Shown: in pieces, positions 1 to 62,911 of the stretch
Numbering within the stretch: the first letter of the stretch is position 1
Layout: every line of letters begins with the position of its first letter
The notes under the pieces: generated by a model
Databases searched by the model: none
Told to the model about the DNA's origin: nothing
The model's input: only the letters and a program-made list of their open reading frames with translations
Program-made: the position numbers and the translations under genes
NCBI GenBank assembly: GCA_017645655.1
Contig: JAGCNZ010000045.1
Coordinates: 1 to 62,911, forward strand
DNA from: Bacteroidaceae bacterium
GTDB taxonomy: Bacteria > Bacteroidota > Bacteroidia > Bacteroidales > Bacteroidaceae
Length of the DNA stretch: 62,911 bases
Reading direction: 5' to 3'

Positions 1-1
1 C

Positions 2-3000
2 AACTGGAGCTACTACCAGCCTGCATCGGAACTGCCTACAGGCTATCCCGACCAACTGCATTCTGCTTTCCCACGTAATGTGAAGATAACGTACTATGGC
101 AACGGCAATACTGTCAGCACAAGCAACGATGCAAATCCTGGAAACAATACATTTACAGCCTCAACGAACAATAGCGTGAAGGTCGGCATTGATGCACCCG
201 AACATACCTTTATATATTATAAGACGCTGGAGCGCGACGCCAATGACCGCTTCCCATATGAACTGATACCTAACCCGTTCTCCGTAAGGCCGACCTATGG
301 CTCAGGCGATACTCGCTGGCGAGGTTTCTACAGGTGGCGCATCAAGAGCATTACGGGCGGTTCTGTCCATGATGCAGGAGGCACGGCTCTTGGTGTAGGC
401 TCAATGCTCGATGCAGAGACCACATATTACTTCCAGCCGACAGACAACGCTCAGAACAATGCCAACAACGCGACATCGATGGAGATAGAGTTGGAAGCCC
501 TCTGGGCAAGAATGTATGTAGGCGGTGGATATCAGGCCAGCGTTGGCTATGAACGCAACTTCGTCGTCGGCGGTGCTGCAGTCAATTATCCTGCCACTTA
601 TAGTGCCATCTATCCGAATGGCACCACCAATGGGACGACTGCAGCCACAATGGCTAACATAACCACCTACAGCGCAGGTACCCGAACTTTGAGCTACGAC
701 ACTAAGTTTGAATATATTAACTTGACTGGCGGTGGTACCTTTACAGCTAACAACCATTACCTCTGCTTCGGCCGCGGCATCAGCGCCGCCAACAATGCAG
801 GTACCATTCAGGGTATCAATGCTACCGCCACAGATTTGAACTACACCCTACGCGTGGAGAGCGGACAATTCTCTGCTTTCTCTTTTGTGCGCAGCAGTTC
901 TACTACCGTTAGTGGCAGATATATGGTGAAAAGTATCCTTGGCTGCGACTATGACCGAGCTACAAATACGAACAACAAGTTATCAATTTCAGCTGGGTCT
1001 TCTATGTTCTTCTCTCAAAGTGTTACCTTTGGAGGTAATGCCAACAAAGATGTAAAAACATTTGAAGGCTATGTGAAAAGCGGCTCCATTCAGAGAAATT
1101 ATTGGGACGGAACGGGCAATGCAGAATACCAGCAGACATTCTATTGCGGGCAAAACTCGTCAGGAAACACTTATCCTGGAATGCGCTACCTTACCATCGA
1201 AGGTGGAGAAATGGGTAGTGTCTGTGGCGGTCGCGGCGTAGGTGGCGAGAGTACTACTTACATGACTCCCGATGTATTAACTTTCATCCTGAGAGTCAAG
1301 GGTGGTCTTATACATGGAAGTGTGTATGGCGGTGCAGCCGATAACCCATCTATCGGTAGTCGCAGGTTTATCATCACTGGTGGAGAAATACAAGGATGGA
1401 TAGCAGGTGGTTGTAATGGTACAGGTGGTACCTCTGGTACAGGTGCAACCAACGGAAATAGCTATATCTATGTTGGTGGTGACGTTATAGTCGGTGGCAC
1501 TGATCCCACCACAGTGAATGGTACGGAGGGCGGCCAAGTCTTTGGTGCCGGCCGAGGCATTTCAGGTCGTCTCTCCGCCGTGAACAACTCTCATGTTGTT
1601 GTTGCAGATGAGGCAACAGTTTCAAATGCAAGTAGCGGAAGCGGCTATGTTTATGGCGGTAGCTATAACGGAAACATTGCAACGACATCAAATGTCTATA
1701 TTATTGGAGGCACAGTAGTTGGTAAGGCGTTTGGCGGTTCCTATGGTAATGGTAACAGCGGTGACATTCCTACTGCTAACATTACGGTGAATGGTGGTTT
1801 GGTTACCAATGGTGTTTATGGTGGTAGTAATAGCACCGGCACTGTAGGCAACGTTACCATGCACATTGATGGCGGCACCGTTGGCGATGGTGGTGAGGGT
1901 GATGGCATATTCGGTGGTGGCTATGGTCAGTCGACTGTTATCTCAGGCAATGTAGATCTGACACTTGGTACAACAACACAGACCGCTCCTGGCGTCACTG
2001 TTTATGGCGATGTCTATGGCGGTTCGGCATTAGGAACTGTTAACACCAATGCCTCAAACCATACTAATGTTACCCTGAACAAGGGCATCATCAATGGCTC
2101 GCTCTATGGCGGTGGTCTGGGTGCTACTGGTACAGCTGCCAATGTCAATGGCCCGGTTTTGGTAACTGTCAATGGCGGCACAGTCAACACGACATCGGCC
2201 GACGGCTCTGGTGCTGTCTATGGTTGTAACAACATCAATGGCGCGCCGCAGAGTACTGTTGCGGTCATCATCAACGGCACTGACCCTGCTCCCAGCGAAG
2301 GTGCTTATGCGCTGGATGCCGTCTATGGTGGTGGCAACCGTGCCAGCTATGCTGCAGGCACGCCGACTGTGACAGTGAACAACTGCGACAACAGCATTGC
2401 TTATGTATATGGCGGAGGCAATGCGGCACACATCACCAACGGCAATACCGACGTGACGATTTACGGCGGCAACAAGATAGGCAATGTCTTTGGCGGCGGC
2501 AATGGACAGGTTGAGGCTGCCAACATATCGGGCGATACCAGCGTGAAGATTCATGGTGGCACCATTGGTAATGTGTTCGGTGGTTCCAACACTCAGGGCA
2601 CCATCGGTGGCACTATCAGTGTCCTTGTCAACAAGGAAGGCACTTGTGCCATGCACATCGACGAGGTTTATGGTGGCGGTAACAAAGCTCCCAGCAATGC
2701 CGGCCAAGTCACTGTCGTCTGCACGGGCGATGAGGGCGAAGGCATTGGCGACGTCTATGGCGGTGCAAGAGCTGCCGACGTCACAGGTGACATTACGCTC
2801 GACATCTCTGGCGGCAGCATCGAACGCCTCTTTGGTGGCAACAACGTCAGTGGCGGCATCAGCGGCGACATTGTGATAAATATTGATTGGGACGAACCTT
2901 CGTCTTGTGGAAAGAACTACCTGGGCTATGTCTATGGCGCAGGCAACAAGGCCGACTATGCAGGTGGTCCTGTGGTGAATATCAAGAACGGCACGATAAG

Positions 3001-4636
3001 CCACGATGCCTTTGGCGGCGGCTTGGAGGCAGCCGTGGGAGGCAGTGTGGAGGTCAACATGCTTGGAGGCTCAGTCCTCGGTGCCCTCTACGGCGGCGGC
3101 GCACTTGCACATACCAATACCAACGGCGGAACCACGACGGTCAATCTGGTTGGCGGCACCGTGAATGATGTCTATGGCGGTGGCTTGGGTCAGAAGAATG
3201 GCTTCTTCGGTGCTACTGAAGACATCGAGGCCTACGTCTATGGCGATGTCTCGGTGATATTGAATGGCAGCAGCACAACGGGCGCTACCAACGACTGCAA
3301 GGTGACGGGCCGCATCTTCGGCTGCAACAACCTGAACGGTTCGCCGAAGGGGCATGTCCTGGTTCATGTCTATAAGACTGTAGGCTACGACGACGACCAT
3401 AAGAAGTCTACTAACAAGGACAACACCACATACGATGTGGCAGCAGTCTATGGCGGCGGCAACATGGCTGCCTATGTGCCCAACAATCCCGCAACAACTA
3501 CGGAGGCTACCGAAGTCATCATCGATGGCTGCGACGACAGCAGCATCCAGTATGTCTATGGCGGCGGTAATGCTGCCTCAGTGCCTGCCACAAATGTCAC
3601 TGTCAACGGTTCCTACGAGATAGGCAACATCTTTGGTGGCGGTAATGGTAAGGACAAACTGTTCAACGGAACAGACTGGGTGGACAACGATGGTGCCAAT
3701 GTGGGCTACTATGCCGACGGCACAACTGCGTACGGCACGGGCGAGGCGCTTGTGAATGCATTCGGCGGCACGTTGCACTATGTCTTCGGCGGCAGTAACA
3801 CGCTGGGCAATGTGCGCACGGAGGCTGTTGCATACCTTGACGAGAAGTTCCTTCCAAGCTGTCCGTTGATTATCGACGAGGTCTATGGCGGCGGCAACGA
3901 GGCTCCCATGTCAGGCGACATTCAGATTAAGCTGGGTTGTATCACCAGTCTGAGCGAGATATACGGCGGTGCCCGTCTGGCTAATGTGGGTAGCGCCGAT
4001 AAGAATTGCGATGTGGTGCTGAACATCACGAGCGGCCACTTCGACCGTGTGTTCGGCGGCAACAACATCGACGGCATCATCTATGGCTCTATCACGGTTA
4101 ACATCGAGGAGACAGGCTGTCACCCCATCACCATCGGCGAACTCTACGGCTGCGGCAACCAGGCACCCTATACCACTCCTGCCGGCAAGGCTGACCCCAC
4201 TATCAACGTGAAGTCCTTCACCAGCATCGGTCGCATCTTCGGCGGCGGACTGGGAGCAGGTGCTGTTGTGACAGGCAATCCTACGATAAACATCAACGAG
4301 ACACTGGGCGATAATGCTCTGCAGACATCTGACTATGCCGGCACGACACGCACGCTGACCGACGGCTCCACAGTCGACCTGCCTGCTCACACGTCGGGTG
4401 AAATGGGCGTCATAGGCTCAGTCTTCGGCGGCGGCAATGCGGCAGAGGTGAAAGGTAATACGATGGTGAACATCGGCACGCTTACGACGGTTGACTACGT
4501 GACAATGTCAGAAGGCGAGACGACACCGCGTACGGGCCTTGCCGTCAAGGGTGTCGACATCATTGGCAACGTCTTCGGCGGCGGCAACGAAGCTGAGGTG
4601 ACAGGCAGCACCAACGTCGTTGTAGGAAAAGAATAA
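2..4636 (+). CDS. giant Gly/Asn-rich repeat protein, 5'-truncated by window edge
   Basis: The frame is open from base 2, so the true start lies upstream; the GTG at 80 is only the first internal start-like codon. About 1544 residues are visible. From about residue 350 to the end the protein is built of short repeats in which a strand such as VTVNGGTV is followed by a turn of the form VYGGGN or VFGGGN, spaced roughly 20-30 residues apart. This composition suggests a parallel beta-helix or beta-roll, as in large surface adhesins; that fold is an inference. The first 350 visible residues are less repetitive and look like a separate folded region. The protein ends abruptly within a repeat (ends VVVGKE) with no recognisable sorting tail, anchor or dockerin. 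I cannot assign a substrate. A CACGTG array begins 8 bp after the stop codon. Confidence 0.8.
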   Translation, partial: NWSYYQPASELPTGYPDQLHSAFPRNVKITYYGNGNTVSTSNDANPGNNTFTASTNNSVKVGIDAPEHTFIYYKTLERDANDRFPYELIPNPFSVRPTYGSGDTRWRGFYRWRIKSITGGSVHDAGGTALGVGSMLDAETTYYFQPTDNAQNNANNATSMEIELEALWARMYVGGGYQASVGYERNFVVGGAAVNYPATYSAIYPNGTTNGTTAATMANITTYSAGTRTLSYDTKFEYINLTGGGTFTANNHYLCFGRGISAANNAGTIQGINATATDLNYTLRVESGQFSAFSFVRSSSTTVSGRYMVKSILGCDYDRATNTNNKLSISAGSSMFFSQSVTFGGNANKDVKTFEGYVKSGSIQRNYWDGTGNAEYQQTFYCGQNSSGNTYPGMRYLTIEGGEMGSVCGGRGVGGESTTYMTPDVLTFILRVKGGLIHGSVYGGAADNPSIGSRRFIITGGEIQGWIAGGCNGTGGTSGTGATNGNSYIYVGGDVIVGGTDPTTVNGTEGGQVFGAGRGISGRLSAVNNSHVVVADEATVSNASSGSGYVYGGSYNGNIATTSNVYIIGGTVVGKAFGGSYGNGNSGDIPTANITVNGGLVTNGVYGGSNSTGTVGNVTMHIDGGTVGDGGEGDGIFGGGYGQSTVISGNVDLTLGTTTQTAPGVTVYGDVYGGSALGTVNTNASNHTNVTLNKGIINGSLYGGGLGATGTAANVNGPVLVTVNGGTVNTTSADGSGAVYGCNNINGAPQSTVAVIINGTDPAPSEGAYALDAVYGGGNRASYAAGTPTVTVNNCDNSIAYVYGGGNAAHITNGNTDVTIYGGNKIGNVFGGGNGQVEAANISGDTSVKIHGGTIGNVFGGSNTQGTIGGTISVLVNKEGTCAMHIDEVYGGGNKAPSNAGQVTVVCTGDEGEGIGDVYGGARAADVTGDITLDISGGSIERLFGGNNVSGGISGDIVINIDWDEPSSCGKNYLGYVYGAGNKADYAGGPVVNIKNGTISHDAFGGGLEAAVGGSVEVNMLGGSVLGALYGGGALAHTNTNGGTTTVNLVGGTVNDVYGGGLGQKNGFFGATEDIEAYVYGDVSVILNGSSTTGATNDCKVTGRIFGCNNLNGSPKGHVLVHVYKTVGYDDDHKKSTNKDNTTYDVAAVYGGGNMAAYVPNNPATTTEATEVIIDGCDDSSIQYVYGGGNAASVPATNVTVNGSYEIGNIFGGGNGKDKLFNGTDWVDNDGANVGYYADGTTAYGTGEALVNAFGGTLHYVFGGSNTLGNVRTEAVAYLDEKFLPSCPLIIDEVYGGGNEAPMSGDIQIKLGCITSLSEIYGGARLANVGSADKNCDVVLNITSGHFDRVFGGNNIDGIIYGSITVNIEETGCHPITIGELYGCGNQAPYTTPAGKADPTINVKSFTSIGRIFGGGLGAGAVVTGNPTININETLGDNALQTSDYAGTTRTLTDGSTVDLPAHTSGEMGVIGSVFGGGNAAEVKGNTMVNIGTLTTVDYVTMSEGETTPRTGLAVKGVDIIGNVFGGGNEAEVTGSTNVVVGKE

Positions 4637-4643
4637 TACCTCT

Positions 4644-4779
4644 CTCAAAAACTTCACACGTGATAAACGCAAATATCACACGTGATAAACGCAAATATCA
4701 CACGTAATAATTAAAATATTACACGTGATAATTAAAATATTACACGTGATAATTACAAACATCACACGTGAAGTTTGAG
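4644..4779 (+). repeat. CACGTG array A (six units, inverted ends)
   Basis: Six CACGTG (one CACGTA) hexamers start at 4657, 4679, 4701, 4722, 4743 and 4765, giving periods of 22, 22, 21, 21 and 22 bp. Spacers are AT-rich, of the type ATAAACGCAAATATCA or ATAATTAAAATATTA. The outer edges are inverted copies of each other: CTCAAAAACTTCACACGTG on the left and CACACGTGAAGTTTGAG on the right. It lies between the convergent 3' ends of the giant repeat protein and dnaK. Confidence 0.9.
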
Positions 4780-4786
4780 AAGCCAG

Positions 4787-4839
4787 CCTGCCGAGTCTGA
4801 CCATGCCTCACGTGTTCTTCTATATTGAAAGTCGGCAGG
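4787..4839. repeat. inverted repeat CCTGCCGA / TCGGCAGG
   Basis: Perfect 8-bp arms at 4787-4794 and 4832-4839 enclose a 37-bp loop that holds a lone CACGTG (4809-4814). It could act as a weak terminator for the plus-strand gene or be part of array A. No T-tract follows. Confidence 0.4.
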
Positions 4840-4896
4840 AGAGGTGACATCTCAGGAAAGAACTACCGGTTCAAGTAGCCAGTAAATACCAAACAA

Positions 4897-4930
4897 AAAG
4901 CCGTGCAACTCGCCAGAGCTGCACGGCTTT
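4897..4930 (-). terminator. rho-independent terminator of dnaK
   Basis: Stem arms AAAGCCGTGCA (4897-4907) and TGCACGGCTTT (4920-4930) pair perfectly. Read on the minus strand, the stem is followed by a short T-rich stretch. It sits 20 bp beyond the dnaK stop codon. Confidence 0.85.
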
Positions 4931-4949
4931 TCTATCTGTAGCTTTAATA

Positions 4950-5420
4950 TTACTTCACCTCCTCGAAGTCGGCGTCCTGGACGTCGTCGGTAGGACCTTG
5001 CTGATTGCCGGTGTTGCCTGCATTCATATCAGGACCGGGCTGAGGACCTGCCTGCTGCTGGGCTTGATACATCTTGCCTGCAGCGGTCTGGAGTTCGTTC
5101 ATGGCTGTGTCGATGGCTGCAAGGTCTTGTGCCTGATGAGCAGTCTTCAGCTTTGCAACTGCAGCTTCGACTTCGCTCTTCACATCGGCAGGAATCTTGT
5201 CGCCGCTTTCCTTCAGCATGTTCTCGGTCTGGAAGATCATCGAGTCAGCCTGATTGAGCTTATCGACTTTCTCGCGTTCCTTCTTGTCGGCTTCAGCGTT
5301 GGCTTCTGCCTCAGCCTTCATGCGCTCGATTTCTTCCTTGCTCAGGCCGCTGGATGCAGTTATCGTGATGTGCTGCTCCTTGCCTGTAGCCTTATCCTTC
5401 GCGCTGACGTTGAGGATACC
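4950..5420 (-). pseudogene. dnaK: DnaK C-terminal part, separated by an in-frame stop
   Basis: This continues the DnaK reading frame directly after the TAA at 5421-5423. The first residues, [16 protein letters not shown], are the normal continuation of the substrate-binding beta-sandwich. They are followed by the helical lid ([14 protein letters not shown] onward) and the expected Bacteroidetes C-terminus DFEEVK. The sequence shows no other decay and keeps the Gln/Gly/Pro-rich tail. The first internal ATG is at 5321, with no convincing ribosome site, so independent translation is doubtful. Intact coding after the stop means the lesion is very recent, is read through, or is a sequence error. 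Confidence 0.8.
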
Positions 5421-6845
5421 TTAGGCATCGATGTCGACTGTCACCTCAATCTGAGGCACGCCACGACGAGCGGGTGCGATGCCGTCGAGATTGAACTGGC
5501 CGACGCTCTTGTTCTGGCTTGCCATAGGACGTTCGCCCTGAAGGACGTGGATGGTAACAGCCGTCTGGTTGTCGGCTGCGGTAGAGAAGATTTCGCTCTT
5601 CTTGCAAGGGATGGTCGAGTTGGCTTCGATGAGCCGAGTCATCACGCCGCCCATCGTTTCGATACCCATTGACAGAGGTGTTACGTCGAGCAGTACGATG
5701 TCGCTCTTATCACCTGTCAGGACGGCGCCCTGAATGCTTGCACCGATAGCCACAACCTCGTCGGGGTTTACGCCCTTGCTGGGCTCTTTGCCGAAGAAGT
5801 CAGCCACGAGTTTCTGCACGGCAGGGATTCGGCTGGAACCACCCACGAGGATGACCTCGTTGATGTCGCTGTTGCTGAGGCCTGCGTCCTGCATAGCCTT
5901 CTGGCAAGGCACCTTACATGCCTGGATGAGGCTGTCGGCGAGCTGCTCGAACTTAGCACGCGTGAGGCTCTTTACAAGGTGTTTGGGCACACCGCCTACT
6001 GCTGTGATGTAGGGCAGATTGATTTCTGTTGTGGTGCTGCTGGACAGTTCTATCTTAGCCTTCTCTGCTGCTTCCTTCAGTCTTTGCAGTGCCATCGGGT
6101 CTTGCTTCAAGTCGATGCCTTCTTCTGCCTTGAATTCGCTTGCCAGCCAATCGATGATAACCTGGTCGAAGTCATCGCCTCCGAGGTGTGTGTCGCCGTT
6201 AGTGCTGAGCACTTCGAACACGCCTCCGCCGAACTCGAGGATGGAGATATCGAATGTTCCACCACCCAGATCGAAGACGGCAATCTTCATGTCTTTGTTG
6301 GCTTTGTCAACACCGTAGGCCAATGCGGCTGCGGTGGGTTCGTTGACGATACGCTTCACGTCGAGACCTGCAATCTGTCCTGCTTCCTTTGTTGCCTGAC
6401 GTTGTGAGTCGGAGAAGTAGGCGGGCACGGTGATGACGGCTTCCGTGACTTCCTGTCCGAGGTAGTCTTCTGCGGTTTTCTTCATCTTCTGGAGAATCAT
6501 CGCGCTGATTTCCTGCGGTGTGTAGGCACGGCCGTCAATCTCGACGCGTGGTGTGTTGTTGTCGCCCTTGACTACCGAGTAAGGTACGCGCGCGATTTCC
6601 TTCTGCACCTGGTCATAGGTTTCGCCCATGAAGCGCTTGATAGAGAAGATGGTCTTCTTCGGGTTTGTGATGGCCTGACGCTTGGCAGGGTCGCCTACTT
6701 TGCGCTCGCCGCCATCGACGAATGCCACGACGGAGGGAGTGGTGCGCTTGCCTTCGCTGTTGGCGATAACTACGGGCTCGTTGCCCTCGAATACGGATAC
6801 GCAGCTGTTTGTGGTACCCAAGTCAATTCCAATAATCTTTCCCAT
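5421..6845 (-). CDS. dnaK: chaperone DnaK (Hsp70), terminated early at codon 475
   Basis: This is the ATP-dependent cytoplasmic Hsp70 chaperone, which normally works with DnaJ and GrpE. The start is clear: [18 protein letters not shown] holds the phosphate-1 loop. The nucleotide-binding domain (about 1-380) has the usual motifs, including [22 protein letters not shown] and [11 protein letters not shown]. The interdomain linker VLLDVTPLS follows. The frame stops after VDIDA inside the substrate-binding beta-domain, where the family has an Asn (usual context DIDANGILNVSA). AAC or AAT to TAA needs two base changes, so a single substitution from the family consensus does not explain it. The truncated product would keep ATPase but lack most of the substrate-binding domain and the lid. 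Upstream is a sigma-54-like promoter; a terminator follows the full-length stop at 4950. Confidence 0.92.
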
Positions 6846-6916
6846 AATTGTATTTAATGTTTAGTGTTATTCGTTTTGTTTTGTTCCGTTATCTCTGCAT
6901 AACGGCATAAACATCA

Positions 6917-6932
6917 TACAAAGGGCGTGCCA
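6917..6932 (-). promoter_or_regulatory. sigma-54-like promoter of dnaK
   Basis: On the minus strand the sequence TGGCACGCCCTTTGTA matches the sigma-54 consensus TGGCACG-N4-TTGCW with one mismatch (GT for GC at -12) and correct GG-to-GC spacing. It lies 72 bp upstream of the ATG. The match is seen directly; use by RpoN is inferred. Confidence 0.6.
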
Positions 6933-6937
6933 AAACG

Positions 6938-6993
6938 TGTCATTCTGCCAGGAATATGACAAAAACTGACATCAAAATGTGCGTTGATGTCAG
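6938..6993. promoter_or_regulatory. four TGTCA/TGACA half-sites upstream of dnaK
   Basis: TGTCA (6938-6942), TGACA (6957-6961), TGACA (6967-6971) and TGTCA (6988-6992) form two dyads. The second is the perfect inverted repeat CTGACATCAA / TTGATGTCAG (6966-6975 and 6984-6993). The position just upstream of a sigma-54-like promoter suggests an activator binding region. Confidence 0.5.
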
Positions 6994-7256
6994 TTGTGGG
7001 GGCCACTATACATTATATATATATATAAAGGAAGCAGGAAGCCCGGTCTTTTCAGAGGGTGCTTCCTGCAATTACAACTATGAATACAAAGGGGTTAAAC
7101 TGGCTGCGAACGAGGGGTTGGAGTGTCCGCTTGCCTTCAGCGGTGTTTGGGGTTAAGTTGGAAACTGTGCTTGTTTAACCGCGGTTTGTCGTTACGGTAG
7201 GGGTTCGCTTGTGTTTGTCGGGCGTTGACCTGCGTGGGCAGGTTTATGTCTCACGC
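6994..7256. other. non-coding interval between dnaK and the small secreted protein gene
   Basis: The interval holds an (AT)n run around 7010-7027, a terminator-like hairpin at 7034-7069 and otherwise unremarkable sequence. A short open frame at 6956-7156 crosses the hairpin and the dnaK regulatory dyads and has no coding character. Confidence 0.6.
7034..7069 (-). terminator. terminator-like hairpin after the small secreted protein
   Basis: Perfect 9-bp arms GCAGGAAGC (7034-7042) and GCTTCCTGC (7061-7069). On the minus strand the stem is followed by TTCCTTTATATA. It separates the upstream secreted-protein gene from dnaK. Confidence 0.6.
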
Positions 7257-8063
7257 TTACTTAACTGCGAACTTTTGTCCTTTCACTACGTAGATGCCTT
7301 GTGGCAGGCTCTTCTTTGCAGCGTTGATGTTTGTGCGGGAGAGGACGAGTGTGCCCTGAGCATTGTAGATGTCGACTGTGGCGTCGGCCTGTTCGAGTTT
7401 CTCGATGCTTGTCTCGATGTCCTGCATGCTGGTGACGTGCTTGATTTCGAGTTCAGTGGCGTCGCTTGTCTGCTGGTCCCATGTGAATCCGCAGCGTGTG
7501 GGGAGGAATGCCTTGTCGCCTTCAGTGCGGATAAGGATGCTCTCGAGGATGTAGGTGTCCTGCTGAGCGGGGATGCCGTAGCGGCCTGCCATCTGGATTG
7601 TCTCCCATGAGCTGCCGAAGGTCACTGTGTTGCCAGCGCCGTCGCTCTTGCAGATGCTCTGCAGTTCGGTGCTGATGCCGGAAGCGTTCTGTGTGTTGGC
7701 ACGCAGGTTCTGCAGTGTGGGAGAGAAGATGAGGTAGGGCACACCAGCCTGGATGCCTTCGTTTGTGCAGTCGAGGAAGTACATGCAGAGGGTGTTTCCT
7801 TCCTGACGGATCATCTCGAGACGCTCCACCTGGACGTCCTTAGCGGCAGCCTGGAGCTGCTCTGCGTTGAGGCTCATGGGCAGGCAGATGGTGTTGTAGC
7901 CAGCGAGCAGGGTGCGGTTGAGGATAGTGGGCTGAGCCTGATTCTGCAGCTGCTCCACGTTGAGCGTTGTGCTGCTGGTATAGACGTACTTAGGCCTGGG
8001 CTGTGCGAAGGCACTTGTGCAAATGGTGGCAGCTGCCATCAAAAGAAGTGTAATGTGTTTCAT
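7257..8063 (-). CDS. secreted protein with type IX-like C-terminal tail
   Basis: The protein is 268 residues. A clear signal peptide (MKHITLLLMAAATICTSAFA) is followed by about 200 residues I cannot assign to a family. The last 60 residues, including VDIYNAQGTLV and LPQGIYVVKGQKFAVK, have the beta-strand pattern of the type IX secretion (Por) sorting domain common in Prevotella. It is therefore probably exported across the outer membrane, although these short Prevotella tails are more degenerate than classical sorting domains. Its own promoter is visible upstream (8114-8144) and a hairpin lies downstream, so it is probably monocistronic. Confidence 0.8.
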   Translation of the reverse strand: MKHITLLLMAAATICTSAFAQPRPKYVYTSSTTLNVEQLQNQAQPTILNRTLLAGYNTICLPMSLNAEQLQAAAKDVQVERLEMIRQEGNTLCMYFLDCTNEGIQAGVPYLIFSPTLQNLRANTQNASGISTELQSICKSDGAGNTVTFGSSWETIQMAGRYGIPAQQDTYILESILIRTEGDKAFLPTRCGFTWDQQTSDATELEIKHVTSMQDIETSIEKLEQADATVDIYNAQGTLVLSRTNINAAKKSLPQGIYVVKGQKFAVK

Positions 8064-8113
8064 AAGTCTATAAGTTTATGAGTTGAACAGTTATTTTTTA
8101 TCGTTTTGCTCTG

Positions 8114-8144
8114 CAAACTTACTATTTATTTTCTGAACTGCCAA
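8114..8144 (-). promoter_or_regulatory. Bacteroidetes-type promoter for the small secreted protein
   Basis: On the minus strand TTG (complement of 8142-8144) is followed by a 20-bp gap and the -7 box TAAGTTTG (complement of 8114-8121), 50 bp before the ATG. The -33 element overlaps a TGCCA/TGGCA dyad (8140-8156). Confidence 0.65.
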
Positions 8145-8260
8145 TAAAAATGGCAAGTTTTTTTGTATGTTTTAGATGTTTTAAGAGTTTTTTAAGTGCA
8201 GTCAGGTTTCAGGTGCGGCAAGGCAAGTCGGAAAACACCCCGTGGCGTGATGCCAAACGA

Positions 8261-8340
8261 CCCACGTGATAAATTCATTTTACCCACGTGATATTTGAAA
8301 TATTACACGTGATATTTTGATTTTACCCACGTGATAATTT
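8261..8340 (+). repeat. CACGTG array B (four units)
   Basis: CACGTG starts at 8263, 8285, 8306 and 8328 (periods 22, 21, 22). Units read CCCACGTGATAAATTCATT, CCCACGTGATATTTGAAAT, ACACGTGATATTTTGATT and CCCACGTGATAATTT. It is almost identical to the reverse complement of array E. It begins about 15 bp beyond the 3' end of the mscS-family gene. Confidence 0.9.
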
Positions 8341-8354
8341 CCGGAACGGCGTGC

Positions 8355-10976
8355 TTAGTTCTGGATATGCACGTCTCGCTGCGGGAATGGTATCGTGATG
8401 TTGTTCTTGTTCAGGGTGTTGTAGATGATTTCCTTGACGCAGGCCGTGATGTTGAGTTTCTCTTCGACAAGCATCCAGATGCACACCTTGAGGTCGACGC
8501 TGCTTTCCCCGAAATCGCTGAAGGCCACGCTGACGGGGATGTTGGTGTCCGTGAGGGGACGTCCGTCGTCGGTCTTCTCGTGGCAGATGGGCGTGAGTGC
8601 CTCGACGAGCAACTGTCGCACCTGCTCCACGTCGGTGCCGTATGCCACTCCGACAGGCACTTTGATGAGCTCGTAGCGATGGTTGCGCGTCATGTTCTTG
8701 AAGTTCTTGCTGAACAGGGCACTATTGAGGAAAGCGATGACACTGCCGTCGTTCGTAGTGATCTGCGTGCTCTGATACGTGATGCTCTCCACGCGTCCGG
8801 CGATGCCGTCGCACTCGATGTAGTCGCCCACATGGATGCGTCCCGACATCAGACTGATGCCGTAGAAGAAGTTCTCCAATATGCTCTGCATGGCAAAGCC
8901 GAGGCCCGTTGCCAGACCAGCGCTGACGATGGTGATGCCATCCTTTGGAACGTCGAAGATAGCAAGCACGATGATGATGTAGAGACCCCAGCAGACAATG
9001 CCGATGACGTTGTGCGCCAGCGTCTTGTTGATGGCTTCGTTGTCGTCGCTGAGCTGCTTGCGATAGTGCAGGTAGAAGCTTCGCACGGCATAGTTGACGT
9101 AGCGGAAGATGAAGAAGAGCGCGGCTGCCATGCACACCAGGAAGAGCGAAATGCGGCACAGGTTAGTCTGGTTGACGATGTCGCGCGTAAAGATTTTGCG
9201 GCACAGACTCGTCATCTCGAATACCTGCGCTGCCCAGTAGATGCTCACCAGGATGGAGAGCACGGCAAGTATGGGCACGATGGTGCGGCAGAAGAGGTCG
9301 TACAACCACGTTCGGTCGATGAAATCGCCCTTTTTCACGCGTTTCATCAGAGACAGACGTCCCTCCTCGTCGTTGACATCGGTCGCGAGGTGCTTGATCA
9401 GGTAGCGTGCCTCGTACTTCTTCGTCAGGTCGTAGATGAACGTTATTGTCATGATGGCAGCCAACTGGAATGTCCACCAAATCATCACCTGCACAGCGAG
9501 CAGCGTGTAGCCTACCCAAGCAGCAAGGCAGGCGAAGAGCATGGCGGCTGTCGTGATGTGCGTATAGACCTTGTCGAGCAGCGGCAAGTACTGCCTGTGC
9601 CGCTTCGCCACGACATATTGCCAGATGGCGAAGACGAGCAGGATGGGCGGGAAGATGAGGTTGACCAGGGTGTTCGGGATGAGCACGATGCGGAACAGTA
9701 TGACGATGAACGCCAGCACCATCAGCGGTGTGTAGATGATGGCAGCATGTCGCATCTGCTCGCTCTTGAGGCGCACGTACAAGCTGAGGAAGACCGCCTC
9801 AAGCAGCCAGGCAATGTTGATGATGAGTCCCGTGCCCATCTGGATGAAGTTGCGCTGCACGGAAGCCCTCACCACCATCACGATGATGGCGAAGAGTGCG
9901 ATGCCAGCCACGAAGTTGAGCATGCGCCGCTTCTCCTTGAAATTCGGTCCCCGCCACTTCTTCGGCAACAGCCAGCGCAGTATGATATAACAAATGCCGA
10001 GCGAGAGTGCAAGGTAGAAGACAAGGAAGATGCTGATGAACATCACTGTCGCACCTCTCCACTCGGAGTAGAGCTGGCTGTGTCCCTCAAAAGGTTTGTA
10101 CTTCATGTCGACCGTCGACTTTGCCATCATAATCTGCATCGGCAGGGTGGCAAGGATGCGGAAATAGTTGGCGCCGCCGTTTCGGAAGATGTTGTCCTGC
10201 AGCAGCTTGTACCGGCTCTGTGCGTACTTGTCGAGTTCGAGCACCTTTTCTCTCACGCTTTGATAGTAGGCGTTCTCGGCTTCGAGGCTCTCCAGGAAGT
10301 GCTGCATGTTGTTGCGTATCGTATCGGCAAACAGCAGGCAGGCGTTTCTGTCGCGCTGCTGCGCTCTCGTCAGGAAAAGCGGCTCTCCCAGTTCTTCCTC
10401 TTCGGGAATCTCGTCTTCGGTCTCTTCCAGCATCTCCATGGTTGTCTCGTCCATCGATACGCGAGCGACGAGCAAGGAGTCTTGCTTGCCTGCCAACGAA
10501 TCGATGGCTTGCAGCAGGACGCTGTCGCTGGCAGTGAGGATGCTGTCCGCATCGATGACCGGCGGCATGCGCTTCAAGGAGCGGATGAGGTAGTCGGTGC
10601 GCTCGATGTCCTGCTTGATGCGGGCGATAATCTTGTCATACTGCCGCATCTTGCTGTTACGGTTGTCGAGGTCGCGCCTCAGGTTGGCCGCCTGCTGGCA
10701 GGCATACGCCATGTCGAAGGTGTTGTCGGTGGATTGGGAATAGAGCATCAGCCCTATCTGCTCGCATTGATGCATGTACCAAACCAGTTGCTGGTGTTGC
10801 TGCATGCCCTGCTGCTCGTAGCTCTGCATGAATGCCTGTTGCATCTCATAGTTGGTCTGCAACTCAGCTTTGAGCACGCCGAGCGTGCGTGCCAAGTCTT
10901 TCTCCTTGAGTACGGAGCCGACGGGCGTTATAAAGATGAGCAGCAATGCTGCCAGAAGGAAGAAACGCCTTTTCAT
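8355..10976 (-). CDS. MscS-family mechanosensitive ion channel
   Basis: The 873-residue inner-membrane protein resembles the large MscM/MscK-type members of the MscS family. A signal-like N-terminus (MKRRFFLLAALLLIFITPVG) precedes a long, probably periplasmic helical region (about 25-300) rich in Gln, Arg and Asp. About eight or more hydrophobic segments follow (about 300-640). The MscS pore and beta domain are at the C-terminus, seen as GLGFAMQSILENFFYGI, GDYIECDGIAGRVESI and NSALFSKNFKNMTRNHRYE. These channels release solutes on hypo-osmotic shock. The start codon lies 21 bp after the GH31 stop, so it is probably the last gene of that operon, although a link between a channel and glycosidases is not obvious. 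A long open frame on the opposite strand is a shadow. Confidence 0.9.
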   Translation of the reverse strand: MKRRFFLLAALLLIFITPVGSVLKEKDLARTLGVLKAELQTNYEMQQAFMQSYEQQGMQQHQQLVWYMHQCEQIGLMLYSQSTDNTFDMAYACQQAANLRRDLDNRNSKMRQYDKIIARIKQDIERTDYLIRSLKRMPPVIDADSILTASDSVLLQAIDSLAGKQDSLLVARVSMDETTMEMLEETEDEIPEEEELGEPLFLTRAQQRDRNACLLFADTIRNNMQHFLESLEAENAYYQSVREKVLELDKYAQSRYKLLQDNIFRNGGANYFRILATLPMQIMMAKSTVDMKYKPFEGHSQLYSEWRGATVMFISIFLVFYLALSLGICYIILRWLLPKKWRGPNFKEKRRMLNFVAGIALFAIIVMVVRASVQRNFIQMGTGLIINIAWLLEAVFLSLYVRLKSEQMRHAAIIYTPLMVLAFIVILFRIVLIPNTLVNLIFPPILLVFAIWQYVVAKRHRQYLPLLDKVYTHITTAAMLFACLAAWVGYTLLAVQVMIWWTFQLAAIMTITFIYDLTKKYEARYLIKHLATDVNDEEGRLSLMKRVKKGDFIDRTWLYDLFCRTIVPILAVLSILVSIYWAAQVFEMTSLCRKIFTRDIVNQTNLCRISLFLVCMAAALFFIFRYVNYAVRSFYLHYRKQLSDDNEAINKTLAHNVIGIVCWGLYIIIVLAIFDVPKDGITIVSAGLATGLGFAMQSILENFFYGISLMSGRIHVGDYIECDGIAGRVESITYQSTQITTNDGSVIAFLNSALFSKNFKNMTRNHRYELIKVPVGVAYGTDVEQVRQLLVEALTPICHEKTDDGRPLTDTNIPVSVAFSDFGESSVDLKVCIWMLVEEKLNITACVKEIIYNTLNKNNITIPFPQRDVHIQN

Positions 10977-10997
10977 TTACTATTTGACATTAACTGT

Positions 10998-13964
10998 TTA
11001 TTTACGAATGAGAAGCGTCTGCATCCTCAGGATGGCATTGTACTCGTTGTCGTAGTACTCGATGCGCACGCTGTACTTCTTGCCTTTCTCGACGGAGATG
11101 GTGGCGTTGCGGGTTGTCTCTGCATGGTCGCCCCAGTCGCTGAAGAGTTCCTTGCCGTCCACGATGAGACGATAAGCGTCATCGCCCGTCATGATGAACA
11201 TCACGTCGCCCGACTCAGGAGCGGTAAAGGTGCTCTCTGCCGTCATGCTCCAATAGTTCTCGGGAATGCCTTCTGTAGGACTGCCGCCGATGAAGAAATC
11301 AAGCTTCTCCAAGTGACCTGTTGCCTTTGCCTCGCCTTCGAGCTTCTTGCCCAGGAAGTAGCGGAGGTCGAACCCAGTGCCTGCTGCAGTGCTGTATGCC
11401 TCGGGAGAAACCTCGGCGAGCATCTTTCCGTCTTCGCCCACCTGACGCAGGAAGCGGTCGAAATTCTCGTTCTTGCCCATCTGCTCGACAAGCACGACGG
11501 GCAACTTCTTATAGAACTGATGGAAGCGGTCGAGTGTCTCATCTTGCCTCTCGGGATGATAGGAGAGGCGCAGCGGCGTGGCTTCGAGGAAGCCGAAACC
11601 TTCCGTGTAGACCATGCCGGCATCGTGCTGCTTGAAGTCCTGCACGGCATTCTGGATGCGATGGAATTGTCCCTTCTCACCATCTGCCACGGCATAATAG
11701 GCTGAGGGGAACGTCACGTCAATGGTCGCGCCCTTGCTGCAGTCGATGCTTCCCATGGCGATGCTTGTCTCGAGGTTCAAGCCGTCGTAGGTGAAGGCGA
11801 CCTTCTTGCCATCGACACTCACGGACTGAGGTGCCTTCTGGCAAGGCAGTGCAAGTGTGTAGTCACGGCGTGCCGGCATGTCCTTGTAGTTTCCCTTTCG
11901 CTGACCAATCGTGACTGTGAGGCGTTCGCTGTCGCGTCGATAGGAGAGGAGCGTGGTGGCGTATTCGTCGACGTATTTCTTGTCTTCGCCATTATCCTCG
12001 TAAAGCGTGAACTCATCCTTGTCGCCACCAGGGAAGACGCGAACGATGATGGGCTGTTCCGTACCGCTCAGGTTCTTGACTTTGCCGTAGTAGGGAATGA
12101 TGCTGCCTGCCTTGACATAGACAGGATACTCGTCCATCGAGAATTGTCGCTCGATGCTTTGTCCGCCTTTAAGCATTGTGCCGGTCTCATACTCCAGCCA
12201 TTGTCCTTTGGGTAGCCAGGCCTTTACTGTTGCCAGACCGCTCTCCTTGTTGACCGCCTCAGTGACTGGAGCGATGAGCATCTTGTCGCCAAACATGTAT
12301 TGCTCCTTCATCTCGTATGCTTCCTTTGCCTCAGGATAGTCGTAATACATAGGACGGCAGAGCGAGATACCGGTCTCGTAGTCCTGGCGTGCCATAGTAT
12401 ATATATAAGGTACAAGGGCATAGCGTCCGTTGATGACATTTGTGAGACGACGTTGCGTCACCTGATCAAATGCCCACGGCTCTTTATTCAGGCTGGGATC
12501 TTTTGCGCTATGGCTGCGTATGATAGGCAGATATTGTCCCATCTGCATGGCGCGAGTGTAGAGCTCAGGCTCAACTCCCATGCCGTATCTCTTGACCTGG
12601 TGTCCGCCGATGTCATGGCTCCAGTAACCATAGAGCACGTTGGATGCCGTGCTGTTGAAGTAGGGTAGGAAGCGCAGGCTTTCCCATGTGATGTAGGAGT
12701 CTCCCGAGAAGCCTATCTGATAGCGATGATTGCCGAGACCTCCCCAGCGGTGATAGAGCAAGGGACGCTTCGTGCCGTTCAGCTCCATATCCGTAAACCA
12801 AATGTAGTTGCACCAGAATACATTGTCGAGGTTTTTCAGGGTGCGGTCTTTCTCCCATTGCTGCCAGTCGAGCCACCAGAAGTCGACGCCTTCGTCGATA
12901 TATGGGTGCAGATATGTGTCGAACAATGCCTTGACATAGCGTTTATTGCTGCCTTGCCATTCGACGGTCTTGCCGTTCTCAATGCCGGCACGTCTGATGA
13001 ACTCCTGATACTTCTTTTCATAGGGACGAACGCCGTCGGCAGGGTGAAGGTTCATAGTAGTCTTGACGCCTTGATCGTCGAGATAGGCGAGGAACTTCTT
13101 GTAGTCAGGGAAGAGTCGCTCGTTCCAGTCCCATCCTGTCCATCCACCACCTGCTTGCTCACTTATCGGGTGCCAGTCCATGTCGATAACCAACACGTCG
13201 AGCGGCAAGTCGAGGCGCTGGAAGTTGCCGATGAGGTCACGCAGGTCTTTGTCGCTATAACTCCAGTAGCGGCTCCACCAATAGCCAAAGGTGTAGCGAG
13301 GTGGCAGAGGAACTTTGCCGGCGAATTTTGTGAAGCTCTTCAACGCGCCCTTGTAGTCATGACCATATGCCATGAAGTACCAGTCCTGTGCACCTTCGGC
13401 ACTACTGCGCTCCTTGACCCAATCCCAGTCTTGTGCCCCGTCGAAGAGGTAGTTCTTTGAGTCGTCGATGAGCGTCCAGCCATCAGTGGCGAGCAGACCG
13501 TCCTCGAGAGGCATGGCGTGCTTAGGATTGCTGTACTGATAGGTGTCGCCGTCGTAGCCGTCGAGTGTGCGATAAGTTCCTTTCAGGTTGCCTTTCTGCT
13601 TTGTGCCAGGCGTCCAGGTGAATGGAATGCCGAGAGCTTTGGCAGAAGTGATGGTGAGGTTGTTTGCACTCAGTGGTGCACCATCTTTCTTGTATGTGAG
13701 TTTGAACTTGCTGGTTGTGATGACTACTTTGCTGCCACTCGTTGAGGCTTTGTGCGGCACGCTACCATACTCGCGAATGACCGCGACGAAACTTTTCTCG
13801 TCTACAAACTTCCCGTCGGGAGCATATTCGAGGCGTATTGTCCCCTCATCGATGAGGGTGAAGCGAACATGAGCATCGCGATAGACTTCTCCTGCCAGTG
13901 TTGTGCTTGGCATGATGGCAAGAGCGAGAAGGGCTGTTGCCAGACAGAGGATATTAGATTTCAT
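10998..13964 (-). CDS. secreted GH31 alpha-glycosidase with C-terminal PA14 domain
   Basis: The protein has 988 residues and a signal peptide (MKSNILCLATALLALAIMPSTTLA). The GH31 N-terminal beta-domain is followed by the TIM barrel, with LDVLVIDMDWH and WTGWDWNERLFPDY typical of the family. The likely nucleophile is Asp366 in FWWLDWQQW and the likely acid/base Asp422 in GFSGDSYITWESL; YWSHDIGGH is a conserved substrate-pocket strand. From about residue 830 a PA14-like domain (FTAPESGDVMFIMTGDDAYR and later) probably binds glycan. The family hydrolyses alpha-glucosides, alpha-xylosides or related bonds; sequence alone does not fix which. The start is 6 bp after the stop of the glutaminase-like gene and 21 bp before mscS, indicating one operon. 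Confidence 0.9.
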   Translation of the reverse strand: MKSNILCLATALLALAIMPSTTLAGEVYRDAHVRFTLIDEGTIRLEYAPDGKFVDEKSFVAVIREYGSVPHKASTSGSKVVITTSKFKLTYKKDGAPLSANNLTITSAKALGIPFTWTPGTKQKGNLKGTYRTLDGYDGDTYQYSNPKHAMPLEDGLLATDGWTLIDDSKNYLFDGAQDWDWVKERSSAEGAQDWYFMAYGHDYKGALKSFTKFAGKVPLPPRYTFGYWWSRYWSYSDKDLRDLIGNFQRLDLPLDVLVIDMDWHPISEQAGGGWTGWDWNERLFPDYKKFLAYLDDQGVKTTMNLHPADGVRPYEKKYQEFIRRAGIENGKTVEWQGSNKRYVKALFDTYLHPYIDEGVDFWWLDWQQWEKDRTLKNLDNVFWCNYIWFTDMELNGTKRPLLYHRWGGLGNHRYQIGFSGDSYITWESLRFLPYFNSTASNVLYGYWSHDIGGHQVKRYGMGVEPELYTRAMQMGQYLPIIRSHSAKDPSLNKEPWAFDQVTQRRLTNVINGRYALVPYIYTMARQDYETGISLCRPMYYDYPEAKEAYEMKEQYMFGDKMLIAPVTEAVNKESGLATVKAWLPKGQWLEYETGTMLKGGQSIERQFSMDEYPVYVKAGSIIPYYGKVKNLSGTEQPIIVRVFPGGDKDEFTLYEDNGEDKKYVDEYATTLLSYRRDSERLTVTIGQRKGNYKDMPARRDYTLALPCQKAPQSVSVDGKKVAFTYDGLNLETSIAMGSIDCSKGATIDVTFPSAYYAVADGEKGQFHRIQNAVQDFKQHDAGMVYTEGFGFLEATPLRLSYHPERQDETLDRFHQFYKKLPVVLVEQMGKNENFDRFLRQVGEDGKMLAEVSPEAYSTAAGTGFDLRYFLGKKLEGEAKATGHLEKLDFFIGGSPTEGIPENYWSMTAESTFTAPESGDVMFIMTGDDAYRLIVDGKELFSDWGDHAETTRNATISVEKGKKYSVRIEYYDNEYNAILRMQTLLIRK

Positions 13965-13970
13965 AGTAGG

Positions 13971-16628
13971 TTATTTGATGAATATCTTTTTGTTGTCCTT
14001 GATGTAAATACCTTTCCCGGGTTTTGTCCATTGACGTCCGTTGAGGTCGAACCAACGATGTTCGCTGTCGTTGCTGGTTATGTTTTGCGGACAGTTGATG
14101 CCTGTCGGGTCGTTGACGTCGAACTGCTCAACGAAGACGCGCATCCAGTAGCCTCCCACGACGCTTCGTGCCTGGAACATTGCCTGGTTGCCGTTTTTGA
14201 CGTCGTGGTTGTCGCTGACGGGAACACGCGATGATGTCTCGTTGATGTACTTCCAGAGTGTGTTGATGAGTTGTGAGCGTTGAGTTGTCTGGTCTGCGAA
14301 TCCCATGGCCCACATCTGCCAGTCGCTCTTGCAGTAGTTGCCTCTGCTGTCGAGCGGCAAGCCGTAGGTTTCCATCTTATTCATGTAGTAGGTCATTTCG
14401 GTGGTGCGGACGTCCTTCATGATGTCCCATTGCCAGATTTTGTCCCATATGAGGTTGTACTTTGTGCTCCATGTGCTGCTTTCTGCTCCGAAGTTGAGCA
14501 GGCTGTGTCGGTTGTTGCCGTATCCGACCATGCCGTTCTGTTTCCAGAAAGATGCCATGTCCTGTGCTTTCGCTTTGTACTCGTCGGCTCCTTCGTCGTC
14601 GCCCAGCATGCGGAGTATCTCGCTGTAGCTCATGACGCCCATGATTGCTTTGGCAGCGAGGTTGGTGTTGCGTGCGCTGTGTCCCATGAAGTCGTCTGTG
14701 CAGAGTTGGTTTGCGGGGTCTTTGCCGTTCTCGACGAGGTAGTTTGCCCACTTTGTCATATACGGCAGGTATTTTCTGAGGTAATCGAGGTCGCCGTCCA
14801 GTCGTGCGATGAGTGCTGCGAGCGTGAGCATGTTGCCGCTTTGCTCGACGGGCATGGTGCTGCCGCTGCCGTCGGCGGGGTTACCATAGTGGTTGCCGTT
14901 GGCTTGCGGGTAGTGTCCGAGGTCGTGGTTGGGGAAGTCGTAGTTCCACTTGCCCAGCGCGCTGTACTCGAAGACTGGTGTTATCATGGCCTTGGCGAGT
15001 GCGGGGTTGTAGATCCAGTAGAGTGGTTGCGAGGGATAGGTGACGTCGAGAGTGTTGATGAAGCCGCCCGAGTTGTTTTCCCGGCTCATGAACATGAGGT
15101 TGCCGCTCTTGTCGGTGAAGAGTTTGTGGGCAGCGTTTGTCTGTCGGTAGACGCTTGCCAGTATCTCTCCATACTTGGTTCCGCCCACGAGATAGCCGTC
15201 TATGTAGATTTGCTGGTCCATGAGTCGGCAGCGTCGCATGATGTCGTTGTAGTTCTCGTAGAGGTCGTCGAAGCGTGCGAAGATGTTGACCCTTCCATTG
15301 TTAGACCAGTAGCCTCTGCGGTTGTTTTCGAAGTATTGGATGGAGTAGGTGTCGTCGTATCCAATCAGGGCAAAGCCGCTTTTGCTTTCGTTGGTCACGA
15401 TGCCGAGGCTGTCGTTGTAGACAATGCTGTAGTACGTGCCGCCAGCGCTGGTTTTGGAGGACAGACTGCTTGTCACCGTGCCTTGGCTGGCAAACTCGTG
15501 GAGCAGGTCGTCGTGCTTGCCGAGCTTGAGGTTGTGACCTTCCGCCTTGTCGTTGAAGACGTAGACGTAGCCCCAGTCGATGAGGTCTTCCGTCTGCGAC
15601 AGTACTTCTTGTTTAGCATTGCCTCCATAGAAATACTCTTTTCCGTTGTACTGCCTGCGCTTTGTCGTTGTGTTTTGACTCATGTTGCGGATAGCCATCT
15701 CGGCACTGGTCTGCAGGTACATGCGTACGTCGTGGGGCTGTCCGTCGTTGGCTGTGGCTTGGTACGAGATGTAGGCGATGGGTGTGGAGAAGAGGGTGAG
15801 GTCGGTCATCACCTGTGGTGTGGTGAAGACGACGTCGAGGTCAATGCCTCCGCAGCGGAAGGTGTAGTAGGTGCTGGTGGCGTTGACGGTGCATGCCGTC
15901 TGCTGTGCTTCTTGGAGGACACTCAGGTAGAGGCCCATGTCGACATAGGCGCCGCCATAGGTGTTGTGGCAGTGGCAGGCAATCACGTTGTTGCCCTGCC
16001 GGAGCAGGTTCTTGTTTATCTTGACGGCTGTTCCCGAGACGTCCCAGTTGTAGCCGGTGGAGACGACTTGTGTGCCGTTGACGTACAGTTCGAAGGTATC
16101 GTCGTGCTTGTACATCACGTAGTAGAGGGCGTTGTCGTCTATTTCATCGAGTGTGAAGCTGCGTCGCACCCAGATGTCTTTGTTGTCGCCCGACCATGGG
16201 GTTTTCACGGACTTGTTGTAGTTGTTGTCTCCTCCGCCCCAGGGGGCTTCGCCGCTCTGCCAGCTGCTGTCGTCGTAGTTGATGGTTGTCCAGGAGCCCG
16301 AGGGTCTGCTGGTGACGTATTGGCCTGTCCATGACTGCTCGGAAGCCATCGGGCATACGCCTTCCATGCTCTCGCCCATGAAGCGATAGGCCTTGTCGTC
16401 CACGAATATTGCGCCGTTCAGGGGCTTTTTCACGCCGCTCCAGTGCGTGACGCTGCCGTCGTAGAGGTGGTCGTACTTGCTCCAGAGGCAGAAGTACGGG
16501 TCGACCGTGATGAGGGGCACAGCGGGAAGTCGCAGGTTGTTCTGGTGTACTGGAGTGAAAAACTCGGGATTCAGTGCACTGCCAGTCAGTGTGACGAGGC
16601 AGAAGAGGGATGTAAACAATCTTTTCAT
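13971..16628 (-). CDS. secreted glutaminase-like (DUF4965/DUF1793) protein with inserted beta-sandwich
   Basis: The protein has 885 residues with signal peptide MKRLFTSLFCLVTLTG. The N-terminus LPAVPLITVDPYFCLWS is the hallmark of the glutaminase-A-like family common in Bacteroides. A galactose-binding-like beta-sandwich is inserted at about 95-240 (WTTINYDDSSWQSGEAPWG, IWVRRSFTL, DDTFELYVNG). The DUF4965/DUF1793 alpha-barrel follows (about 480-830), with DLGHYPQANG and PVEQSGNMLTLAALIAR. The tail WFDLNGRQWTKPGKGIY and KDNKKIFIK resembles a type IX sorting domain. Family members are annotated as glutaminases, but many act in glycan-use loci, so the true substrate is uncertain. It is the first gene of the operon with GH31; the -7 box is at 16655-16662. 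Confidence 0.85.
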   Translation of the reverse strand: MKRLFTSLFCLVTLTGSALNPEFFTPVHQNNLRLPAVPLITVDPYFCLWSKYDHLYDGSVTHWSGVKKPLNGAIFVDDKAYRFMGESMEGVCPMASEQSWTGQYVTSRPSGSWTTINYDDSSWQSGEAPWGGGDNNYNKSVKTPWSGDNKDIWVRRSFTLDEIDDNALYYVMYKHDDTFELYVNGTQVVSTGYNWDVSGTAVKINKNLLRQGNNVIACHCHNTYGGAYVDMGLYLSVLQEAQQTACTVNATSTYYTFRCGGIDLDVVFTTPQVMTDLTLFSTPIAYISYQATANDGQPHDVRMYLQTSAEMAIRNMSQNTTTKRRQYNGKEYFYGGNAKQEVLSQTEDLIDWGYVYVFNDKAEGHNLKLGKHDDLLHEFASQGTVTSSLSSKTSAGGTYYSIVYNDSLGIVTNESKSGFALIGYDDTYSIQYFENNRRGYWSNNGRVNIFARFDDLYENYNDIMRRCRLMDQQIYIDGYLVGGTKYGEILASVYRQTNAAHKLFTDKSGNLMFMSRENNSGGFINTLDVTYPSQPLYWIYNPALAKAMITPVFEYSALGKWNYDFPNHDLGHYPQANGNHYGNPADGSGSTMPVEQSGNMLTLAALIARLDGDLDYLRKYLPYMTKWANYLVENGKDPANQLCTDDFMGHSARNTNLAAKAIMGVMSYSEILRMLGDDEGADEYKAKAQDMASFWKQNGMVGYGNNRHSLLNFGAESSTWSTKYNLIWDKIWQWDIMKDVRTTEMTYYMNKMETYGLPLDSRGNYCKSDWQMWAMGFADQTTQRSQLINTLWKYINETSSRVPVSDNHDVKNGNQAMFQARSVVGGYWMRVFVEQFDVNDPTGINCPQNITSNDSEHRWFDLNGRQWTKPGKGIYIKDNKKIFIK

Positions 16629-16654
16629 AATGCAAAAATAGTAGAATATTTGCG

Positions 16655-16662
16655 CAAAGATA
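16655..16662 (-). promoter_or_regulatory. -7 box (TATCTTTG) of the glutaminase-GH31-mscS operon
   Basis: TATCTTTG on the minus strand, 26 bp upstream of the ATG, fits the Bacteroidetes TAnnTTTG box. I see no clear TTTG -33 element at the usual distance. Confidence 0.55.
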
Positions 16663-16733
16663 CGATTTTTTTCGTTTCCCTCCTAACATTATGACGAAAA
16701 AGAATGAAATACCTCCTGAGGGGTGAATGAAAA

Positions 16734-16840
16734 CGCAACGTGTGAAGATGCAAAACATCACGTGGGATAAATCGAATTATTACACGTTAAATTTCAAATA
16801 TCACGTGTAATATTTTGAATCATCGCGTGCCGTGTTTTCA
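16734..16840 (-). repeat. CACGTG array C
   Basis: Hexamers AACGTG, CACGTG, CACGTT, CACGTG and CGCGTG start at 16737, 16759, 16783, 16802 and 16824 (periods 22, 24, 19, 22), so this copy is partly decayed. It is oriented opposite to A and B and bordered by GAATGAAAACGC on one side and GCGTGCCGTGTTTTCAA on the other, motifs shared with arrays D, E, G and H. It lies just 3' of the TolC gene. Confidence 0.8.
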
Positions 16841-16863
16841 AGTGCCCCTTGGGGGGTCTGGTT

Positions 16864-18222
16864 TCAGAGCGCTTTGCGGCGGTAGTCGGCCAGTGCCACC
16901 TGATAGTTTGCTTTGGCCTGAGCCAGGTTGTTCTGTGCCTGGCGGTTCAGCGTCTCGGCATCGAGCAGGTCGGTCAGGGTGCAGGTGCTCATGCGATACT
17001 GGTCGGAGGTCATGCGCAGGTTCTCAGCCGCTTCGTCGCAACTCGCCTGGGCAATCTGTGTCTGCTTGTAGGCTTCCTGCAAATTCGTCCACGCTCTTTC
17101 GATGTCTATCTGCAGCATTTGCCTTGCATTTTCGCGGTCGCTTTGAGCCTGCTGAAGTTTAATTTTCTGCCGTTTCATCGCATAACTTCCGCCCCACCAG
17201 TCGCTGATGGGAATGGAGAGGGTGCCGAAGACGAGTCCGTTGTTGAGGTTGGAAGGCACATACTCCTTTGCCCTCTGCGAGAAACCGCCCAGACCGGTGT
17301 GGTAGCCGCCCAGTCCGACTGCCAGATGGGGCAGGTACTTGCCGCGCTCCATCCTGACCTGAAGCCTCTGTGCCTCCACCGCCTTGCCCAGCAGCTGCAG
17401 CTCTTCGCGATGGTCGGGCGACAGGCTCAACGGCCCCGCTCCTGCCTCGATAGGCTGCTCAGCAGCCTTGTCTTCGAGCACGATGTCGAAGTTCTTGTCC
17501 GCCTCGGCTGGCTCGATGCCGATTTGTTGGGCGAGAAGAAGCCTGAGCACATGGTCGGCATTCTCGAGCTTGAGGCGGTTGGAAGAGAGTTCCTGCTGGC
17601 GGAGGCGTACCTTCAGCACCGAGTTGCGCGTCGTCACGCCGGCCCGGAGGAAGTTTTCCACCTGCGCCATCACGGCATCCATCTGTTTCTCGGCTGCCTC
17701 GATGGTGCTCAGGTTGTAGCGAACCTGCGCGAGTTGCCAGAAGCATTCGGTCACCTTCTGGAGCACCTCCTTCTCGGTCAGTTGCTGCTTCAGCGTCATT
17801 ACATCCTCCTGCAGGCGTGCCAACTTGTTGCCCGTCACGATTTGTCCGCCGTGAAAGACCGGTTGGATGAGAGTCGCGGAGGCAGAGTAGCCTCTGTTCA
17901 ACTCCTGAACGCTGAACGGTCTTCCTATGAGTGGGGCGAACTGCATGCTGATGGCGGCAATCTCCTGAGGGTAGGTGCCGTCCGCCTTGACCATCTCGTC
18001 GAAACAACGGAAGGCAAGCACGTTGGCGCTGATGCGAGGGAAATAATTCGTGAAAGCCTCTTTCTTCTGCTCCGAGGCGGCCTCGATCTCGAATGCCGCA
18101 TTGCGCAGTTCGTAGTTGTTCTGCCTGGCGCGCTCAAGACATTGCTCCAGTGTCAGCTTCTGAGCAGCCACGTTTTGACAGAAAAGCAAGGCTGTTATGA
18201 AGGGTAAGATATAGCGTTTCAT
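16864..18222 (-). CDS. TolC-family outer membrane efflux protein
   Basis: This is the outer-membrane channel of the tripartite RND pump encoded here. I chose the ATG at 18222 because it gives a proper signal peptide (MKRYILPFITALLFCQNVAAQ), whereas upstream in-frame starts lie inside the permease 3' end. The mature protein has the two long TolC repeats rich in Ala, Gln and Glu, beginning KLTLEQCLERARQNNYELRN. The second repeat runs to LTDLLDAETLNRQAQNNLAQ, the standard C-terminal TolC motif. Length (452 residues) is normal. It begins 27 bp after the permease stop and is the last gene of the operon, with array C just downstream. Confidence 0.93.
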   Translation of the reverse strand: MKRYILPFITALLFCQNVAAQKLTLEQCLERARQNNYELRNAAFEIEAASEQKKEAFTNYFPRISANVLAFRCFDEMVKADGTYPQEIAAISMQFAPLIGRPFSVQELNRGYSASATLIQPVFHGGQIVTGNKLARLQEDVMTLKQQLTEKEVLQKVTECFWQLAQVRYNLSTIEAAEKQMDAVMAQVENFLRAGVTTRNSVLKVRLRQQELSSNRLKLENADHVLRLLLAQQIGIEPAEADKNFDIVLEDKAAEQPIEAGAGPLSLSPDHREELQLLGKAVEAQRLQVRMERGKYLPHLAVGLGGYHTGLGGFSQRAKEYVPSNLNNGLVFGTLSIPISDWWGGSYAMKRQKIKLQQAQSDRENARQMLQIDIERAWTNLQEAYKQTQIAQASCDEAAENLRMTSDQYRMSTCTLTDLLDAETLNRQAQNNLAQAKANYQVALADYRRKAL

Positions 18223-18248
18223 CCGATGAAATGGGGAATTTTTGTAAT

Positions 18249-21200
18249 TCATGAGGTATGTTGCGTGTTCTCTTTCGGTGCGCCTTGCCTGTCGTTGCTC
18301 AACTTCCAATAGACCACAGGCAGCACCGTCACCACAAGGATAAGCGTGCCGATTCCTCCCGCAAAGATGGTGATGCCGACTGGCATCCAGAACGACGACT
18401 TGCCCAGAATCATGGGTATCACACCCACGGCAGTCGTGGCAGTTGTCAGGAAGATGGGTACCATGCGACGGCGTCCGGCATCGAAAGCGGCATCGTGCAC
18501 CGACATGCCTTCCGCTATCTTCTGGTCAGCATGCTCGAAGATTAGTATCTCATTGCGCATGATAATGCCCATCAGGGTAATGAAACCGAACAGGCTCGTC
18601 AGTCCAAGCGTGATGTCCGCTATGCCCAAACCTATCATGGCACCCGGCAGCGAGAGTGCGATGGCAGCCATGCAAAGGCCTGTCAGGCCGAAACGGCGGA
18701 AGTTGAAGAGCAGGAAGAAGAAGATAATGACCAGGGCAATGCCGATGCCAAGGGCAACCTCAGGCACCGTCTCCAAGTTCTTCTCCGGCTCGCCACCAAT
18801 CTCGGCACGTACGCCGACAGGCAACGGGAAGTCCTTCTCCAAAATACTCTTTATGTTGTTCTGCACCTTGGCAGCAAGCACGCCGCGCTTGTTCTCTGCC
18901 GTCACTGTGATGCAGCGCTCGCCATTGCGGTGTATGATGTTTGTCGGAACCCATTTCGTTTCGATGTCCGCCACCTGTCGCAATGGAATGCTGCTGAGTG
19001 GCTGGGCAAGCGGCGTGAGGTAAAGGTTCTCGATGTCACTTATATGCATCTGCTCCGTTTGCTTGTCACGCAGCACGACAGGTATTTCGTAGTTGCCCTC
19101 CCATATGGTCGCCACCTTTGTCTTGCCTGTCTGTAGAGCCAGCTGCAGTTCGGCCATCGTGCGATTGATGCCAAGTTGCGGGGCAGTGGTGGGGTCGAGT
19201 CTCACGTCGACGAGAGGGGAGGGCTGGTCGTAGTCGGTGTGCACCCACTCCAGTTCAGGCATCTGCCTCATCCTTTCCATCAAGCGCTCGGCAGCAAGCT
19301 CGATGCTGTCCAGGTCGTTGCCGTAGAAGCGATACTCGTAGGTGGGAACGGGCAGATAATCCATTTGCTTGAAGCGCACGTAAGCGCCTGGCCAGTAATT
19401 GCTCAAGCGAGGAGCATACTCGTTGAGCATCTCGAATGTCGTCTCAATACTTGTTGTGTTGACGATAAGCTGGGCAAAGTTCTTGCCGCCCAGTTGTGGC
19501 TCATAGCTCGTCTGGAAGCGTGGTGAACTGCAACCCATGAAGGTAGTGACACTCGTGACACGCTCATCTTTCGATAACGAGTCGCGCAGAGCCTCCGTGA
19601 TGGCTTTCGTCTCGTCCAACCCAGCACCTGCTGGCAGGAAGACCTCGCAAGCAAACTGATTGCGGTCGGCAAAGGGGAACTGTCGCAACTTCAGCGTCAG
19701 GAAGATGAGCGAAGTCAGGACAACAAGCACGATGCTGCTGTTGATGGTAAGCCACGGATGTCGGAACGTCCACTTCAGTGCTTTGTAGTAATAGAATTGG
19801 ACAGTGTCGGTGATGTTGCGCTTGTTCCTCTCCTTTACCTTCTTAATGAGACGCACGTTTAGTGCTGGTATGATGCATGCTGCCACGATGAGGCTGACCA
19901 TCAGACAAATGGTGATGGTGGCAGGGAAATAGCCAATGACGTCGCCTGCCTCGCCTGTCATCGTGAAGAGAATAGGGTAGAAGATAGCGCAGATGCATAC
20001 AGTCGCCAATAGCATCGGCATGAAGTATTGTTTGACGGACATCACGGCTGCCTCGCCTCTGTCCATGCCGCCGGCAAGGTACTCGAGGTATCCATCGATG
20101 ACGACAATGCTGTTGTCCACTATCATGCCGAGTACGACGATAAGCGACGCGAGCGTGATGATGTTCAGAGGTATGCCGAGAATATACATGATGCCGACAC
20201 TGATGAAGGTCGACAAGGGGATTGTGATAGCGGCGACAATCGCGCTTCGCAGGGGGAAGAGAAGCATCATGACGAGTATGATGACTGCCATTGACTCTAC
20301 GAGATTGATGAGAAAATCCCTGACGCTTGCTTCCACGACCTTCGGCTGGTCAGTGATGCGAAGCACGTCAACATCGCTGGGAAGGTATTCTTGGCGGAAG
20401 GTGTCGATGACTTTGTTGACCTCTTCGCCATAATGCACGATGTTGTTGCCTTCGGTCATCTCAAGCGAAAGCAGTACGCAACGCTTTCCATTGCTTTCGA
20501 TATAGCTGTCGCTCGTGTCGTATTCGCGTTTCACGTCTGCGATGTCGCGCACCCTTACCACCTTACCTGTCGCGTCGGAATAGATGATGTGGTTCATCAC
20601 TTCCTGTTCCGAATGACGTGTTGTGGCCAAATGCAGCGGGATGTTGATGGAGGCGGTGCTGACGTTGCCGCTCATTGTCGTGAGTCCTTCGTTGGAGAGC
20701 GCCGTCATGAGAGCGGCTTGCCCGATGCCGTACGCAGCGAGCCTTTCACGGTCTACATAGATGCTTATCTGTTCCTTTTTCTCTCCGTACTGACGTACAT
20801 TGCTGACGCTTTTTACCCGACGCAGGCGGTCGGCCAGTTCGTCGCTGTATTCCTGAAGTTCCCGATATGAGCGTTGATTGCTTTCGAGAGTGATGAGCAG
20901 GGCAGATGCGTCGCCGAAGTCGTCGTTGACGATGAGTGCTACGACGCCGCTTGGCAACTGGCTTTTATAGGCGTTGACGCCGTGCTTCACCTTGTTCCAT
21001 ATCGGTGCGAGGTCGGTGAGTCGGGGGTCGAAATACACTTTCATGAAGCACAAGCCGTTCATGCTTTGGGTGGTAGTCTTGGCTCTGTCTACTTCCTTGA
21101 AGGTGAAGATGTATCTCTCCAGCGGCCGTGCCACCTGTGCTTCTATTTCTTCACTGGTCGCGCCGGGCATGACGGCGACCACGACTCCCATTCTTATCGT

Positions 21201-21350
21201 GAAGGGAGGGAACTCGTCCTTCGACATCTGCTCGAGTCCGTAGAAGCCGAACGCCAGCAGGATGATGGTAATGAGAGCAGTGATGCCCCAGTTTTTGAGA
21301 GGCATGGCAGACCAGTGTTGCATCAGGACGCTTTGTTTTCTCTGTTCCAT
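18249..21350 (-). CDS. RND efflux permease (AcrB-like)
   Basis: The 1033-residue inner-membrane proton/drug antiporter has the normal RND layout: TM1 near the start (WGITALITIILLAFGFYG), a large periplasmic loop, TM2-6, a second loop, and TM7-12. TM4 carries LGMIVDNSIVVIDG, in which the Asp matches the AcrB proton-relay Asp407 while the second Asp is replaced by Asn, as in many Bacteroidetes permeases. Conserved blocks include VAVMPGATSEEIE near the N-terminus and GFITLMGIIMRNEILIFEHA in the second half. Substrates cannot be read from sequence. The gene follows the adaptor by 10 bp and precedes TolC, so the complete pump is encoded in one operon. Confidence 0.95.
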   Translation of the reverse strand: MEQRKQSVLMQHWSAMPLKNWGITALITIILLAFGFYGLEQMSKDEFPPFTIRMGVVVAVMPGATSEEIEAQVARPLERYIFTFKEVDRAKTTTQSMNGLCFMKVYFDPRLTDLAPIWNKVKHGVNAYKSQLPSGVVALIVNDDFGDASALLITLESNQRSYRELQEYSDELADRLRRVKSVSNVRQYGEKKEQISIYVDRERLAAYGIGQAALMTALSNEGLTTMSGNVSTASINIPLHLATTRHSEQEVMNHIIYSDATGKVVRVRDIADVKREYDTSDSYIESNGKRCVLLSLEMTEGNNIVHYGEEVNKVIDTFRQEYLPSDVDVLRITDQPKVVEASVRDFLINLVESMAVIILVMMLLFPLRSAIVAAITIPLSTFISVGIMYILGIPLNIITLASLIVVLGMIVDNSIVVIDGYLEYLAGGMDRGEAAVMSVKQYFMPMLLATVCICAIFYPILFTMTGEAGDVIGYFPATITICLMVSLIVAACIIPALNVRLIKKVKERNKRNITDTVQFYYYKALKWTFRHPWLTINSSIVLVVLTSLIFLTLKLRQFPFADRNQFACEVFLPAGAGLDETKAITEALRDSLSKDERVTSVTTFMGCSSPRFQTSYEPQLGGKNFAQLIVNTTSIETTFEMLNEYAPRLSNYWPGAYVRFKQMDYLPVPTYEYRFYGNDLDSIELAAERLMERMRQMPELEWVHTDYDQPSPLVDVRLDPTTAPQLGINRTMAELQLALQTGKTKVATIWEGNYEIPVVLRDKQTEQMHISDIENLYLTPLAQPLSSIPLRQVADIETKWVPTNIIHRNGERCITVTAENKRGVLAAKVQNNIKSILEKDFPLPVGVRAEIGGEPEKNLETVPEVALGIGIALVIIFFFLLFNFRRFGLTGLCMAAIALSLPGAMIGLGIADITLGLTSLFGFITLMGIIMRNEILIFEHADQKIAEGMSVHDAAFDAGRRRMVPIFLTTATTAVGVIPMILGKSSFWMPVGITIFAGGIGTLILVVTVLPVVYWKLSNDRQGAPKENTQHTS

Positions 21351-21360
21351 GTTGTTCAGG

Positions 21361-22401
21361 TTATTCCTTTACGTCGCTTCCTTCGCTGACCTTTTGATAG
21401 CCTTCCACGATGACTTTGTCGCCTTCGGCCAAGCCTGCGATGATGATGATGCGGTCGTCTTCTGCCTGTCCGACCTCGACGGGTTGGCGATGGGCCTTGC
21501 CGTCTTTGGCAAGCCAGACGAACTGTCTGTCGTCGGCACTCTGCTGTACGCAGCGTACGGGCACTGTCACCATGTGGTTCCCGAAGTGGCTGTCTTCGGC
21601 GTCGGTCGTGACGTTCACCACCATGCCGGGCAGCAATTCCAGGCTCGGATTGAGCACCGTGAAGCGCACATCATAGGTGTGTGTCATGACGTCGCCTTGC
21701 ACGTCGCGGATGAAGTGCGTGCTGCGGAATGTCTTTCCTCCGAGTGCTTCGGCCGAGACGGTCACTCCTTTGCCTTTGTTCGTGTGTGGATTGAAGAATG
21801 CTATCTCTTTTTCTGGGACGGAGACCTTGACCTTGACTTTTGCTATGTTGAGTATGGTGCAGACGGGTTGCGAGGGCATTGCGGTCATGCCGCTTTCCAT
21901 CTCTTTCTTTCCGACGATGCCGCTGCATGGTGCCAGCAGGCGGCAGTCCTGGATGGCCCTGTTTGCCATGTCGAGGCTGGACTGTGCCTGTCGCACTTTA
22001 GTCTGGACGTTCACCCAGTCGATGTCGGAGATGGACTGCGACTCGTGCAGGACTTGCATGCGTTGCTGTGCGTCGAGTGCCTGGTCGAGGCTTGCCTTTG
22101 CTGCCTGCCGGGTGTTCTCGCATTGCGTGGGGTCCATTTCTGCAATGAGTTGTCCCTTTGCCACGTATTGTCCCTCTTCCACATATACGCGGTTGACAGT
22201 CCCCATGCCAATGAAGCTGACGGGTGTGCTGCTGTCTTCCTCCACTTTTCCCACATAGTGCTTTCTGACGGCTGATGCGCCTTCGCAGACAGTCTCTGTG
22301 GTGACTTTCAAGGGCTCCACCTGGTAGTTTTTCTCGCTTTTGCTGCAACCTGCCAGTATGATGACGGCTGCCGTGGCGGCGAAAATGTCGTGTCTATTCA
22401 T
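21361..22401 (-). CDS. RND periplasmic adaptor lipoprotein (AcrA-like)
   Basis: This 346-residue membrane fusion protein links the permease to TolC. A lipoprotein signal ends at AVIILAGCSKSE, with Cys19 as the acylated residue. The biotinyl/lipoyl half-motifs flank an unusually short alpha-hairpin: VEEGQYVAKGQLIAEMD before it and APCSGIVGKKEMESGM after it. The beta-barrel and membrane-proximal domains follow, ending with LAEGDKVIVEGYQKVSEG. It is the first gene of the operon, and a -7 box (TAATTTTG) lies 32 bp upstream. The AraC regulator is transcribed divergently from the same 196-bp interval and is the obvious candidate regulator. Confidence 0.93.
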   Translation of the reverse strand: MNRHDIFAATAAVIILAGCSKSEKNYQVEPLKVTTETVCEGASAVRKHYVGKVEEDSSTPVSFIGMGTVNRVYVEEGQYVAKGQLIAEMDPTQCENTRQAAKASLDQALDAQQRMQVLHESQSISDIDWVNVQTKVRQAQSSLDMANRAIQDCRLLAPCSGIVGKKEMESGMTAMPSQPVCTILNIAKVKVKVSVPEKEIAFFNPHTNKGKGVTVSAEALGGKTFRSTHFIRDVQGDVMTHTYDVRFTVLNPSLELLPGMVVNVTTDAEDSHFGNHMVTVPVRCVQQSADDRQFVWLAKDGKAHRQPVEVGQAEDDRIIIIAGLAEGDKVIVEGYQKVSEGSDVKE

Positions 22402-22432
22402 CGTCTTGTGTGTGTTATCGTTTATTGCGGCG

Positions 22433-22440
22433 CAAAATTA
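22433..22440 (-). promoter_or_regulatory. -7 box (TAATTTTG) of the RND operon
   Basis: TAATTTTG on the minus strand, 32 bp before the adaptor ATG, fits TAnnTTTG. GGCGCAAA occurs here and again about 45 bp further upstream, which may mark a regulator site or a second start. Confidence 0.5.
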
Positions 22441-22569
22441 CTACTTTTCCTTAATATAATGTATAATGTTATGGCGCAAAGGTTGTCCTATTTCTCCACT
22501 TTTTGCTTCTTGTATGGTAAAAATGGATAAAAGGGTAGCAAAAAGGACATCTAATTAGAAACTTTTTCT

Positions 22570-22577
22570 TACCTTTG
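22570..22577 (+). promoter_or_regulatory. -7 box (TACCTTTG) of the AraC gene
   Basis: TACCTTTG lies 21 bp before the AraC ATG and fits the Bacteroidetes -7 box. The -33 region is AT-rich without a clear TTTG. Confidence 0.55.
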
Positions 22578-22597
22578 CGACACAAAATGACACAAAG

Positions 22598-23476
22598 ATG
22601 GAGAAACTCGACTTTCAGGCTATCGTAGATAGCAAACTCAACTTTCATTGCAATGACCACATTGCCATTTTCAGTGATTTTGAAGAGGTGCGCAACCTCA
22701 CCATCTCCGATGTCCTGGTCGAGGGCTTCTTGTTTGCCGTCATCACTCACGGGCAGGCGCAGATTTCGGTCGACGACAAGACGTATCAGCTCAAGGAGGG
22801 CGACGTCATCACTTGCAAGCCGCGCAACATCTTCGAGCGGAGCATGATGAGCATGGACTTCAATGCCTTGCTGCTCTTCCTCTCGCCGGAGTATGTGGCT
22901 CAGCTCTCGCAGATGGTCCGGATGGAGTGGACCTACTCCATGTTTTCCACCTCGCACAAGATTCTGCATGCCGATGAAATGGCGGTAAATCGCTATCGTC
23001 TCTACTTCGACTTGCTGAGGAATCACCTCTCCAGCCCTGACACGCCGCACAAGGAACTGTGCCTGCGCTTGCTTTTCGGCTCGATGGCGTACGACCTCCA
23101 CGACCTCCAAAAGTTCCAGGACGAGGAGTTGCTGCACCAGACCTACAGTTCCGGAGAGAACATCCTGAGGCAGTTCATGCAGCATCTGCACGACCCTGCA
23201 CAGCCCTACCTCAACGTCAACGAGTACGCCAACCTGTTCAACATCACGCCGAAGTACTTTTCGAGTGTCTGCAAGCGCCTCACCGGCAAGACTGCCAACC
23301 AGTTGATAAGCGATGAAATCGTGCGTTCTGCACAAATCACGCTCCGCGACAGCAGCAAGAGCATCAAGCAGATTGCCGCCATGATGGGCTTCAAGAATCA
23401 GTCGCATTTCGGCAGGTTCTTCCGTCAGCAGACAGGCGTCTCGCCCCAGCAATATCGCGAGGGAAAGACGATTTGA
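22598..23476 (+). CDS. AraC-family transcriptional regulator
   Basis: The 292-residue regulator has an N-terminal cupin-like sensor region (about 30-150; ISVDDKTYQLKEGDVITCKP) and a C-terminal double helix-turn-helix (about 200-290). The latter shows VNEYANLFNITPKYFSSVCK as the first HTH and IKQIAAMMGFKNQSHFGRFF as the second. The position divergent from the RND pump operon suggests it controls that operon, possibly in response to a compound bound by the cupin domain. That is inference from context. A small hairpin (CACATT/AATGTG, about 23482-23503) and array D follow the stop. Confidence 0.92.
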   Translation: MEKLDFQAIVDSKLNFHCNDHIAIFSDFEEVRNLTISDVLVEGFLFAVITHGQAQISVDDKTYQLKEGDVITCKPRNIFERSMMSMDFNALLLFLSPEYVAQLSQMVRMEWTYSMFSTSHKILHADEMAVNRYRLYFDLLRNHLSSPDTPHKELCLRLLFGSMAYDLHDLQKFQDEELLHQTYSSGENILRQFMQHLHDPAQPYLNVNEYANLFNITPKYFSSVCKRLTGKTANQLISDEIVRSAQITLRDSSKSIKQIAAMMGFKNQSHFGRFFRQQTGVSPQQYREGKTI

Positions 23477-23537
23477 GCAGGCACATTTTCAGTCTCAGAA
23501 TGTGACGAATGAAAACGCGGCTCGAGATGTTTTCATT

Positions 23538-23630
23538 TTACCCACGTGATAAATTCATTTTACCCACGTAATATTTCAAATATTCCACGTGATATTTGTA
23601 ATTTACCCACGTGATGTTTTCAAACGTGGC
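23538..23630 (+). repeat. CACGTG array D (four units)
   Basis: Hexamers start at 23543, 23565 (CACGTA), 23586 and 23608 (periods 22, 21, 22). It has the same orientation and spacer order as array B. It is preceded by AATGAAAACGCGG and ends GATGTTTTCAAACGTGGCA, the end motif shared with C, E, F and H. It lies 3' of the AraC gene and 5' of the CotH promoter. Confidence 0.9.
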
Positions 23631-23703
23631 ATGCCTGAGTTACAAATTGGGTATGTTGAGGCGAAAAAATCGACATAAAAGGACAACTTATTAAAAATTT
23701 TGC

Positions 23704-23711
23704 TAACTTTG
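23704..23711 (+). promoter_or_regulatory. -7 box (TAACTTTG) of the CotH operon
   Basis: TAACTTTG lies 50 bp upstream of the chosen CotH-1 start and fits TAnnTTTG. This makes the GTG at 23741 an unlikely start, since the ATG at 23762 has better spacing. Confidence 0.6.
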
Positions 23712-23761
23712 CGTCGCTTTGTGTTCGCAAATGCGCATGCGTGTGCGGACATAAATTAAAA

Positions 23762-26700
23762 ATGGATATGATAGAAACCACGGTGCGCAGGCTGGCTGTC
23801 CTGCTGTCGATAATGTTTGCTCCGCTCCTGTCGCAAGCCTACAATCCGGCTGTCGACGGGCTTCTCGAGGGTGCGCTGATGTGCTCCGGCACAGCGGAGA
23901 AGGCGGCATTGGCCTTCGACGGAGATGCCTCGACCTACTACAGCACCTCCGCCAGCGAGATGCAATGGATAGGCCTGGACCTGGGCGAGCCATGCGTCAT
24001 CACACGCGTCGGATATACGCCAGCACCGGGCAGTCAGGGCGCCGACCGCATGCTGCTCAGCCTCTTCGAGGGCGCCAACAGTCCCGACTTCATGGACGCC
24101 CTGCCCCTACACTTCATCAGCCAGATGCCCGCCACGGGCGTTGCTGCGACTGCCGACGTCACTGTCAGCCGAGGCTTCCGCTATGTGCGCTACGTCGGCG
24201 GAGCAGGCTCCTACTGCAACGTCGCTGAGCTCCAGTTCTACGGCCATGCCGGCGAAGGCGACGACAGCCAGTTCTATCAGGTCACCAACCTGCCGACCCT
24301 CAGCGTGCACGTGCAGAACAATGTCAAGCCGACCGTCCGCGGCCAGGACCACGAGTCGCAGTCCCAGCTCATCTACGACGGCGGAACACGCCTGCAGGAC
24401 TATCCCGTCCTCTTCCGCGTGCGCGGCAACTTCTCCTCCAGCCCCGAGAACAAGGCCTATCGCATCAAGTTCAACGACGGCAAGACCCACCATATGATGC
24501 GAGGCTCGGCCAACGAATCGCCCACGAAATGCAGGAAATGGGTCCTCATCAACAGCTATCGCGACAAGACTTTAATGCGCAATCCCGTCACTTGGGCCAT
24601 GTCGAAGAGAGCAGAAATGCAGTGGACGCCATGGAGCCAGATAGTCGACCTCTTCGTCAACGGCGACTATCGCGGCACATACACCCTGGCCGACGCAGTC
24701 TCCGTAGACAGCAAGCGCATCAACATCACCGAGATGACCAGCGACGACATCGACGACGAGTACATCACCGGAGGCTACTTCGTCGAGGTTGACAACAATG
24801 CAAGTCGGGAACCATACTGGTTCACGTCGTCCCACGGCAACCCCGTCACCGTGCATGACCCCGACGAAGACGTCATACAGAGGGCACAGTTCAATTACAT
24901 CCGCGACACGTGGAATGCCATGGAGGATATCGTCTTCAGCGCAAACTATACTGACTGGGAAAGCGGACAGCGCTCGGTCCTCGACATCGAGTCCTTCCTC
25001 AGATATTTCCTCACAAGCGAGTTCAACGGCAATACCGACATGCTCTGCCAAGACTTCCTCTACAAAGAACGAGGCGACGACCACTTCTACACCGGTCCTG
25101 TCTGGGATGCAGAACTGGCACTCGAAAACGACAGAACAACCTATCCCGCCAACGAACGCATGGACTGGACCTATAAGGTTCGCGACACAGGCAACTGGAC
25201 ACAGTTCGTCGGACGCGTCCTCTCCGACCCATCCGTCTTTGCACAACTGCAGGAGATGTGGGCGATGCTTCGCAAGAAAGGCAACTTCGAGCCCGAAGAC
25301 GTAGCAGCCGACGTGGACTCCCTGCGAGAAGAGGTGCGTGCATCGGCCGACCTCAACTTCATCCGCTGGCCGTATCTCAACCAGGAAATCTCGCTCAACC
25401 CGGTCGTCCCAGGCTCATGGGAAGCAGAAGTTGACCGTGTGCGAGACTACGTTCGCGACCGCGTGGCATGGATGGACGAGATGCTCTCCTACGGACGCCT
25501 CCGTCAGGAAGACGGCATCTATCAGATTGCATCCGGCATGGACCTCTGTTTCTTCAGCCGACTGGTCAATGAGAATGGCGAGACAGAAGCAAAGGCAGTG
25601 CTCGTCGCCGACATCGACATGTCCCACTGCAGCGAGGAATTCCAGCCCATCGGCTGCCAGACGGCACATTTCGCAGGCAGTTTCGACGGCAAGGGACACG
25701 TCATCCGCAACCTCCATATCAGTGGCAGCCAAGATGTCGTCGGACTCTTCGGCTATACCGACAGCTGCACCCTGAAAGACATCACCTTCGACGAGACATG
25801 CTCCGTGGAAGGAAAAGACAAGGTAGGCATGCTCGTGGGTTATGCCTATAGCGGCATTGCAATCATCTCCGGCATAGAGAATCATGGCACGGTAGTCGGC
25901 ACAGGACGAGCAGCGGGAGGCATCGTCGGCTATGTCCACACCTATACCCACGCCCAACTCACCAATTGCAGTAACACCGGCGACATCACGGCGTCTTTCA
26001 ACGCCGCAGCACTCGTCGGCTCTTCCGGTGGCCGCGTGACGGTGAAGAACAGTTTCAATACAGGTAACGTCACTGGCGCTACAGAGAGAAAAGAGTTCGC
26101 CTATGGAACCCAAAGCACGTCCATCACCAATTGCTGGGACTGCTCTTCTACACAAACCAACAACATGACACCTGCACAGGTGGACAATGGCTATCTCTGC
26201 TATCACATCAATGCAGGTGCCGGCAGCGACATCTGGCATCAGAACATCGACAATGGCAAGGTGCACAATCCCTGGCCTGTGCTTCGAATGAAGGGCGGCA
26301 AGGTCTTCGAAAAGGATGGCGGCTACACCAACTACAATCCTAATTTACCGAAGTATCGATATTATAACCTCGTCATCACGAAGATACAGTCTGGCCGTTG
26401 CATCCAGTTCTCCGAGTTCGATATCCTCGACGAGAAAGGTGCTGAAGTAGAGGACCTTTATATTTACGCTGGCACAGAGTCCAGCATCTCCCACGAGAAC
26501 TGGGAAAACGCCGCCGACAACAATGTCACTACCAAGTACTGCAACGGCTCCTTCGACGGCTATGCCTATTTCCTTTTCGATGCGACGCGTTCGGTGAGTC
26601 TCTGCGGCTACCGCATCTACACGGCCAACGACACTGGCAACCATCCCGAGCGCAATCCTGTCTCTTGGCAACTGTATGGCAGCAACACGCAACTCTACGA

Positions 26701-27694
26701 TGCCGACGACCCTGCTTGGGAACTCATCGAGGAACGTGAAGAGGACAACACTATGCAAGCCACTAACTACCTTCCTTACGACTTCTTTGTCTCCGATCCC
26801 ATCAAGTCGTTGACCCTCAGCGAGCAGACCGCAACCATCATGCGCGGCGAGAGAAAGCAACTGCAGGTCACATTCTCACCCAGCACGATGGAGGGCCTTA
26901 CGTTGCAATGGACAACGACTGATGCCACTGTCGCTACGGTGAGCAGTCAAGGACTGGTCAAGGCAAAGGCTGAAGGCATAGCTGACATCATCGTCTATGC
27001 CGTCGAGGATACCATCTTGCGCGATACTTGCACCGTTACCGTCATGCAAAGGCAACCCGGCTACCGTTACTATCAGATTGCCATCGAGAAGGTAAGCGGC
27101 AACACTTCCATACAACTCTCTGAGATAGATTTGCTTGATCAGGACGGCAACGAAGTGACTCCGCTCACGCTTTATGCCTTTACTGGCTCATACTATAGTG
27201 ATGAGGTGCAGGCAAACCTCTTCGACAATAACTACGGCACCAAGTACTGCGGTCCATTCTCTGCAGCCAATCCAACATATCTGTTTGTGGATGCAGGTCA
27301 GCAAGTGCAGTTGTCCGGCTATACACTCGTCACCGCCAACGATACTCAAAGGAACCCCGACCGCAATCCTGTCACGTGGTCGCTGCTTGGCGGCAACACC
27401 ATGAGCGATGTGCCCGACGATGATGTTTGGACACTTCTCGACCGGCGCGAGGGCGACACGACGCTTGAAGCCTCCAACTATACGCCCTACTACTTCGCTC
27501 TTCCCGAACTGATTATCCCTGGGGACGTCAATGGCGACGGCTATGTGGATGCCGACGACCTGGTAGCTCTCAAGCGCCATATCATCGGCAAGCCGGTGGA
27601 GAACTTCGTTGTGGAAGCAGCCGACCTCAATGACGATGAAGTGATAAACGGTCAGGACGTGGTGACGTTAATCCGTATGATAATGAATGAATAG
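23762..27694 (+). CDS. CotH-kinase / GLUG / discoidin-like / Big_2 / dockerin surface protein 1
   Basis: The start at 23762 gives a signal peptide ending at LLSQAY; the alternative GTG at 23741 adds only polar residues. Domains in order, numbered from this start: a discoidin-like domain (about 35-155), then a CotH domain (about 170-560). CotH motifs are KWVLINSYRDKTLMRNP, FVNGDYRGTYTLAD and YTGPVWDAELALEND. GLUG-type repeats follow (about 610-780), then discoidin-like module m1 (about 863-1010), Big_2 (about 1016-1095), module m2 (about 1100-1250) and a type I dockerin (about 1253-1310). The dockerin shows GDVNGDGYVDADDLVALK and a second Ca-binding copy. CotH domains are atypical protein kinases in Bacillus spores and occur with dockerins in cellulosomes; the role here is unknown. 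It forms an operon with a paralog 15 bp downstream. Confidence 0.88.
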   Translation: MDMIETTVRRLAVLLSIMFAPLLSQAYNPAVDGLLEGALMCSGTAEKAALAFDGDASTYYSTSASEMQWIGLDLGEPCVITRVGYTPAPGSQGADRMLLSLFEGANSPDFMDALPLHFISQMPATGVAATADVTVSRGFRYVRYVGGAGSYCNVAELQFYGHAGEGDDSQFYQVTNLPTLSVHVQNNVKPTVRGQDHESQSQLIYDGGTRLQDYPVLFRVRGNFSSSPENKAYRIKFNDGKTHHMMRGSANESPTKCRKWVLINSYRDKTLMRNPVTWAMSKRAEMQWTPWSQIVDLFVNGDYRGTYTLADAVSVDSKRINITEMTSDDIDDEYITGGYFVEVDNNASREPYWFTSSHGNPVTVHDPDEDVIQRAQFNYIRDTWNAMEDIVFSANYTDWESGQRSVLDIESFLRYFLTSEFNGNTDMLCQDFLYKERGDDHFYTGPVWDAELALENDRTTYPANERMDWTYKVRDTGNWTQFVGRVLSDPSVFAQLQEMWAMLRKKGNFEPEDVAADVDSLREEVRASADLNFIRWPYLNQEISLNPVVPGSWEAEVDRVRDYVRDRVAWMDEMLSYGRLRQEDGIYQIASGMDLCFFSRLVNENGETEAKAVLVADIDMSHCSEEFQPIGCQTAHFAGSFDGKGHVIRNLHISGSQDVVGLFGYTDSCTLKDITFDETCSVEGKDKVGMLVGYAYSGIAIISGIENHGTVVGTGRAAGGIVGYVHTYTHAQLTNCSNTGDITASFNAAALVGSSGGRVTVKNSFNTGNVTGATERKEFAYGTQSTSITNCWDCSSTQTNNMTPAQVDNGYLCYHINAGAGSDIWHQNIDNGKVHNPWPVLRMKGGKVFEKDGGYTNYNPNLPKYRYYNLVITKIQSGRCIQFSEFDILDEKGAEVEDLYIYAGTESSISHENWENAADNNVTTKYCNGSFDGYAYFLFDATRSVSLCGYRIYTANDTGNHPERNPVSWQLYGSNTQLYDADDPAWELIEEREEDNTMQATNYLPYDFFVSDPIKSLTLSEQTATIMRGERKQLQVTFSPSTMEGLTLQWTTTDATVATVSSQGLVKAKAEGIADIIVYAVEDTILRDTCTVTVMQRQPGYRYYQIAIEKVSGNTSIQLSEIDLLDQDGNEVTPLTLYAFTGSYYSDEVQANLFDNNYGTKYCGPFSAANPTYLFVDAGQQVQLSGYTLVTANDTQRNPDRNPVTWSLLGGNTMSDVPDDDVWTLLDRREGDTTLEASNYTPYYFALPELIIPGDVNGDGYVDADDLVALKRHIIGKPVENFVVEAADLNDDEVINGQDVVTLIRMIMNE

Positions 27695-27709
27695 AAAAAT
27701 AATAAGATA

Positions 27710-30700
27710 ATGATGAAATTGATATGTCGCAGGCTTACTGTCCTGCTATCTCTGATGTTTGTGTGTGGGATGTCGCATGCCTACGATTCCTTAGTCGACC
27801 ATCTTCTCGAAGGAGAGTTAATGTACTCGGGAAACCGGACGAATGCACTCAAGGCATTCGATGGTGATGCCTCTACTTATTATAGCACTAATTCAAGTGA
27901 TATGCAATGGGTAGGTCTTGACCTGGGCGAGCCATACGTCATCACTCGTGTCGGATATACACCCATGTCGGGTTTCCAAGGTGCTGACCGTATGTTGCTC
28001 AGCATCTTCGAAGGCGCCAACAGTCCCGACTTCATGGATGCTGTGCCCTTGTACCTCATTAGCCAAAAGCCAGCAAACGGCACTGCAACGACTGCCGATG
28101 TGAATGTCAGCCGTGGCTTCCGCTATGTGCGCTACGTCGGCGGTGCCGGCTCTTATTGTAACGTCGCAGAGCTAAGCTTCTTCGGACATGCCGGAGAGGG
28201 TGATGACAGTCAGTTCTATCAGATTACAAACCTGCCGACGCTCAGTGTGCATGTGCAGGACAACATCCTTCCGACCGTGAAAGGCGAGGACTTCGAATCG
28301 CAGTCTATCCTCATCTATGACGACGGAACACGAGTGCAGGAGTATCCTATCCTGTTCCGTGTCCGTGGCAACTACTCGGCGTCGCACGAGAACAAGGCGT
28401 TCCGCATGAAGTACAACGACGGCAAGAGCCATCACGTGATGCGAGGAGGCAAGAACGAATCTCCTGCGAAAGCAAAGAAGTGGGTGCTCATCAACAGTTA
28501 TCGCGACAAGACGCTCATGCGTAATCCTGTGGCGTGGACTGTGTCAAAGCGTGTCGAAAGGAACTGGACGCCGTGGAGCCAAGTGGTTGACCTCGTTGTC
28601 AACGGCGACTATCGCGGTACCTATACCCTTGCCGATGCTGTCTCCGTGGATCCTCATCGCATTGATATCACTGAGATGACTGCCGACGACGTGGACGATG
28701 AGTTCATCACCGGCGGCTACTTCATTGAGTTGGATAACTATTACGATCAGGAACAAAACCATTTCCTCTCAGGTAAGGGCAACAAGCTTTCCATTCACGA
28801 ACCTGATGAAGAAGTGCTGCAGCCCGAGCAGTTCCAGTACATAGAGAACACTTGGAATGCAATGGAGGACGTAGCCTACAGTTCAAACTATGCAGATAGG
28901 GAGAACGGACTGCCTTCTGTCTTCGACCTCGAGTCGTTCTTCTCGTGGTTCATCGCGAGCGAGTTCAATGGCAATACCGACATGATATGCCAGGTCTTCA
29001 AGTACAAGGAGCGAGGCGATGACCATTTCTACACTGGCCCAATCTGGGATGCCGACCTTGCTCTCGAGAACGACGAGACGACATATCCTGCCAATGAATA
29101 CATGGATTGGACATACAAAAAGCGTTGCTCGACAGGTAACTGGAACCAGTTCCTGACGCGTGTCCTTTCCGAACCTTCGTTCTTTGCGCAGTTGCAGGAG
29201 ATGTGGGCGAGGTTGCGCAGGAAAGGCAACTTCGAGCCCAACGACCTTGCCGATGATGTCGATTCCCTGCGAAATGAGGTACGCGCTTCTGCCAACCTCA
29301 ACTTCATCCGCTGGCCCTACCTTAATCAATATCTCTCCCTCAACCCAGCCGTCCCTGGCTCATGGGAAGCAGAGGTGGACCGCGTCCGCAATTTCGTCCG
29401 TGACCGCGTGGCATGGATGGACCAGATGCTTTCCTACGGCATCCTTCGCCAAGTGGGTGGTGTCTATCAGATAGCGTCTGCTCTCGACCTATGCACTTTC
29501 TGTCAAATGGTTAACGAACTTGGCATGACGGATGCCAAGGCGGCTCTTGTTAACGACATTGACATGACGGAATACAACGACATGTTCCAGCCTATAGGTC
29601 TTCAGACGGCGCGCTATGAAGGAACGTTCGATGGCAAAGGCCACACCATAAGCAACCTCCATCTCAGCGGCACAGATGCTGTTGGCTTCTTCGGCTATGT
29701 AAATAAATGTACGATCAGCAATATCGTTTTCGACGAGAGCTGTAGCGCTGAGGGCACGTCGCATGTCGCCATGCTTGTCGGCTATGTGCAGACTGGCGTA
29801 GTCAACATCTCGGGCGTAGAGAACCAGGGCAGCGTCACTGCTTCCGACGGCTATGCCGGAGGTTTGGTGGGTTATGGACGTATTAATTCGGTGTTCTATG
29901 TCAACAACTGCTGCAACACAGGAGCAGTTACAGCACTGAATAATGCCGCTGCTCTCGTTGCTCCGTCGGCAGGCAAGGTGACTGTGACGAACTGCTACAA
30001 CATCGGAACCATCACCGGTGCCACGGAGGGCAAGGAGTTTGCTTATGCCAACATGCTCACTTCCATCGACAATTGCTGGGACTACACCTCTATGCAGACC
30101 AACCCCTTGACGCCTGCTCAGCTCGACAACGGCGAGCTCTGCTACAGGCTGAATGGCAACGGCGAGCGCGACACGTGGCGTCAGAACCTCGACAACGGCA
30201 AGCCTCACGATGTTCGTCCCGTGCTGAGCAATAGGAGCGGCAAGGTCTATGAGCAGGAAGGTCGCTACACCAATATCAATGCTGATGCTGCCAAGTATCG
30301 CTACTACAATCTTGTCATCACGAAGGTGCAGGGCGGATATGACGGCAACCTTCAGTTCTCGGAGTTCGATATCCTCGACGAGACGCTCGACGAGGTGAGC
30401 GACCTGTACGTCTACTCGGGCGGTCCCGATGGCTATAATAATGAGAACTGGGACAATGCTGCCGACGGCAGTGTTTATACCAAGTATTGTGGTCGCTTCT
30501 GGGGCAACGCTTATTTCCTCTTCGATGCAGGCACTGAGGTTGATGCTTATGGATATCGCATCTATACTGCCAACGACACGGGCAGTAGCTCAGATCGCAA
30601 CCCATGCTCATGGAAGCTCTATGGCAGCAACACCCAGCTCTATGATTCCGACGACTCGGGCTGGACGCTTATCGATGAGAGAGAGGACGACTGGACGATG

Positions 30701-32812
30701 CAGCCCACGAACTATGAGCCCTACGACTTCCTCATTCCTCATTCAATCCGGTCGCTTACGCTCAACCGCCACTCTGCCACACTCACATCTGGCCAGGAGT
30801 TGCAGCTCTCGGCAACTTATACTCCTGCTATCATAGATAACGTAACGTTGCAGTGGACGAGTACAAACGAGAATATCGCTACTGTCGACCAGAACGGCCT
30901 CGTTGTCGCAGTTGGCTTGGGCACGACCGACATCATCGTCTCCGCACCGGACTTCAGCACCTTGCGCGACACGTGCACCGTCACTGTCGTGGAGCAATTG
31001 GCAGGCTATCGCTACTTCCAGCTTGCCATTGAGGAGATTGTAGAGGGTTCCACCATACAGTTCAGCGAGTTTGCCCTCCTCGACCAGAATGGCGACGAGA
31101 TTACGCCGCTCACCACATATGCCTGGACAGGCACGTACATCAAGGACCATGACCCGGACGACCTCTTCGATGGCGATCTCTCGACAAAGTATTGTGCTGC
31201 GTTCGAGCCTACATTATATATATATATAGATGCAGGCGCTACCGTAACGATTTCCGGTTATCGCATCACGACGGCTGCCGACACGCAGAGCTTCTCCGGC
31301 CGCAATCCGAAGACGTGGTCGCTCTTTGGCAGCGAGACGCAGAGCGATGTCCCCGACGACCCGGCATGGACGCTCCTGGACCGCCGCGAGGACGACACGA
31401 CGCTGGGAGCCATCAACCTCACGCCCTACGACTTCCTGCTGGATGCTCCCATCATCGAGGAGCCTGCCACGCCATACCGCTACTACAACCTGTTTGTCAC
31501 CGGGTTGCAGGGAGGCGACGTCCTGCAGTTCTCTGAGTTCGACATCCTCGACGAGACGGTTTCCGAGGTGGCAGGACTGCAGACTTATGGCGGGCCCCAA
31601 TACAACAATGGCTCCGAGGGCTGGCCCAACCTGACCGATGGCGACCTCCATACGAAGTACTGCAATGGATTCGGAGGCAGCGCCTACTTCCTGTTCGACG
31701 CAGGCAGCGAGGTGGTACCCTACGGATACCGCATCTCCACGGCAGGCGACTCGAATATGTATCCCGAGCGCAATCCCAGTTCATGGACGCTCTATGGCAG
31801 CAACACACGACTGACGTCTCCCTATGATTCCGGTTGGGAAGTCATCGACCAGCGCAATGGCGACACGACAATATCTGGCACCAACTATACGCCCTTCGAC
31901 TTCTTCTTCAGGGAAGTGCCCAACCTGCTGACCCTCGACAAGCACTCCTATCTGCTTGCCATCGGCGAGGAGCTGCAGCTGCAGGTCAGCGACAGGCTTG
32001 GCGTCCTGCCTGGCATGACCCTGCTGTGGGAATCTTCCGACGAGTCTGTTGCCTACGTCGATGAGCAAGGACTTGTCTTTGCCACCGGACGAGGCACGGC
32101 AGACATCATTGTCACCGATGCCGACGACCCGACGCTCTCCGACGTCTGCACCCTCACCGTCATGGACGAGCTTCCGGCACACCGCTACTATCAGTTCGTC
32201 GTCGAGGCTACTTACAACAACACATCCATACAGCTCTCCGAGTTCGACCTCCTGGACCGTGACGGCAACGAAGTATCGACGCTATCTCTCTATAAGTCCA
32301 CAGGTTCCTCCTATAGCAGCGACGAGACGCAGAGCAAGCTCTTCGACAACACTCCCTACAGCAAGTATGCCGGTTCGTTCTCGACCAGCAACCCCGTCTG
32401 TCTGTTTATGGATGCCGGACAGCCCGTCACGCTCATCGGCTATCGCCTCACCACGGCAAACGACACCTATGAGTTCCCGGAACGCAACCCCGTCACGTGG
32501 GCACTCTACGGCAGCAACACAAGGAGTACCATCTCCAGCCATCAGTCGTGGACGCTCCTGGACCGCCATGAAGACGACACCACGCTGGGAGCACTCAACT
32601 ATACGCCCTACGACTTCTACTTCGCCTATCCGCAGCCCGTCATCGCGGGCGACGTGAATGGCGACGACGTGGTGGATGCTCTCGACTATCAGGCCATGCG
32701 CCTATACATCGTGGGCAAACCCGTGGAGGGCTTCGTGCCCCAGGCTGCCGACCTCAATGGCGACGGCAAAATCAACGCCCAGGACCTCGTGGAGCTCATC
32801 AAGCTCCTGTAG
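27710..32812 (+). CDS. CotH-kinase / discoidin-like / Big_2 / dockerin surface protein 2 (expanded paralog)
   Basis: The 1700-residue protein is a tandem paralog of the preceding gene, with the signal peptide ending at CGMSHAY. The first 850 residues align domain for domain: discoidin-like, CotH (KWVLINSYRDKTLMRNP, YTGPIWDADLALEND) and GLUG repeats. The C-terminal part is longer. Modules run m1 (about 862-1005), Big_2 (about 1010-1095), m2 (about 1098-1240), m3 (about 1257-1400), Big_2 (about 1405-1485), m4 (about 1490-1640), then dockerin (GDVNGDDVVDALDYQAMR and a second repeat). The extra 390 residues equal one more module-Big_2-module block. Codons differ from gene 1 (more T/C-ending synonyms early), so the duplication is not recent. 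It is co-transcribed with gene 1. Confidence 0.88.
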   Translation: MMKLICRRLTVLLSLMFVCGMSHAYDSLVDHLLEGELMYSGNRTNALKAFDGDASTYYSTNSSDMQWVGLDLGEPYVITRVGYTPMSGFQGADRMLLSIFEGANSPDFMDAVPLYLISQKPANGTATTADVNVSRGFRYVRYVGGAGSYCNVAELSFFGHAGEGDDSQFYQITNLPTLSVHVQDNILPTVKGEDFESQSILIYDDGTRVQEYPILFRVRGNYSASHENKAFRMKYNDGKSHHVMRGGKNESPAKAKKWVLINSYRDKTLMRNPVAWTVSKRVERNWTPWSQVVDLVVNGDYRGTYTLADAVSVDPHRIDITEMTADDVDDEFITGGYFIELDNYYDQEQNHFLSGKGNKLSIHEPDEEVLQPEQFQYIENTWNAMEDVAYSSNYADRENGLPSVFDLESFFSWFIASEFNGNTDMICQVFKYKERGDDHFYTGPIWDADLALENDETTYPANEYMDWTYKKRCSTGNWNQFLTRVLSEPSFFAQLQEMWARLRRKGNFEPNDLADDVDSLRNEVRASANLNFIRWPYLNQYLSLNPAVPGSWEAEVDRVRNFVRDRVAWMDQMLSYGILRQVGGVYQIASALDLCTFCQMVNELGMTDAKAALVNDIDMTEYNDMFQPIGLQTARYEGTFDGKGHTISNLHLSGTDAVGFFGYVNKCTISNIVFDESCSAEGTSHVAMLVGYVQTGVVNISGVENQGSVTASDGYAGGLVGYGRINSVFYVNNCCNTGAVTALNNAAALVAPSAGKVTVTNCYNIGTITGATEGKEFAYANMLTSIDNCWDYTSMQTNPLTPAQLDNGELCYRLNGNGERDTWRQNLDNGKPHDVRPVLSNRSGKVYEQEGRYTNINADAAKYRYYNLVITKVQGGYDGNLQFSEFDILDETLDEVSDLYVYSGGPDGYNNENWDNAADGSVYTKYCGRFWGNAYFLFDAGTEVDAYGYRIYTANDTGSSSDRNPCSWKLYGSNTQLYDSDDSGWTLIDEREDDWTMQPTNYEPYDFLIPHSIRSLTLNRHSATLTSGQELQLSATYTPAIIDNVTLQWTSTNENIATVDQNGLVVAVGLGTTDIIVSAPDFSTLRDTCTVTVVEQLAGYRYFQLAIEEIVEGSTIQFSEFALLDQNGDEITPLTTYAWTGTYIKDHDPDDLFDGDLSTKYCAAFEPTLYIYIDAGATVTISGYRITTAADTQSFSGRNPKTWSLFGSETQSDVPDDPAWTLLDRREDDTTLGAINLTPYDFLLDAPIIEEPATPYRYYNLFVTGLQGGDVLQFSEFDILDETVSEVAGLQTYGGPQYNNGSEGWPNLTDGDLHTKYCNGFGGSAYFLFDAGSEVVPYGYRISTAGDSNMYPERNPSSWTLYGSNTRLTSPYDSGWEVIDQRNGDTTISGTNYTPFDFFFREVPNLLTLDKHSYLLAIGEELQLQVSDRLGVLPGMTLLWESSDESVAYVDEQGLVFATGRGTADIIVTDADDPTLSDVCTLTVMDELPAHRYYQFVVEATYNNTSIQLSEFDLLDRDGNEVSTLSLYKSTGSSYSSDETQSKLFDNTPYSKYAGSFSTSNPVCLFMDAGQPVTLIGYRLTTANDTYEFPERNPVTWALYGSNTRSTISSHQSWTLLDRHEDDTTLGALNYTPYDFYFAYPQPVIAGDVNGDDVVDALDYQAMRLYIVGKPVEGFVPQAADLNGDGKINAQDLVELIKLL

Positions 32813-32859
32813 CATCTCCGGGCAGCCGTCCTGATGGGGGGGCAGCCGTCGCGTTGCCA

Positions 32860-32967
32860 ACCATCGCGTGCCATGTTTGAAATTGTCACGTGGGTAAAAT
32901 GAAAATATCACGTGTAATATTTCAAATATCACGTGGGTAAAATGAATTTATCACGTGGGTCGTTTGG
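32860..32967 (-). repeat. CACGTG array E (five units)
   Basis: CGCGTG at 32865, then CACGTG at 32887, 32909, 32930 and 32952 (periods 22, 22, 21, 22). Its reverse complement matches array B almost base for base through CCAAACGACCCACGTGATAA and the following spacers. It ends in the shared motif CATGGCACGCGATGG when read on the minus strand. It lies 48 bp after the CotH-2 stop. Confidence 0.9.
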
Positions 32968-32999
32968 ATTCAACTCATGTTGAATTTGAGTTTCGAAAC

Positions 33000-33215
33000 G
33001 CAACAAAGGCAGAAAGCCTGGAGGGCTTTACCATCAGTGACCGGGGGCGAAGCCCTCGGCATCGGCGGATAAAATGTGCCCTGGAAGGACAAAAGCACTA
33101 TAGCACAGAGCTTTTGCCCTTTCAGGGCTTTTGATGTACTGAATGTGACACAGGCCCCGTGGGGTTGACGCCCCCGTCTGTGTTCTATCGCACCTTAGGT
33201 GCTTTTTCCCCCGCA
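33000..33215. repeat. GC-rich structured intergenic repeat (CCCTGAAAGGGC type)
   Basis: The block has several nested palindromes: AAAGCC/GGCTTT, CCGGGGGCGAAGCCCTCGG, GCCCTTTCAGGGC, GGGGTTGACGCCCC and GCACCTTAGGTGC. It resembles a family of GC-rich hairpin repeats that I recall between genes in Bacteroidales genomes. No open frame is convincing; the 65-codon frame at 33034-33231 just follows the palindromes. Confidence 0.55.
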
Positions 33216-33233
33216 CTGCAATAGTTTCCAATC

Positions 33234-33262
33234 ATTCCACGCGATGTTGGCATACGTGGCAC
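33234..33262 (+). repeat. decayed CACGTG element F
   Basis: CCACGCGATGTTGGCATACG followed by TGGCACGC matches the terminal unit and end motif of array D with several changes. It appears to be a relic or a minimal copy. Confidence 0.45.
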
Positions 33263-33375
33263 GCAGCGTGTGCATACATATGCAGCAAAGATGGAAAACT
33301 AACCTCGTGATGTTAAAAATCCTTAATTCCTACGATTTTTGTGTCAAGGAAAGCAAAATGATGAACAAAAATGTG

Positions 33376-33489
33376 TAACTTTGCCTTTCCCAAGGTGTAT
33401 TATGTGCACCTAAAAGGGAGAAATACGACGTAAAACAATAAAAATCATTATTAATTAACCCAATTTATTAACTTCTAAAACCTAAAAAG
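33376..33489 (+). promoter_or_regulatory. promoter and roughly 100-nt leader of the 1725-residue dockerin protein
   Basis: The -7 box TAACTTTG is at 33376-33383. The transcript would carry a leader of about 100 nt with an early hairpin (AGGTG/CACCT around 33393-33412) and then a long AT-rich unstructured stretch up to the ATG. Long AT-rich leaders are typical of strongly expressed Bacteroidales surface genes. Confidence 0.55.
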
Positions 33490-36400
33490 ATGAAGAAACT
33501 AATTACATCTTCAAGCACTCTTTGGTCATGCCTCATCGCCCTGGTGATGATGCTTGCAGCTCAGAGTGCGTGGGCGGAGTACGTTCCACTCACAGCTTTG
33601 TCCGGTACCGGCGGTACTGGTGGTGAAGGTTATGCCTCATTGGTCGATACTAAGATCGACACAAAGATGGGCCATTCTTTCGACCCGGCAAACCCCGACC
33701 GCGCTCTCGCCTACATCATCGTGAAGGCAGAGAAGGCCGTAGTGCCCGAATTTTACTTCCTTGTCACTGGTGGTGATACGGGTACTTACCCCACCCGTAA
33801 CTGGAAGACTTGGAAAATCTTCGGCGGTAACTTCGAAAGCGATGCTGATGCAGTTCGCGGCGACGTCGATAATCCCGAGGCTACAGGCTGGACACTCATT
33901 GACTTTAAGGAAGATGAGCCCCTGCCCCAGGCCAACACAACAGAGGTTAACTTAGATTTTGACTACGCAGGCTCAGAAGCTTTCCAGTATTTCTGGATTG
34001 AGATACTCGAGTCTGTAGAGGGCAGCGACGTTTGGCTGCAGATGGCAGAATGGGGTCTCGGCACCTATGGTGACTTCCAGCAGTACCTCACCGACCTTGC
34101 CAATCAAGGAACAGCCACCGACGAGCCCGTCAACTACTACTACTTCTCTGGCTCACCTGCTGGCTTCAGTGGTGAAGGCACTGCCAACCTTATTGACGGC
34201 AACCCCACCAACAAGTGGTGTACCAGCTTTACCAACAGAACACAGGAAGGCCAGACAACCAACGGCGGCTGGATTGTCTTCAAGGCTTCACGTGCTATTG
34301 CTCCCACCTACTACACCATGGTGACCGGTAACGACACGGGTACCAGCCCTGGCCGTAACTGGAAGAAATGGCGCATCTATGGCATGAACGCTGCTGATGA
34401 CAGCAACGTGAATCGCGATGCTGATGGCTGGGTTCTTATCGACAACAAGGAAAATGTTCCTGCCGGCACTGAATTGAACCAACTTCCTGCAGCCAGCTTT
34501 GCAACGGCATACTTCACGCCCTCCGAGGAAAACACCACAGCCTACAGGTATTTCAAGATTGAGATTGACGCATGTGTGAACGACGGTCTCATGCAGATGT
34601 CTGAGTTCACCTTTGGTGATGAGTTCACATTCGCTCTCGATGTCAACGCTCTCCTCGACGCTACTGCACAGCGCTACAATGCTGAGGAGTTCGCAGAGGC
34701 TGCTCTCTACGACCAGATGGCACAGCTCATGGCAAACATCGAATCATGCCCCGACCCCATCACTCTGAGTCAGCTGACAGCACAAGCTGATGTCTTGGTC
34801 GATCAGATCAATGCTTCAAAGAACAAGTATGTCGAACTGATTTCCGCTCGCAACAGCGGTATCAACCAGTTGGCTGAGGACAATGTGGCAGATGATGCAA
34901 TCGAATACGTCAATGGATGGACCAGCGAGACAGACATCATCGAACCCAACGATGACTATCCCGTAGGTAACTTCGCTTACATCAAGGCCAACCGCCAGCT
35001 CACTGGCGAGGAAGCATCGGCAGAGGCAAGACGCTTCGTCGCATTCCTCCAGGCAAATGTCAAGGTCGTGGACGATCCCATCGGCGATGTCGGCTATGTA
35101 TTCCTCAACGGTACGACCGACAACTGGAATGACGGCGAAGGTCCCGCGTTCCTGATTGACGGCGACCGCGACGGCACCAAGTGGGGTACTGCAACGGGAG
35201 GCGACCGCTTCGTCATCTTCAAGACAAATGACAACACGCCCATCAAGCCCACCTACTACGGCCTCGTTACCGGTGGCGACACACACATCTATACCGACCG
35301 TAACTGGAAGAACTGGAAGATTTGGGCTGCCAACTTCGATAGCGACGAAGACGCCACCAAGGACGCTGAAGGTTGGGTACTCATCGACGAGAAGGAGAAC
35401 GTAGGCACTGACGTCCTCAAGACCACCAGCCTCTTCGAGAGCTACATCAACCTCTCTATAGGTTGCGCTGTTCCTTACGTTTACTTCAAGATTGAGGTTT
35501 ACCATTCAGGCGGTATGCAGATGAACGAGTTCACCTTCTACAACCAGGGTGACCTGAATATCTATCGTGAAGGCTTCGTGAGCGAATTCGAAGACTACGA
35601 CCCCACAGCCGAACCTGCATACAAGGGCTATACCGATGAATTTACTGAGAAGTACAACGAGTTGTGCACCACAGGCTATGCTCCTGACGTGATGAGACTC
35701 AAGAACGAACTGGTTGACCTGCAGGATGTAATCGCAAGCTCTGTAGATAAGTATGCTGAGTACGAGGAATGGTACAACGAGCTCGTGGGCGCAGGTGCTG
35801 CATCTGAGGATCTCGAGGCTTGGTACAACGGTTACACAACAGAGAACATCGCTCCCAACAGTGTCTACATCAATGGTACTCATGACTACATCATGGAGAA
35901 CCTCCAGCTCGACAACGATGCTATCGGTCGTGCTGCCGATTGGGATATCCAATATAATGACGATGGACAGGAAACAGGCAGAACTGAAATCCTGCCCAGC
36001 GGTGAGATTGGTTACATCCAGAACATGGTGAATGCCGCAGTTGAAGGCGTTTACATTCTCCTCGGCGGTCACACCGTAGCACAGTTCAATGACGGCTTCT
36101 ATGGTCACCTCATCGACGGTATCGCTCTGAACACTACAGACGAAGACGGCAACGAAGTAAAGGCAACCAAGTGGGGCGGTAATGCTGATGCCAATGGCGA
36201 CACATACATCATCTTCCGTACACTCAACAAGACCAACCCGTTCTTCTATACTCTGACAACAGGTAACGATGCAGAAGTTTACTGGACTCGTAACTGGGGC
36301 TCTTGGTACATCTATGGTGCAAACTTCGACGGTGACGCCGATGCTACTAAGGACGCTGAAGGCTGGGATCTCATCGACAACAAGGAGAACACTGGTCAGG

Positions 36401-38667
36401 ACCGTCTGCATCCCGTAAATGCTGAGCCCTCTTACTTCGGCTTCAGCACAGAGACAACTAAAGAATATACATATTATAAGGTTGTCGTAACGAAGGCTTA
36501 CTCTGGCTCACAGATTCAGATGAACGAACTCCACTTCGGTACTCCCGAAGAGTTCGAGGCAATCAAGGACGAGTACACTGATAATGCCAACAAGTTCGAC
36601 GCTGACGACTATGTAGCAGACCAAGCTCTTATCGACGAGTACAAGGCTACCGTTCCCGAAATCGACGAGTGCGCTAACATGGAGGCTCTCTTCCGTGTGA
36701 ACTACAAGCTCGAGACACTCCGCGCTGACATCGAGGCAAGTGATGCTCTCTACGCTAAGTTCGCAGAGAATGCTGAAGCGTATGCAACTGAGGCAGAAAG
36801 CCTCTCCGACAGTGATGCTAAGACAACCCTCCTGAGCTACCTCGCTGAGGATGCCGCTGAGCCCACTGACGAATTCGAATATGGTAACGTTGCTTACATC
36901 ATCGAGAATCATGTCCTGAACGACAGCATCCTGCAGACTCAGATTGACTTCCTCGAGGAACTCAGAGTTGCTGCTGTTGCTGCTGGTTATGGTGAAGGTG
37001 CTGACATCAGCTGCCTCATCGTCAACCGCACCTTCGCTAAGACTAACGCTACGGAGGAAAAGCCGAGTGGCGACCTCGTGGCTGAAGGCTGGAACGGTAA
37101 CATCTACCGCTCTGCTACCAGCACTGCTGACAACGAAATCTACGCTGCTGAGTTAGTTAACCAGAACGCTAAGTTCGACGTTAACCAGACGCTCTCTAAC
37201 CTGAAGAACGGTTACTACAAGGTTACGCTGAATGCTGCTTATCGTGCTAATGGCGACGAGAAGTTGCTGAGCTACAACTACGGTGCTATGGCTTATGCTA
37301 ACGACGTGAAGACCTACATCCCCGTAGTCCTTGAAGGTGCTGTTGACGAAGACGACGCTTGGACTGGTACTATTGCAGACCACAAGATCTACACTGCCGA
37401 CTCTTCTGAGGTACTCGGTTGGGGTGTTTGGGGCTCTGAAGGTTCAGCTCATGCATTTGCACAGGGCCGCTATGCAATCACTCTGGTTGCACAGGTAACT
37501 GATGGTACTCTGACTATCGGTGTGAAGAATGATGGCACTCGTGAATGGACTGCAGTTGGTAACTTCGGTCTCGTTTACCTTGGTGAAGAGATGGATGCCG
37601 AAGCACTGGCTGAAGCTCAGGAATGTGCACAGGCTCGTATCGAAGTTCTGAACGATCTCTATTATTCTACAACTGAGGACGAAGAAGGTTACGCTGACGC
37701 TCCTGGCTTCGCAGCAGTTCAGAGGGCAGCCCTTGAAGAACTGATTGGTGCAGTGCCCTTCTCTCTGGACAACCTGAAGTCTATCGGTGAGACAATGGAG
37801 TCTATCTACTACACTAAGAAGGCTTACGCTGCTCTCTTCGAGGCAACATCAAAGGTATATACTAAGTGGTGCGAACGCAATCATGACAGCTTCGAAACAG
37901 ACGACGTAAATACTGCTGAGTATGCTGTATATATGATTAGAGCAAGCCTGGACGAAGGCGTATATGAGGATGCTGATGCTGCTTTGGCTGCAAAGGCTGA
38001 TCTCTATACAACCTTCCCCGATTATCTCGAAATCACTACCGAGAGTGGCAAGAACAAAGTCATTTGGGAAGAGTTCGATGCCTTCACATATTTCCTGCAG
38101 ACAGATGGCACAAGGCCTTATGTTGAGTTGAAGTATATCTACGAGGCTATCGAAAAGAACGAGGTAATCCTTGCCTTCGACTATGCAACTGTTAATGAGA
38201 TTCCTGGTGGTCAGGTTATGTACAGCACTCCCAACTTGATGACCGAACCGAAGGAGACTCTCGGTGCTCTGACTGCAACGTATGATAATCCCGATGCTGA
38301 CCCCGTATGGGCAACTGCTTACATCAATGTATCGCAGGGTATCAGCGCTTTGAACTTCGGTTCTGGTGTTGACCATGGTATCCGTTGGTACATCAATTAC
38401 GATGCAACAGCAGATGACCTTTACGAACTGAACATCGCTAAGTTCCGCTTCATCACCATGGCCGAAATGAAGGCTGCAGGTGGCAAGCCTCTGAATGGCA
38501 TTAAGGGTGACGTGAACAACGATGGTTCAGTGGATGGCGGTGACGCTCAGCAGATTCTGAATGTCATCTCTGATGACGGATATGAAGCTGCACTTGACGT
38601 CAACGGTGACGGTGTCATCGATGGTGGTGACTACCAGCAGATCCTCAACATCATGTCCGCTGAATAA
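33490..38667 (+). CDS. 1725-residue secreted protein with four discoidin-like modules and dockerin
   Basis: Signal peptide ends about MMLAAQSAWAE. Four modules of about 160 residues (about 30-190, 215-375, 535-695, 850-1020) share a core of the form NDTGT-x-P-x-RNWKxWxIYGxN followed by GWxLIDxKEN; examples are TGGDTGTYPTRNWKTWKIFG and TGNDTGTSPGRNWKKWRIYG. Helical linkers rich in Ala and Glu separate them. Another beta-rich region follows (about 1170-1370), and a type I dockerin ends the protein (about 1667-1725; GDVNNDGSVDGGDAQQILN and DVNGDGVIDGGDYQQILN). Codons in the second half are strongly biased to GCT, GGT, GTT and CGT, unlike neighbouring genes, suggesting abundant expression. No enzyme motif is visible; a scaffold, coat or glycan-binding role is plausible but unproven. 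Confidence 0.82.
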   Translation: MKKLITSSSTLWSCLIALVMMLAAQSAWAEYVPLTALSGTGGTGGEGYASLVDTKIDTKMGHSFDPANPDRALAYIIVKAEKAVVPEFYFLVTGGDTGTYPTRNWKTWKIFGGNFESDADAVRGDVDNPEATGWTLIDFKEDEPLPQANTTEVNLDFDYAGSEAFQYFWIEILESVEGSDVWLQMAEWGLGTYGDFQQYLTDLANQGTATDEPVNYYYFSGSPAGFSGEGTANLIDGNPTNKWCTSFTNRTQEGQTTNGGWIVFKASRAIAPTYYTMVTGNDTGTSPGRNWKKWRIYGMNAADDSNVNRDADGWVLIDNKENVPAGTELNQLPAASFATAYFTPSEENTTAYRYFKIEIDACVNDGLMQMSEFTFGDEFTFALDVNALLDATAQRYNAEEFAEAALYDQMAQLMANIESCPDPITLSQLTAQADVLVDQINASKNKYVELISARNSGINQLAEDNVADDAIEYVNGWTSETDIIEPNDDYPVGNFAYIKANRQLTGEEASAEARRFVAFLQANVKVVDDPIGDVGYVFLNGTTDNWNDGEGPAFLIDGDRDGTKWGTATGGDRFVIFKTNDNTPIKPTYYGLVTGGDTHIYTDRNWKNWKIWAANFDSDEDATKDAEGWVLIDEKENVGTDVLKTTSLFESYINLSIGCAVPYVYFKIEVYHSGGMQMNEFTFYNQGDLNIYREGFVSEFEDYDPTAEPAYKGYTDEFTEKYNELCTTGYAPDVMRLKNELVDLQDVIASSVDKYAEYEEWYNELVGAGAASEDLEAWYNGYTTENIAPNSVYINGTHDYIMENLQLDNDAIGRAADWDIQYNDDGQETGRTEILPSGEIGYIQNMVNAAVEGVYILLGGHTVAQFNDGFYGHLIDGIALNTTDEDGNEVKATKWGGNADANGDTYIIFRTLNKTNPFFYTLTTGNDAEVYWTRNWGSWYIYGANFDGDADATKDAEGWDLIDNKENTGQDRLHPVNAEPSYFGFSTETTKEYTYYKVVVTKAYSGSQIQMNELHFGTPEEFEAIKDEYTDNANKFDADDYVADQALIDEYKATVPEIDECANMEALFRVNYKLETLRADIEASDALYAKFAENAEAYATEAESLSDSDAKTTLLSYLAEDAAEPTDEFEYGNVAYIIENHVLNDSILQTQIDFLEELRVAAVAAGYGEGADISCLIVNRTFAKTNATEEKPSGDLVAEGWNGNIYRSATSTADNEIYAAELVNQNAKFDVNQTLSNLKNGYYKVTLNAAYRANGDEKLLSYNYGAMAYANDVKTYIPVVLEGAVDEDDAWTGTIADHKIYTADSSEVLGWGVWGSEGSAHAFAQGRYAITLVAQVTDGTLTIGVKNDGTREWTAVGNFGLVYLGEEMDAEALAEAQECAQARIEVLNDLYYSTTEDEEGYADAPGFAAVQRAALEELIGAVPFSLDNLKSIGETMESIYYTKKAYAALFEATSKVYTKWCERNHDSFETDDVNTAEYAVYMIRASLDEGVYEDADAALAAKADLYTTFPDYLEITTESGKNKVIWEEFDAFTYFLQTDGTRPYVELKYIYEAIEKNEVILAFDYATVNEIPGGQVMYSTPNLMTEPKETLGALTATYDNPDADPVWATAYINVSQGISALNFGSGVDHGIRWYINYDATADDLYELNIAKFRFITMAEMKAAGGKPLNGIKGDVNNDGSVDGGDAQQILNVISDDGYEAALDVNGDGVIDGGDYQQILNIMSAE

Positions 38668-38686
38668 TGCACAGATAACTCTTTTA

Positions 38687-38723
38687 ATTCTCTTGGTCAG
38701 GCCTCGTGCCTGACCAAGAGAAT
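38687..38723. terminator. strong 16-bp hairpin between dockerin protein and FAS1 lipoprotein
   Basis: Perfect arms ATTCTCTTGGTCAGGC (38687-38702) and GCCTGACCAAGAGAAT (38708-38723) with a 5-nt loop, followed by ATCTTTAATT. It lies 20 bp after the stop and 39 bp before the next ATG, so it can end most transcription and allow partial readthrough into the FAS1 gene. Confidence 0.85.
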
Positions 38724-38761
38724 ATCTTTAATTAAAAGCAAAACCAATACACTACACAACA

Positions 38762-40921
38762 ATGAGGAAGCTCATTCTCTCACTTACCACTCTTCTTTTA
38801 TTTATTATCTGTTCGTGCACGGAGAACATAGACACCTCTGCGCGCTATGTCTTCAGGGAGTACACTATTGCCAGCTACCTTGAGGCACATTCAGACTACT
38901 CCAAGTACCTTGAACTGACGAAGTTGGTACCCGTAAGTGGAAGAAGCAAGTCTTCCGTATACCAGCTCCTGACGGCGCGTGGTAACTATACTTGTTTTGC
39001 CCTCACCAACGAGGCGATAGACGAGTACTTGCAAGACCTGGTGGAGCAGGGCTTGATTAGCGAACCTTCGTGGGACGCCTTTACGGACGAAAGGAAACTC
39101 GACTCCATCCGTAAGGTTATTGTACAGAACACCGTCATCGATGGCGGTGACATGGAGTCGGAACGTTATACAGTCGATGTAATTACGACTATTGCCAGTG
39201 GAAAATCAAATGCGGAGTTCCCTCTGCCCAATATATACGACCATAAGATTACGGTCACTCAGAGCAAGAGCGACACCATCTATCTTGATAAGGATTGTCC
39301 CATGGACCCGATCAACTGCGACATCCCTGTCATCAACGGTGTCTTGCACCAGCTTCACAAAGTGATTGCGCCTAAGGACGAGTCGTGCGCCCGCTACTTG
39401 CAGGTCATTCTTGATGAGAAGCGCGAAGGCTATCTGATGATGGCCAAGGCGTTGCAGGCGTGTGGTTTCTTGGACACGCTGAGTGCTGTGCGCGATGAGG
39501 CCTACGAATCCTTGTACCAGATAGAAGGTGAGAATCTCAACATGAAGGACTACCAGTCGAAGGGTGGCGGCGACATGTCTGCTACGGCTGGTGACCCCGA
39601 TGCTCATGCTCCTGAGCACAGGAAGTATGGCTTCACCATCTTCAGCGAGACAGACGAGTTCTGGCAGTCGCAGGGCATCAATCCTGCCGACAATGATGCT
39701 GTGGAGAAGTTGCAGAACTGGATTGTGACGAACAACATGTACCTCACCGAGGGCGGCTATGTGGCAGATGACAACTACACTTCGCCCAAGAACATGCTCT
39801 ACCAGTGGGTGGCCTACCATGTGTTGCCCATGAGGATTCCTGCCAACAAGCTCGTGCACCATTGCAACGAGTTGGGCTACAGCTACAGTGCTCCCACCAA
39901 ATATTCCATCCCCGTCATGGAGTGGTATCCGGTGTTTGGAGGCGACCGCCTGATTAAGATTTACGAGAGTGCAGAAAGCAACGGCATATACCTGAACAGT
40001 TTCCCTGAGAGGAACAATGGTATTACCGAGGACGGACACGAGGGCTACTGTGCTCCCGAGAAGCGTGGTGTCTATATTGATACGAACAGCGAGAATGCCA
40101 TCGTCACCGACATTGTCAATGCATGCATCTATCCCATCGACAAGCCTCTGGGCTATACCGATGTGACGCGCGACGACCTGAGCAAGGAGCGCATCCGTTT
40201 CGACCTCTTTGCTCTTTTCCCCGAGGCTATCACCAACGGCATTCGTCGTGCGGACAGCCCGCTTGGCAAGTGGCAGCACGTCTTTGTGTCTCTCTATAAC
40301 AAGTACAACTATTTTGACAACATGAAAGTGCTGAACGAGGATACGCACTTCATCCATTACAATGGCTACAAGACGGCGTGGGCAAACTACAGCGGCGACG
40401 AGGACAAGGCGTTCGGCCATTTCGACATCATGTTCCGCCTGCCTCCCGTTCCCAAGCGCAATACCTATGAGTTCCGCTACAAGCTGCTTGCCACGGCGGC
40501 GCGCGGCATCGTGCAGGTTTATTTCGGCAGCGACCCCGACAAACTTCCTGTGGCTGGTATCCCCATCAACATGACGTATAATGTGGAGAGGTTCTTTGGT
40601 GAGGGTGCCACTTGGGGTGACCTGAACGACAGCGGCAAGGAGGAGGACGAAATCATCGACATCGATCATAAACTCCGTAACCACGGTCTGATGAAAGCCA
40701 CGCGCCACGAGACCGAGATGAACACCAATACTGCTCGCTCCAAGAACAATTGCAGCCGCCACATCATCGTGCGCCAGACGCTCGATCCGAGCGAGACCTA
40801 CTATGTCCGCTTCAAGACGGTGCAGCCCGACTTGGAACGTCCCGAGCTCTATCTCGACTACTTCGAGTACTGTCCGAAGGAAATCTACGACAGCCCCGAA
40901 AGGCCCGAGGATATCTGGTAA
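38762..40921 (+). CDS. FAS1 (fasciclin)-domain lipoprotein 1
   Basis: The 719-residue lipoprotein has the signal LLLFIICSCTEN with acylated Cys at about 19. A FAS1 domain fills about 30-205: VYQLLTARGNYTCFALTNEA is the first conserved FAS1 block and DIPVINGVLHQLHKVIAPKD the second. A second, divergent FAS1-like region follows (about 270-480), ending at DIVNACIYPIDKPLGY. The C-terminal part (about 540-719) is beta-rich and ends YFEYCPKEIYDSPERPEDIW. In Bacteroidetes such proteins are surface lipoproteins often paired with SusC/SusD, but none is present here. A close paralog lies at 56104-58233. It follows a strong hairpin after the dockerin protein gene, so it may be expressed at a lower level from the same transcript. 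Confidence 0.85.
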   Translation: MRKLILSLTTLLLFIICSCTENIDTSARYVFREYTIASYLEAHSDYSKYLELTKLVPVSGRSKSSVYQLLTARGNYTCFALTNEAIDEYLQDLVEQGLISEPSWDAFTDERKLDSIRKVIVQNTVIDGGDMESERYTVDVITTIASGKSNAEFPLPNIYDHKITVTQSKSDTIYLDKDCPMDPINCDIPVINGVLHQLHKVIAPKDESCARYLQVILDEKREGYLMMAKALQACGFLDTLSAVRDEAYESLYQIEGENLNMKDYQSKGGGDMSATAGDPDAHAPEHRKYGFTIFSETDEFWQSQGINPADNDAVEKLQNWIVTNNMYLTEGGYVADDNYTSPKNMLYQWVAYHVLPMRIPANKLVHHCNELGYSYSAPTKYSIPVMEWYPVFGGDRLIKIYESAESNGIYLNSFPERNNGITEDGHEGYCAPEKRGVYIDTNSENAIVTDIVNACIYPIDKPLGYTDVTRDDLSKERIRFDLFALFPEAITNGIRRADSPLGKWQHVFVSLYNKYNYFDNMKVLNEDTHFIHYNGYKTAWANYSGDEDKAFGHFDIMFRLPPVPKRNTYEFRYKLLATAARGIVQVYFGSDPDKLPVAGIPINMTYNVERFFGEGATWGDLNDSGKEEDEIIDIDHKLRNHGLMKATRHETEMNTNTARSKNNCSRHIIVRQTLDPSETYYVRFKTVQPDLERPELYLDYFEYCPKEIYDSPERPEDIW

Positions 40922-40943
40922 GACGGGCAGAGAAATACGACGG

Positions 40944-40980
40944 AGCGTGCTTTTATGAAGGTAAGAGCACGCTTTGTTTT
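40944..40980 (+). terminator. terminator of FAS1 lipoprotein 1
   Basis: Arms AGCGTGCT (40944-40951) and AGCACGCT (40966-40973), extended by TTTA/TAAG mispairs, followed by TTGTTTT. It lies 23 bp after the stop. Confidence 0.8.
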
Positions 40981-41030
40981 CCGGCATCGCCAGCCATGTC
41001 CTTCAACGCGACACGCACAGTTGAGAATTC

Positions 41031-41132
41031 AGGCACGTGATGTTTGCAATTATTCCACGTGATGTTTGCAATTATTCCACGTAATATTTTTATTTTAACA
41101 CGTGATATTTTCGATTATCCCACGTTGCGTTT
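41031..41132 (+). repeat. CACGTG array G (five units)
   Basis: Hexamers start at 41034, 41056, 41078 (CACGTA), 41099 and 41121 (CACGTT); periods 22, 22, 21, 22. The first two units are exact repeats (CACGTGATGTTTGCAATTAT). The end GTTGCGTTTCC is the reverse complement of the left end of array C. It lies between the FAS1 terminator and the GH29 gene. Confidence 0.9.
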
Positions 41133-41189
41133 CCGGCCCCGGCATTTTGCATCAGAGATTAATACATTCTACAACATAAACCTAAGAAC

Positions 41190-42563
41190 ATGAAACGTAT
41201 CTTTATCTTCTTTCCCCTTTTGCTGACAGCCATGCTGGCATCGGCTCAGCAGAAGTCGTTGCGCGAACTGCAGCAAGCCTTTGTCGATTTGCGCTTCGGC
41301 ATGTTCATCCACTACAACATGCCCACCTATTCCACCGAGGACTGGCCCGACCCCGACATGCCCGTGTCGGCATTCGCTCCCACGCAGCTCGACTGCCATC
41401 AGTGGGCCAAGGCTGCCAAGTCGGCAGGCATGACCTATGGGTGCCTCACTACCAAGCATCACAGCGGTTTCTGCATTTGGAATACCCAGACCACCGACTA
41501 CAACTCCCTTCAGTCGCCTGCCCGCGTCGACGTCGTTCGCCAGTATGTCGATGCGTTCCGCGAGGAAGGGTTGGGCGTCATGCTGTATTTCAGCATCCTC
41601 GATACCCACCATCGCATCCGTCCCGGGCACATCAAGCCGGAGCACACGAAGTTCATCAAAGCCCAACTGAAAGAGCTGCTCACGAACTATGGCGACATCA
41701 CGGCGCTCATCATCGACGGCTGGGATGCCCCCTGGTCGCGCATCTCCTACGACGAAATCCCTTTCGAGGAAATCTACAACTACATCAAGAGCCTGCAGCC
41801 AAACTGCCTTGTCATGGACCTCAATGCTGCCAAGTATCCCCGCGAAGCACTCTTCTACACCGACATCAAGTCGTATGAGCAGGGCGCAGGGCAGAAGATA
41901 AGCACCAGCGAGAACCGCCTGCCGGCACTCGCCTGCCTGAGCATACAGCGCACTTGGTTCTGGAAAGAGTCGATGCCCACCGACCGGCTCAAGGATGTAC
42001 GCTGGCTTGTTGAGGAGAACATCCGTCCCTACAACGAAGCCTACTGCAACTTCATCCTCAATGTCGCCCCGAACCGACAGGGCCTGATGGACGACAACGC
42101 TGTCGAGGCGCTGCGCCGCATCGGCAAAATATGGCATAACGAAGGTCCCACGAAGCCCATCCCAGAATGCGATGCCCCCATCATCAAGCACAACCTCGCC
42201 AAGGGTTGCCCAACGGAATACAGTTGGAGCAACGACTACGGACTGGGCGACTTTGCCAACGACGACGACTTCTCGTCGGGCTGGACCTCGCATCCGACGG
42301 TCGAAGAGCCCTGGTGGGAAGTGGACCTCAAAGGCAAAAAGAGCATCTCGCTCGTCACCATCGTAGAAGAAGAGAAAGGCAGCATCCAGACCTACAAGGT
42401 GGAATACAAGAGCGGCAAACGCTGGCGCACCATCTACGAGGGGATAGCTCCCGAGTGCCGCGTCAAGCAGCATCGCTTCTCGTCCGTCAAGGCAGAAAAA
42501 GTCCGCATCACCGTCAAGCGGTATCACGGCAAATTGGCCCTGTCGGAGGTGGGCGTGTACTAA
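41190..42563 (+). CDS. secreted GH29 alpha-L-fucosidase-like enzyme with F5/8C domain
   Basis: The 457-residue protein has a signal peptide ending ASAQQK. The GH29 barrel opens with FVDLRFGMFIHYNMPTYST and contains LTTKHHSGFCIWNTQ, both family hallmarks. The probable catalytic nucleophile is Asp176 in ALIIDGWDAPW. NFILNVAPNRQGLMDDNAVE is the conserved block near the end of the barrel. A C-terminal F5/8 type C-like domain (about 320-457; SSGWTSHPTVEEPWWEVDL) probably binds glycans. The family removes alpha-L-fucose from glycoconjugates, and subfamily B enzymes prefer branched alpha-1,3/1,4 linkages; I cannot assign the subfamily. It has its own terminator and is separated from the FAS1 gene by array G. 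Confidence 0.9.
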   Translation: MKRIFIFFPLLLTAMLASAQQKSLRELQQAFVDLRFGMFIHYNMPTYSTEDWPDPDMPVSAFAPTQLDCHQWAKAAKSAGMTYGCLTTKHHSGFCIWNTQTTDYNSLQSPARVDVVRQYVDAFREEGLGVMLYFSILDTHHRIRPGHIKPEHTKFIKAQLKELLTNYGDITALIIDGWDAPWSRISYDEIPFEEIYNYIKSLQPNCLVMDLNAAKYPREALFYTDIKSYEQGAGQKISTSENRLPALACLSIQRTWFWKESMPTDRLKDVRWLVEENIRPYNEAYCNFILNVAPNRQGLMDDNAVEALRRIGKIWHNEGPTKPIPECDAPIIKHNLAKGCPTEYSWSNDYGLGDFANDDDFSSGWTSHPTVEEPWWEVDLKGKKSISLVTIVEEEKGSIQTYKVEYKSGKRWRTIYEGIAPECRVKQHRFSSVKAEKVRITVKRYHGKLALSEVGVY

Positions 42564-42578
42564 ATAGCATTTCCCTCT

Positions 42579-42620
42579 TGCCCTTTCTGTTCAGATATTG
42601 ACAGATAGGGCATTTTTTTT
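42579..42620 (+). terminator. terminator of GH29 gene
   Basis: Arms TGCCCTTTCTGT (42579-42590) and ACAGATAGGGCA (42601-42612), with an internal TT/AT mismatch, followed by eight T. It lies 16 bp after the stop. Confidence 0.85.
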
Positions 42621-42631
42621 AGACTTCTGCA

Positions 42632-42661
42632 TTGGTATTCCAAAGGTTTTTTGTACCTTCG
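42632..42661 (+). promoter_or_regulatory. promoter of the V-ATPase operon
   Basis: TTG (42632-42634), a 19-bp gap, then TACCTTCG (42654-42661), one mismatch from TAnnTTTG, 33 bp before the atpE ATG. Confidence 0.6.
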
Positions 42662-42694
42662 TGCCGTTAATTGCACAAATACATAAAAATAATA

Positions 42695-43282
42695 ATGGAA
42701 AAGATACAAGAACTCACCGAGAAGATTCTGCGCGAAGGCGTGGAAAAAGGACAGGCAGAAGCCGACCGCATCGTTCAGGAGGCAAAGCAACAGGCAGAGA
42801 AGATTCTGCAGCAGGCACGTCAGCAGGCTCAGGACATCGCTGCTCAGGCACAAAAACAGGCTGCCGAGACCGATGCCAACACGCGCAACGAACTCAAGAT
42901 GTACACAGGTCAGGCACTCAGCGCGCTGAAGAGCGAAGTGACTAACGTCTTGACCGACGGCGTAGTAAAAGAGGCAGTCGAAGGCATGAAGGCAAGCCCC
43001 GACTTCCTCGGACAGTTCGCCGTAGCCCTCGCAGAAAAGTGGAGCGCAAACGAGCCCATCGTCATCTCCAGCAGCGAAGCCGACAGCCTCAAAGCCTACT
43101 TCGCAGCAAAGGCAAAAGCACTGCTCGACAAGGGCGTTACCATCAACAAGGTCAACGGCAAGGATACGCTGCTCACCATCGCTCCCGCCGACGGCAGCTA
43201 CAAGGTGAACTTCGGAGAGGAAGAGTTCGAAACCTACTTCAAGAACTTCCTGCGCCCACAGCTCGTGGAAATGTTATTCTAA
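42695..43282 (+). CDS. atpE: V-type ATP synthase/ATPase subunit E
   Basis: This is the peripheral-stalk subunit that links the V1 head to the membrane sector. I chose the ATG at 42695 (MEKIQELTEKILREGVEKG) because the upstream in-frame ATG at 42671 lies only 10 bp after the -7 box. The protein has 195 residues: a long N-terminal coiled coil (about 10-75, Ala/Gln/Glu-rich) and a small C-terminal mixed domain. It is first in the operon with DUF2764, A and B, the order found in Bacteroidetes and Chlamydiae. A 141-bp gap with 7-bp repeats separates it from the next gene. Confidence 0.88.
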   Translation: MEKIQELTEKILREGVEKGQAEADRIVQEAKQQAEKILQQARQQAQDIAAQAQKQAAETDANTRNELKMYTGQALSALKSEVTNVLTDGVVKEAVEGMKASPDFLGQFAVALAEKWSANEPIVISSSEADSLKAYFAAKAKALLDKGVTINKVNGKDTLLTIAPADGSYKVNFGEEEFETYFKNFLRPQLVEMLF

Positions 43283-43284
43283 TG

Positions 43285-43415
43285 CATAATTCATAATTCA
43301 CAATTCATAATTGGCTACGCCCTGAAATCTTAGAGAAAGCATCCTTCAGAGGTTTGTCTCCCAACACTGAGCGAAAGGAAATAATTATGAATTATGAATT
43401 AACAATTATGAATTA
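43285..43415. repeat. inverted pair of 7-bp-period AATTATG repeats within the V-ATPase operon
   Basis: CATAATT-type heptamers (43285-43312: CATAATT, CATAATT, CACAATT, CATAATT) face the complementary AATTATG series (43383-43415). The long AT hairpin encloses about 70 bp. It fills the intergenic gap just before the DUF2764 start. Confidence 0.75.
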
Positions 43416-43423
43416 AAAAGAAC

Positions 43424-44296
43424 ATGGCAAATTACTATTGCATGATAGCCGGCTTGCCGGATATTGACCTGAAGGACACGAAGCCGGGACTCAGCCTTGA
43501 GGACATGCGGGAACAATGCGAGGAACAACTCACGTCGCAGGACAAGAAGTTGCTCTTCTATTTCTTCCTGCACTTCGACTGCGTCAACCTCGTCAAGCTC
43601 CTCAAGAACCCCGAGGCAGACATCGACCAGTGGGGCAACTTCTCGCTCGAACAGCTGCGCGACCTCATCACAAGTGCCACGGAACTCAACTTCAACGTGC
43701 ATCGCTACCCAGCCTTCATGAGTATCTTCGCCCGTGAGTATGCTTTCAATAAGGACAAGGCAGGCTACTTCCCCGAGGACGAGATGGCTTATCAGTTCCT
43801 CGACTACGCCATCCAGACCTGTCCCAACCGTATGATGCGACGCTGGTACAAGCTTAACCTCGACATCACCAACATCCTCACAGCCATGCTGGCACGCGGC
43901 CAGGGCTGGAGCGTCGGCGATTTCATCAAAGGAGAAGGCGAGGTGCAGGAGATGATACGCGAGAACAAAACCAAGGACTTCAACCTCAGCCACGAGCTCG
44001 ACTACATCCCGCAGCTCATGAAGATAGTCGACGAGACCGACCCTGTCCGCAAGGAAAAGATGATAGACGCCTTCAAGTGGATATGGCTCGACGAGCGTAC
44101 CTTCTTCGAACCCTTCGACATCTCGGCCGTCTTCGCCTACCTCTGCAAACTCCAGATGCAGGAACGTTGGGCAAAACTCGACGTCGAACAAGGCAAGGAA
44201 ACCTTCCAGAAGATAATCGACGACCTGCGAAGCGAAGCACAAGTGCCGGCAGAGTTCCTCGCACCAAACATCGCACAGAAGAGCATAACGAAATAA
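43424..44296 (+). CDS. DUF2764 family V-ATPase-associated protein
   Basis: The 290-residue, mostly helical protein begins MANYYCMIAGLPDIDLKD and has the acidic, aromatic composition of DUF2764. This family occurs between subunits E and A of V-ATPase operons in Bacteroidetes and Chlamydiae. Its place corresponds to subunit C of archaeal-type operons, so it may be the missing central connector; that is inference. No catalytic motif or membrane segment is visible. It is preceded by the AATTATG repeats and followed 34 bp later by subunit A. Confidence 0.85.
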   Translation: MANYYCMIAGLPDIDLKDTKPGLSLEDMREQCEEQLTSQDKKLLFYFFLHFDCVNLVKLLKNPEADIDQWGNFSLEQLRDLITSATELNFNVHRYPAFMSIFAREYAFNKDKAGYFPEDEMAYQFLDYAIQTCPNRMMRRWYKLNLDITNILTAMLARGQGWSVGDFIKGEGEVQEMIRENKTKDFNLSHELDYIPQLMKIVDETDPVRKEKMIDAFKWIWLDERTFFEPFDISAVFAYLCKLQMQERWAKLDVEQGKETFQKIIDDLRSEAQVPAEFLAPNIAQKSITK

Positions 44297-44330
44297 CGAA
44301 AGAATAATCATAACACAGCAAGATATAAAG

Positions 44331-46076
44331 ATGACAAAAGGAATTGTTAGTGGCGTTGTCGCCAACATGGTCACGCTCCGTGTGGACGGTCCGGTGCTCC
44401 AAGGCGAGATATGCTACATCACAACAGGCGGCGACCGACTGATGGCAGAGGTCATCAAGGTGGTCGGCCAAGACGTTTATGTGCAGGTCTTCGAAAGCAC
44501 ACGCGGCCTGAAGGTCGGTGCCGAGGCTGAGTTCACAGGACACATGCTCGAGATTCAGCTCGGCCCTGGCATGCTCAGCCATAACTACGACGGACTTCAG
44601 AACGACCTCGACAAGATGGAAGGCGTCTTCCTGAAGCGTGGCGAATACACCGAAGCACTTGATGCTGAACGCCTTTGGGACTTCGAACCCCTCGTAAAGG
44701 AAGGCGATAAAGTGCAGGCAAGTGACTGGCTCGGCAAGGTCGAAGAGAACCATCAGCCCTTGAAGATTATGGCTCCCTTCCAGATGAAGGGCACTGCCAC
44801 TGTCAAGAGCATCGTGGCAAAAGGTCAGTACAAGATACACGACACCATCGCCGTCCTGACCGACGAGCAAGGCAACGACATCAAGGTTGACATGGTGCAG
44901 CACTGGCCTGTGAAGTTCGCCATGACAAACTACAAGGAGAAGCCGCGTCCATTCAAACTGCTCGAAACAGGTGTACGCACCATCGATACCTTCAATCCTA
45001 TCGTGGAAGGCGGCACAGGATTCATCCCCGGACCGTTCGGTACGGGCAAGACTGTGCTCCAGCACGCCATATCGAAACAGGCCGAAGCCGACATCGTGAT
45101 TATCGCAGCCTGCGGCGAACGTGCCAACGAGGTTGTGGAAATCTTCACCGAGTTCCCTGAACTGGTTGACCCTCACACAGGTCGTAAGTTGATGGAACGT
45201 ACCATCATCATTGCCAACACCTCTAACATGCCTGTTGCTGCCCGCGAGGCTTCCGTCTATACAGCCATGACAATGGCAGAGTACTACCGCTCGATGGGAC
45301 TCCGCGTTCTGTTGATGGCAGACTCAACGTCGCGTTGGGCACAGGCTCTTCGCGAGATGTCGAACCGCATGGAAGAGCTGCCTGGTCCCGATGCCTTCCC
45401 AATGGACCTCGGTGCCCTCATCTCGAACTTCTACGGACGCGCCGGTTATGTCTATCTCAACAACGGTGAGGTAGGTTCTGTCACCTTCTTGGGAACCGTG
45501 TCGCCTGCCGGTGGTAACTTGAAGGAGCCAGTTACTGAGAATACAAAGAAGGTGGCGCGTTGCTTCTATGCACTCGAGCAGGACCGCGCCGACAAGAAGC
45601 GTTACCCTGCCGTCAACCCCATCGATTCTTACTCGAAATACCTCGAGTACCCTGAGTTTGCAGAATACATCAAGGAGCACATCAACGAGGAATGGATACC
45701 GAAGGTGCTCGACCTCAAGACTCGTATGCAGCGCGGTAAGGAGATTGCCGAGCAGATTAACATCCTGGGCGACGACGGCGTGCCTGTCGATTACCATATC
45801 GTCTTCTGGAAGTCCGAGGTGATTGACTACGTCATCCTGCAGCAGGATGCCTTCGACGAAGTGGACGCCGTGACTCCCCTCGAGCGTCAGGAAGAGATAT
45901 TGAACCTCGTGACGAAGATCTGCGACAAGGAAGACTACAAGTTCGACACCTTCCTCGACGTCATCGATTACTTCAAGAAGCTCATCAACCTCTGCAAGCA
46001 GATGAACTACTCACAGTTCAAGAGTGAGCAATACTACGACTATATAAAGCAAATCGAAGCAATGATTAATGCATAA
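44331..46076 (+). CDS. atpA: V-type ATP synthase/ATPase catalytic subunit A
   Basis: The 581-residue catalytic subunit of V1 has a Walker A motif PGPFGTGKTVLQ (about 233-242). Other motifs are ACGERANEVVEIFTEFPEL (the GER loop with catalytic Glu) and LLMADSTSRWAQALREMSNR. The V-type non-homologous insert between the N-terminal beta-barrel and the ATPase core is present (about 110-190), which separates it from F-type beta subunits. Length is normal. Subunit B starts 6 bp after the stop, so the two are translated from one message. Confidence 0.97.
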   Translation: MTKGIVSGVVANMVTLRVDGPVLQGEICYITTGGDRLMAEVIKVVGQDVYVQVFESTRGLKVGAEAEFTGHMLEIQLGPGMLSHNYDGLQNDLDKMEGVFLKRGEYTEALDAERLWDFEPLVKEGDKVQASDWLGKVEENHQPLKIMAPFQMKGTATVKSIVAKGQYKIHDTIAVLTDEQGNDIKVDMVQHWPVKFAMTNYKEKPRPFKLLETGVRTIDTFNPIVEGGTGFIPGPFGTGKTVLQHAISKQAEADIVIIAACGERANEVVEIFTEFPELVDPHTGRKLMERTIIIANTSNMPVAAREASVYTAMTMAEYYRSMGLRVLLMADSTSRWAQALREMSNRMEELPGPDAFPMDLGALISNFYGRAGYVYLNNGEVGSVTFLGTVSPAGGNLKEPVTENTKKVARCFYALEQDRADKKRYPAVNPIDSYSKYLEYPEFAEYIKEHINEEWIPKVLDLKTRMQRGKEIAEQINILGDDGVPVDYHIVFWKSEVIDYVILQQDAFDEVDAVTPLERQEEILNLVTKICDKEDYKFDTFLDVIDYFKKLINLCKQMNYSQFKSEQYYDYIKQIEAMINA

Positions 46077-46081
46077 GAAAG

Positions 46082-47404
46082 ATGAGTACAGCATTTCAGA
46101 AAGTATATACAAAGATTAGCCAGATAACGAAGGCCACGTGTTCGCTCAAGGCGAAGGGCGTTGGTTACAATGAGCTGGCGACCATCAACGGCAAGCTTGC
46201 TCAGGTGGTTAAGATAATCGGCGACGACGTGACGCTGCAGGTCTTCGAAGGAACTGGCGGCATTCCCACCAATGCAGAGGTCGTGTTCCTGGGCAAGAGC
46301 CCGTCCCTCAAGGTCAGTGATCAGCTGGCAGGACGCTTCTTCAACGCTTATGGCCAGCCTATCGATGGCGGACCCGAGGTTGAAGGAACAGAGGTAGAGA
46401 TTGGCGGTCCCTCTGTGAACCCCGTTCGCAGAAAGCAGCCCAGCGAACTCATCGCTACAGGTATTGCCGGTATCGACCTCAACAACACGCTTGTCTCTGG
46501 TCAGAAGATTCCGTTCTTCGCTGATCCAGACCAACCTTTCAACGAAGTGATGGCCCTCGTTGCCATGCGTGCCAAGGCGGACAAGATTATCCTGGGCGGC
46601 ATGGGTATGACTAACGACGACTACTACTTCTTCCGTAACACCTTCGCCAACGCCGGCGCGCTCGACCGCATCATCTCTTTCATCAACACCACCGAGGACC
46701 CCGCCGTGGAGCGACTCCTCATCCCAGACATGGCACTGACAGCTGCCGAGTACTTTGCCGTCGAGAAACACGAGACAGTTCTTGTCCTGCTGACCGATAT
46801 GACATCTTACGCCGACTCACTCTCCATCGTGAGCAACCGTATGGACCAAATCCCGTCGAAGGACTCCATGCCCGGTTCTCTTTATTCCGACTTGGCGAAG
46901 ATTTACGAGAAGGCCGTGCAGTTCCCCGAGAGTGCAGGCGGCGGCTCAATCACCATCATCGCCGTTACAACCTTGTCTGGCGGCGACATTACTCATGCCG
47001 TGCCCGACAATACGGGTTACATCACGGAGGGTCAGCTCTACTTGCGTCGCGACAGTGACGTGGGTAAGGTCATCGTCGATCCGTTCCGTTCGCTCAGCCG
47101 TCTGAAGCAACTTGTTGCAGGTAAGAAGACCAGGAAGGACCACAGCCAGGTGATGAATGCTGCCATCCGCCTCTATGCCGATGCGGCCAATGCCAAGACA
47201 AAGCTGGAGAATGGCTTCGACCTCACCGACTACGACAACCGTTGTCTCGACTTCGCGAAGGACTACTCGAGCAAGCTCCTTGCCATCGACGTCAACCTCA
47301 ACACCGAGGAGATGCTTGACGTGACGTGGAGCCTCTTCCGCAAGTACTTCAAGCTCGAAGAGGTGAACATCAAGAAGGAGTTCACCGACATCTACTGGAA
47401 ATAA
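46082..47404 (+). CDS. atpB: V-type ATP synthase/ATPase regulatory subunit B
   Basis: The 440-residue non-catalytic V1 subunit alternates with A in the hexamer. It has VNPVRRKQPSELIATGIAGI and the degenerate nucleotide site VSGQKIPFFADPDQPFNEV, where the Walker A lysine motif is lost as expected for B. LVLLTDMTSYADSLSIVSNR and GSITIIAVTTLSGGDITHAV follow. In related genomes subunits D, I and K normally come next. Here a strong terminator follows within 20 bp and the next gene is on the other strand, so the remaining subunits must be elsewhere. Confidence 0.97.
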   Translation: MSTAFQKVYTKISQITKATCSLKAKGVGYNELATINGKLAQVVKIIGDDVTLQVFEGTGGIPTNAEVVFLGKSPSLKVSDQLAGRFFNAYGQPIDGGPEVEGTEVEIGGPSVNPVRRKQPSELIATGIAGIDLNNTLVSGQKIPFFADPDQPFNEVMALVAMRAKADKIILGGMGMTNDDYYFFRNTFANAGALDRIISFINTTEDPAVERLLIPDMALTAAEYFAVEKHETVLVLLTDMTSYADSLSIVSNRMDQIPSKDSMPGSLYSDLAKIYEKAVQFPESAGGGSITIIAVTTLSGGDITHAVPDNTGYITEGQLYLRRDSDVGKVIVDPFRSLSRLKQLVAGKKTRKDHSQVMNAAIRLYADAANAKTKLENGFDLTDYDNRCLDFAKDYSSKLLAIDVNLNTEEMLDVTWSLFRKYFKLEEVNIKKEFTDIYWK

Positions 47405-47421
47405 TAAGATTCCTAATAAGC

Positions 47422-47461
47422 AAGCGTGCCGTGTTCCCCAACACGGCACGCTTTGTTTGTT
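47422..47461 (+). terminator. terminator of the V-ATPase E-A-B operon
   Basis: Perfect arms AAGCGTGCCGTGTT (47422-47435) and AACACGGCACGCTT (47440-47453) with a 4-nt CCCC loop, followed by TGTTTGTT. It lies 17 bp after the atpB stop. Confidence 0.92.
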
Positions 47462-47466
47462 ATCAT

Positions 47467-47496
47467 AACACGTTTCGTTTGGCGATACAACGTGAG
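47467..47496. repeat. possible decayed CACGTG element I
   Basis: CACGTT (47469) and AACGTG (47489), 20 bp apart, with CGTTTGG between them, recall the GTCGTTTGG end of array E. It lies just past the atpB terminator. The match is weak. Confidence 0.25.
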
Positions 47497-47505
47497 GAAA
47501 AACAA

Positions 47506-47530
47506 CTCCCGCGTCGTCGCGACGCAGGAG
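47506..47530 (-). terminator. terminator of the ECF sigma operon
   Basis: CTCCCGCGTCG (47506-47516) pairs with CGACGCAGGAG (47520-47530) with one mismatch. Read on the minus strand it is followed by TTGTTTTTCC. It lies 52 bp beyond the stop of the secreted protein gene. Confidence 0.7.
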
Positions 47531-47581
47531 CACAATGGCGCACCAATTTATTATTATCTTCTTAAAACCAATTCGAGATGA

Positions 47582-48700
47582 TTATTTCTTGTCCTTCTTT
47601 GGTTCCATACCTTTGAGGTATGTCTTCTCTCCGTTGACGTAGCTCTTCAGGATGGCATAGTCGACGGGAACCCAGTACACGCCCTTGCTATTGAGGGTGA
47701 GGATGTGGTAGCTGCCATCCCGTTCACGTTTGCAGCAAAGGAAGAACTCGTCGCTGCCTTTATAGATGTTCCCTTTCACCATATCGGGAAGTCCATGAAT
47801 AATGTGGCTATCATCTGATCCTGCGAATTCAGTAGTGAATTTATAGGCGTAGGGCTGTTCGGGATGACTGTTAACGTAGTCGTGTGCCAGCGCATCCAGT
47901 TCCTTGTATAGCGCTTTTGCTTCGGCCTCGTGCAAGGAGGGAATGATATAGTGCGTGCCAGTAACAAGGCCTGGATGCGTTTCGAACTCATGCTTGTCAC
48001 GGCCATATTTGGGTGTCAAGAAGAAATCTCTGTCATTCTCAAAGCCTTCATCGTGCTGCCAATGCACAGGATAAGCCTTCGCTCCCTTCAGCTTCATGAA
48101 CTTCTTCAGTACGGGCTGGATGTGTTCACAGAAAGCTTTGCCGTCGAAGGGCTTCATGTCGTCCTCTTTGATGCCTGTGGGAACAGTATAAGAGTGATAG
48201 TAAGAGTAGTAATAGTCGCTATAGTCAATAATCCCATTGTCATTGTTTTTATGGGGCTTATTGTGGTATTCGAAGTTGGCAAATTCGTTGGAACCCATAT
48301 AGGAATACTTGATGGTGTCCAAGCCGTTCTTGTGGAACTCATACAAGTAGCTTTCTGTAGCATTCTTGCCTAAGCTGGCGAAAGTTGTGCGGAAGTAATC
48401 AATGACTCCCTCCATTTTCTGACGCCCTTGAGTAATGCGGCTATTAACCGTAAGGACACGCTGTTGCCTTTCTTCTTCGCTCAGTCCCTTCTTGAAATAG
48501 GATTCCCATCCACCTGTGAGGTGGCCGCCACCAGTCTCTATCATGTAAGTGATTTTTCCTGCACTATTGTTCTGTCGCTTGTGGACATCAATGTATTGTG
48601 TCGGCAAGTATTGTTCCAACTGAGTGAGGCGAACGTTGGGCTGCTGCCCATAAGTAGTGGCAGTAACTGCCAAAAGCATAAAAGTAAGAATCTTTTTCAT
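47582..48700 (-). CDS. secreted protein of unknown function, ECF sigma operon
   Basis: The 372-residue protein has signal peptide MKKILTFMLLAVTATTYGQQ. The mature part is rich in Tyr, His and Lys and has no motif I recognise; a Tyr-rich stretch DYSDYYYSYYHSYT lies at about 165-178. It starts 12 bp after the stop of the probable anti-sigma gene and is the third gene of a sigma / anti-sigma / secreted protein operon. It may be a target or partner of that stress system; this is context only. A terminator lies downstream. Confidence 0.75.
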   Translation of the reverse strand: MKKILTFMLLAVTATTYGQQPNVRLTQLEQYLPTQYIDVHKRQNNSAGKITYMIETGGGHLTGGWESYFKKGLSEEERQQRVLTVNSRITQGRQKMEGVIDYFRTTFASLGKNATESYLYEFHKNGLDTIKYSYMGSNEFANFEYHNKPHKNNDNGIIDYSDYYYSYYHSYTVPTGIKEDDMKPFDGKAFCEHIQPVLKKFMKLKGAKAYPVHWQHDEGFENDRDFFLTPKYGRDKHEFETHPGLVTGTHYIIPSLHEAEAKALYKELDALAHDYVNSHPEQPYAYKFTTEFAGSDDSHIIHGLPDMVKGNIYKGSDEFFLCCKRERDGSYHILTLNSKGVYWVPVDYAILKSYVNGEKTYLKGMEPKKDKK

Positions 48701-48712
48701 CGTTTTATATTA

Positions 48713-49291
48713 TTAATGGTTATTCATCATTTGAGCTACTTCTTGGTAAAGGCGTTCGCCTCGAGAGCGGATTTCCTGAGCATCTGCTATTGCCAGCAGG
48801 TACAAGTCGGGTTGTTGAGGCAGGTATTCATTCTCTTGCTCTGGCTCAGCTTGTACAGGCTCTGCTTCTTGGGGCACAGGTTCTTCGAGGGCAGGCTTAT
48901 GGACTTTCCTGCGTTTCTTAGCCGGCTGAGGCTTTGCCGTTTGAGCTGCGACTGGCCGCTCTGTGGCTTTTGTTGAAGCTATCTTTTGCGGCGTTTCCTC
49001 CATATCGTCTTTAGGCACCGTCACTTCCTCTGCAACAACAGGCGTCTGTTGCTCAGGCTGTTGCTTTCCTATGTTGAGCATAATGAGCAAAAGCACGCTT
49101 GCTGCAACGGCAAGAGCAGATAGAGGGTAGAGCCAACGACGCTTTGTGGCTTTGGGTTTGAGGCTTCCCATCACCCTTTGTTCCATGTCGTCGGGCATCT
49201 TCATGCCTTTGGCGCGGTCGTTCTGTCGCCTCAAGGCCTCGCGGAAAAGGTTCTTCGCTTCGCTCAGGCGCAGGCGGTTGTCGTTATTCAT
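48713..49291 (-). CDS. probable anti-sigma factor, single-pass membrane protein
   Basis: The 192-residue protein has a charged cytoplasmic N-terminus (about 1-50; KNLFREALRRQNDRAKGM). One membrane segment follows (about 53-72, PLSALAVAASVLLLIMLNIG). The periplasmic region is Pro/Glu/Gln-rich and low in complexity, ending in a helix. Its start overlaps the 3' end of the ECF sigma gene by 8 bp, the usual arrangement for a sigma factor and its membrane-bound inhibitor. It has no recognisable zinc-binding anti-sigma motif, so the assignment rests on topology and position. Confidence 0.65.
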   Translation of the reverse strand: MNNDNRLRLSEAKNLFREALRRQNDRAKGMKMPDDMEQRVMGSLKPKATKRRWLYPLSALAVAASVLLLIMLNIGKQQPEQQTPVVAEEVTVPKDDMEETPQKIASTKATERPVAAQTAKPQPAKKRRKVHKPALEEPVPQEAEPVQAEPEQENEYLPQQPDLYLLAIADAQEIRSRGERLYQEVAQMMNNH

Positions 49292-49835
49292 GGTTCCTGT
49301 GTGTTAAGATGATTCTGAGTCTTTGGCGGATGCGGTGAAGCTTGCTGCTGAGGCGCGACACCTCGCGAGTTGTGGCTTCGCCCGCCTGGTTGGTGATGTA
49401 GGCAATCTCCTTTAGAGAGCGTCCGTCGAAGTAGAAGAGTTGCAGGAGCATCTGGTCTTCGGGTGAGAGCTGCTGTATGGCTTCGTCCAGTTGCTGTGCT
49501 GTCGTGTCTTCAGGCAATTCGTCTGGAACGTCATCACTTATGTTGAGCGGCAGCATGACTTGCCGTTTTCGCTTCCGCAGATGGTAGAGCGCTTCGTGAT
49601 AGGCAATGCGTTGAAGCCATGTTGCGACAGATGCCTTCTGCGGGTCGTAGTCCTTCAGGTGTTGGTAGGCAGCGACGAATGTGTTCTGCACTACGTCCTC
49701 CGTGTCCTCCTGCACAGCGACAATGCGTCCGACGAACACCATGAGCGATGGGCCGTAACGCTTCACGAGCTGGCCGAACTCACTTGTCTCGCCGCCGCGT
49801 ATGCGCTCTATGATGCTGTTGTCGTCTTTCGTCAT
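49284..49835 (-). CDS. ECF RNA polymerase sigma factor (sigma-70 family)
   Basis: The 183-residue protein has a sigma region 2 at about 20-90 (FGQLVKRYGPSLMVFVGRIV, DTEDVVQNTFVAAYQHLKDY, ATWLQRIAYHEALYHLRKRK). Region 4 is at about 115-175 (LDEAIQQLSPEDQMLLQLFY, GRSLKEIAYITNQ). Linker length and size are standard for ECF factors. It directs transcription of an envelope-type stress regulon, probably including its own operon with the overlapping anti-sigma gene. A -7 box (TATTTTTG) lies 45 bp upstream. Confidence 0.93.
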   Translation of the reverse strand: MTKDDNSIIERIRGGETSEFGQLVKRYGPSLMVFVGRIVAVQEDTEDVVQNTFVAAYQHLKDYDPQKASVATWLQRIAYHEALYHLRKRKRQVMLPLNISDDVPDELPEDTTAQQLDEAIQQLSPEDQMLLQLFYFDGRSLKEIAYITNQAGEATTREVSRLSSKLHRIRQRLRIILTHRNHE

Positions 49836-49880
49836 GCTACTTTATATAGACGCGAAGAGGCAAAATGTCACGCCGAGCGG

Positions 49881-49888
49881 CAAAAATA
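49881..49888 (-). promoter_or_regulatory. -7 box (TATTTTTG) of the ECF sigma operon
   Basis: TATTTTTG on the minus strand, 45 bp before the sigma ATG. The expected -33 position falls in a GTGAAAA repeat tract (49889-49924). Confidence 0.45.
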
Positions 49889-49924
49889 AAGGTGAAAAAG
49901 GTGAAAAAGTGAAAAGGTGAAAGG
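49889..49924. repeat. GGTGAAAAA tandem repeat
   Basis: Four imperfect copies of GGTGAAAAA with 8-9 bp spacing, between the ECF promoter and the stop of the gene remnant. Confidence 0.7.
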
Positions 49925-50107
49925 CTATCGGAGCACCTTTTTGTCTTTACTGATGAGCAAGCCTCGAGTGCGGTTTGTAGCAGGAAGGCCTGCAGGTGTA
50001 AAGAAGCAATCTTTGCTTTCTGCTAATGGCAGGACGATGGCATCTTCGTTCTCTCTTTGCAATGTCAGCGTGCCGGCGGGGATGTCGGCGAGGACCTCGT
50101 TGCAGTC
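49925..50107 (-). pseudogene. 3' remnant of a secreted protein gene with type IX-like tail
   Basis: An open frame of 60 codons without its own start reads CNEVLADIPAGTLTLQREN and ends TRGLLISKDKKVLR before a TAG. It closely parallels the end of the nearby GH66 protein (ADIPAGTLTLQRDN, then PRGLFVSKNKKILQE). It begins 5 bp after the stop of the 414-residue gene, in a different frame. It is either what is left of a deleted paralog or the true tail of the upstream gene after a frameshift. Confidence 0.65.
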
Positions 50108-50111
50108 AATT

Positions 50112-51356
50112 CTATTCCATCCTGAACAGTTGCGGCGGGGTCGACTTCCGTTGTGAACATACCATAGTACTGCCGCTCTTGTCGAAAGATATCACACAGG
50201 TATCGCTGATGAAGGGGGCCATGTTCTGAAGCATTGCCAGCATACCGTCCTTGATATCTTTTTCATCTTCTTCAAAATCGCCTTTTACGCGTTCCAGTGC
50301 CGCCTCGGGGAGGTAGCTCCAGTCAACTTCAAATGATAGAAGTTCCACCGTCTGCCCATTGAATTGGATTTTCAGGGTATCGCCCGTCAGTTCCCATCGT
50401 CCCTTTGCACTAAAGGTCGTGGGAGTAGGTAGGAATACTTCCGCATGTTCTTCTTTGAGGTTGAATGTGACTTCCATTACAAACCCCAAGGTCAACTCTA
50501 CCGTGCTGTCTGCATGGAATACGTATGTTGTGGTGTTTTTCTCCGTGTTCCCCTCCCATGAGCCGACAATCAAGTCGGCAGTGGGTGCCTGCATGATGTT
50601 CTCGTTCTGACGGATGTATTCTTCGATGTCCTCTTTCGAGATGTTCATCAGCATTTTGTTCTCGCGGTTCAGTCGTTGCAAGCTAGATATAGCATGTTCG
50701 TAAGCCTCCCTTCGTGAGAAATAGCGTTTTATGTAAATCATGGTCTCGCCTTGTGCGAGAAACTTCTTCACCATGCTTTTCCTGGCCTCCAGATACGGCT
50801 TGAATTTCTTCATCGCATCAAGCTGTTGGTATCCTAACTGCTGCAAGTCCTGTTCGTAGGTTTCGCTTCTGACTGGCTTGCGGAATACCGGGTCCTGCTC
50901 CATTTTCTTCATCAGCGAGCGGCGCGCATGGTAGCTCGACTGCATGTTTTCGTAGAACTTGTTGTTGCCCAAGTTCTTTCGTGCCTCCATGCCGCTGTTG
51001 AAGGCATTCTCCTTCGTGTCGATGGTCCAGTCCTTCACCTTTGCCGGATCATCGTACAAGTACTCGAATGTCATGTCGATTGTGTCCTCTCTCATCGCGT
51101 CAATCTGCTCCTGATGGGTGGAGACATACATTGCCACATGGAACAGGTCGTCCTCCGAGTGCATCTCATTCTTGAGCTGCTGGATAATCTCATCGATGTC
51201 ACACACTGCCATGATGGCTGTCTCGCGTTGCGCACGTTGTTGCTTGTTGTTCTCCATCATGCGGTCAGCGGAGAATGTGAGACCCACGCCAATGGCTGTG
51301 CCGAGGATACTGGTTAGCAATTGTTTGCTCCAGGGAGTGATGACGATCTTTTTCAT
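50112..51356 (-). CDS. membrane-anchored protein of unknown function
   Basis: The 414-residue protein has one N-terminal membrane segment (about 12-30, LLTSILGTAIGVGLTFSAD) and then a long helical domain (about 35-270) rich in Met, Glu, Lys and Arg. A small beta-rich C-terminal domain (about 275-360) includes VGSWEGNTEKNTTTYVF and GRWELTGDTLKIQFNG, resembling lipocalin-like domains of Bacteroidetes. The last 15 residues (CSQRKSTPPQLFRME) look unnatural, while another frame over the same bases reads GMFTTEVDPAATVQDGIEL; a frameshift near 50160 is possible. It starts 42 bp after the GH66 stop and may share its transcript. Confidence 0.7.
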   Translation of the reverse strand: MKKIVITPWSKQLLTSILGTAIGVGLTFSADRMMENNKQQRAQRETAIMAVCDIDEIIQQLKNEMHSEDDLFHVAMYVSTHQEQIDAMREDTIDMTFEYLYDDPAKVKDWTIDTKENAFNSGMEARKNLGNNKFYENMQSSYHARRSLMKKMEQDPVFRKPVRSETYEQDLQQLGYQQLDAMKKFKPYLEARKSMVKKFLAQGETMIYIKRYFSRREAYEHAISSLQRLNRENKMLMNISKEDIEEYIRQNENIMQAPTADLIVGSWEGNTEKNTTTYVFHADSTVELTLGFVMEVTFNLKEEHAEVFLPTPTTFSAKGRWELTGDTLKIQFNGQTVELLSFEVDWSYLPEAALERVKGDFEEDEKDIKDGMLAMLQNMAPFISDTCVISFDKSGSTMVCSQRKSTPPQLFRME

Positions 51357-51398
51357 TGTGTTACCTTTTTATGTTTCCTTTTTATATAGTATAGCTTC

Positions 51399-54092
51399 TC
51401 ATTCTTGGAGTATCTTCTTGTTCTTGCTGACGAAGAGGCCGCGAGGCCATTTGCCATTTGACCATTTACCATTTACCATTTGGCGTCCGCTGAGGTCATA
51501 CCATTTACCATTTGACCATTGACCATTTACCATTTGGCCGTCCTCATTCTTCACTTCCTTGACGGCATCGTCGTTGTCTCTTTGCAGAGTGAGCGTGCCG
51601 GCGGGGATGTCGGCATGGACTTTGAAGACGGCTTCGTCGAGCTGGAGGCTCCAGGAGCGTGTGGAGGATGTGGTGGAGGCGAGCGACGAGGGGATGTCCG
51701 GAACGAGCGATTCGCCGTTGGTTGACGGCGCGAAATAAGTATTATCCTTCGTTGTGGCAGTTTCCGGCTCGACGACAATCATCGTCCAGAACTGCAAGGA
51801 GGGCAGGGTGACGGTGATTGTGCCTGTGGCAGACGAGTACTTGTAGTCCGTCAGCTCCTGCATGGCGCCGCCGCAATAGTCGGGCGAGGCAACCCAGATG
51901 CGACGCACTTTGCCCATACCCGTCATGCCGGTCAGTTTGATGGAAAGGTTCTCGAAACGTTGTGGCCAAGGTCGTTTCGCCTCGTTATCATGCCAGCAGA
52001 GCATATAATCATCGCTGACGTCGGTCGCTGTCTCGTCGTGCGTGAAGTTGAGCAGGTGGATAACTTGCCTGCCGTTCACTTCTCGGGCGAGCATCGTCAC
52101 CTGGTTCGCCACGGGTTGCCACGTGTTGATGGTCACGGTGGAGCACGTTGACCTGACGTTCGTCTTCTCCTTCCACGGGTCGCGCAGCAGGTTCTCGTAG
52201 GCTGTGAGGAAGTCGTAGTAGCGCGTCATCCAGTCCTCCAGTTGGCTATGCCACTTCATGCCCGAGTAGGGGAAATACTCTCTGCAGAGCATGTGATCGC
52301 CCCCAAGTTCCAGATGCGACCCGCCGAGAGCGAAGATGACGGCATCTGCCATTACGATTCCAGGTGTATTAAAGTTCTTATTATCCGTGGCGTAGTTCAT
52401 GTAGGCGGCAAGGACGGAGCGCAGCGCAGGGTTGAGGCTGAGGTTCTCGTCGATGACGTTTTTGATGTTCGAGAAGCGTCCGTCGCCACTCGTGAGACTG
52501 CTTCCGGCCTCGTTTCCCCAGACTTCCGAGTAGAGGAAATCAAGCTTTCCGGTCCCCGCAATCTGCGAAATGCCCCATTGCCCGACGGCGTTCATGACGA
52601 GACGCTTGTCCGGGTGGCGGTTCTTCATGTGGCTGATGAAGGTAGCGAAGCCGTCGCGCAGGTTGACGCTGTTGCCGTTGTAGTCATAGACGGTGCCTCG
52701 CGAGCCGAGTTGGTCTATCTGAAATCCGTCGAAGTCGAGCATCGAATAGACCTCGTCATTGCGTTCCGCGAGGTAAGCCAGCCAGTCTGGATTGCCGGGA
52801 TTGAGCAGGTAGATGTCGCTCTTCCAACTGTCCGGCAAGTCGTGCGAGTCGATTGTCGAGTGGTTCCGGTCTTTGAAGATGAACCATTCGGGCTGCACGC
52901 CGCGCTCCTGCCAGCCGTCGAGGGCGCCGTGACAGAGGTTGTAGAAGATGCTCTTCATGCCCCGTTCGTGCTGAGCACGGATGTAGTTCTTGATGGCGGA
53001 GGTGTAGATGGTGCGGTTCGCGACGTCCTTGTAGGAGGTCCACAGCCCGCCGTCTCGTGTGCCGCCAAGTGGCCAGTCGTGGCAGTAATGCCAGTCCTGG
53101 AACTGCACTCCGTTGATGTGGCATCGGTTGAGCCATTTCATCTCGTTCTTCGTCTTGCTAAGCGATTTGTCACTTCCAAAGGTTGCCACGAAGCCGTAGC
53201 GCGGGAAGCGCGTCCAGTCGCTGCTGATGTCAATGCCGATTGTCGCAAGGATTTCGTCGTTCTCCTCAGCCGGACGATAGACTTCGACCATATATCCTCG
53301 GAAGTTCTCCGTGGGTGCCGTCCATGTCCATTTGCGTGAAGTGAGCAACGTGTCTGCGATGATGTCGCCGAGGAAGCGGTAGCGAACCCTCGCGCCCGAT
53401 GGAGGAGTAGTCGAGAAGGTCAGTTCCACCGTATCGCCAGGGCTGTAGCTGCATCGGTCGGTCTCAATCTGATAGCGCAGTTTGGGCAGTTTCTCCGACG
53501 AGCCCGACGCGAGAACTGGCGTGATTTGGCGTGGTGTGTAAGTTTTTTTGTAAGGCTTCGAATGCAGAGCCAACGTGCCAGACGAGAGCGTGAGCAAGCC
53601 TGTGTAGGTGCCTTCGTCAGGTGCATCTTCCTGAAGCGCGTAGAAGTTCCCTTCGGAGAGTGCTGTGCTGACGGCCGAACCGATAGGGTAGAGGCACGGC
53701 GGGAACTGCCGAACCTCTGGCAGCAAGCCGTTCTGGTCGGCGATTTGAATCGTCTTTCCGTTCGTATCGACCTGCACCTTGCACAATCCCACGTTGTCAA
53801 CTCGGTACTTGTAATCGCCGCTTGTATGCAGAGCGATTGCCTGCGAACCCATGCGGAGCAGGGTGTTAGTGGCGGCAGGCCCCCAGTGATTGCCCCATCC
53901 GTCAGCCTCCGTCATGAACTTCAACTCGCCTCCGTGGTAGAGATGACCTTCCCAAGTGTAGATGCCGCTGCTTTCTTCCACCATCTGCTGGCGGTTCCAA
54001 CCGGTATTGATGGCTGAGCCCACTATGTAGAGTGCTGCCCGTGTCGGCAACGTGCAAAGCAGGATGAGGCTGATGAGGAAGGCTCTATTCAT
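51399..54092 (-). CDS. secreted GH66 family glucanase (dextranase-like)
   Basis: The 897-residue protein has a signal peptide ending LPTRA. A SusE/F-like starch-binding beta-domain comes first (about 20-120, ALYIVGSAINTGWNRQQ). A beta-sandwich then leads into the GH66 barrel. Barrel motifs are NGVQFQDWHYCHDWPLGG, DFDGFQIDQLGSRG (likely nucleophile Asp460) and DFLYSEVWGNEA (likely acid Glu523); their 63-residue spacing fits the family. GH66 enzymes cut or cyclise alpha-1,6-glucan. The C-terminal type IX-like tail (PRGLFVSKNKKILQE) is interrupted twice by in-frame 7-bp DNA repeats encoding MVNGKWSNGKW-like peptides. Its own -7 box is at 54117-54124. Confidence 0.88.
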   Translation of the reverse strand: MNRAFLISLILLCTLPTRAALYIVGSAINTGWNRQQMVEESSGIYTWEGHLYHGGELKFMTEADGWGNHWGPAATNTLLRMGSQAIALHTSGDYKYRVDNVGLCKVQVDTNGKTIQIADQNGLLPEVRQFPPCLYPIGSAVSTALSEGNFYALQEDAPDEGTYTGLLTLSSGTLALHSKPYKKTYTPRQITPVLASGSSEKLPKLRYQIETDRCSYSPGDTVELTFSTTPPSGARVRYRFLGDIIADTLLTSRKWTWTAPTENFRGYMVEVYRPAEENDEILATIGIDISSDWTRFPRYGFVATFGSDKSLSKTKNEMKWLNRCHINGVQFQDWHYCHDWPLGGTRDGGLWTSYKDVANRTIYTSAIKNYIRAQHERGMKSIFYNLCHGALDGWQERGVQPEWFIFKDRNHSTIDSHDLPDSWKSDIYLLNPGNPDWLAYLAERNDEVYSMLDFDGFQIDQLGSRGTVYDYNGNSVNLRDGFATFISHMKNRHPDKRLVMNAVGQWGISQIAGTGKLDFLYSEVWGNEAGSSLTSGDGRFSNIKNVIDENLSLNPALRSVLAAYMNYATDNKNFNTPGIVMADAVIFALGGSHLELGGDHMLCREYFPYSGMKWHSQLEDWMTRYYDFLTAYENLLRDPWKEKTNVRSTCSTVTINTWQPVANQVTMLAREVNGRQVIHLLNFTHDETATDVSDDYMLCWHDNEAKRPWPQRFENLSIKLTGMTGMGKVRRIWVASPDYCGGAMQELTDYKYSSATGTITVTLPSLQFWTMIVVEPETATTKDNTYFAPSTNGESLVPDIPSSLASTTSSTRSWSLQLDEAVFKVHADIPAGTLTLQRDNDDAVKEVKNEDGQMVNGQWSNGKWYDLSGRQMVNGKWSNGKWPRGLFVSKNKKILQE
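51447..51537. repeat. CCATTTA/CCATTTG 7-bp repeats inside the GH66 coding sequence
   Basis: Two blocks (51447-51482 and 51501-51537) of CCATTTA, CCATTTG and CCATTTGA units with 7-8 bp period. They are translated on the minus strand as MVNGKWSNGKW-type peptides and flank the WYDLSGRQ segment of the sorting-type tail. Confidence 0.85.
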
Positions 54093-54116
54093 AATTTAAT
54101 AATGTATATTCTGCTG

Positions 54117-54124
54117 CAAAGATA
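54117..54124 (-). promoter_or_regulatory. -7 box (TATCTTTG) of GH66
   Basis: TATCTTTG on the minus strand, 24 bp before the GH66 ATG. It is divergent from the PH-domain gene promoter 76 bp away. Confidence 0.55.
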
Positions 54125-54176
54125 GCATTTTATCAGTTAAGAGAAAAGCCGAGAGGCAAACTTTCTGCCTTGTTTC

Positions 54177-54207
54177 TTGTTTTGTAAGCAAAAACATGTT
54201 ATCTTTG
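54177..54207 (+). promoter_or_regulatory. promoter of the PH-domain gene
   Basis: TTG (54177-54179), a 20-bp gap, then TATCTTTG (54200-54207). It shows that the ATG at 54196 lies within the promoter and that translation starts at 54229. Confidence 0.6.
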
Positions 54208-54228
54208 CAAAGCAAAAAGCATAAGATT

Positions 54229-54759
54229 ATGGCAAATTACATCAAACAGAGCCTCGAAGAGGGCGAGACAATTATCTTCAAGGGACGGCTTCACTGGTCG
54301 TATATTTTCAGGTATCTTCTCTTTACTTTCCTGTTTTTTGCAGGTGGCTTGACGGCAATTTGGCTGGCTTACTACAAGTATCCTGAGCAGAAGGATGCTC
54401 TCTTTTATATGGGCATAGCCATGCTTGTACTGGCTTTCATCATCTGGATTATCGGGCGCATCGTCAGGACACGAAGCGAGTTTGCCGTCACGGACACCCG
54501 TTTCGTGCAGAAGGACGGCATCTTCAACATCAAGATGACGGAGATTCCGCTGGCTCGCATCGAGACCGTCAACTTCTATCAGTCCCTGTGGCAACGCTTT
54601 CTTGGCACTGGATGCGTGGAGATGGTGGGCAGCGGCGGCACATCGCATCAGGTGCATTGCATCGAGGAACCTATGAAGGTGCGAAAGATTATCTGCGCTT
54701 CCATCAAGAAACCTGTGCCTGAGATGAAGAAGGAGCAAGCGGAAGTCGAGCAATTATGA
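54229..54759 (+). CDS. bacterial PH-domain membrane protein
   Basis: The protein has 176 residues from the ATG at 54229 (MANYIKQSLEEGETIIFKGR). Two membrane segments (about 25-45 and 60-80) are followed by a bacterial PH-like (YdbS-type) domain at about 85-150. The domain shows TRSEFAVTDTRFVQKDGIF and MTEIPLARIETVNFYQS, the standard motif for this family. The function of these small membrane PH proteins is not established. Its stop codon is inside an AATTATG repeat tract, and the acyltransferase gene begins 11 bp later. Confidence 0.85.
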   Translation: MANYIKQSLEEGETIIFKGRLHWSYIFRYLLFTFLFFAGGLTAIWLAYYKYPEQKDALFYMGIAMLVLAFIIWIIGRIVRTRSEFAVTDTRFVQKDGIFNIKMTEIPLARIETVNFYQSLWQRFLGTGCVEMVGSGGTSHQVHCIEEPMKVRKIICASIKKPVPEMKKEQAEVEQL

Positions 54760-54786
54760 ATTGTGAATTATGAATTGTGAATTGAA
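54752..54786. repeat. AATTATG/AATTGTG 7-bp repeat bridging two genes
   Basis: Five heptamers (AATTATG, AATTGTG, AATTATG, AATTGTG, AATTGAA). The tract supplies the TGA stop of the PH-domain gene and the ATG start plus first codons (MNCELK) of the acyltransferase. Confidence 0.85.
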
Positions 54787-55888
54787 AGAGCGCATCGCCT
54801 TCGTCGATTGGATACGCGTCATCGCGTGTTTCCTGGTGATGCTTGTGCATGCCAGCGAGAACTTTTATGGTGCCGACGACAGCGGATTGGCTGGCAACGT
54901 CTCGATGCTTGCCAACGAAAGTAACCGTTTCTGGGTCGCCTTCTACGACGGAGCCTTAGGTCGCGTCGCCGTTCCACTCTTTATGACCATCAGCGCATTC
55001 CTGCTTGTGCCGATTAAGCCGGGCATGGGCATGGGCGAGTTCTATCGCAAGCGCGCTTTGAGAATCCTGCCTCCGATGATTATCTTCATGTTCCTCTACT
55101 GCTTCTTGCCGCTGGCTTGGGGCGGCATGACATGGGAGCAGTCGATGAGCGACCTCAGCCGTCTGCCGTGGAACTTCCCGTCGATGGCAGGTCATCTCTG
55201 GTTCATGTACCCCCTCATCAGCCTTTACCTCATCATTCCCGTCGTGTCGCCCTGGCTCGAGAAGGCTTCTGCAAAGGACGAAAGGCTGTTCCTCTACATC
55301 TTCGCCTTCTCGACGACGATGCCCTGGCTGCATCGTTTCGTGAGCGACGAGCTGTGGGGCGAGTGCTTCTGGAACGGGTTCCACATGCTCTGGTACTGCT
55401 CGGGCTACCTCGGCTACCTTGTCCTGGCGCACTATATCCGCTATCATCTCAAGTGGACTGACAGCAAGCGCATCGTCGTAGGTCTTGCCTGCTTCATCAT
55501 CGGCGCCGCGTTCACCGGCTGGAGTTTCTGGCTGAAAGGCGTGCCCGGCGTTGCCATCGAGACCCCGATGCTCGAGTGGAGTTGGGAGTTCTGCACGCTC
55601 AACGTCTTGGTTGCGACCTACGGTCTCTTCATCCTCTTCTCGACGATTCATCGGCCGGCCCCAAGGCTCATCACCTCTTTGTCTAAGCTGAGCTTCGGCA
55701 TGTACCTGATGCACCTGTTCTTCCTGGCGCCCATCGCCGTCTATTTCGTCAATGGCAACCAGGCACAACCCCTGATTCCCGTCTGGGCAGCCATCCCTGT
55801 GATAGCCGTCTTGAGCTTCATCTGCTGCGCTGTCACCACGAAGATAATCTCCCTGCTGCCCGGCAGCAAGTGGGTCGTAGGTACTTAA
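54770..55888 (+). CDS. acyltransferase family 3 membrane protein
   Basis: The 372-residue integral membrane protein has about ten hydrophobic segments. It matches the OafA/YrhL-type acyltransferase family that O-acetylates or O-succinylates surface glycans and exopolysaccharides. Family features are FVDWIRVIACFLVMLVHASE (conserved R and H in TM1), YRKRALRILPPMIIFMF (the R-R/K-R block after TM2-3) and HLWFMYPLISLYLIIPV. The start codon and first residues derive from a 7-bp repeat, so the true N-terminus may have been replaced or extended by the repeat; conserved sequence begins at ERIAFVDWIR. A terminator follows. Confidence 0.88.
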   Translation: MNCELKERIAFVDWIRVIACFLVMLVHASENFYGADDSGLAGNVSMLANESNRFWVAFYDGALGRVAVPLFMTISAFLLVPIKPGMGMGEFYRKRALRILPPMIIFMFLYCFLPLAWGGMTWEQSMSDLSRLPWNFPSMAGHLWFMYPLISLYLIIPVVSPWLEKASAKDERLFLYIFAFSTTMPWLHRFVSDELWGECFWNGFHMLWYCSGYLGYLVLAHYIRYHLKWTDSKRIVVGLACFIIGAAFTGWSFWLKGVPGVAIETPMLEWSWEFCTLNVLVATYGLFILFSTIHRPAPRLITSLSKLSFGMYLMHLFFLAPIAVYFVNGNQAQPLIPVWAAIPVIAVLSFICCAVTTKIISLLPGSKWVVGT

Positions 55889-55916
55889 GCAAGAGGTCGT
55901 CTCCGGTTGCATAAAC

Positions 55917-55960
55917 AAACACTCCCTGCTATGTCGTCCGACGTAACAGGGAGTGTTTTG
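55917..55960 (+). terminator. terminator of the acyltransferase gene
   Basis: Arms AAACACTCCCTG (55917-55928) and CAGGGAGTGTTT (55947-55958) with an 18-nt loop, followed by TTG. It lies 28 bp after the stop. Confidence 0.85.
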
Positions 55961-55962
55961 AA

Positions 55963-56086
55963 TTATCACGTGGGTAAATTCGAATTATCACGTGTAATAT
56001 TTAAAATATAACGTGGGTAAATTGAAATTATCACGTGGATAAAATTAATTTATCGCGTGGGTTGTTTTCAAACGTCACGTGCCGCG
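55963..56086 (-). repeat. CACGTG array H (six units)
   Basis: CACGTG at 55967 and 55989, AACGTG at 56010, CACGTG at 56032, CGCGTG at 56054 and CACGTG at 56076 (periods 22, 21, 22, 22, 22). Oriented like C and E. It ends GTTTTCAAACGTCACGTGCC. It lies between convergent genes, starting right at the acyltransferase terminator. Confidence 0.9.
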
Positions 56087-56103
56087 TCAGGAAACCTTGC
56101 AGC

Positions 56104-58233
56104 CTACCAGATATCTTCCGGCTTTTCGGGATTGTCGTAGATTTCTTTAGCGCAGTACTCGATGAAGTCCATGTAGAACTCCTTTTTGTCGGAGTCGAGC
56201 ACAGATTTGAGTTTGATGTAGTACGTCTCGTTGGGGTCGAGCGTCTGGCGCACAAAGATGTGGCGAATGTTCTCGCGGTCGTTCTTGCCACGTTCCGTGC
56301 CGTCGTTGGAGTTGATAGACTGCGGTCCCTTCATGTAGCCATTGTTGCGCATGCGTTTGTCAATCTCGGCTGTGTAGTCATCATCCAAGGGGTTGTCGTC
56401 TTCCCAACCAACCAGCTTAGCGTCCAGGTCGTTTCTGCAGTCCATTGTCAAGTCCATGGGAATGCCTGTGACGGGCAGTTTCTCCGGATCGGTGCCAAAG
56501 TAGATCTGTGCCACGCCGCGATTGCCGTTGGCAAGCACCTTGTATCGCACCTCGTAAGTTCCCCTGCGCGGAACGGGCGGCAGCTTGAACATGACTTCGA
56601 AGCGACCCACCGCCTTCATCTCGTCTCGGTGGAGGTTGCACCAGTCGTCGTTCCATGCGTTGTAATATACGAAGTTCATGTCGGAGTTCTGCTGCATGTT
56701 CTCGAAGTAATTGTAGGAGCGTAGGGTGTTGGGAATGTAGACGTGCTTGTATCGTTCCTCGCTGGCTTTCTTGAGCCTGATGTCGTTGTTCATGGCTTCC
56801 GGGAAGAGGCTCATGCCGTCGAAGCGTATGCGGTTCTTCATAAGATTGTCGCGCGTCGCGTCGTTGTAGGAGATGGGCGCATCGATGGGATAGATGTTGC
56901 AGTTGACCATGTCGCTCAGGATGGCCAGAGGCGAGCCTGAGTCCACCAGGCTTCCCACTTTGTCGGCATCGCAACCAATCTCCTCTCCTGTGCCATGACG
57001 GTCGTTGTCCGTAATGGGGAAGCGGTTGATGTAGACGCCATTGCTTGCGCGGCTCTCGGTGAGCTTGAAGAGGCGGCGTTTGCCAAGCGTCGTGTAGAAC
57101 TCATAAACGGGGATTGAATAGACATCCGGCCTGCTCAGGTTGTATCCATACTCGTTGAAGTGGAACACGAGTTTGCCCTTGGGAATGCGCATGGGCAGGA
57201 TGTGGTACGTAATCCATTGATAGAGCAGATGGTCTTCGCTCTCATAGTTGTCGTCGAGAGTGAAATGGTCATCGTTGCTGTACTGATGGTTGTCGAGAAT
57301 CCATTGTGTGAGTTTCTGGAGCAAGTCCGGGTCAGCAGGGTCGATGCCTTGCGAGCGCCAGAAGTCGTCGGGCTCGGCAAAGATTGTAAAGCCGTAGAGG
57401 CGGTGCTTGGGCGCATAGGCTGTGTTGCCCTCGGCAAAGCCTAAGCTCGTCATGCCTTCCAAGTCCTTAATCTGACCTGTCTGATACAGTTCCTCATACT
57501 TCTCGTCGCGTATCTTGCTCAGCGTGTCGAGCAGTCCGCAAGCCTGAATCACGCGGAAGCAGGCATAGAAGCCTTCCTTCTTCTCGTCGAGGCACTCCTG
57601 GATGTAACTGGCTGCCGTGATGTCTTTCGGGGCGATGACCTTCTCCATCTGATGGATGATGCCGTTGATGGTGAGGATATCTCGGTTCTTGATGTTGATG
57701 GGGCAATTGTCGTTGATGTAGATGCTATCGGGCTGTCCTGAAGGTTTCCTCACGGAGAGCTTCTTGTCGTTGAGCGTGCCGAGTATGAACTCGTCCTTGT
57801 CGTTGGGGAAATTGAAGGTGTAGAAGAAGGCGTTCACCTCGTCTCCACCATCGATGATGCTGTTGTAGACGATGACTTGTCGGATGGAGTCGGCTTTGTG
57901 CTGACTGGGGAAAGCATCCCACGAGGGTGCCGTGATGAGTCCTTCCTCAACAAGACTTTCCAGATACTTCTGTATGGCATCGTTCGTAGGAGCGAAGACG
58001 GTATATACGCCTCGTGCACTCAGCAGCTGGCTTACCTTCGATTCGCTAAGCCGGCTCATGTTCACCTGTCGCAGCACATCAACGTAGCTGCTGTAGACGT
58101 CGTGTTTCTCAAGGTAGCTCAATATGGTTTCATCCTTGAATACATAGCGTGCCGAGGTGTCGATGCTCTCTGTGCAGCTTGCCACGCACGCAATAATAAG
58201 ACATAGTTTGATTATGTTTAAGAATAGTCTCAT
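56104..58233 (-). CDS. FAS1 (fasciclin)-domain lipoprotein 2
   Basis: This is a paralog of the FAS1 lipoprotein at 38762. The start at 58233 (MRLFLNIIKLCLIIACVASC) is chosen because the ATG at 58248 lies only 10 bp after the -7 box (58258-58265). Acylated Cys is at about residue 20, followed by TESIDTSARYVFKD, nearly the same as in paralog 1 (TENIDTSARYVFRE). The FAS1 block (VSQLLSARGVYTVFAPTNDA, DILTINGIIHQMEKVIAPKD), the second divergent FAS1-like region and the C-terminal end (EIYDNPEKPEDIW) all match. The paralogs are probably moderately divergent and of the same role, as outer-surface lipoproteins with unknown ligand. No SusC/SusD partner is nearby. Confidence 0.85.
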   Translation of the reverse strand: MRLFLNIIKLCLIIACVASCTESIDTSARYVFKDETILSYLEKHDVYSSYVDVLRQVNMSRLSESKVSQLLSARGVYTVFAPTNDAIQKYLESLVEEGLITAPSWDAFPSQHKADSIRQVIVYNSIIDGGDEVNAFFYTFNFPNDKDEFILGTLNDKKLSVRKPSGQPDSIYINDNCPINIKNRDILTINGIIHQMEKVIAPKDITAASYIQECLDEKKEGFYACFRVIQACGLLDTLSKIRDEKYEELYQTGQIKDLEGMTSLGFAEGNTAYAPKHRLYGFTIFAEPDDFWRSQGIDPADPDLLQKLTQWILDNHQYSNDDHFTLDDNYESEDHLLYQWITYHILPMRIPKGKLVFHFNEYGYNLSRPDVYSIPVYEFYTTLGKRRLFKLTESRASNGVYINRFPITDNDRHGTGEEIGCDADKVGSLVDSGSPLAILSDMVNCNIYPIDAPISYNDATRDNLMKNRIRFDGMSLFPEAMNNDIRLKKASEERYKHVYIPNTLRSYNYFENMQQNSDMNFVYYNAWNDDWCNLHRDEMKAVGRFEVMFKLPPVPRRGTYEVRYKVLANGNRGVAQIYFGTDPEKLPVTGIPMDLTMDCRNDLDAKLVGWEDDNPLDDDYTAEIDKRMRNNGYMKGPQSINSNDGTERGKNDRENIRHIFVRQTLDPNETYYIKLKSVLDSDKKEFYMDFIEYCAKEIYDNPEKPEDIW

Positions 58234-58257
58234 AGCATTTAGGGTCATATTTGCCTA

Positions 58258-58265
58258 CAAAGATA
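58258..58265 (-). promoter_or_regulatory. -7 box (TATCTTTG) of FAS1 lipoprotein 2
   Basis: TATCTTTG on the minus strand, 24 bp before the chosen ATG at 58233. It is divergent from the mutarotase promoter. Confidence 0.55.
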
Positions 58266-58305
58266 GCAGTTTTTTCAATACAAAGCAACATTTTGTTATA
58301 TTTCT

Positions 58306-58336
58306 TTTGCATATTGGTTGTATTATTGTAACTTTG
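58306..58336 (+). promoter_or_regulatory. promoter of the aldose 1-epimerase gene
   Basis: TTTG (58306-58309), a 19-bp gap, then TAACTTTG (58329-58336), a full match to the Bacteroidetes -33/-7 pattern, 42 bp before the ATG at 58379. Confidence 0.75.
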
Positions 58337-58378
58337 TGGCACAAAGCAATGCATAATGTTTACCAAATCAGTTCAATT

Positions 58379-59542
58379 ATGAAGAAGAATCTTTTCCTCG
58401 GTCTTGCAGCTATCGTTGCAGGATTCTGCCTGACATCTTGCGAAAGTAAAACTGCAGGCAACACTGAGAGTGCCGACAGCCTCACACTCTCTGGTCTCAA
58501 CCCCGCTGACTTCGCCAGCGACTCGACGGCCCTCTACGTCCTCACAAACGAGAACGGCATGGAGGTGTGCTTCACAAACTTCGGCGGACGCATCGTCAGC
58601 ATCATGGTGCCCGACAAGGACGGCAACATGACGGACGTTTGTCTCGGACACGACAACATCGCCGATTATGAGAAGTACGGTGCCGACGGCTGCAACTTCG
58701 GAGCCCTCATCGGTCGCTACGGCAACCGCATCGCAAAGGGACAGTTCACACTCGACGGCGAGAGCTATCAGCTTCCCATCAACAACGGCCCCAACAGCCT
58801 GCACGGCGGAGGCCCGATTGCTTTCCACAACCGCATCTGGACTGCTGAGCCCATCGACGACAGCAGCATTGCATTCACCACGACAAGTACCGACGGCGAA
58901 GACGGCTATCCTGGCAACATCAAGGTAACTGTGACTTATGTCGTTACTGAAGACAACGCCTTGCAGATTAGCTACTTTGCTACTACAGACAAGGCAACAG
59001 TCCTGAACCTGACGAATCACTGCTACTTCAACCTCAGCGGCGACGGCTCGAAGGATTGCCTCGACGAGGTGCTTTGGCTCGATGCAGATCAGTTCACCGC
59101 TGTTGACGCAGACGTTGCCGTTACAGGTGAGGTGCTCGACGTAGAAGGCACACCTTTCGACTTCCGCACGCCCACCGCAATCGGCGAACGCATTGACGAC
59201 GAGACAAGCCAGCAGATAGTAAACGGACACGGCTACGACCACAACTGGATTCTCAATACAAAGGGCGACATCACCAAGCCTTTCGCTTGCCTCTACGACC
59301 CGAATACTGGCATCCAGATGGAGATGTTCACTGATCAGCCCGGCGTTCAGTTCTATGCAGGCAACTTCCTCGACGGCAGCTTCGTCGGCAAGAAGGGTGT
59401 GAAGTATCCTCGCCGCAGCGCATTCTGCTTCGAGACGCAGCACTACCCCGACAGCCCCAACCATCCCGAGTGGCCCAGCACCGTAGTTCGTCCCGGCGAA
59501 GAATACATCACGACGACCCTTTACAAGTTCAGCACGAAGTAA
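58379..59542 (+). CDS. galM: aldose 1-epimerase (mutarotase), lipoprotein
   Basis: The enzyme interconverts alpha and beta anomers of sugars such as galactose and glucose. I chose the ATG at 58379 because it follows a full promoter and gives a lipoprotein signal (MKKNLFLGLAAIVAGFCLTSCES), so this form is exported. Family motifs are NFGALIGRYGNRIAKGQF, PNSLHGGG, NLTNHCYFNLSG (catalytic His region), GYDHNWIL, VQFYAGNFLDG and FCFETQHYPDSPNHPEWPS (catalytic Glu region). Length (387 residues) is normal. It probably prepares sugars released by the surface glycosidases. It has its own promoter and terminator. Confidence 0.93.
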   Translation: MKKNLFLGLAAIVAGFCLTSCESKTAGNTESADSLTLSGLNPADFASDSTALYVLTNENGMEVCFTNFGGRIVSIMVPDKDGNMTDVCLGHDNIADYEKYGADGCNFGALIGRYGNRIAKGQFTLDGESYQLPINNGPNSLHGGGPIAFHNRIWTAEPIDDSSIAFTTTSTDGEDGYPGNIKVTVTYVVTEDNALQISYFATTDKATVLNLTNHCYFNLSGDGSKDCLDEVLWLDADQFTAVDADVAVTGEVLDVEGTPFDFRTPTAIGERIDDETSQQIVNGHGYDHNWILNTKGDITKPFACLYDPNTGIQMEMFTDQPGVQFYAGNFLDGSFVGKKGVKYPRRSAFCFETQHYPDSPNHPEWPSTVVRPGEEYITTTLYKFSTK

Positions 59543-59560
59543 GATTGTTGATATAGAATT

Positions 59561-59602
59561 AAAAGCAGCGAGTCTGGTGTTGTTGCCGGGCTCGCTGCTT
59601 TT
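59561..59602 (+). terminator. terminator of galM
   Basis: Arms AAAAGCAGCGAG (59561-59572) and CTCGCTGCTTTT (59591-59602), followed by GTATTTTT. It lies 18 bp after the stop. Confidence 0.88.
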
Positions 59603-59655
59603 GTATTTTTATATTAGTATTGAAAGATTAAATAAGTGATTTCCTATGTCGTCTT

Positions 59656-62463
59656 TCATGTGTGGTTCGTTAGGTGCAAATATTCCGAATAGGTCACCAT
59701 ACGATTACATCCTTTTCCATTCGTTGTATAATTTGTACATCCCAAGAATGGCAGGGACTTCCCTTGTTTTACAATTAAATATCCATCTTTACATTGGTCA
59801 CATTTAAGAATGGACATACCTTTCCCTTTCAAATCATTGGTAAGGAAATCGCACATCTCTGGCTCATTTGAACATATCCACAGTTTTAATCCATATGCTT
59901 TTTTATATCTCAGTTGCAAAGGATAACCACAAACGGGACATTGTTTTATTACACCATGGTCTTTTTGGGGTGTGTCTAAATGTCCTCGCACACTTATATT
60001 TGAATAGTCATTAACTAATTCGCGAACAAATTCAGAAGGGCGTTGTTGGGGAGTGACTATATAAACTCGATTCTTCGTACGTGTCAGGGCAACATAGAAA
60101 AGGCGACGTTCTTCTGCGTACTCTATAGAGCGATCAATTTTTACAACATATTGTAGAACTGGGTCATCCTGTATTTTTGAAGGGAAACCATATGTTGAGT
60201 CGACAGCATTGATTATAATAACATTATCATATCCCAAACCTTTAGAACGGTGAACAGTCATAAATTCCATCTCAATGTCAGCAAAAGTCTTGGATGTGAC
60301 GTTGCCTGTCTTTTCCCAATACTCAAAATCGGCAGACTTGGTGAGATTGAAACCGTCAAAGCCATAACGTCCCAATAGCAGTATAGATGATTTAGGATTC
60401 TCAGAAAGAATCTCTTTCATTATTTTTTCTACTGTTTCACCAAGCAAAAAGAATTTGCCGCCTCTTCCTTCATATAGCTTACGGTCAACGTTTTCTGTAT
60501 AGGTCTGAATTATAACAGGATTGGAAATATGCTTAGGTGAGATGAGTGCTTTATGTATTTGTTCTGTATTCTTTTGAATGAATCCTCCCGCAATATCTAT
60601 TACTTCTTGGGCATTTCGGTAGGTTTTAGTTATACAGAGTTCCTGCCCATATCCGAATGTTTCTTTGAAGTGTGTGAATAATGTTATATCAGAACCTGCG
60701 TACGCATATATAGATTGCCAGTCATCACCAACAGCAACTATTTTAGCGTTGCACAAGTTACTTAATTCTTTTGTTAAGTCAAAGCGTTGGCGGGAGATAT
60801 CTTGGTATTCATCAACTATTATATATTTGAAATCCAATTTGAGATTCTTCTCCTTTGCTCCTCGTAAGACGCGGGCAGAGTCATTTATCATGTCCTCAAA
60901 ATCTATTGCGTTTTTTTCTTTGAGCCGCTTTTCATATTCATGATAACACTGCTCGCAGATTGTAAAGAACAGTTTAGTTCGCTCGTTTTTTGTGATGGTT
61001 TTCCAAGCATAGAATTTCTCTACTGTATAGCCGTTTATCTTGAAATTCTGGATAAAGTTACAAACAAGCCCGACAAGTCTTGATATGTATCGATTCTCTT
61101 CTGTATTAACGATTTTCTCAAAGACCTCTTTTGAGGGGCGAGGATGAAGTTTGAAGCCATGTGCTTCTAAATCCTCTTTAAGATGTTCTAATAGACTCCT
61201 TCTATCGTTGTAAGCAGAGAAAGTATAAATTAGATCTGTGCCGTGTTTCTTGTGCAACTTGACTTTATCATTCACTTCACATTTATACTTTTCAAGTTGA
61301 GCGGCATTGTATCTACTATTCCTGCCATCTTGAGATATGCCGAAATGTTCTATATAAGCAACTTTTTCTCCTTGAACGATAGTAAAGTCTGGAGTATATA
61401 GTTTAAGGGATTTTGCGAAACTAAACGGATATGGCTTTTCGTAAGTGTATTCTATGCCATTCAAGAATAAGAAATTTGCTATCTGTACTTCTTGGAAAGA
61501 GCGCAGAGTCTCTCGTGCAATAGTTTGGTACCGTCCTGTCCGCTCGTTGATGATTTTCTCCGCGTATTCGTCTATATTCCCACGAATGGTGGAGAAGTCT
61601 GCCTTCGCAATATAATTAAAGAAGTCATTCAAATCATCTCCTTCATATGGCGCATCGAAATAGCTACCAAAGAATAGAATCAACTTGTCAACCAATTCCG
61701 GGTTATCTAGAATGTTTCCCTTGAGATAGTTGTTGATGACATTGAACATGAATCCCTGGTCTACGACAAGTCTTCGCTCTGTGTCTTGACGACGCAGAAT
61801 AGCATATCCTGCCTTATGAAATGTTGTAACAGGACACGGAATGCCTAAATCCTTGTTGATCTTGTTGCGCAATTCATCTACTGCTTTATTGGTAAAGGAG
61901 ATGACGAGGATTTGTTCCGGGGATATCCTTTTCTTTTCTACAAGGTATCTTACCTTTGCAGAAACGGTTGTTGTCTTTCCAGCGCCAGCTCCTGCTATTA
62001 CCAAGGTGTAATCTTCATCAGAAAGAACTACACGCCTTTGTTCTTCGTCTAATCTTATCTTAGGGTCAACAGGAATAAGAAGTGAATCAAGATATTTCTT
62101 TTCTTCTACAAGATGGCGCTGGACGTATTGTTCATTGTGTTTGGAGATAATGGTGGATTCTTCGTTCAGACACACATCCTCGAATTCGTATAGAAATTTT
62201 TTCAGATACGATTTCTCTAGTCCATTCTTCTCGCAATAATAGTCTAAAGTTTTTGCCCTTTGTGTGTTTTCAAAAAAAGTATAAGTTTTTGAGTACTTAT
62301 CGCGTAATGACAAATAGTCCGAATGAGCGATGTACCTGTCACATTCTTGCAAGGACATTAAATCCTTGCGGAATTCCATTAACTCTTTTATCTCAGGAGT
62401 CAGTACTTGTATTTCCGCGTTATCGGAATGAAAGATACTTAGTATTTTGTATATGAATGACAT
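59656..62463 (-). CDS. UvrD/Rep-type helicase resembling helicase IV, with C-terminal zinc ribbons
   Basis: The 935-residue SF1A DNA helicase has Walker A VIAGAGAGKTTTVSAKVRY at about 152-170. Motif Ia is ILVISFTNKAVDELRNKI, motif II KYIIVDEYQDISRQRFDL, motif III AVGDDWQSIYAYAGSD, and motifs V/VI FMTVHRSKGLGYDNVI and VALTRTKNRVYIV. Between Ia and II lies an insert (about 340-450) with EYTYEKPYPF, YTPDFTI and YIEHFGI, as in helicase IV, resembling a PD-(D/E)xK nuclease fold. The C-terminus (about 840-930) has CxxC pairs (CPVCG, CDQC) like topoisomerase zinc ribbons. The gene is visibly AT-richer than the rest of the window, a sign of possible transfer. Repair or defence roles are both possible. 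Confidence 0.88.
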   Translation of the reverse strand: MSFIYKILSIFHSDNAEIQVLTPEIKELMEFRKDLMSLQECDRYIAHSDYLSLRDKYSKTYTFFENTQRAKTLDYYCEKNGLEKSYLKKFLYEFEDVCLNEESTIISKHNEQYVQRHLVEEKKYLDSLLIPVDPKIRLDEEQRRVVLSDEDYTLVIAGAGAGKTTTVSAKVRYLVEKKRISPEQILVISFTNKAVDELRNKINKDLGIPCPVTTFHKAGYAILRRQDTERRLVVDQGFMFNVINNYLKGNILDNPELVDKLILFFGSYFDAPYEGDDLNDFFNYIAKADFSTIRGNIDEYAEKIINERTGRYQTIARETLRSFQEVQIANFLFLNGIEYTYEKPYPFSFAKSLKLYTPDFTIVQGEKVAYIEHFGISQDGRNSRYNAAQLEKYKCEVNDKVKLHKKHGTDLIYTFSAYNDRRSLLEHLKEDLEAHGFKLHPRPSKEVFEKIVNTEENRYISRLVGLVCNFIQNFKINGYTVEKFYAWKTITKNERTKLFFTICEQCYHEYEKRLKEKNAIDFEDMINDSARVLRGAKEKNLKLDFKYIIVDEYQDISRQRFDLTKELSNLCNAKIVAVGDDWQSIYAYAGSDITLFTHFKETFGYGQELCITKTYRNAQEVIDIAGGFIQKNTEQIHKALISPKHISNPVIIQTYTENVDRKLYEGRGGKFFLLGETVEKIMKEILSENPKSSILLLGRYGFDGFNLTKSADFEYWEKTGNVTSKTFADIEMEFMTVHRSKGLGYDNVIIINAVDSTYGFPSKIQDDPVLQYVVKIDRSIEYAEERRLFYVALTRTKNRVYIVTPQQRPSEFVRELVNDYSNISVRGHLDTPQKDHGVIKQCPVCGYPLQLRYKKAYGLKLWICSNEPEMCDFLTNDLKGKGMSILKCDQCKDGYLIVKQGKSLPFLGCTNYTTNGKGCNRMVTYSEYLHLTNHT

Positions 62464-62551
62464 TTCTTCTCTTGATAACTATGAAAAGACAGACGTTTCA
62501 ACCGCATCTAAATAGAGAGTTTAAAAATCTTTTATCTCGATTTTTCGCCCA

Positions 62552-62583
62552 CAAATTTACGAAATTAATGTCTACATCACAAA
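62552..62583 (-). promoter_or_regulatory. promoter of the helicase gene
   Basis: On the minus strand TTTG (complement of 62580-62583), a 20-bp gap and TAAATTTG (complement of 62552-62559), with a leader of about 85 nt. Confidence 0.6.
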
Positions 62584-62641
62584 ATATTCTGACTTTTTTT
62601 CGACAATTAGGGTGGTGATGGTTGGTGGTAAAAATAAATAT

Positions 62642-62667
62642 CCCCGCAAGTTGCTTGACTTGCGGGG
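62642..62667 (-). terminator. terminator of tRNA-His
   Basis: Perfect arms CCCCGCAAGT (62642-62651) and ACTTGCGGGG (62658-62667). On the minus strand the stem is followed by ATATTTATTTTT. It lies 12 bp after the tRNA. Confidence 0.9.
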
Positions 62668-62679
62668 ATTCTTTCTCGG

Positions 62680-62754
62680 GGTGCCTAGTCGGACTCGAAC
62701 CGACGACATTCAGAACCACAATCTGACGCTCTAACCGACTGAACTATAGGCACC
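62680..62754 (-). tRNA. tRNA-His (anticodon GTG)
   Basis: The minus strand folds as a cloverleaf: acceptor GTGCCTA/TAGGCAC, D arm with AGTTCAGTCGGTTAGAGC, anticodon stem CAGAT/GTTCTG around TTGTGGT (GTG), and T arm GTCGGTTCGAGTCCGAC. The His-specific G-1 (base 62754) and C73 (base 62680) are both encoded. CCA is not encoded. A -7 box TACCTTTG lies upstream at 62796-62803. Confidence 0.95.
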
Positions 62755-62795
62755 GTGTTAGTCATGCAATGGAGGGGTTGCCTTCAATTGCGGTG

Positions 62796-62803
62796 CAAAG
62801 GTA
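62796..62803 (-). promoter_or_regulatory. -7 box (TACCTTTG) of tRNA-His
   Basis: TACCTTTG on the minus strand, about 42 bp before the tRNA 5' end. The -33 region falls in a 7-bp repeat tract. Confidence 0.55.
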
Positions 62804-62809
62804 CAACAA

Positions 62810-62844
62810 AAAAATGAAAAATGAAGAATGAAGAATGAAGAATT
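62810..62844. repeat. AAGAATG 7-bp tandem repeat upstream of tRNA-His
   Basis: Five heptamers (AAAAATG, AAAAATG, AAGAATG, AAGAATG, AAGAATT). Beyond it, 62845-62911 shows no gene before the window ends. Confidence 0.8.
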
Positions 62845-62911
62845 TTATCGCGAAGGCTGCATTTTAACATTTGTTCACAGAGAAAGACGCTTGCCGCATG
62901 CTGCGGTGTTC

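Follow-up and report, generated by a model that had tools for sequence, protein, structure and literature searches.

Among the palindromic repeats of bacteria, BIMEs serve as binding sites for gyrase, IHF or Pol I. As described in the available parts of two studies (PMC2817692, PMC3733652), REP and BIME elements are high-copy intergenic palindromes that usually follow coding regions, in gaps between genes that converge or run in the same direction, and are often species-specific; within BIMEs, the palindromes stand at regular spacing and in alternating orientation. The accessible portion of PMC3733652 also places CGTC-type REPs, which have 8–9 bp stems, 4–5 nt loops and no transposase, in the Bacteroidetes. 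BrickBuilt of Porphyromonas gingivalis, according to the available part of its description (PMC4596501), is a set of intergenic 23-nt tandem repeats of near-equal unit length at 19 scattered sites (1 to 22.8 repeats each), with leader and tail segments that bear terminal inverted repeats of the IS5-family kind. If its published unit is treated as circular, a 12-bp dyad (TCTCRT·RTGAGA) can form.

The window analyzed here, the whole stretch of 62,911 nucleotides from a Bacteroidaceae bacterium (assembly GCA_017645655.1, contig JAGCNZ010000045.1), carries seven arrays of the palindrome CACGTG (Table 1). All seven arrays claimed in a first-pass annotation were present (7/7), with the first box 2 to 13 bp past the point at which each had been said to begin. 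Its count of four to six CACGTG per array holds only loosely, when one-mismatch boxes (CACGTA, CACGTT, CGCGTG, AACGTG) are included (4–7), and fails for exact CACGTG (2–6). Likewise, the claim that every period is 21 or 22 bp in six arrays, C alone being irregular, stood for B, D, E, G and H and fell for A, where an extra CACGTG at 4809 (+44) breaks strict regularity. The steps of C are 22, 24, 19 and 22, the middle two of which sum to 43 (21 + 22).

Table 1. CACGTG arrays of the window; the column of all boxes includes one-mismatch boxes, and boxes without a listed word are CACGTG
Array	Positions	Strand	Exact CACGTG	All boxes	Boxes and steps (bp)	Setting
A	4657..4770	+	6	7	4657, 4679, 4701 (CACGTA), 4722, 4743, 4765; steps 22, 22, 21, 21, 22	convergent region, after stop at 4636
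B	8263..8333	+	4	4	four exact boxes, first at 8263; steps 22, 21, 22	directly past stop of MscS-like gene 8355-10976 (-)
C	16737..16829	-	2	5	16737 (AACGTG), 16759, 16783 (CACGTT), 16802, 16824 (CGCGTG); irregular	past stop of outer membrane efflux gene starting at 16864 (minus strand)
D	23543..23613	+	3	4	23543, 23565 (CACGTA), 23586, 23608; steps 22, 21, 22	66 bp past AraC-type gene 22598-23476 (+)
E	32865..32957	-	4	5	32865 (CGCGTG), followed by four exact boxes; steps 22, 22, 21, 22	52 bp past CotH-domain gene ending at 32812 (+)
G	41034..41126	+	3	5	41034, 41056, 41078 (CACGTA), 41099, 41121 (CACGTT); steps 22, 22, 21, 22	stop at 40921 (+) on one side, start at 41190 (+) on the other
H	55967..56081	-	4	6	55967, 55989, 56010 (AACGTG), 56032, 56054 (CGCGTG), 56076; steps 22, 21, 22, 22, 22	convergent region; adjoins terminator-like hairpin at ~55917-55958 (hairpin predicted by folding)

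In the window, CACGTG alone showed only a mild excess (36 vs. 22.4; one of 100 shuffles reached as many), whereas the pair CACGTG-N15/16-CACGTG occurred 12 times against a shuffled mean of 0.01, so that the spacing, and not the word, is the extraordinary part. The enrichment of the 21–22 bp spacing extended genome-wide, with 502 such pairs in 2.74 Mb compared with two for a reversed-pattern control. The earlier estimate of hundreds of arrays per genome has to rest on these pairs, since our density sample (36 arrays having two or more exact sites in 390 kb, or about one per 11 kb) was partly drawn from contigs with known matches.

The period, a strict two helical turns as the first-pass annotation had it, is 22 bp, as a rule with a single 21-bp step per array. 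Because our array finder accepts only steps of 20–23 bp, or 42–44 bp across a gap, step statistics were taken from distance counts and successive-site counts instead. Neighboring CACGTG sites within 30 bp of each other were spaced by 21 or 22 bp in 74 of 77 cases, and over 390 kb of the source genome (20 stretches plus the window) the common distances up to 160 bp were 21, 22, 43, 44, 65, 87 and 109 bp. A distance of 65 bp was seen 31 times and one of 66 bp three times, a count independent of the array finder; one 21-bp step was present in 29 of the 31 sampled arrays with at least four sites (in one of the 29 it was inferred from a 43-bp gap).

The chromosome segregation site parS contains a CACGTG core, and this shared core is what would speak for parS-type sites, a reading we find scarcely credible. 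Its 16-bp consensus was matched by one site with one mismatch and by one with two; allowing up to three mismatches yielded 12 matches in the source genome versus nine for a control pattern. The array flanks do not fit this consensus, and we rejected the identity; moreover, a CCGCRYGCGG family found in relatives (below) is without the core.

Unit length is nearly fixed in the source genome despite strong sequence divergence: the 94 units of 22 bp held 396 substitutions relative to their consensus spacer, or 4.2 per 16 positions, and 32 units of 21 bp held 78. Many arrays have short inverted ends: of 31, 17 have AAAC no more than 4 nt from the first box and 21 have GTTT no more than 2 nt from the last (~0.01 at random positions). 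The likeness to BrickBuilt lies in the intergenic setting, the near-equal unit length and the scattered sites. The BrickBuilt ends are IS5-like, and its unit, AGAYCATARTATCCTCTCRTRTG, is 23 nt long compared with 22 or 21 bp with CACGTG here, the sequences being unlike by inspection. Flank words of at least 7 nt common to both sides were found for seven of 31 arrays (~2.9 expected), and no clear target-site duplication was seen.

Units at the same position in different arrays had identities of 0.795 (core), 0.832 (+1), 0.705 (+2), 0.651 (−1) and 0.554 (−2), compared with a mean of 0.719 for unit pairs inside one array (0.817 for the adjacent +1/+2 pair). As judged by this similarity, copying from a founder is only partly borne out. 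Adjacent unit pairs were identical in seven of 25 cases; hence, local duplication occurs too.

Turning to relatives, we found the same period with other boxes. CCGCRYGCGG boxes at a 22-bp period made up 334, 309 and 76 pairs in three same-genus genomes, and TTAACGTGTTA boxes made up 134 pairs in one same-genus genome. CACGTG pairs numbered 0 to 72 elsewhere in the genus, at most 11 in other sampled genera of the family, and at most two in each of 197 further genomes taken from the phylum. The idea of CACGTG as the defining motif did not survive, the word being expanded to such a degree only in the source genome; it is the spacing that appears to endure. Periodicity was seen in 85 of the 233 intergenic regions sampled from 14 other same-genus genomes (lag 22 in 46, lag 44 in eight), compared with three of 233 shuffled regions and four of 207 coding ones. 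For other families, the array density was one in 127, as counted on contig 1 of each of 20 genomes taken without regard to matches. TATAGTG was a further box among the relatives.

The relatives' arrays also differ in their symmetry. Of 72 arrays tested, all from genomes other than the source genome, 42 showed an alternating 11-bp half-site lattice at p ≤ 0.05, against an expectation of 3.6. CACG or CGTG occurred in 37 of the 62 consensus units of relatives that passed a consensus quality cut, versus 6.7 in shuffles. In the source genome, no dyad was detectable in the 94 spacers of 22 bp (best match 0.505 against a null of 0.517, p 0.59), and the 32 spacers of 21 bp gave only a hint of one (0.844 vs. 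0.733, p 0.08). The alternating, regularly spaced palindromes of BIMEs would fit the dominant 22-bp period and the relatives' half-sites, but not the source genome's own 22-bp spacers.

Could the arrays be neutral minisatellites, in which slippage expands, and local homogenization evens out, an inherited 22-bp unit? The identical adjacent units fit this reading, as do other short-period tracts in similar regions (lag 14 in 11 of 233 intergenic regions of same-genus genomes), but we regard it as very unlikely. Slippage predicts a spread of periods, yet lags of 22 and 44 dominate (54 of 85), and one box in hundreds of unit pairs together with a common 21-bp step is beyond the reach of local slippage.

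Arrays prefer the DNA past stop codons, as mapping them to gene ends showed: they were present in 24 of 44 regions between convergent genes, 63 of 211 between tandem genes and 16 of 78 between divergent genes (convergent vs. divergent, p 0.0002). Within tandem regions, the array was closer to the stop in 46 of 61 cases, at a median of 21 bp from the stop codon; strand and distance were measured on these 61 of the 63 tandem arrays, two with a length above 260 bp being dropped. Genes were called by our own heuristics; the simpler caller assigned divergent contexts more often than did the codon-based caller. Source-genome arrays were intergenic in 29 of 31 cases, and this extragenic, downstream placement is shared with the REP and BIME elements of Escherichia coli, Pseudomonas and others. 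Arrays were present in 39 of the 107 intergenic regions of 100 bp or longer sampled in the source genome and in 64 of the 226 such regions from the 14 same-genus genomes, densities that are biased because the stretches (own genome, genus and family) were partly picked at known matches.

The closeness to stop codons, together with the long hairpins that many folded arrays give, would suit elements that form the 3′ portion of mRNAs and whose hairpins stabilize or end transcripts. The sense strand was more stable than the antisense in 30 of 60 arrays with the simpler caller and 26 of 61 with the codon-based one, and array polarity in the source genome was the same as that of the tandem genes in eight cases and opposite in eight. 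The absence of strand bias speaks against an RNA-level role and in favor of the DNA-level role that the first-pass annotation had proposed. Further, pairing partners over the whole array were no more alike than in permuted order (three of 72 at p ≤ 0.05), divergent regions bear arrays too, and of the 34 genes reading toward an array, only 10 had a predicted terminator-like hairpin (five before the array, five beyond). We therefore rejected an RNA hairpin function, and consider RNA-level action in general quite improbable.

We read the arrays, tentatively and with a confidence just short of even, as a REP/BIME-like dispersed intergenic repeat family that acts as DNA and is read by a putative dimeric protein. 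A lineage-specific founder array would have been copied to many intergenic sites of the source genome, and the spacing would be held by a dimeric DNA-binding protein seated on adjacent dyads along one helix face, possibly a nucleoid or topology factor or a protein that spreads the repeat. The source genome would offer such a protein a palindromic CACGTG every 22 bp, with one 21-bp step, and most relatives' arrays a two-fold axis every 11 bp; the box may shift with the protein's specificity or with the mobile family that invaded last. REPs differ in bearing an unpaired GTAG or CGTC tag, neither of which is enriched in the arrays of relatives (GTAG 2 and CGTC 8 in the 62 consensus units vs. 8.4 and 6.6 when shuffled), and the units here are packed at a 22-bp period. 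The RAYT (Y1_Tnp) transposase is expected for GTAG-type REPs only; the source genome (84% complete) had no match to this domain (PF01797), and we rejected RAYT mobilization.

Purely selfish repeats, MITE- or REP-like and moved in trans by a putative enzyme without any host function, are a substantial possibility, albeit one we lean against. They would pile up past stops, where insertion hurts least, and the 22 bp would be an inherited unit length; indeed, the fixed period could stem from common ancestry and homogenization rather than from selection on geometry. A selfish repeat spreading in bursts accounts for much of the pattern, including the single-genome expansions (502 CACGTG pairs here, 334 and 309 CCGCRYGCGG pairs in two genomes), the 21-bp step common to arrays, the inverted AAAC/GTTT ends and the location bias, which fits promoter avoidance. 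The MscS intergenic region is also in line with it: among six genomes with both flanking genes confirmed (of 30 loci fetched), four carried an array in the orthologous region, each a different one, and the other two had no array there. For the efflux-gene region, 12 loci were fetched, seven looked at and two resolved. The dimeric protein of the first-pass annotation remains plausible, but the source genome's own 22-bp spacers are without detectable dyads, which gives the protein-read family slightly less weight and the selfish repeat slightly more. Against the latter, neither a transposase (Y1_Tnp, in the source genome) nor a clear target duplication was found; ancestry alone need not keep the unit length within and between box families while the sequence is rewritten, nor need it preserve the 11-bp dyads of the relatives.

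A more far-reaching version, which we think unlikely, is that one family of lattice-binding dimeric proteins with fast-evolving recognition maintains hundreds of 22-bp arrays, a shift in specificity rewriting the boxes at most sites (CACGTG, CCGCRYGCGG, TTAACGTGTTA, TATAGTG and others) while positions and geometry stay. If true, this would be a bacterial counterpart of fast-turning eukaryotic satellite or binding-site systems. Fixed geometry combined with a genome-specific box offers a handle on a long-standing question, namely whether high-copy intergenic palindromes are selfish or serve as platforms for chromosome proteins, and where the box changes at an orthologous site, the two readings can be told apart. 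Since about a third of the sampled intergenic regions with a length of 100 bp or more hold arrays, effects on transcription ends, DNA topology or genome rearrangement in these bacteria are probable.

The first-pass annotation knew of no named repeat family with such a pattern, and none matched in the literature searched or in Rfam, where the window matched only a tRNA at the gathering threshold. Arrays of 22-bp intergenic palindromes in Prevotella, Bacteroides or Bacteroidales were not described in the titles or abstract openings among the matches listed; the accessible part of PMC2267715 makes no mention of Bacteroides, Porphyromonas, Prevotella, tandem or period, and a table row of the RepRanger paper (PMC12306157) concerns other Bacteroidota. 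The exact core unit of the source genome had no match in a genome contig collection that may leave out its near relatives. At least 109 stretches matched the spaced pattern, many of them Bacteroidales arrays, with other phyla represented too; several of those from other phyla look like perfect tandem repeats and are possibly coding. As to viral spread, which we set aside, IMG/VR contributed 42 stretches with three sites at 21/22 bp, their spacers unlike those of the source genome by inspection. Finally, we noted that G099 shows 8-4-8 units, which resemble the stem-loops of CGTC-type REPs as far as the available description of these goes.

The CACGTG arrays are real and occur far above chance. 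The window holds 12 CACGTG-N15/16-CACGTG pairs, compared with a mean of 0.01 in shuffled sequence, and all seven arrays described by the first-pass annotation were found, with first sites lying 2 to 13 bp past the start positions it gave. A genome-wide search for CACGTG pairs at 21/22 bp returned 502 pairs in the source genome (assembly of 2.74 Mb in 130 contigs, 84% complete) and two for the reversed control pattern. Distances of up to 160 bp between CACGTG sites in 390 kb of this genome (the window plus 20 fetched stretches) were mostly n × 22 bp with at most one step of 21 bp: counts were 59 at 22, 15 at 21, 35 at 43, and 15 at 44 bp, followed by 31 at 65 versus three at 66, 17 at 87, and five at 109 bp. 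Successive sites no more than 30 bp apart were separated by 21 or 22 bp in 74 of 77 cases. Arrays of four or more sites (n = 31) almost always contained one 21-bp step (29, one of them counted via a 43-bp gap); the other two contained two such steps. The 21-bp unit has a spacer of its own (ATATTTGAAATATTA and variants).

The dominant box varies between genomes. CACGTG pairs numbered at most 72 in other genomes of the genus and at most 11 in sampled other genera of the family; none of 197 other genomes sampled from the phylum had more than two. Three genomes of the genus had 334, 309, and 76 CCGCRYGCGG pairs spaced 22 bp apart, and the source genome two (any in 12 of 139 genomes; control 0 throughout). 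For TTAACGTGTTA pairs, summed over two strands, the four highest genome counts were 134, 44, 20, and 18 (any in 13 of 139). In the family search, the control GTGCAC-N15/16-GTGCAC itself gave 49, 40, 34, and 12 pairs in four genomes (G255, G218, G181, and G273), which looks like yet another box family; an array of this type was read directly in L321 (see table). The difference in box is also visible at one shared locus: in six genomes checked, both genes flanking the region beside the MscS-like gene are the same, and the array there is built of CACGTG in the source genome, CCGCRYGCGG in G016, TTAACGTGTTA in G039, and TATAGTGT in G057, with no array in G075 or G080. Past the efflux-protein gene, both loci resolved carry arrays (G016, CCGCACGCGG; G057, with CACACGTG), and the next gene differs from that in the window.

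What persists is the period. When 233 intergenic regions from 14 further genomes of the genus were scanned for any tandem period of 10–60 bp, 85 proved periodic (46 at lag 22, eight at lag 44, 11 at lag 14), compared with 3/233 dinucleotide shuffles and 4/207 coding pieces. Under a stricter cut with a simpler gene caller, lags of 21–23 plus 43–45 occurred in 38/103 regions of the source genome, 54/224 of the genus, and 12/156 of other genera of the family, all from stretches picked partly near known matches, and in 1/127 from other families of the phylum. The arrays are part of a broader repeat system in which the 22-bp period is the lasting feature; the CACGTG family first proposed stands as a set of real arrays, but CACGTG is one species-specific version, and relatives use other boxes. 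The lag-14 tracts are a second intergenic short-period type, AT-rich and also seen at lags 8–9 (e.g., ...AAATAGTAAATAGTAAATAG...).

Array sequences vary widely among relatives. Alternating-orientation 11-bp half-sites were detected in 42 of 72 of their arrays at p ≤ 0.05 (null: tandem repeat retained, columns permuted), and CACG/CGTG occurs in 37 of 62 consensus units (6.7 in shuffles); we read YGTnnnnnTTG|CAAnnnnnACR as a probable frequent unit form. In the source genome the box is itself a dyad; no dyad was seen in the spacers of 22 bp (n = 94, p 0.59), and those of 21 bp (n = 32, p 0.08) gave no more than a hint of one. In 21 of 31 arrays GTTT directly follows the last box, and in 17 of 31 AAAC directly precedes the first (random positions about 1%); these ends retain traces of the relatives' common form.

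Of 31 sampled source-genome arrays with at least three sites, 29 were intergenic, one lay at a stretch end, and one within a called gene. With codon-based gene calls and regions of at least 100 bp (source genome plus the 14 relatives), 22-type arrays occupied 24/44 convergent, 63/211 tandem, and 16/78 divergent regions (convergent over divergent, p 0.0002). Among 61 tandem arrays measured, 46 were closer to the upstream stop; median distances were 21 bp to the stop and 130 bp to the following start.

Many of the arrays give good RNA folds. The sense strand has no advantage (30/60; 26/61 with better gene calls, p 0.20), polarity relative to tandem genes is balanced in the source genome (eight same, eight opposite), and whole-array pairing partners in relatives did not exceed those of permuted arrays in similarity (3/72 at p ≤ 0.05). 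On this evidence the arrays are not RNA elements, bearing out the earlier doubt about an RNA function; they may be bound by a protein.

Almost all source-genome arrays share a single 21-bp core. Same-position identity among 28 arrays was 0.795 for the core, 0.832 for the right-hand neighboring unit (+1), 0.705 for +2, 0.651 for −1, and 0.554 for −2; within arrays, unit pairs averaged 0.719, the adjacent +1/+2 pair 0.817, and 7/25 adjacent pairs were identical. Because the core is common to the arrays, we favor a founder array, core included, that would have been copied to many genomic sites, with later local duplication and decay; the unit identities back this only partly. Spacers are much substituted relative to consensus (396 substitutions in 94 22-bp units, 78 in 32 21-bp units), yet only 3/77 steps break the 21/22 rule, suggesting that unit length is kept while sequence drifts. 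The arrays may be mobile; Y1_Tnp was not found in the available 84% of the source genome, no transposase was identified, and array flanks showed no clear target duplication.

Among known systems, REPs/BIMEs and the BrickBuilt elements of P. gingivalis come closest. Arrays of the source genome and relatives resemble BIMEs in genomic location, and the alternating layout seen in relatives is reminiscent of BIMEs as well. Unlike in REPs, however, REP tags are not enriched (62 consensus units of relatives), and no RAYT was found in the available 84% of the source genome. BrickBuilt is described as intergenic tandem repeats of 23 nt (PMC4596501); its unit as published is capable of a 12-bp dyad but differs from the array unit. 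Our literature searches on Prevotella, Bacteroides, and Bacteroidales gave no published description of 22-bp intergenic palindromic arrays and no described family that fits them, in line with the first-pass annotation, which was aware of no named repeat family of this kind.

Coordinates of genes, arrays, and sites
Feature	Sequence	Position	Strand
MscS-like gene	window	8355-10976	-
Efflux-protein gene (start)	window	16864	-
Two adjacent large genes with CotH kinase, F5/8 type C, Big_2, and dockerin domains	window	23741-32812	
Non-CACGTG 22/44-bp array, CCGCACGCGG boxes	L035, source genome	about 7387-7490	
Second non-CACGTG 22/44-bp array, TAGCGGCCGCTA/GAATTC units	L040, source genome	about 11757-11860	
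Lag-14-type AT-rich tract	L021, source genome	17540	
Lag-14-type AT-rich tract	L024, source genome	999	
GTGCAC array	L321	about 10604	
Candidate parS	G000:C11 (in L028), source genome	14419-14434	

Three CACGTG at 21/22-bp spacing also occur on viral contigs (L152, L172, L182, L183, L184, L159, L170, and L177), possibly as phage operator or partition sites; spacers are similar among L152, L172, and L182 and identical among L159, L170, and L177. The sole source-genome site with one mismatch to the parS consensus is a candidate true parS. Arrays of 21-bp period with CACGTG/CACATG/CATGTG boxes, which may be related or may be coding repeats, were seen in Verrucomicrobiales, Akkermansia, and Treponema MAGs (L042, L075, and L125).
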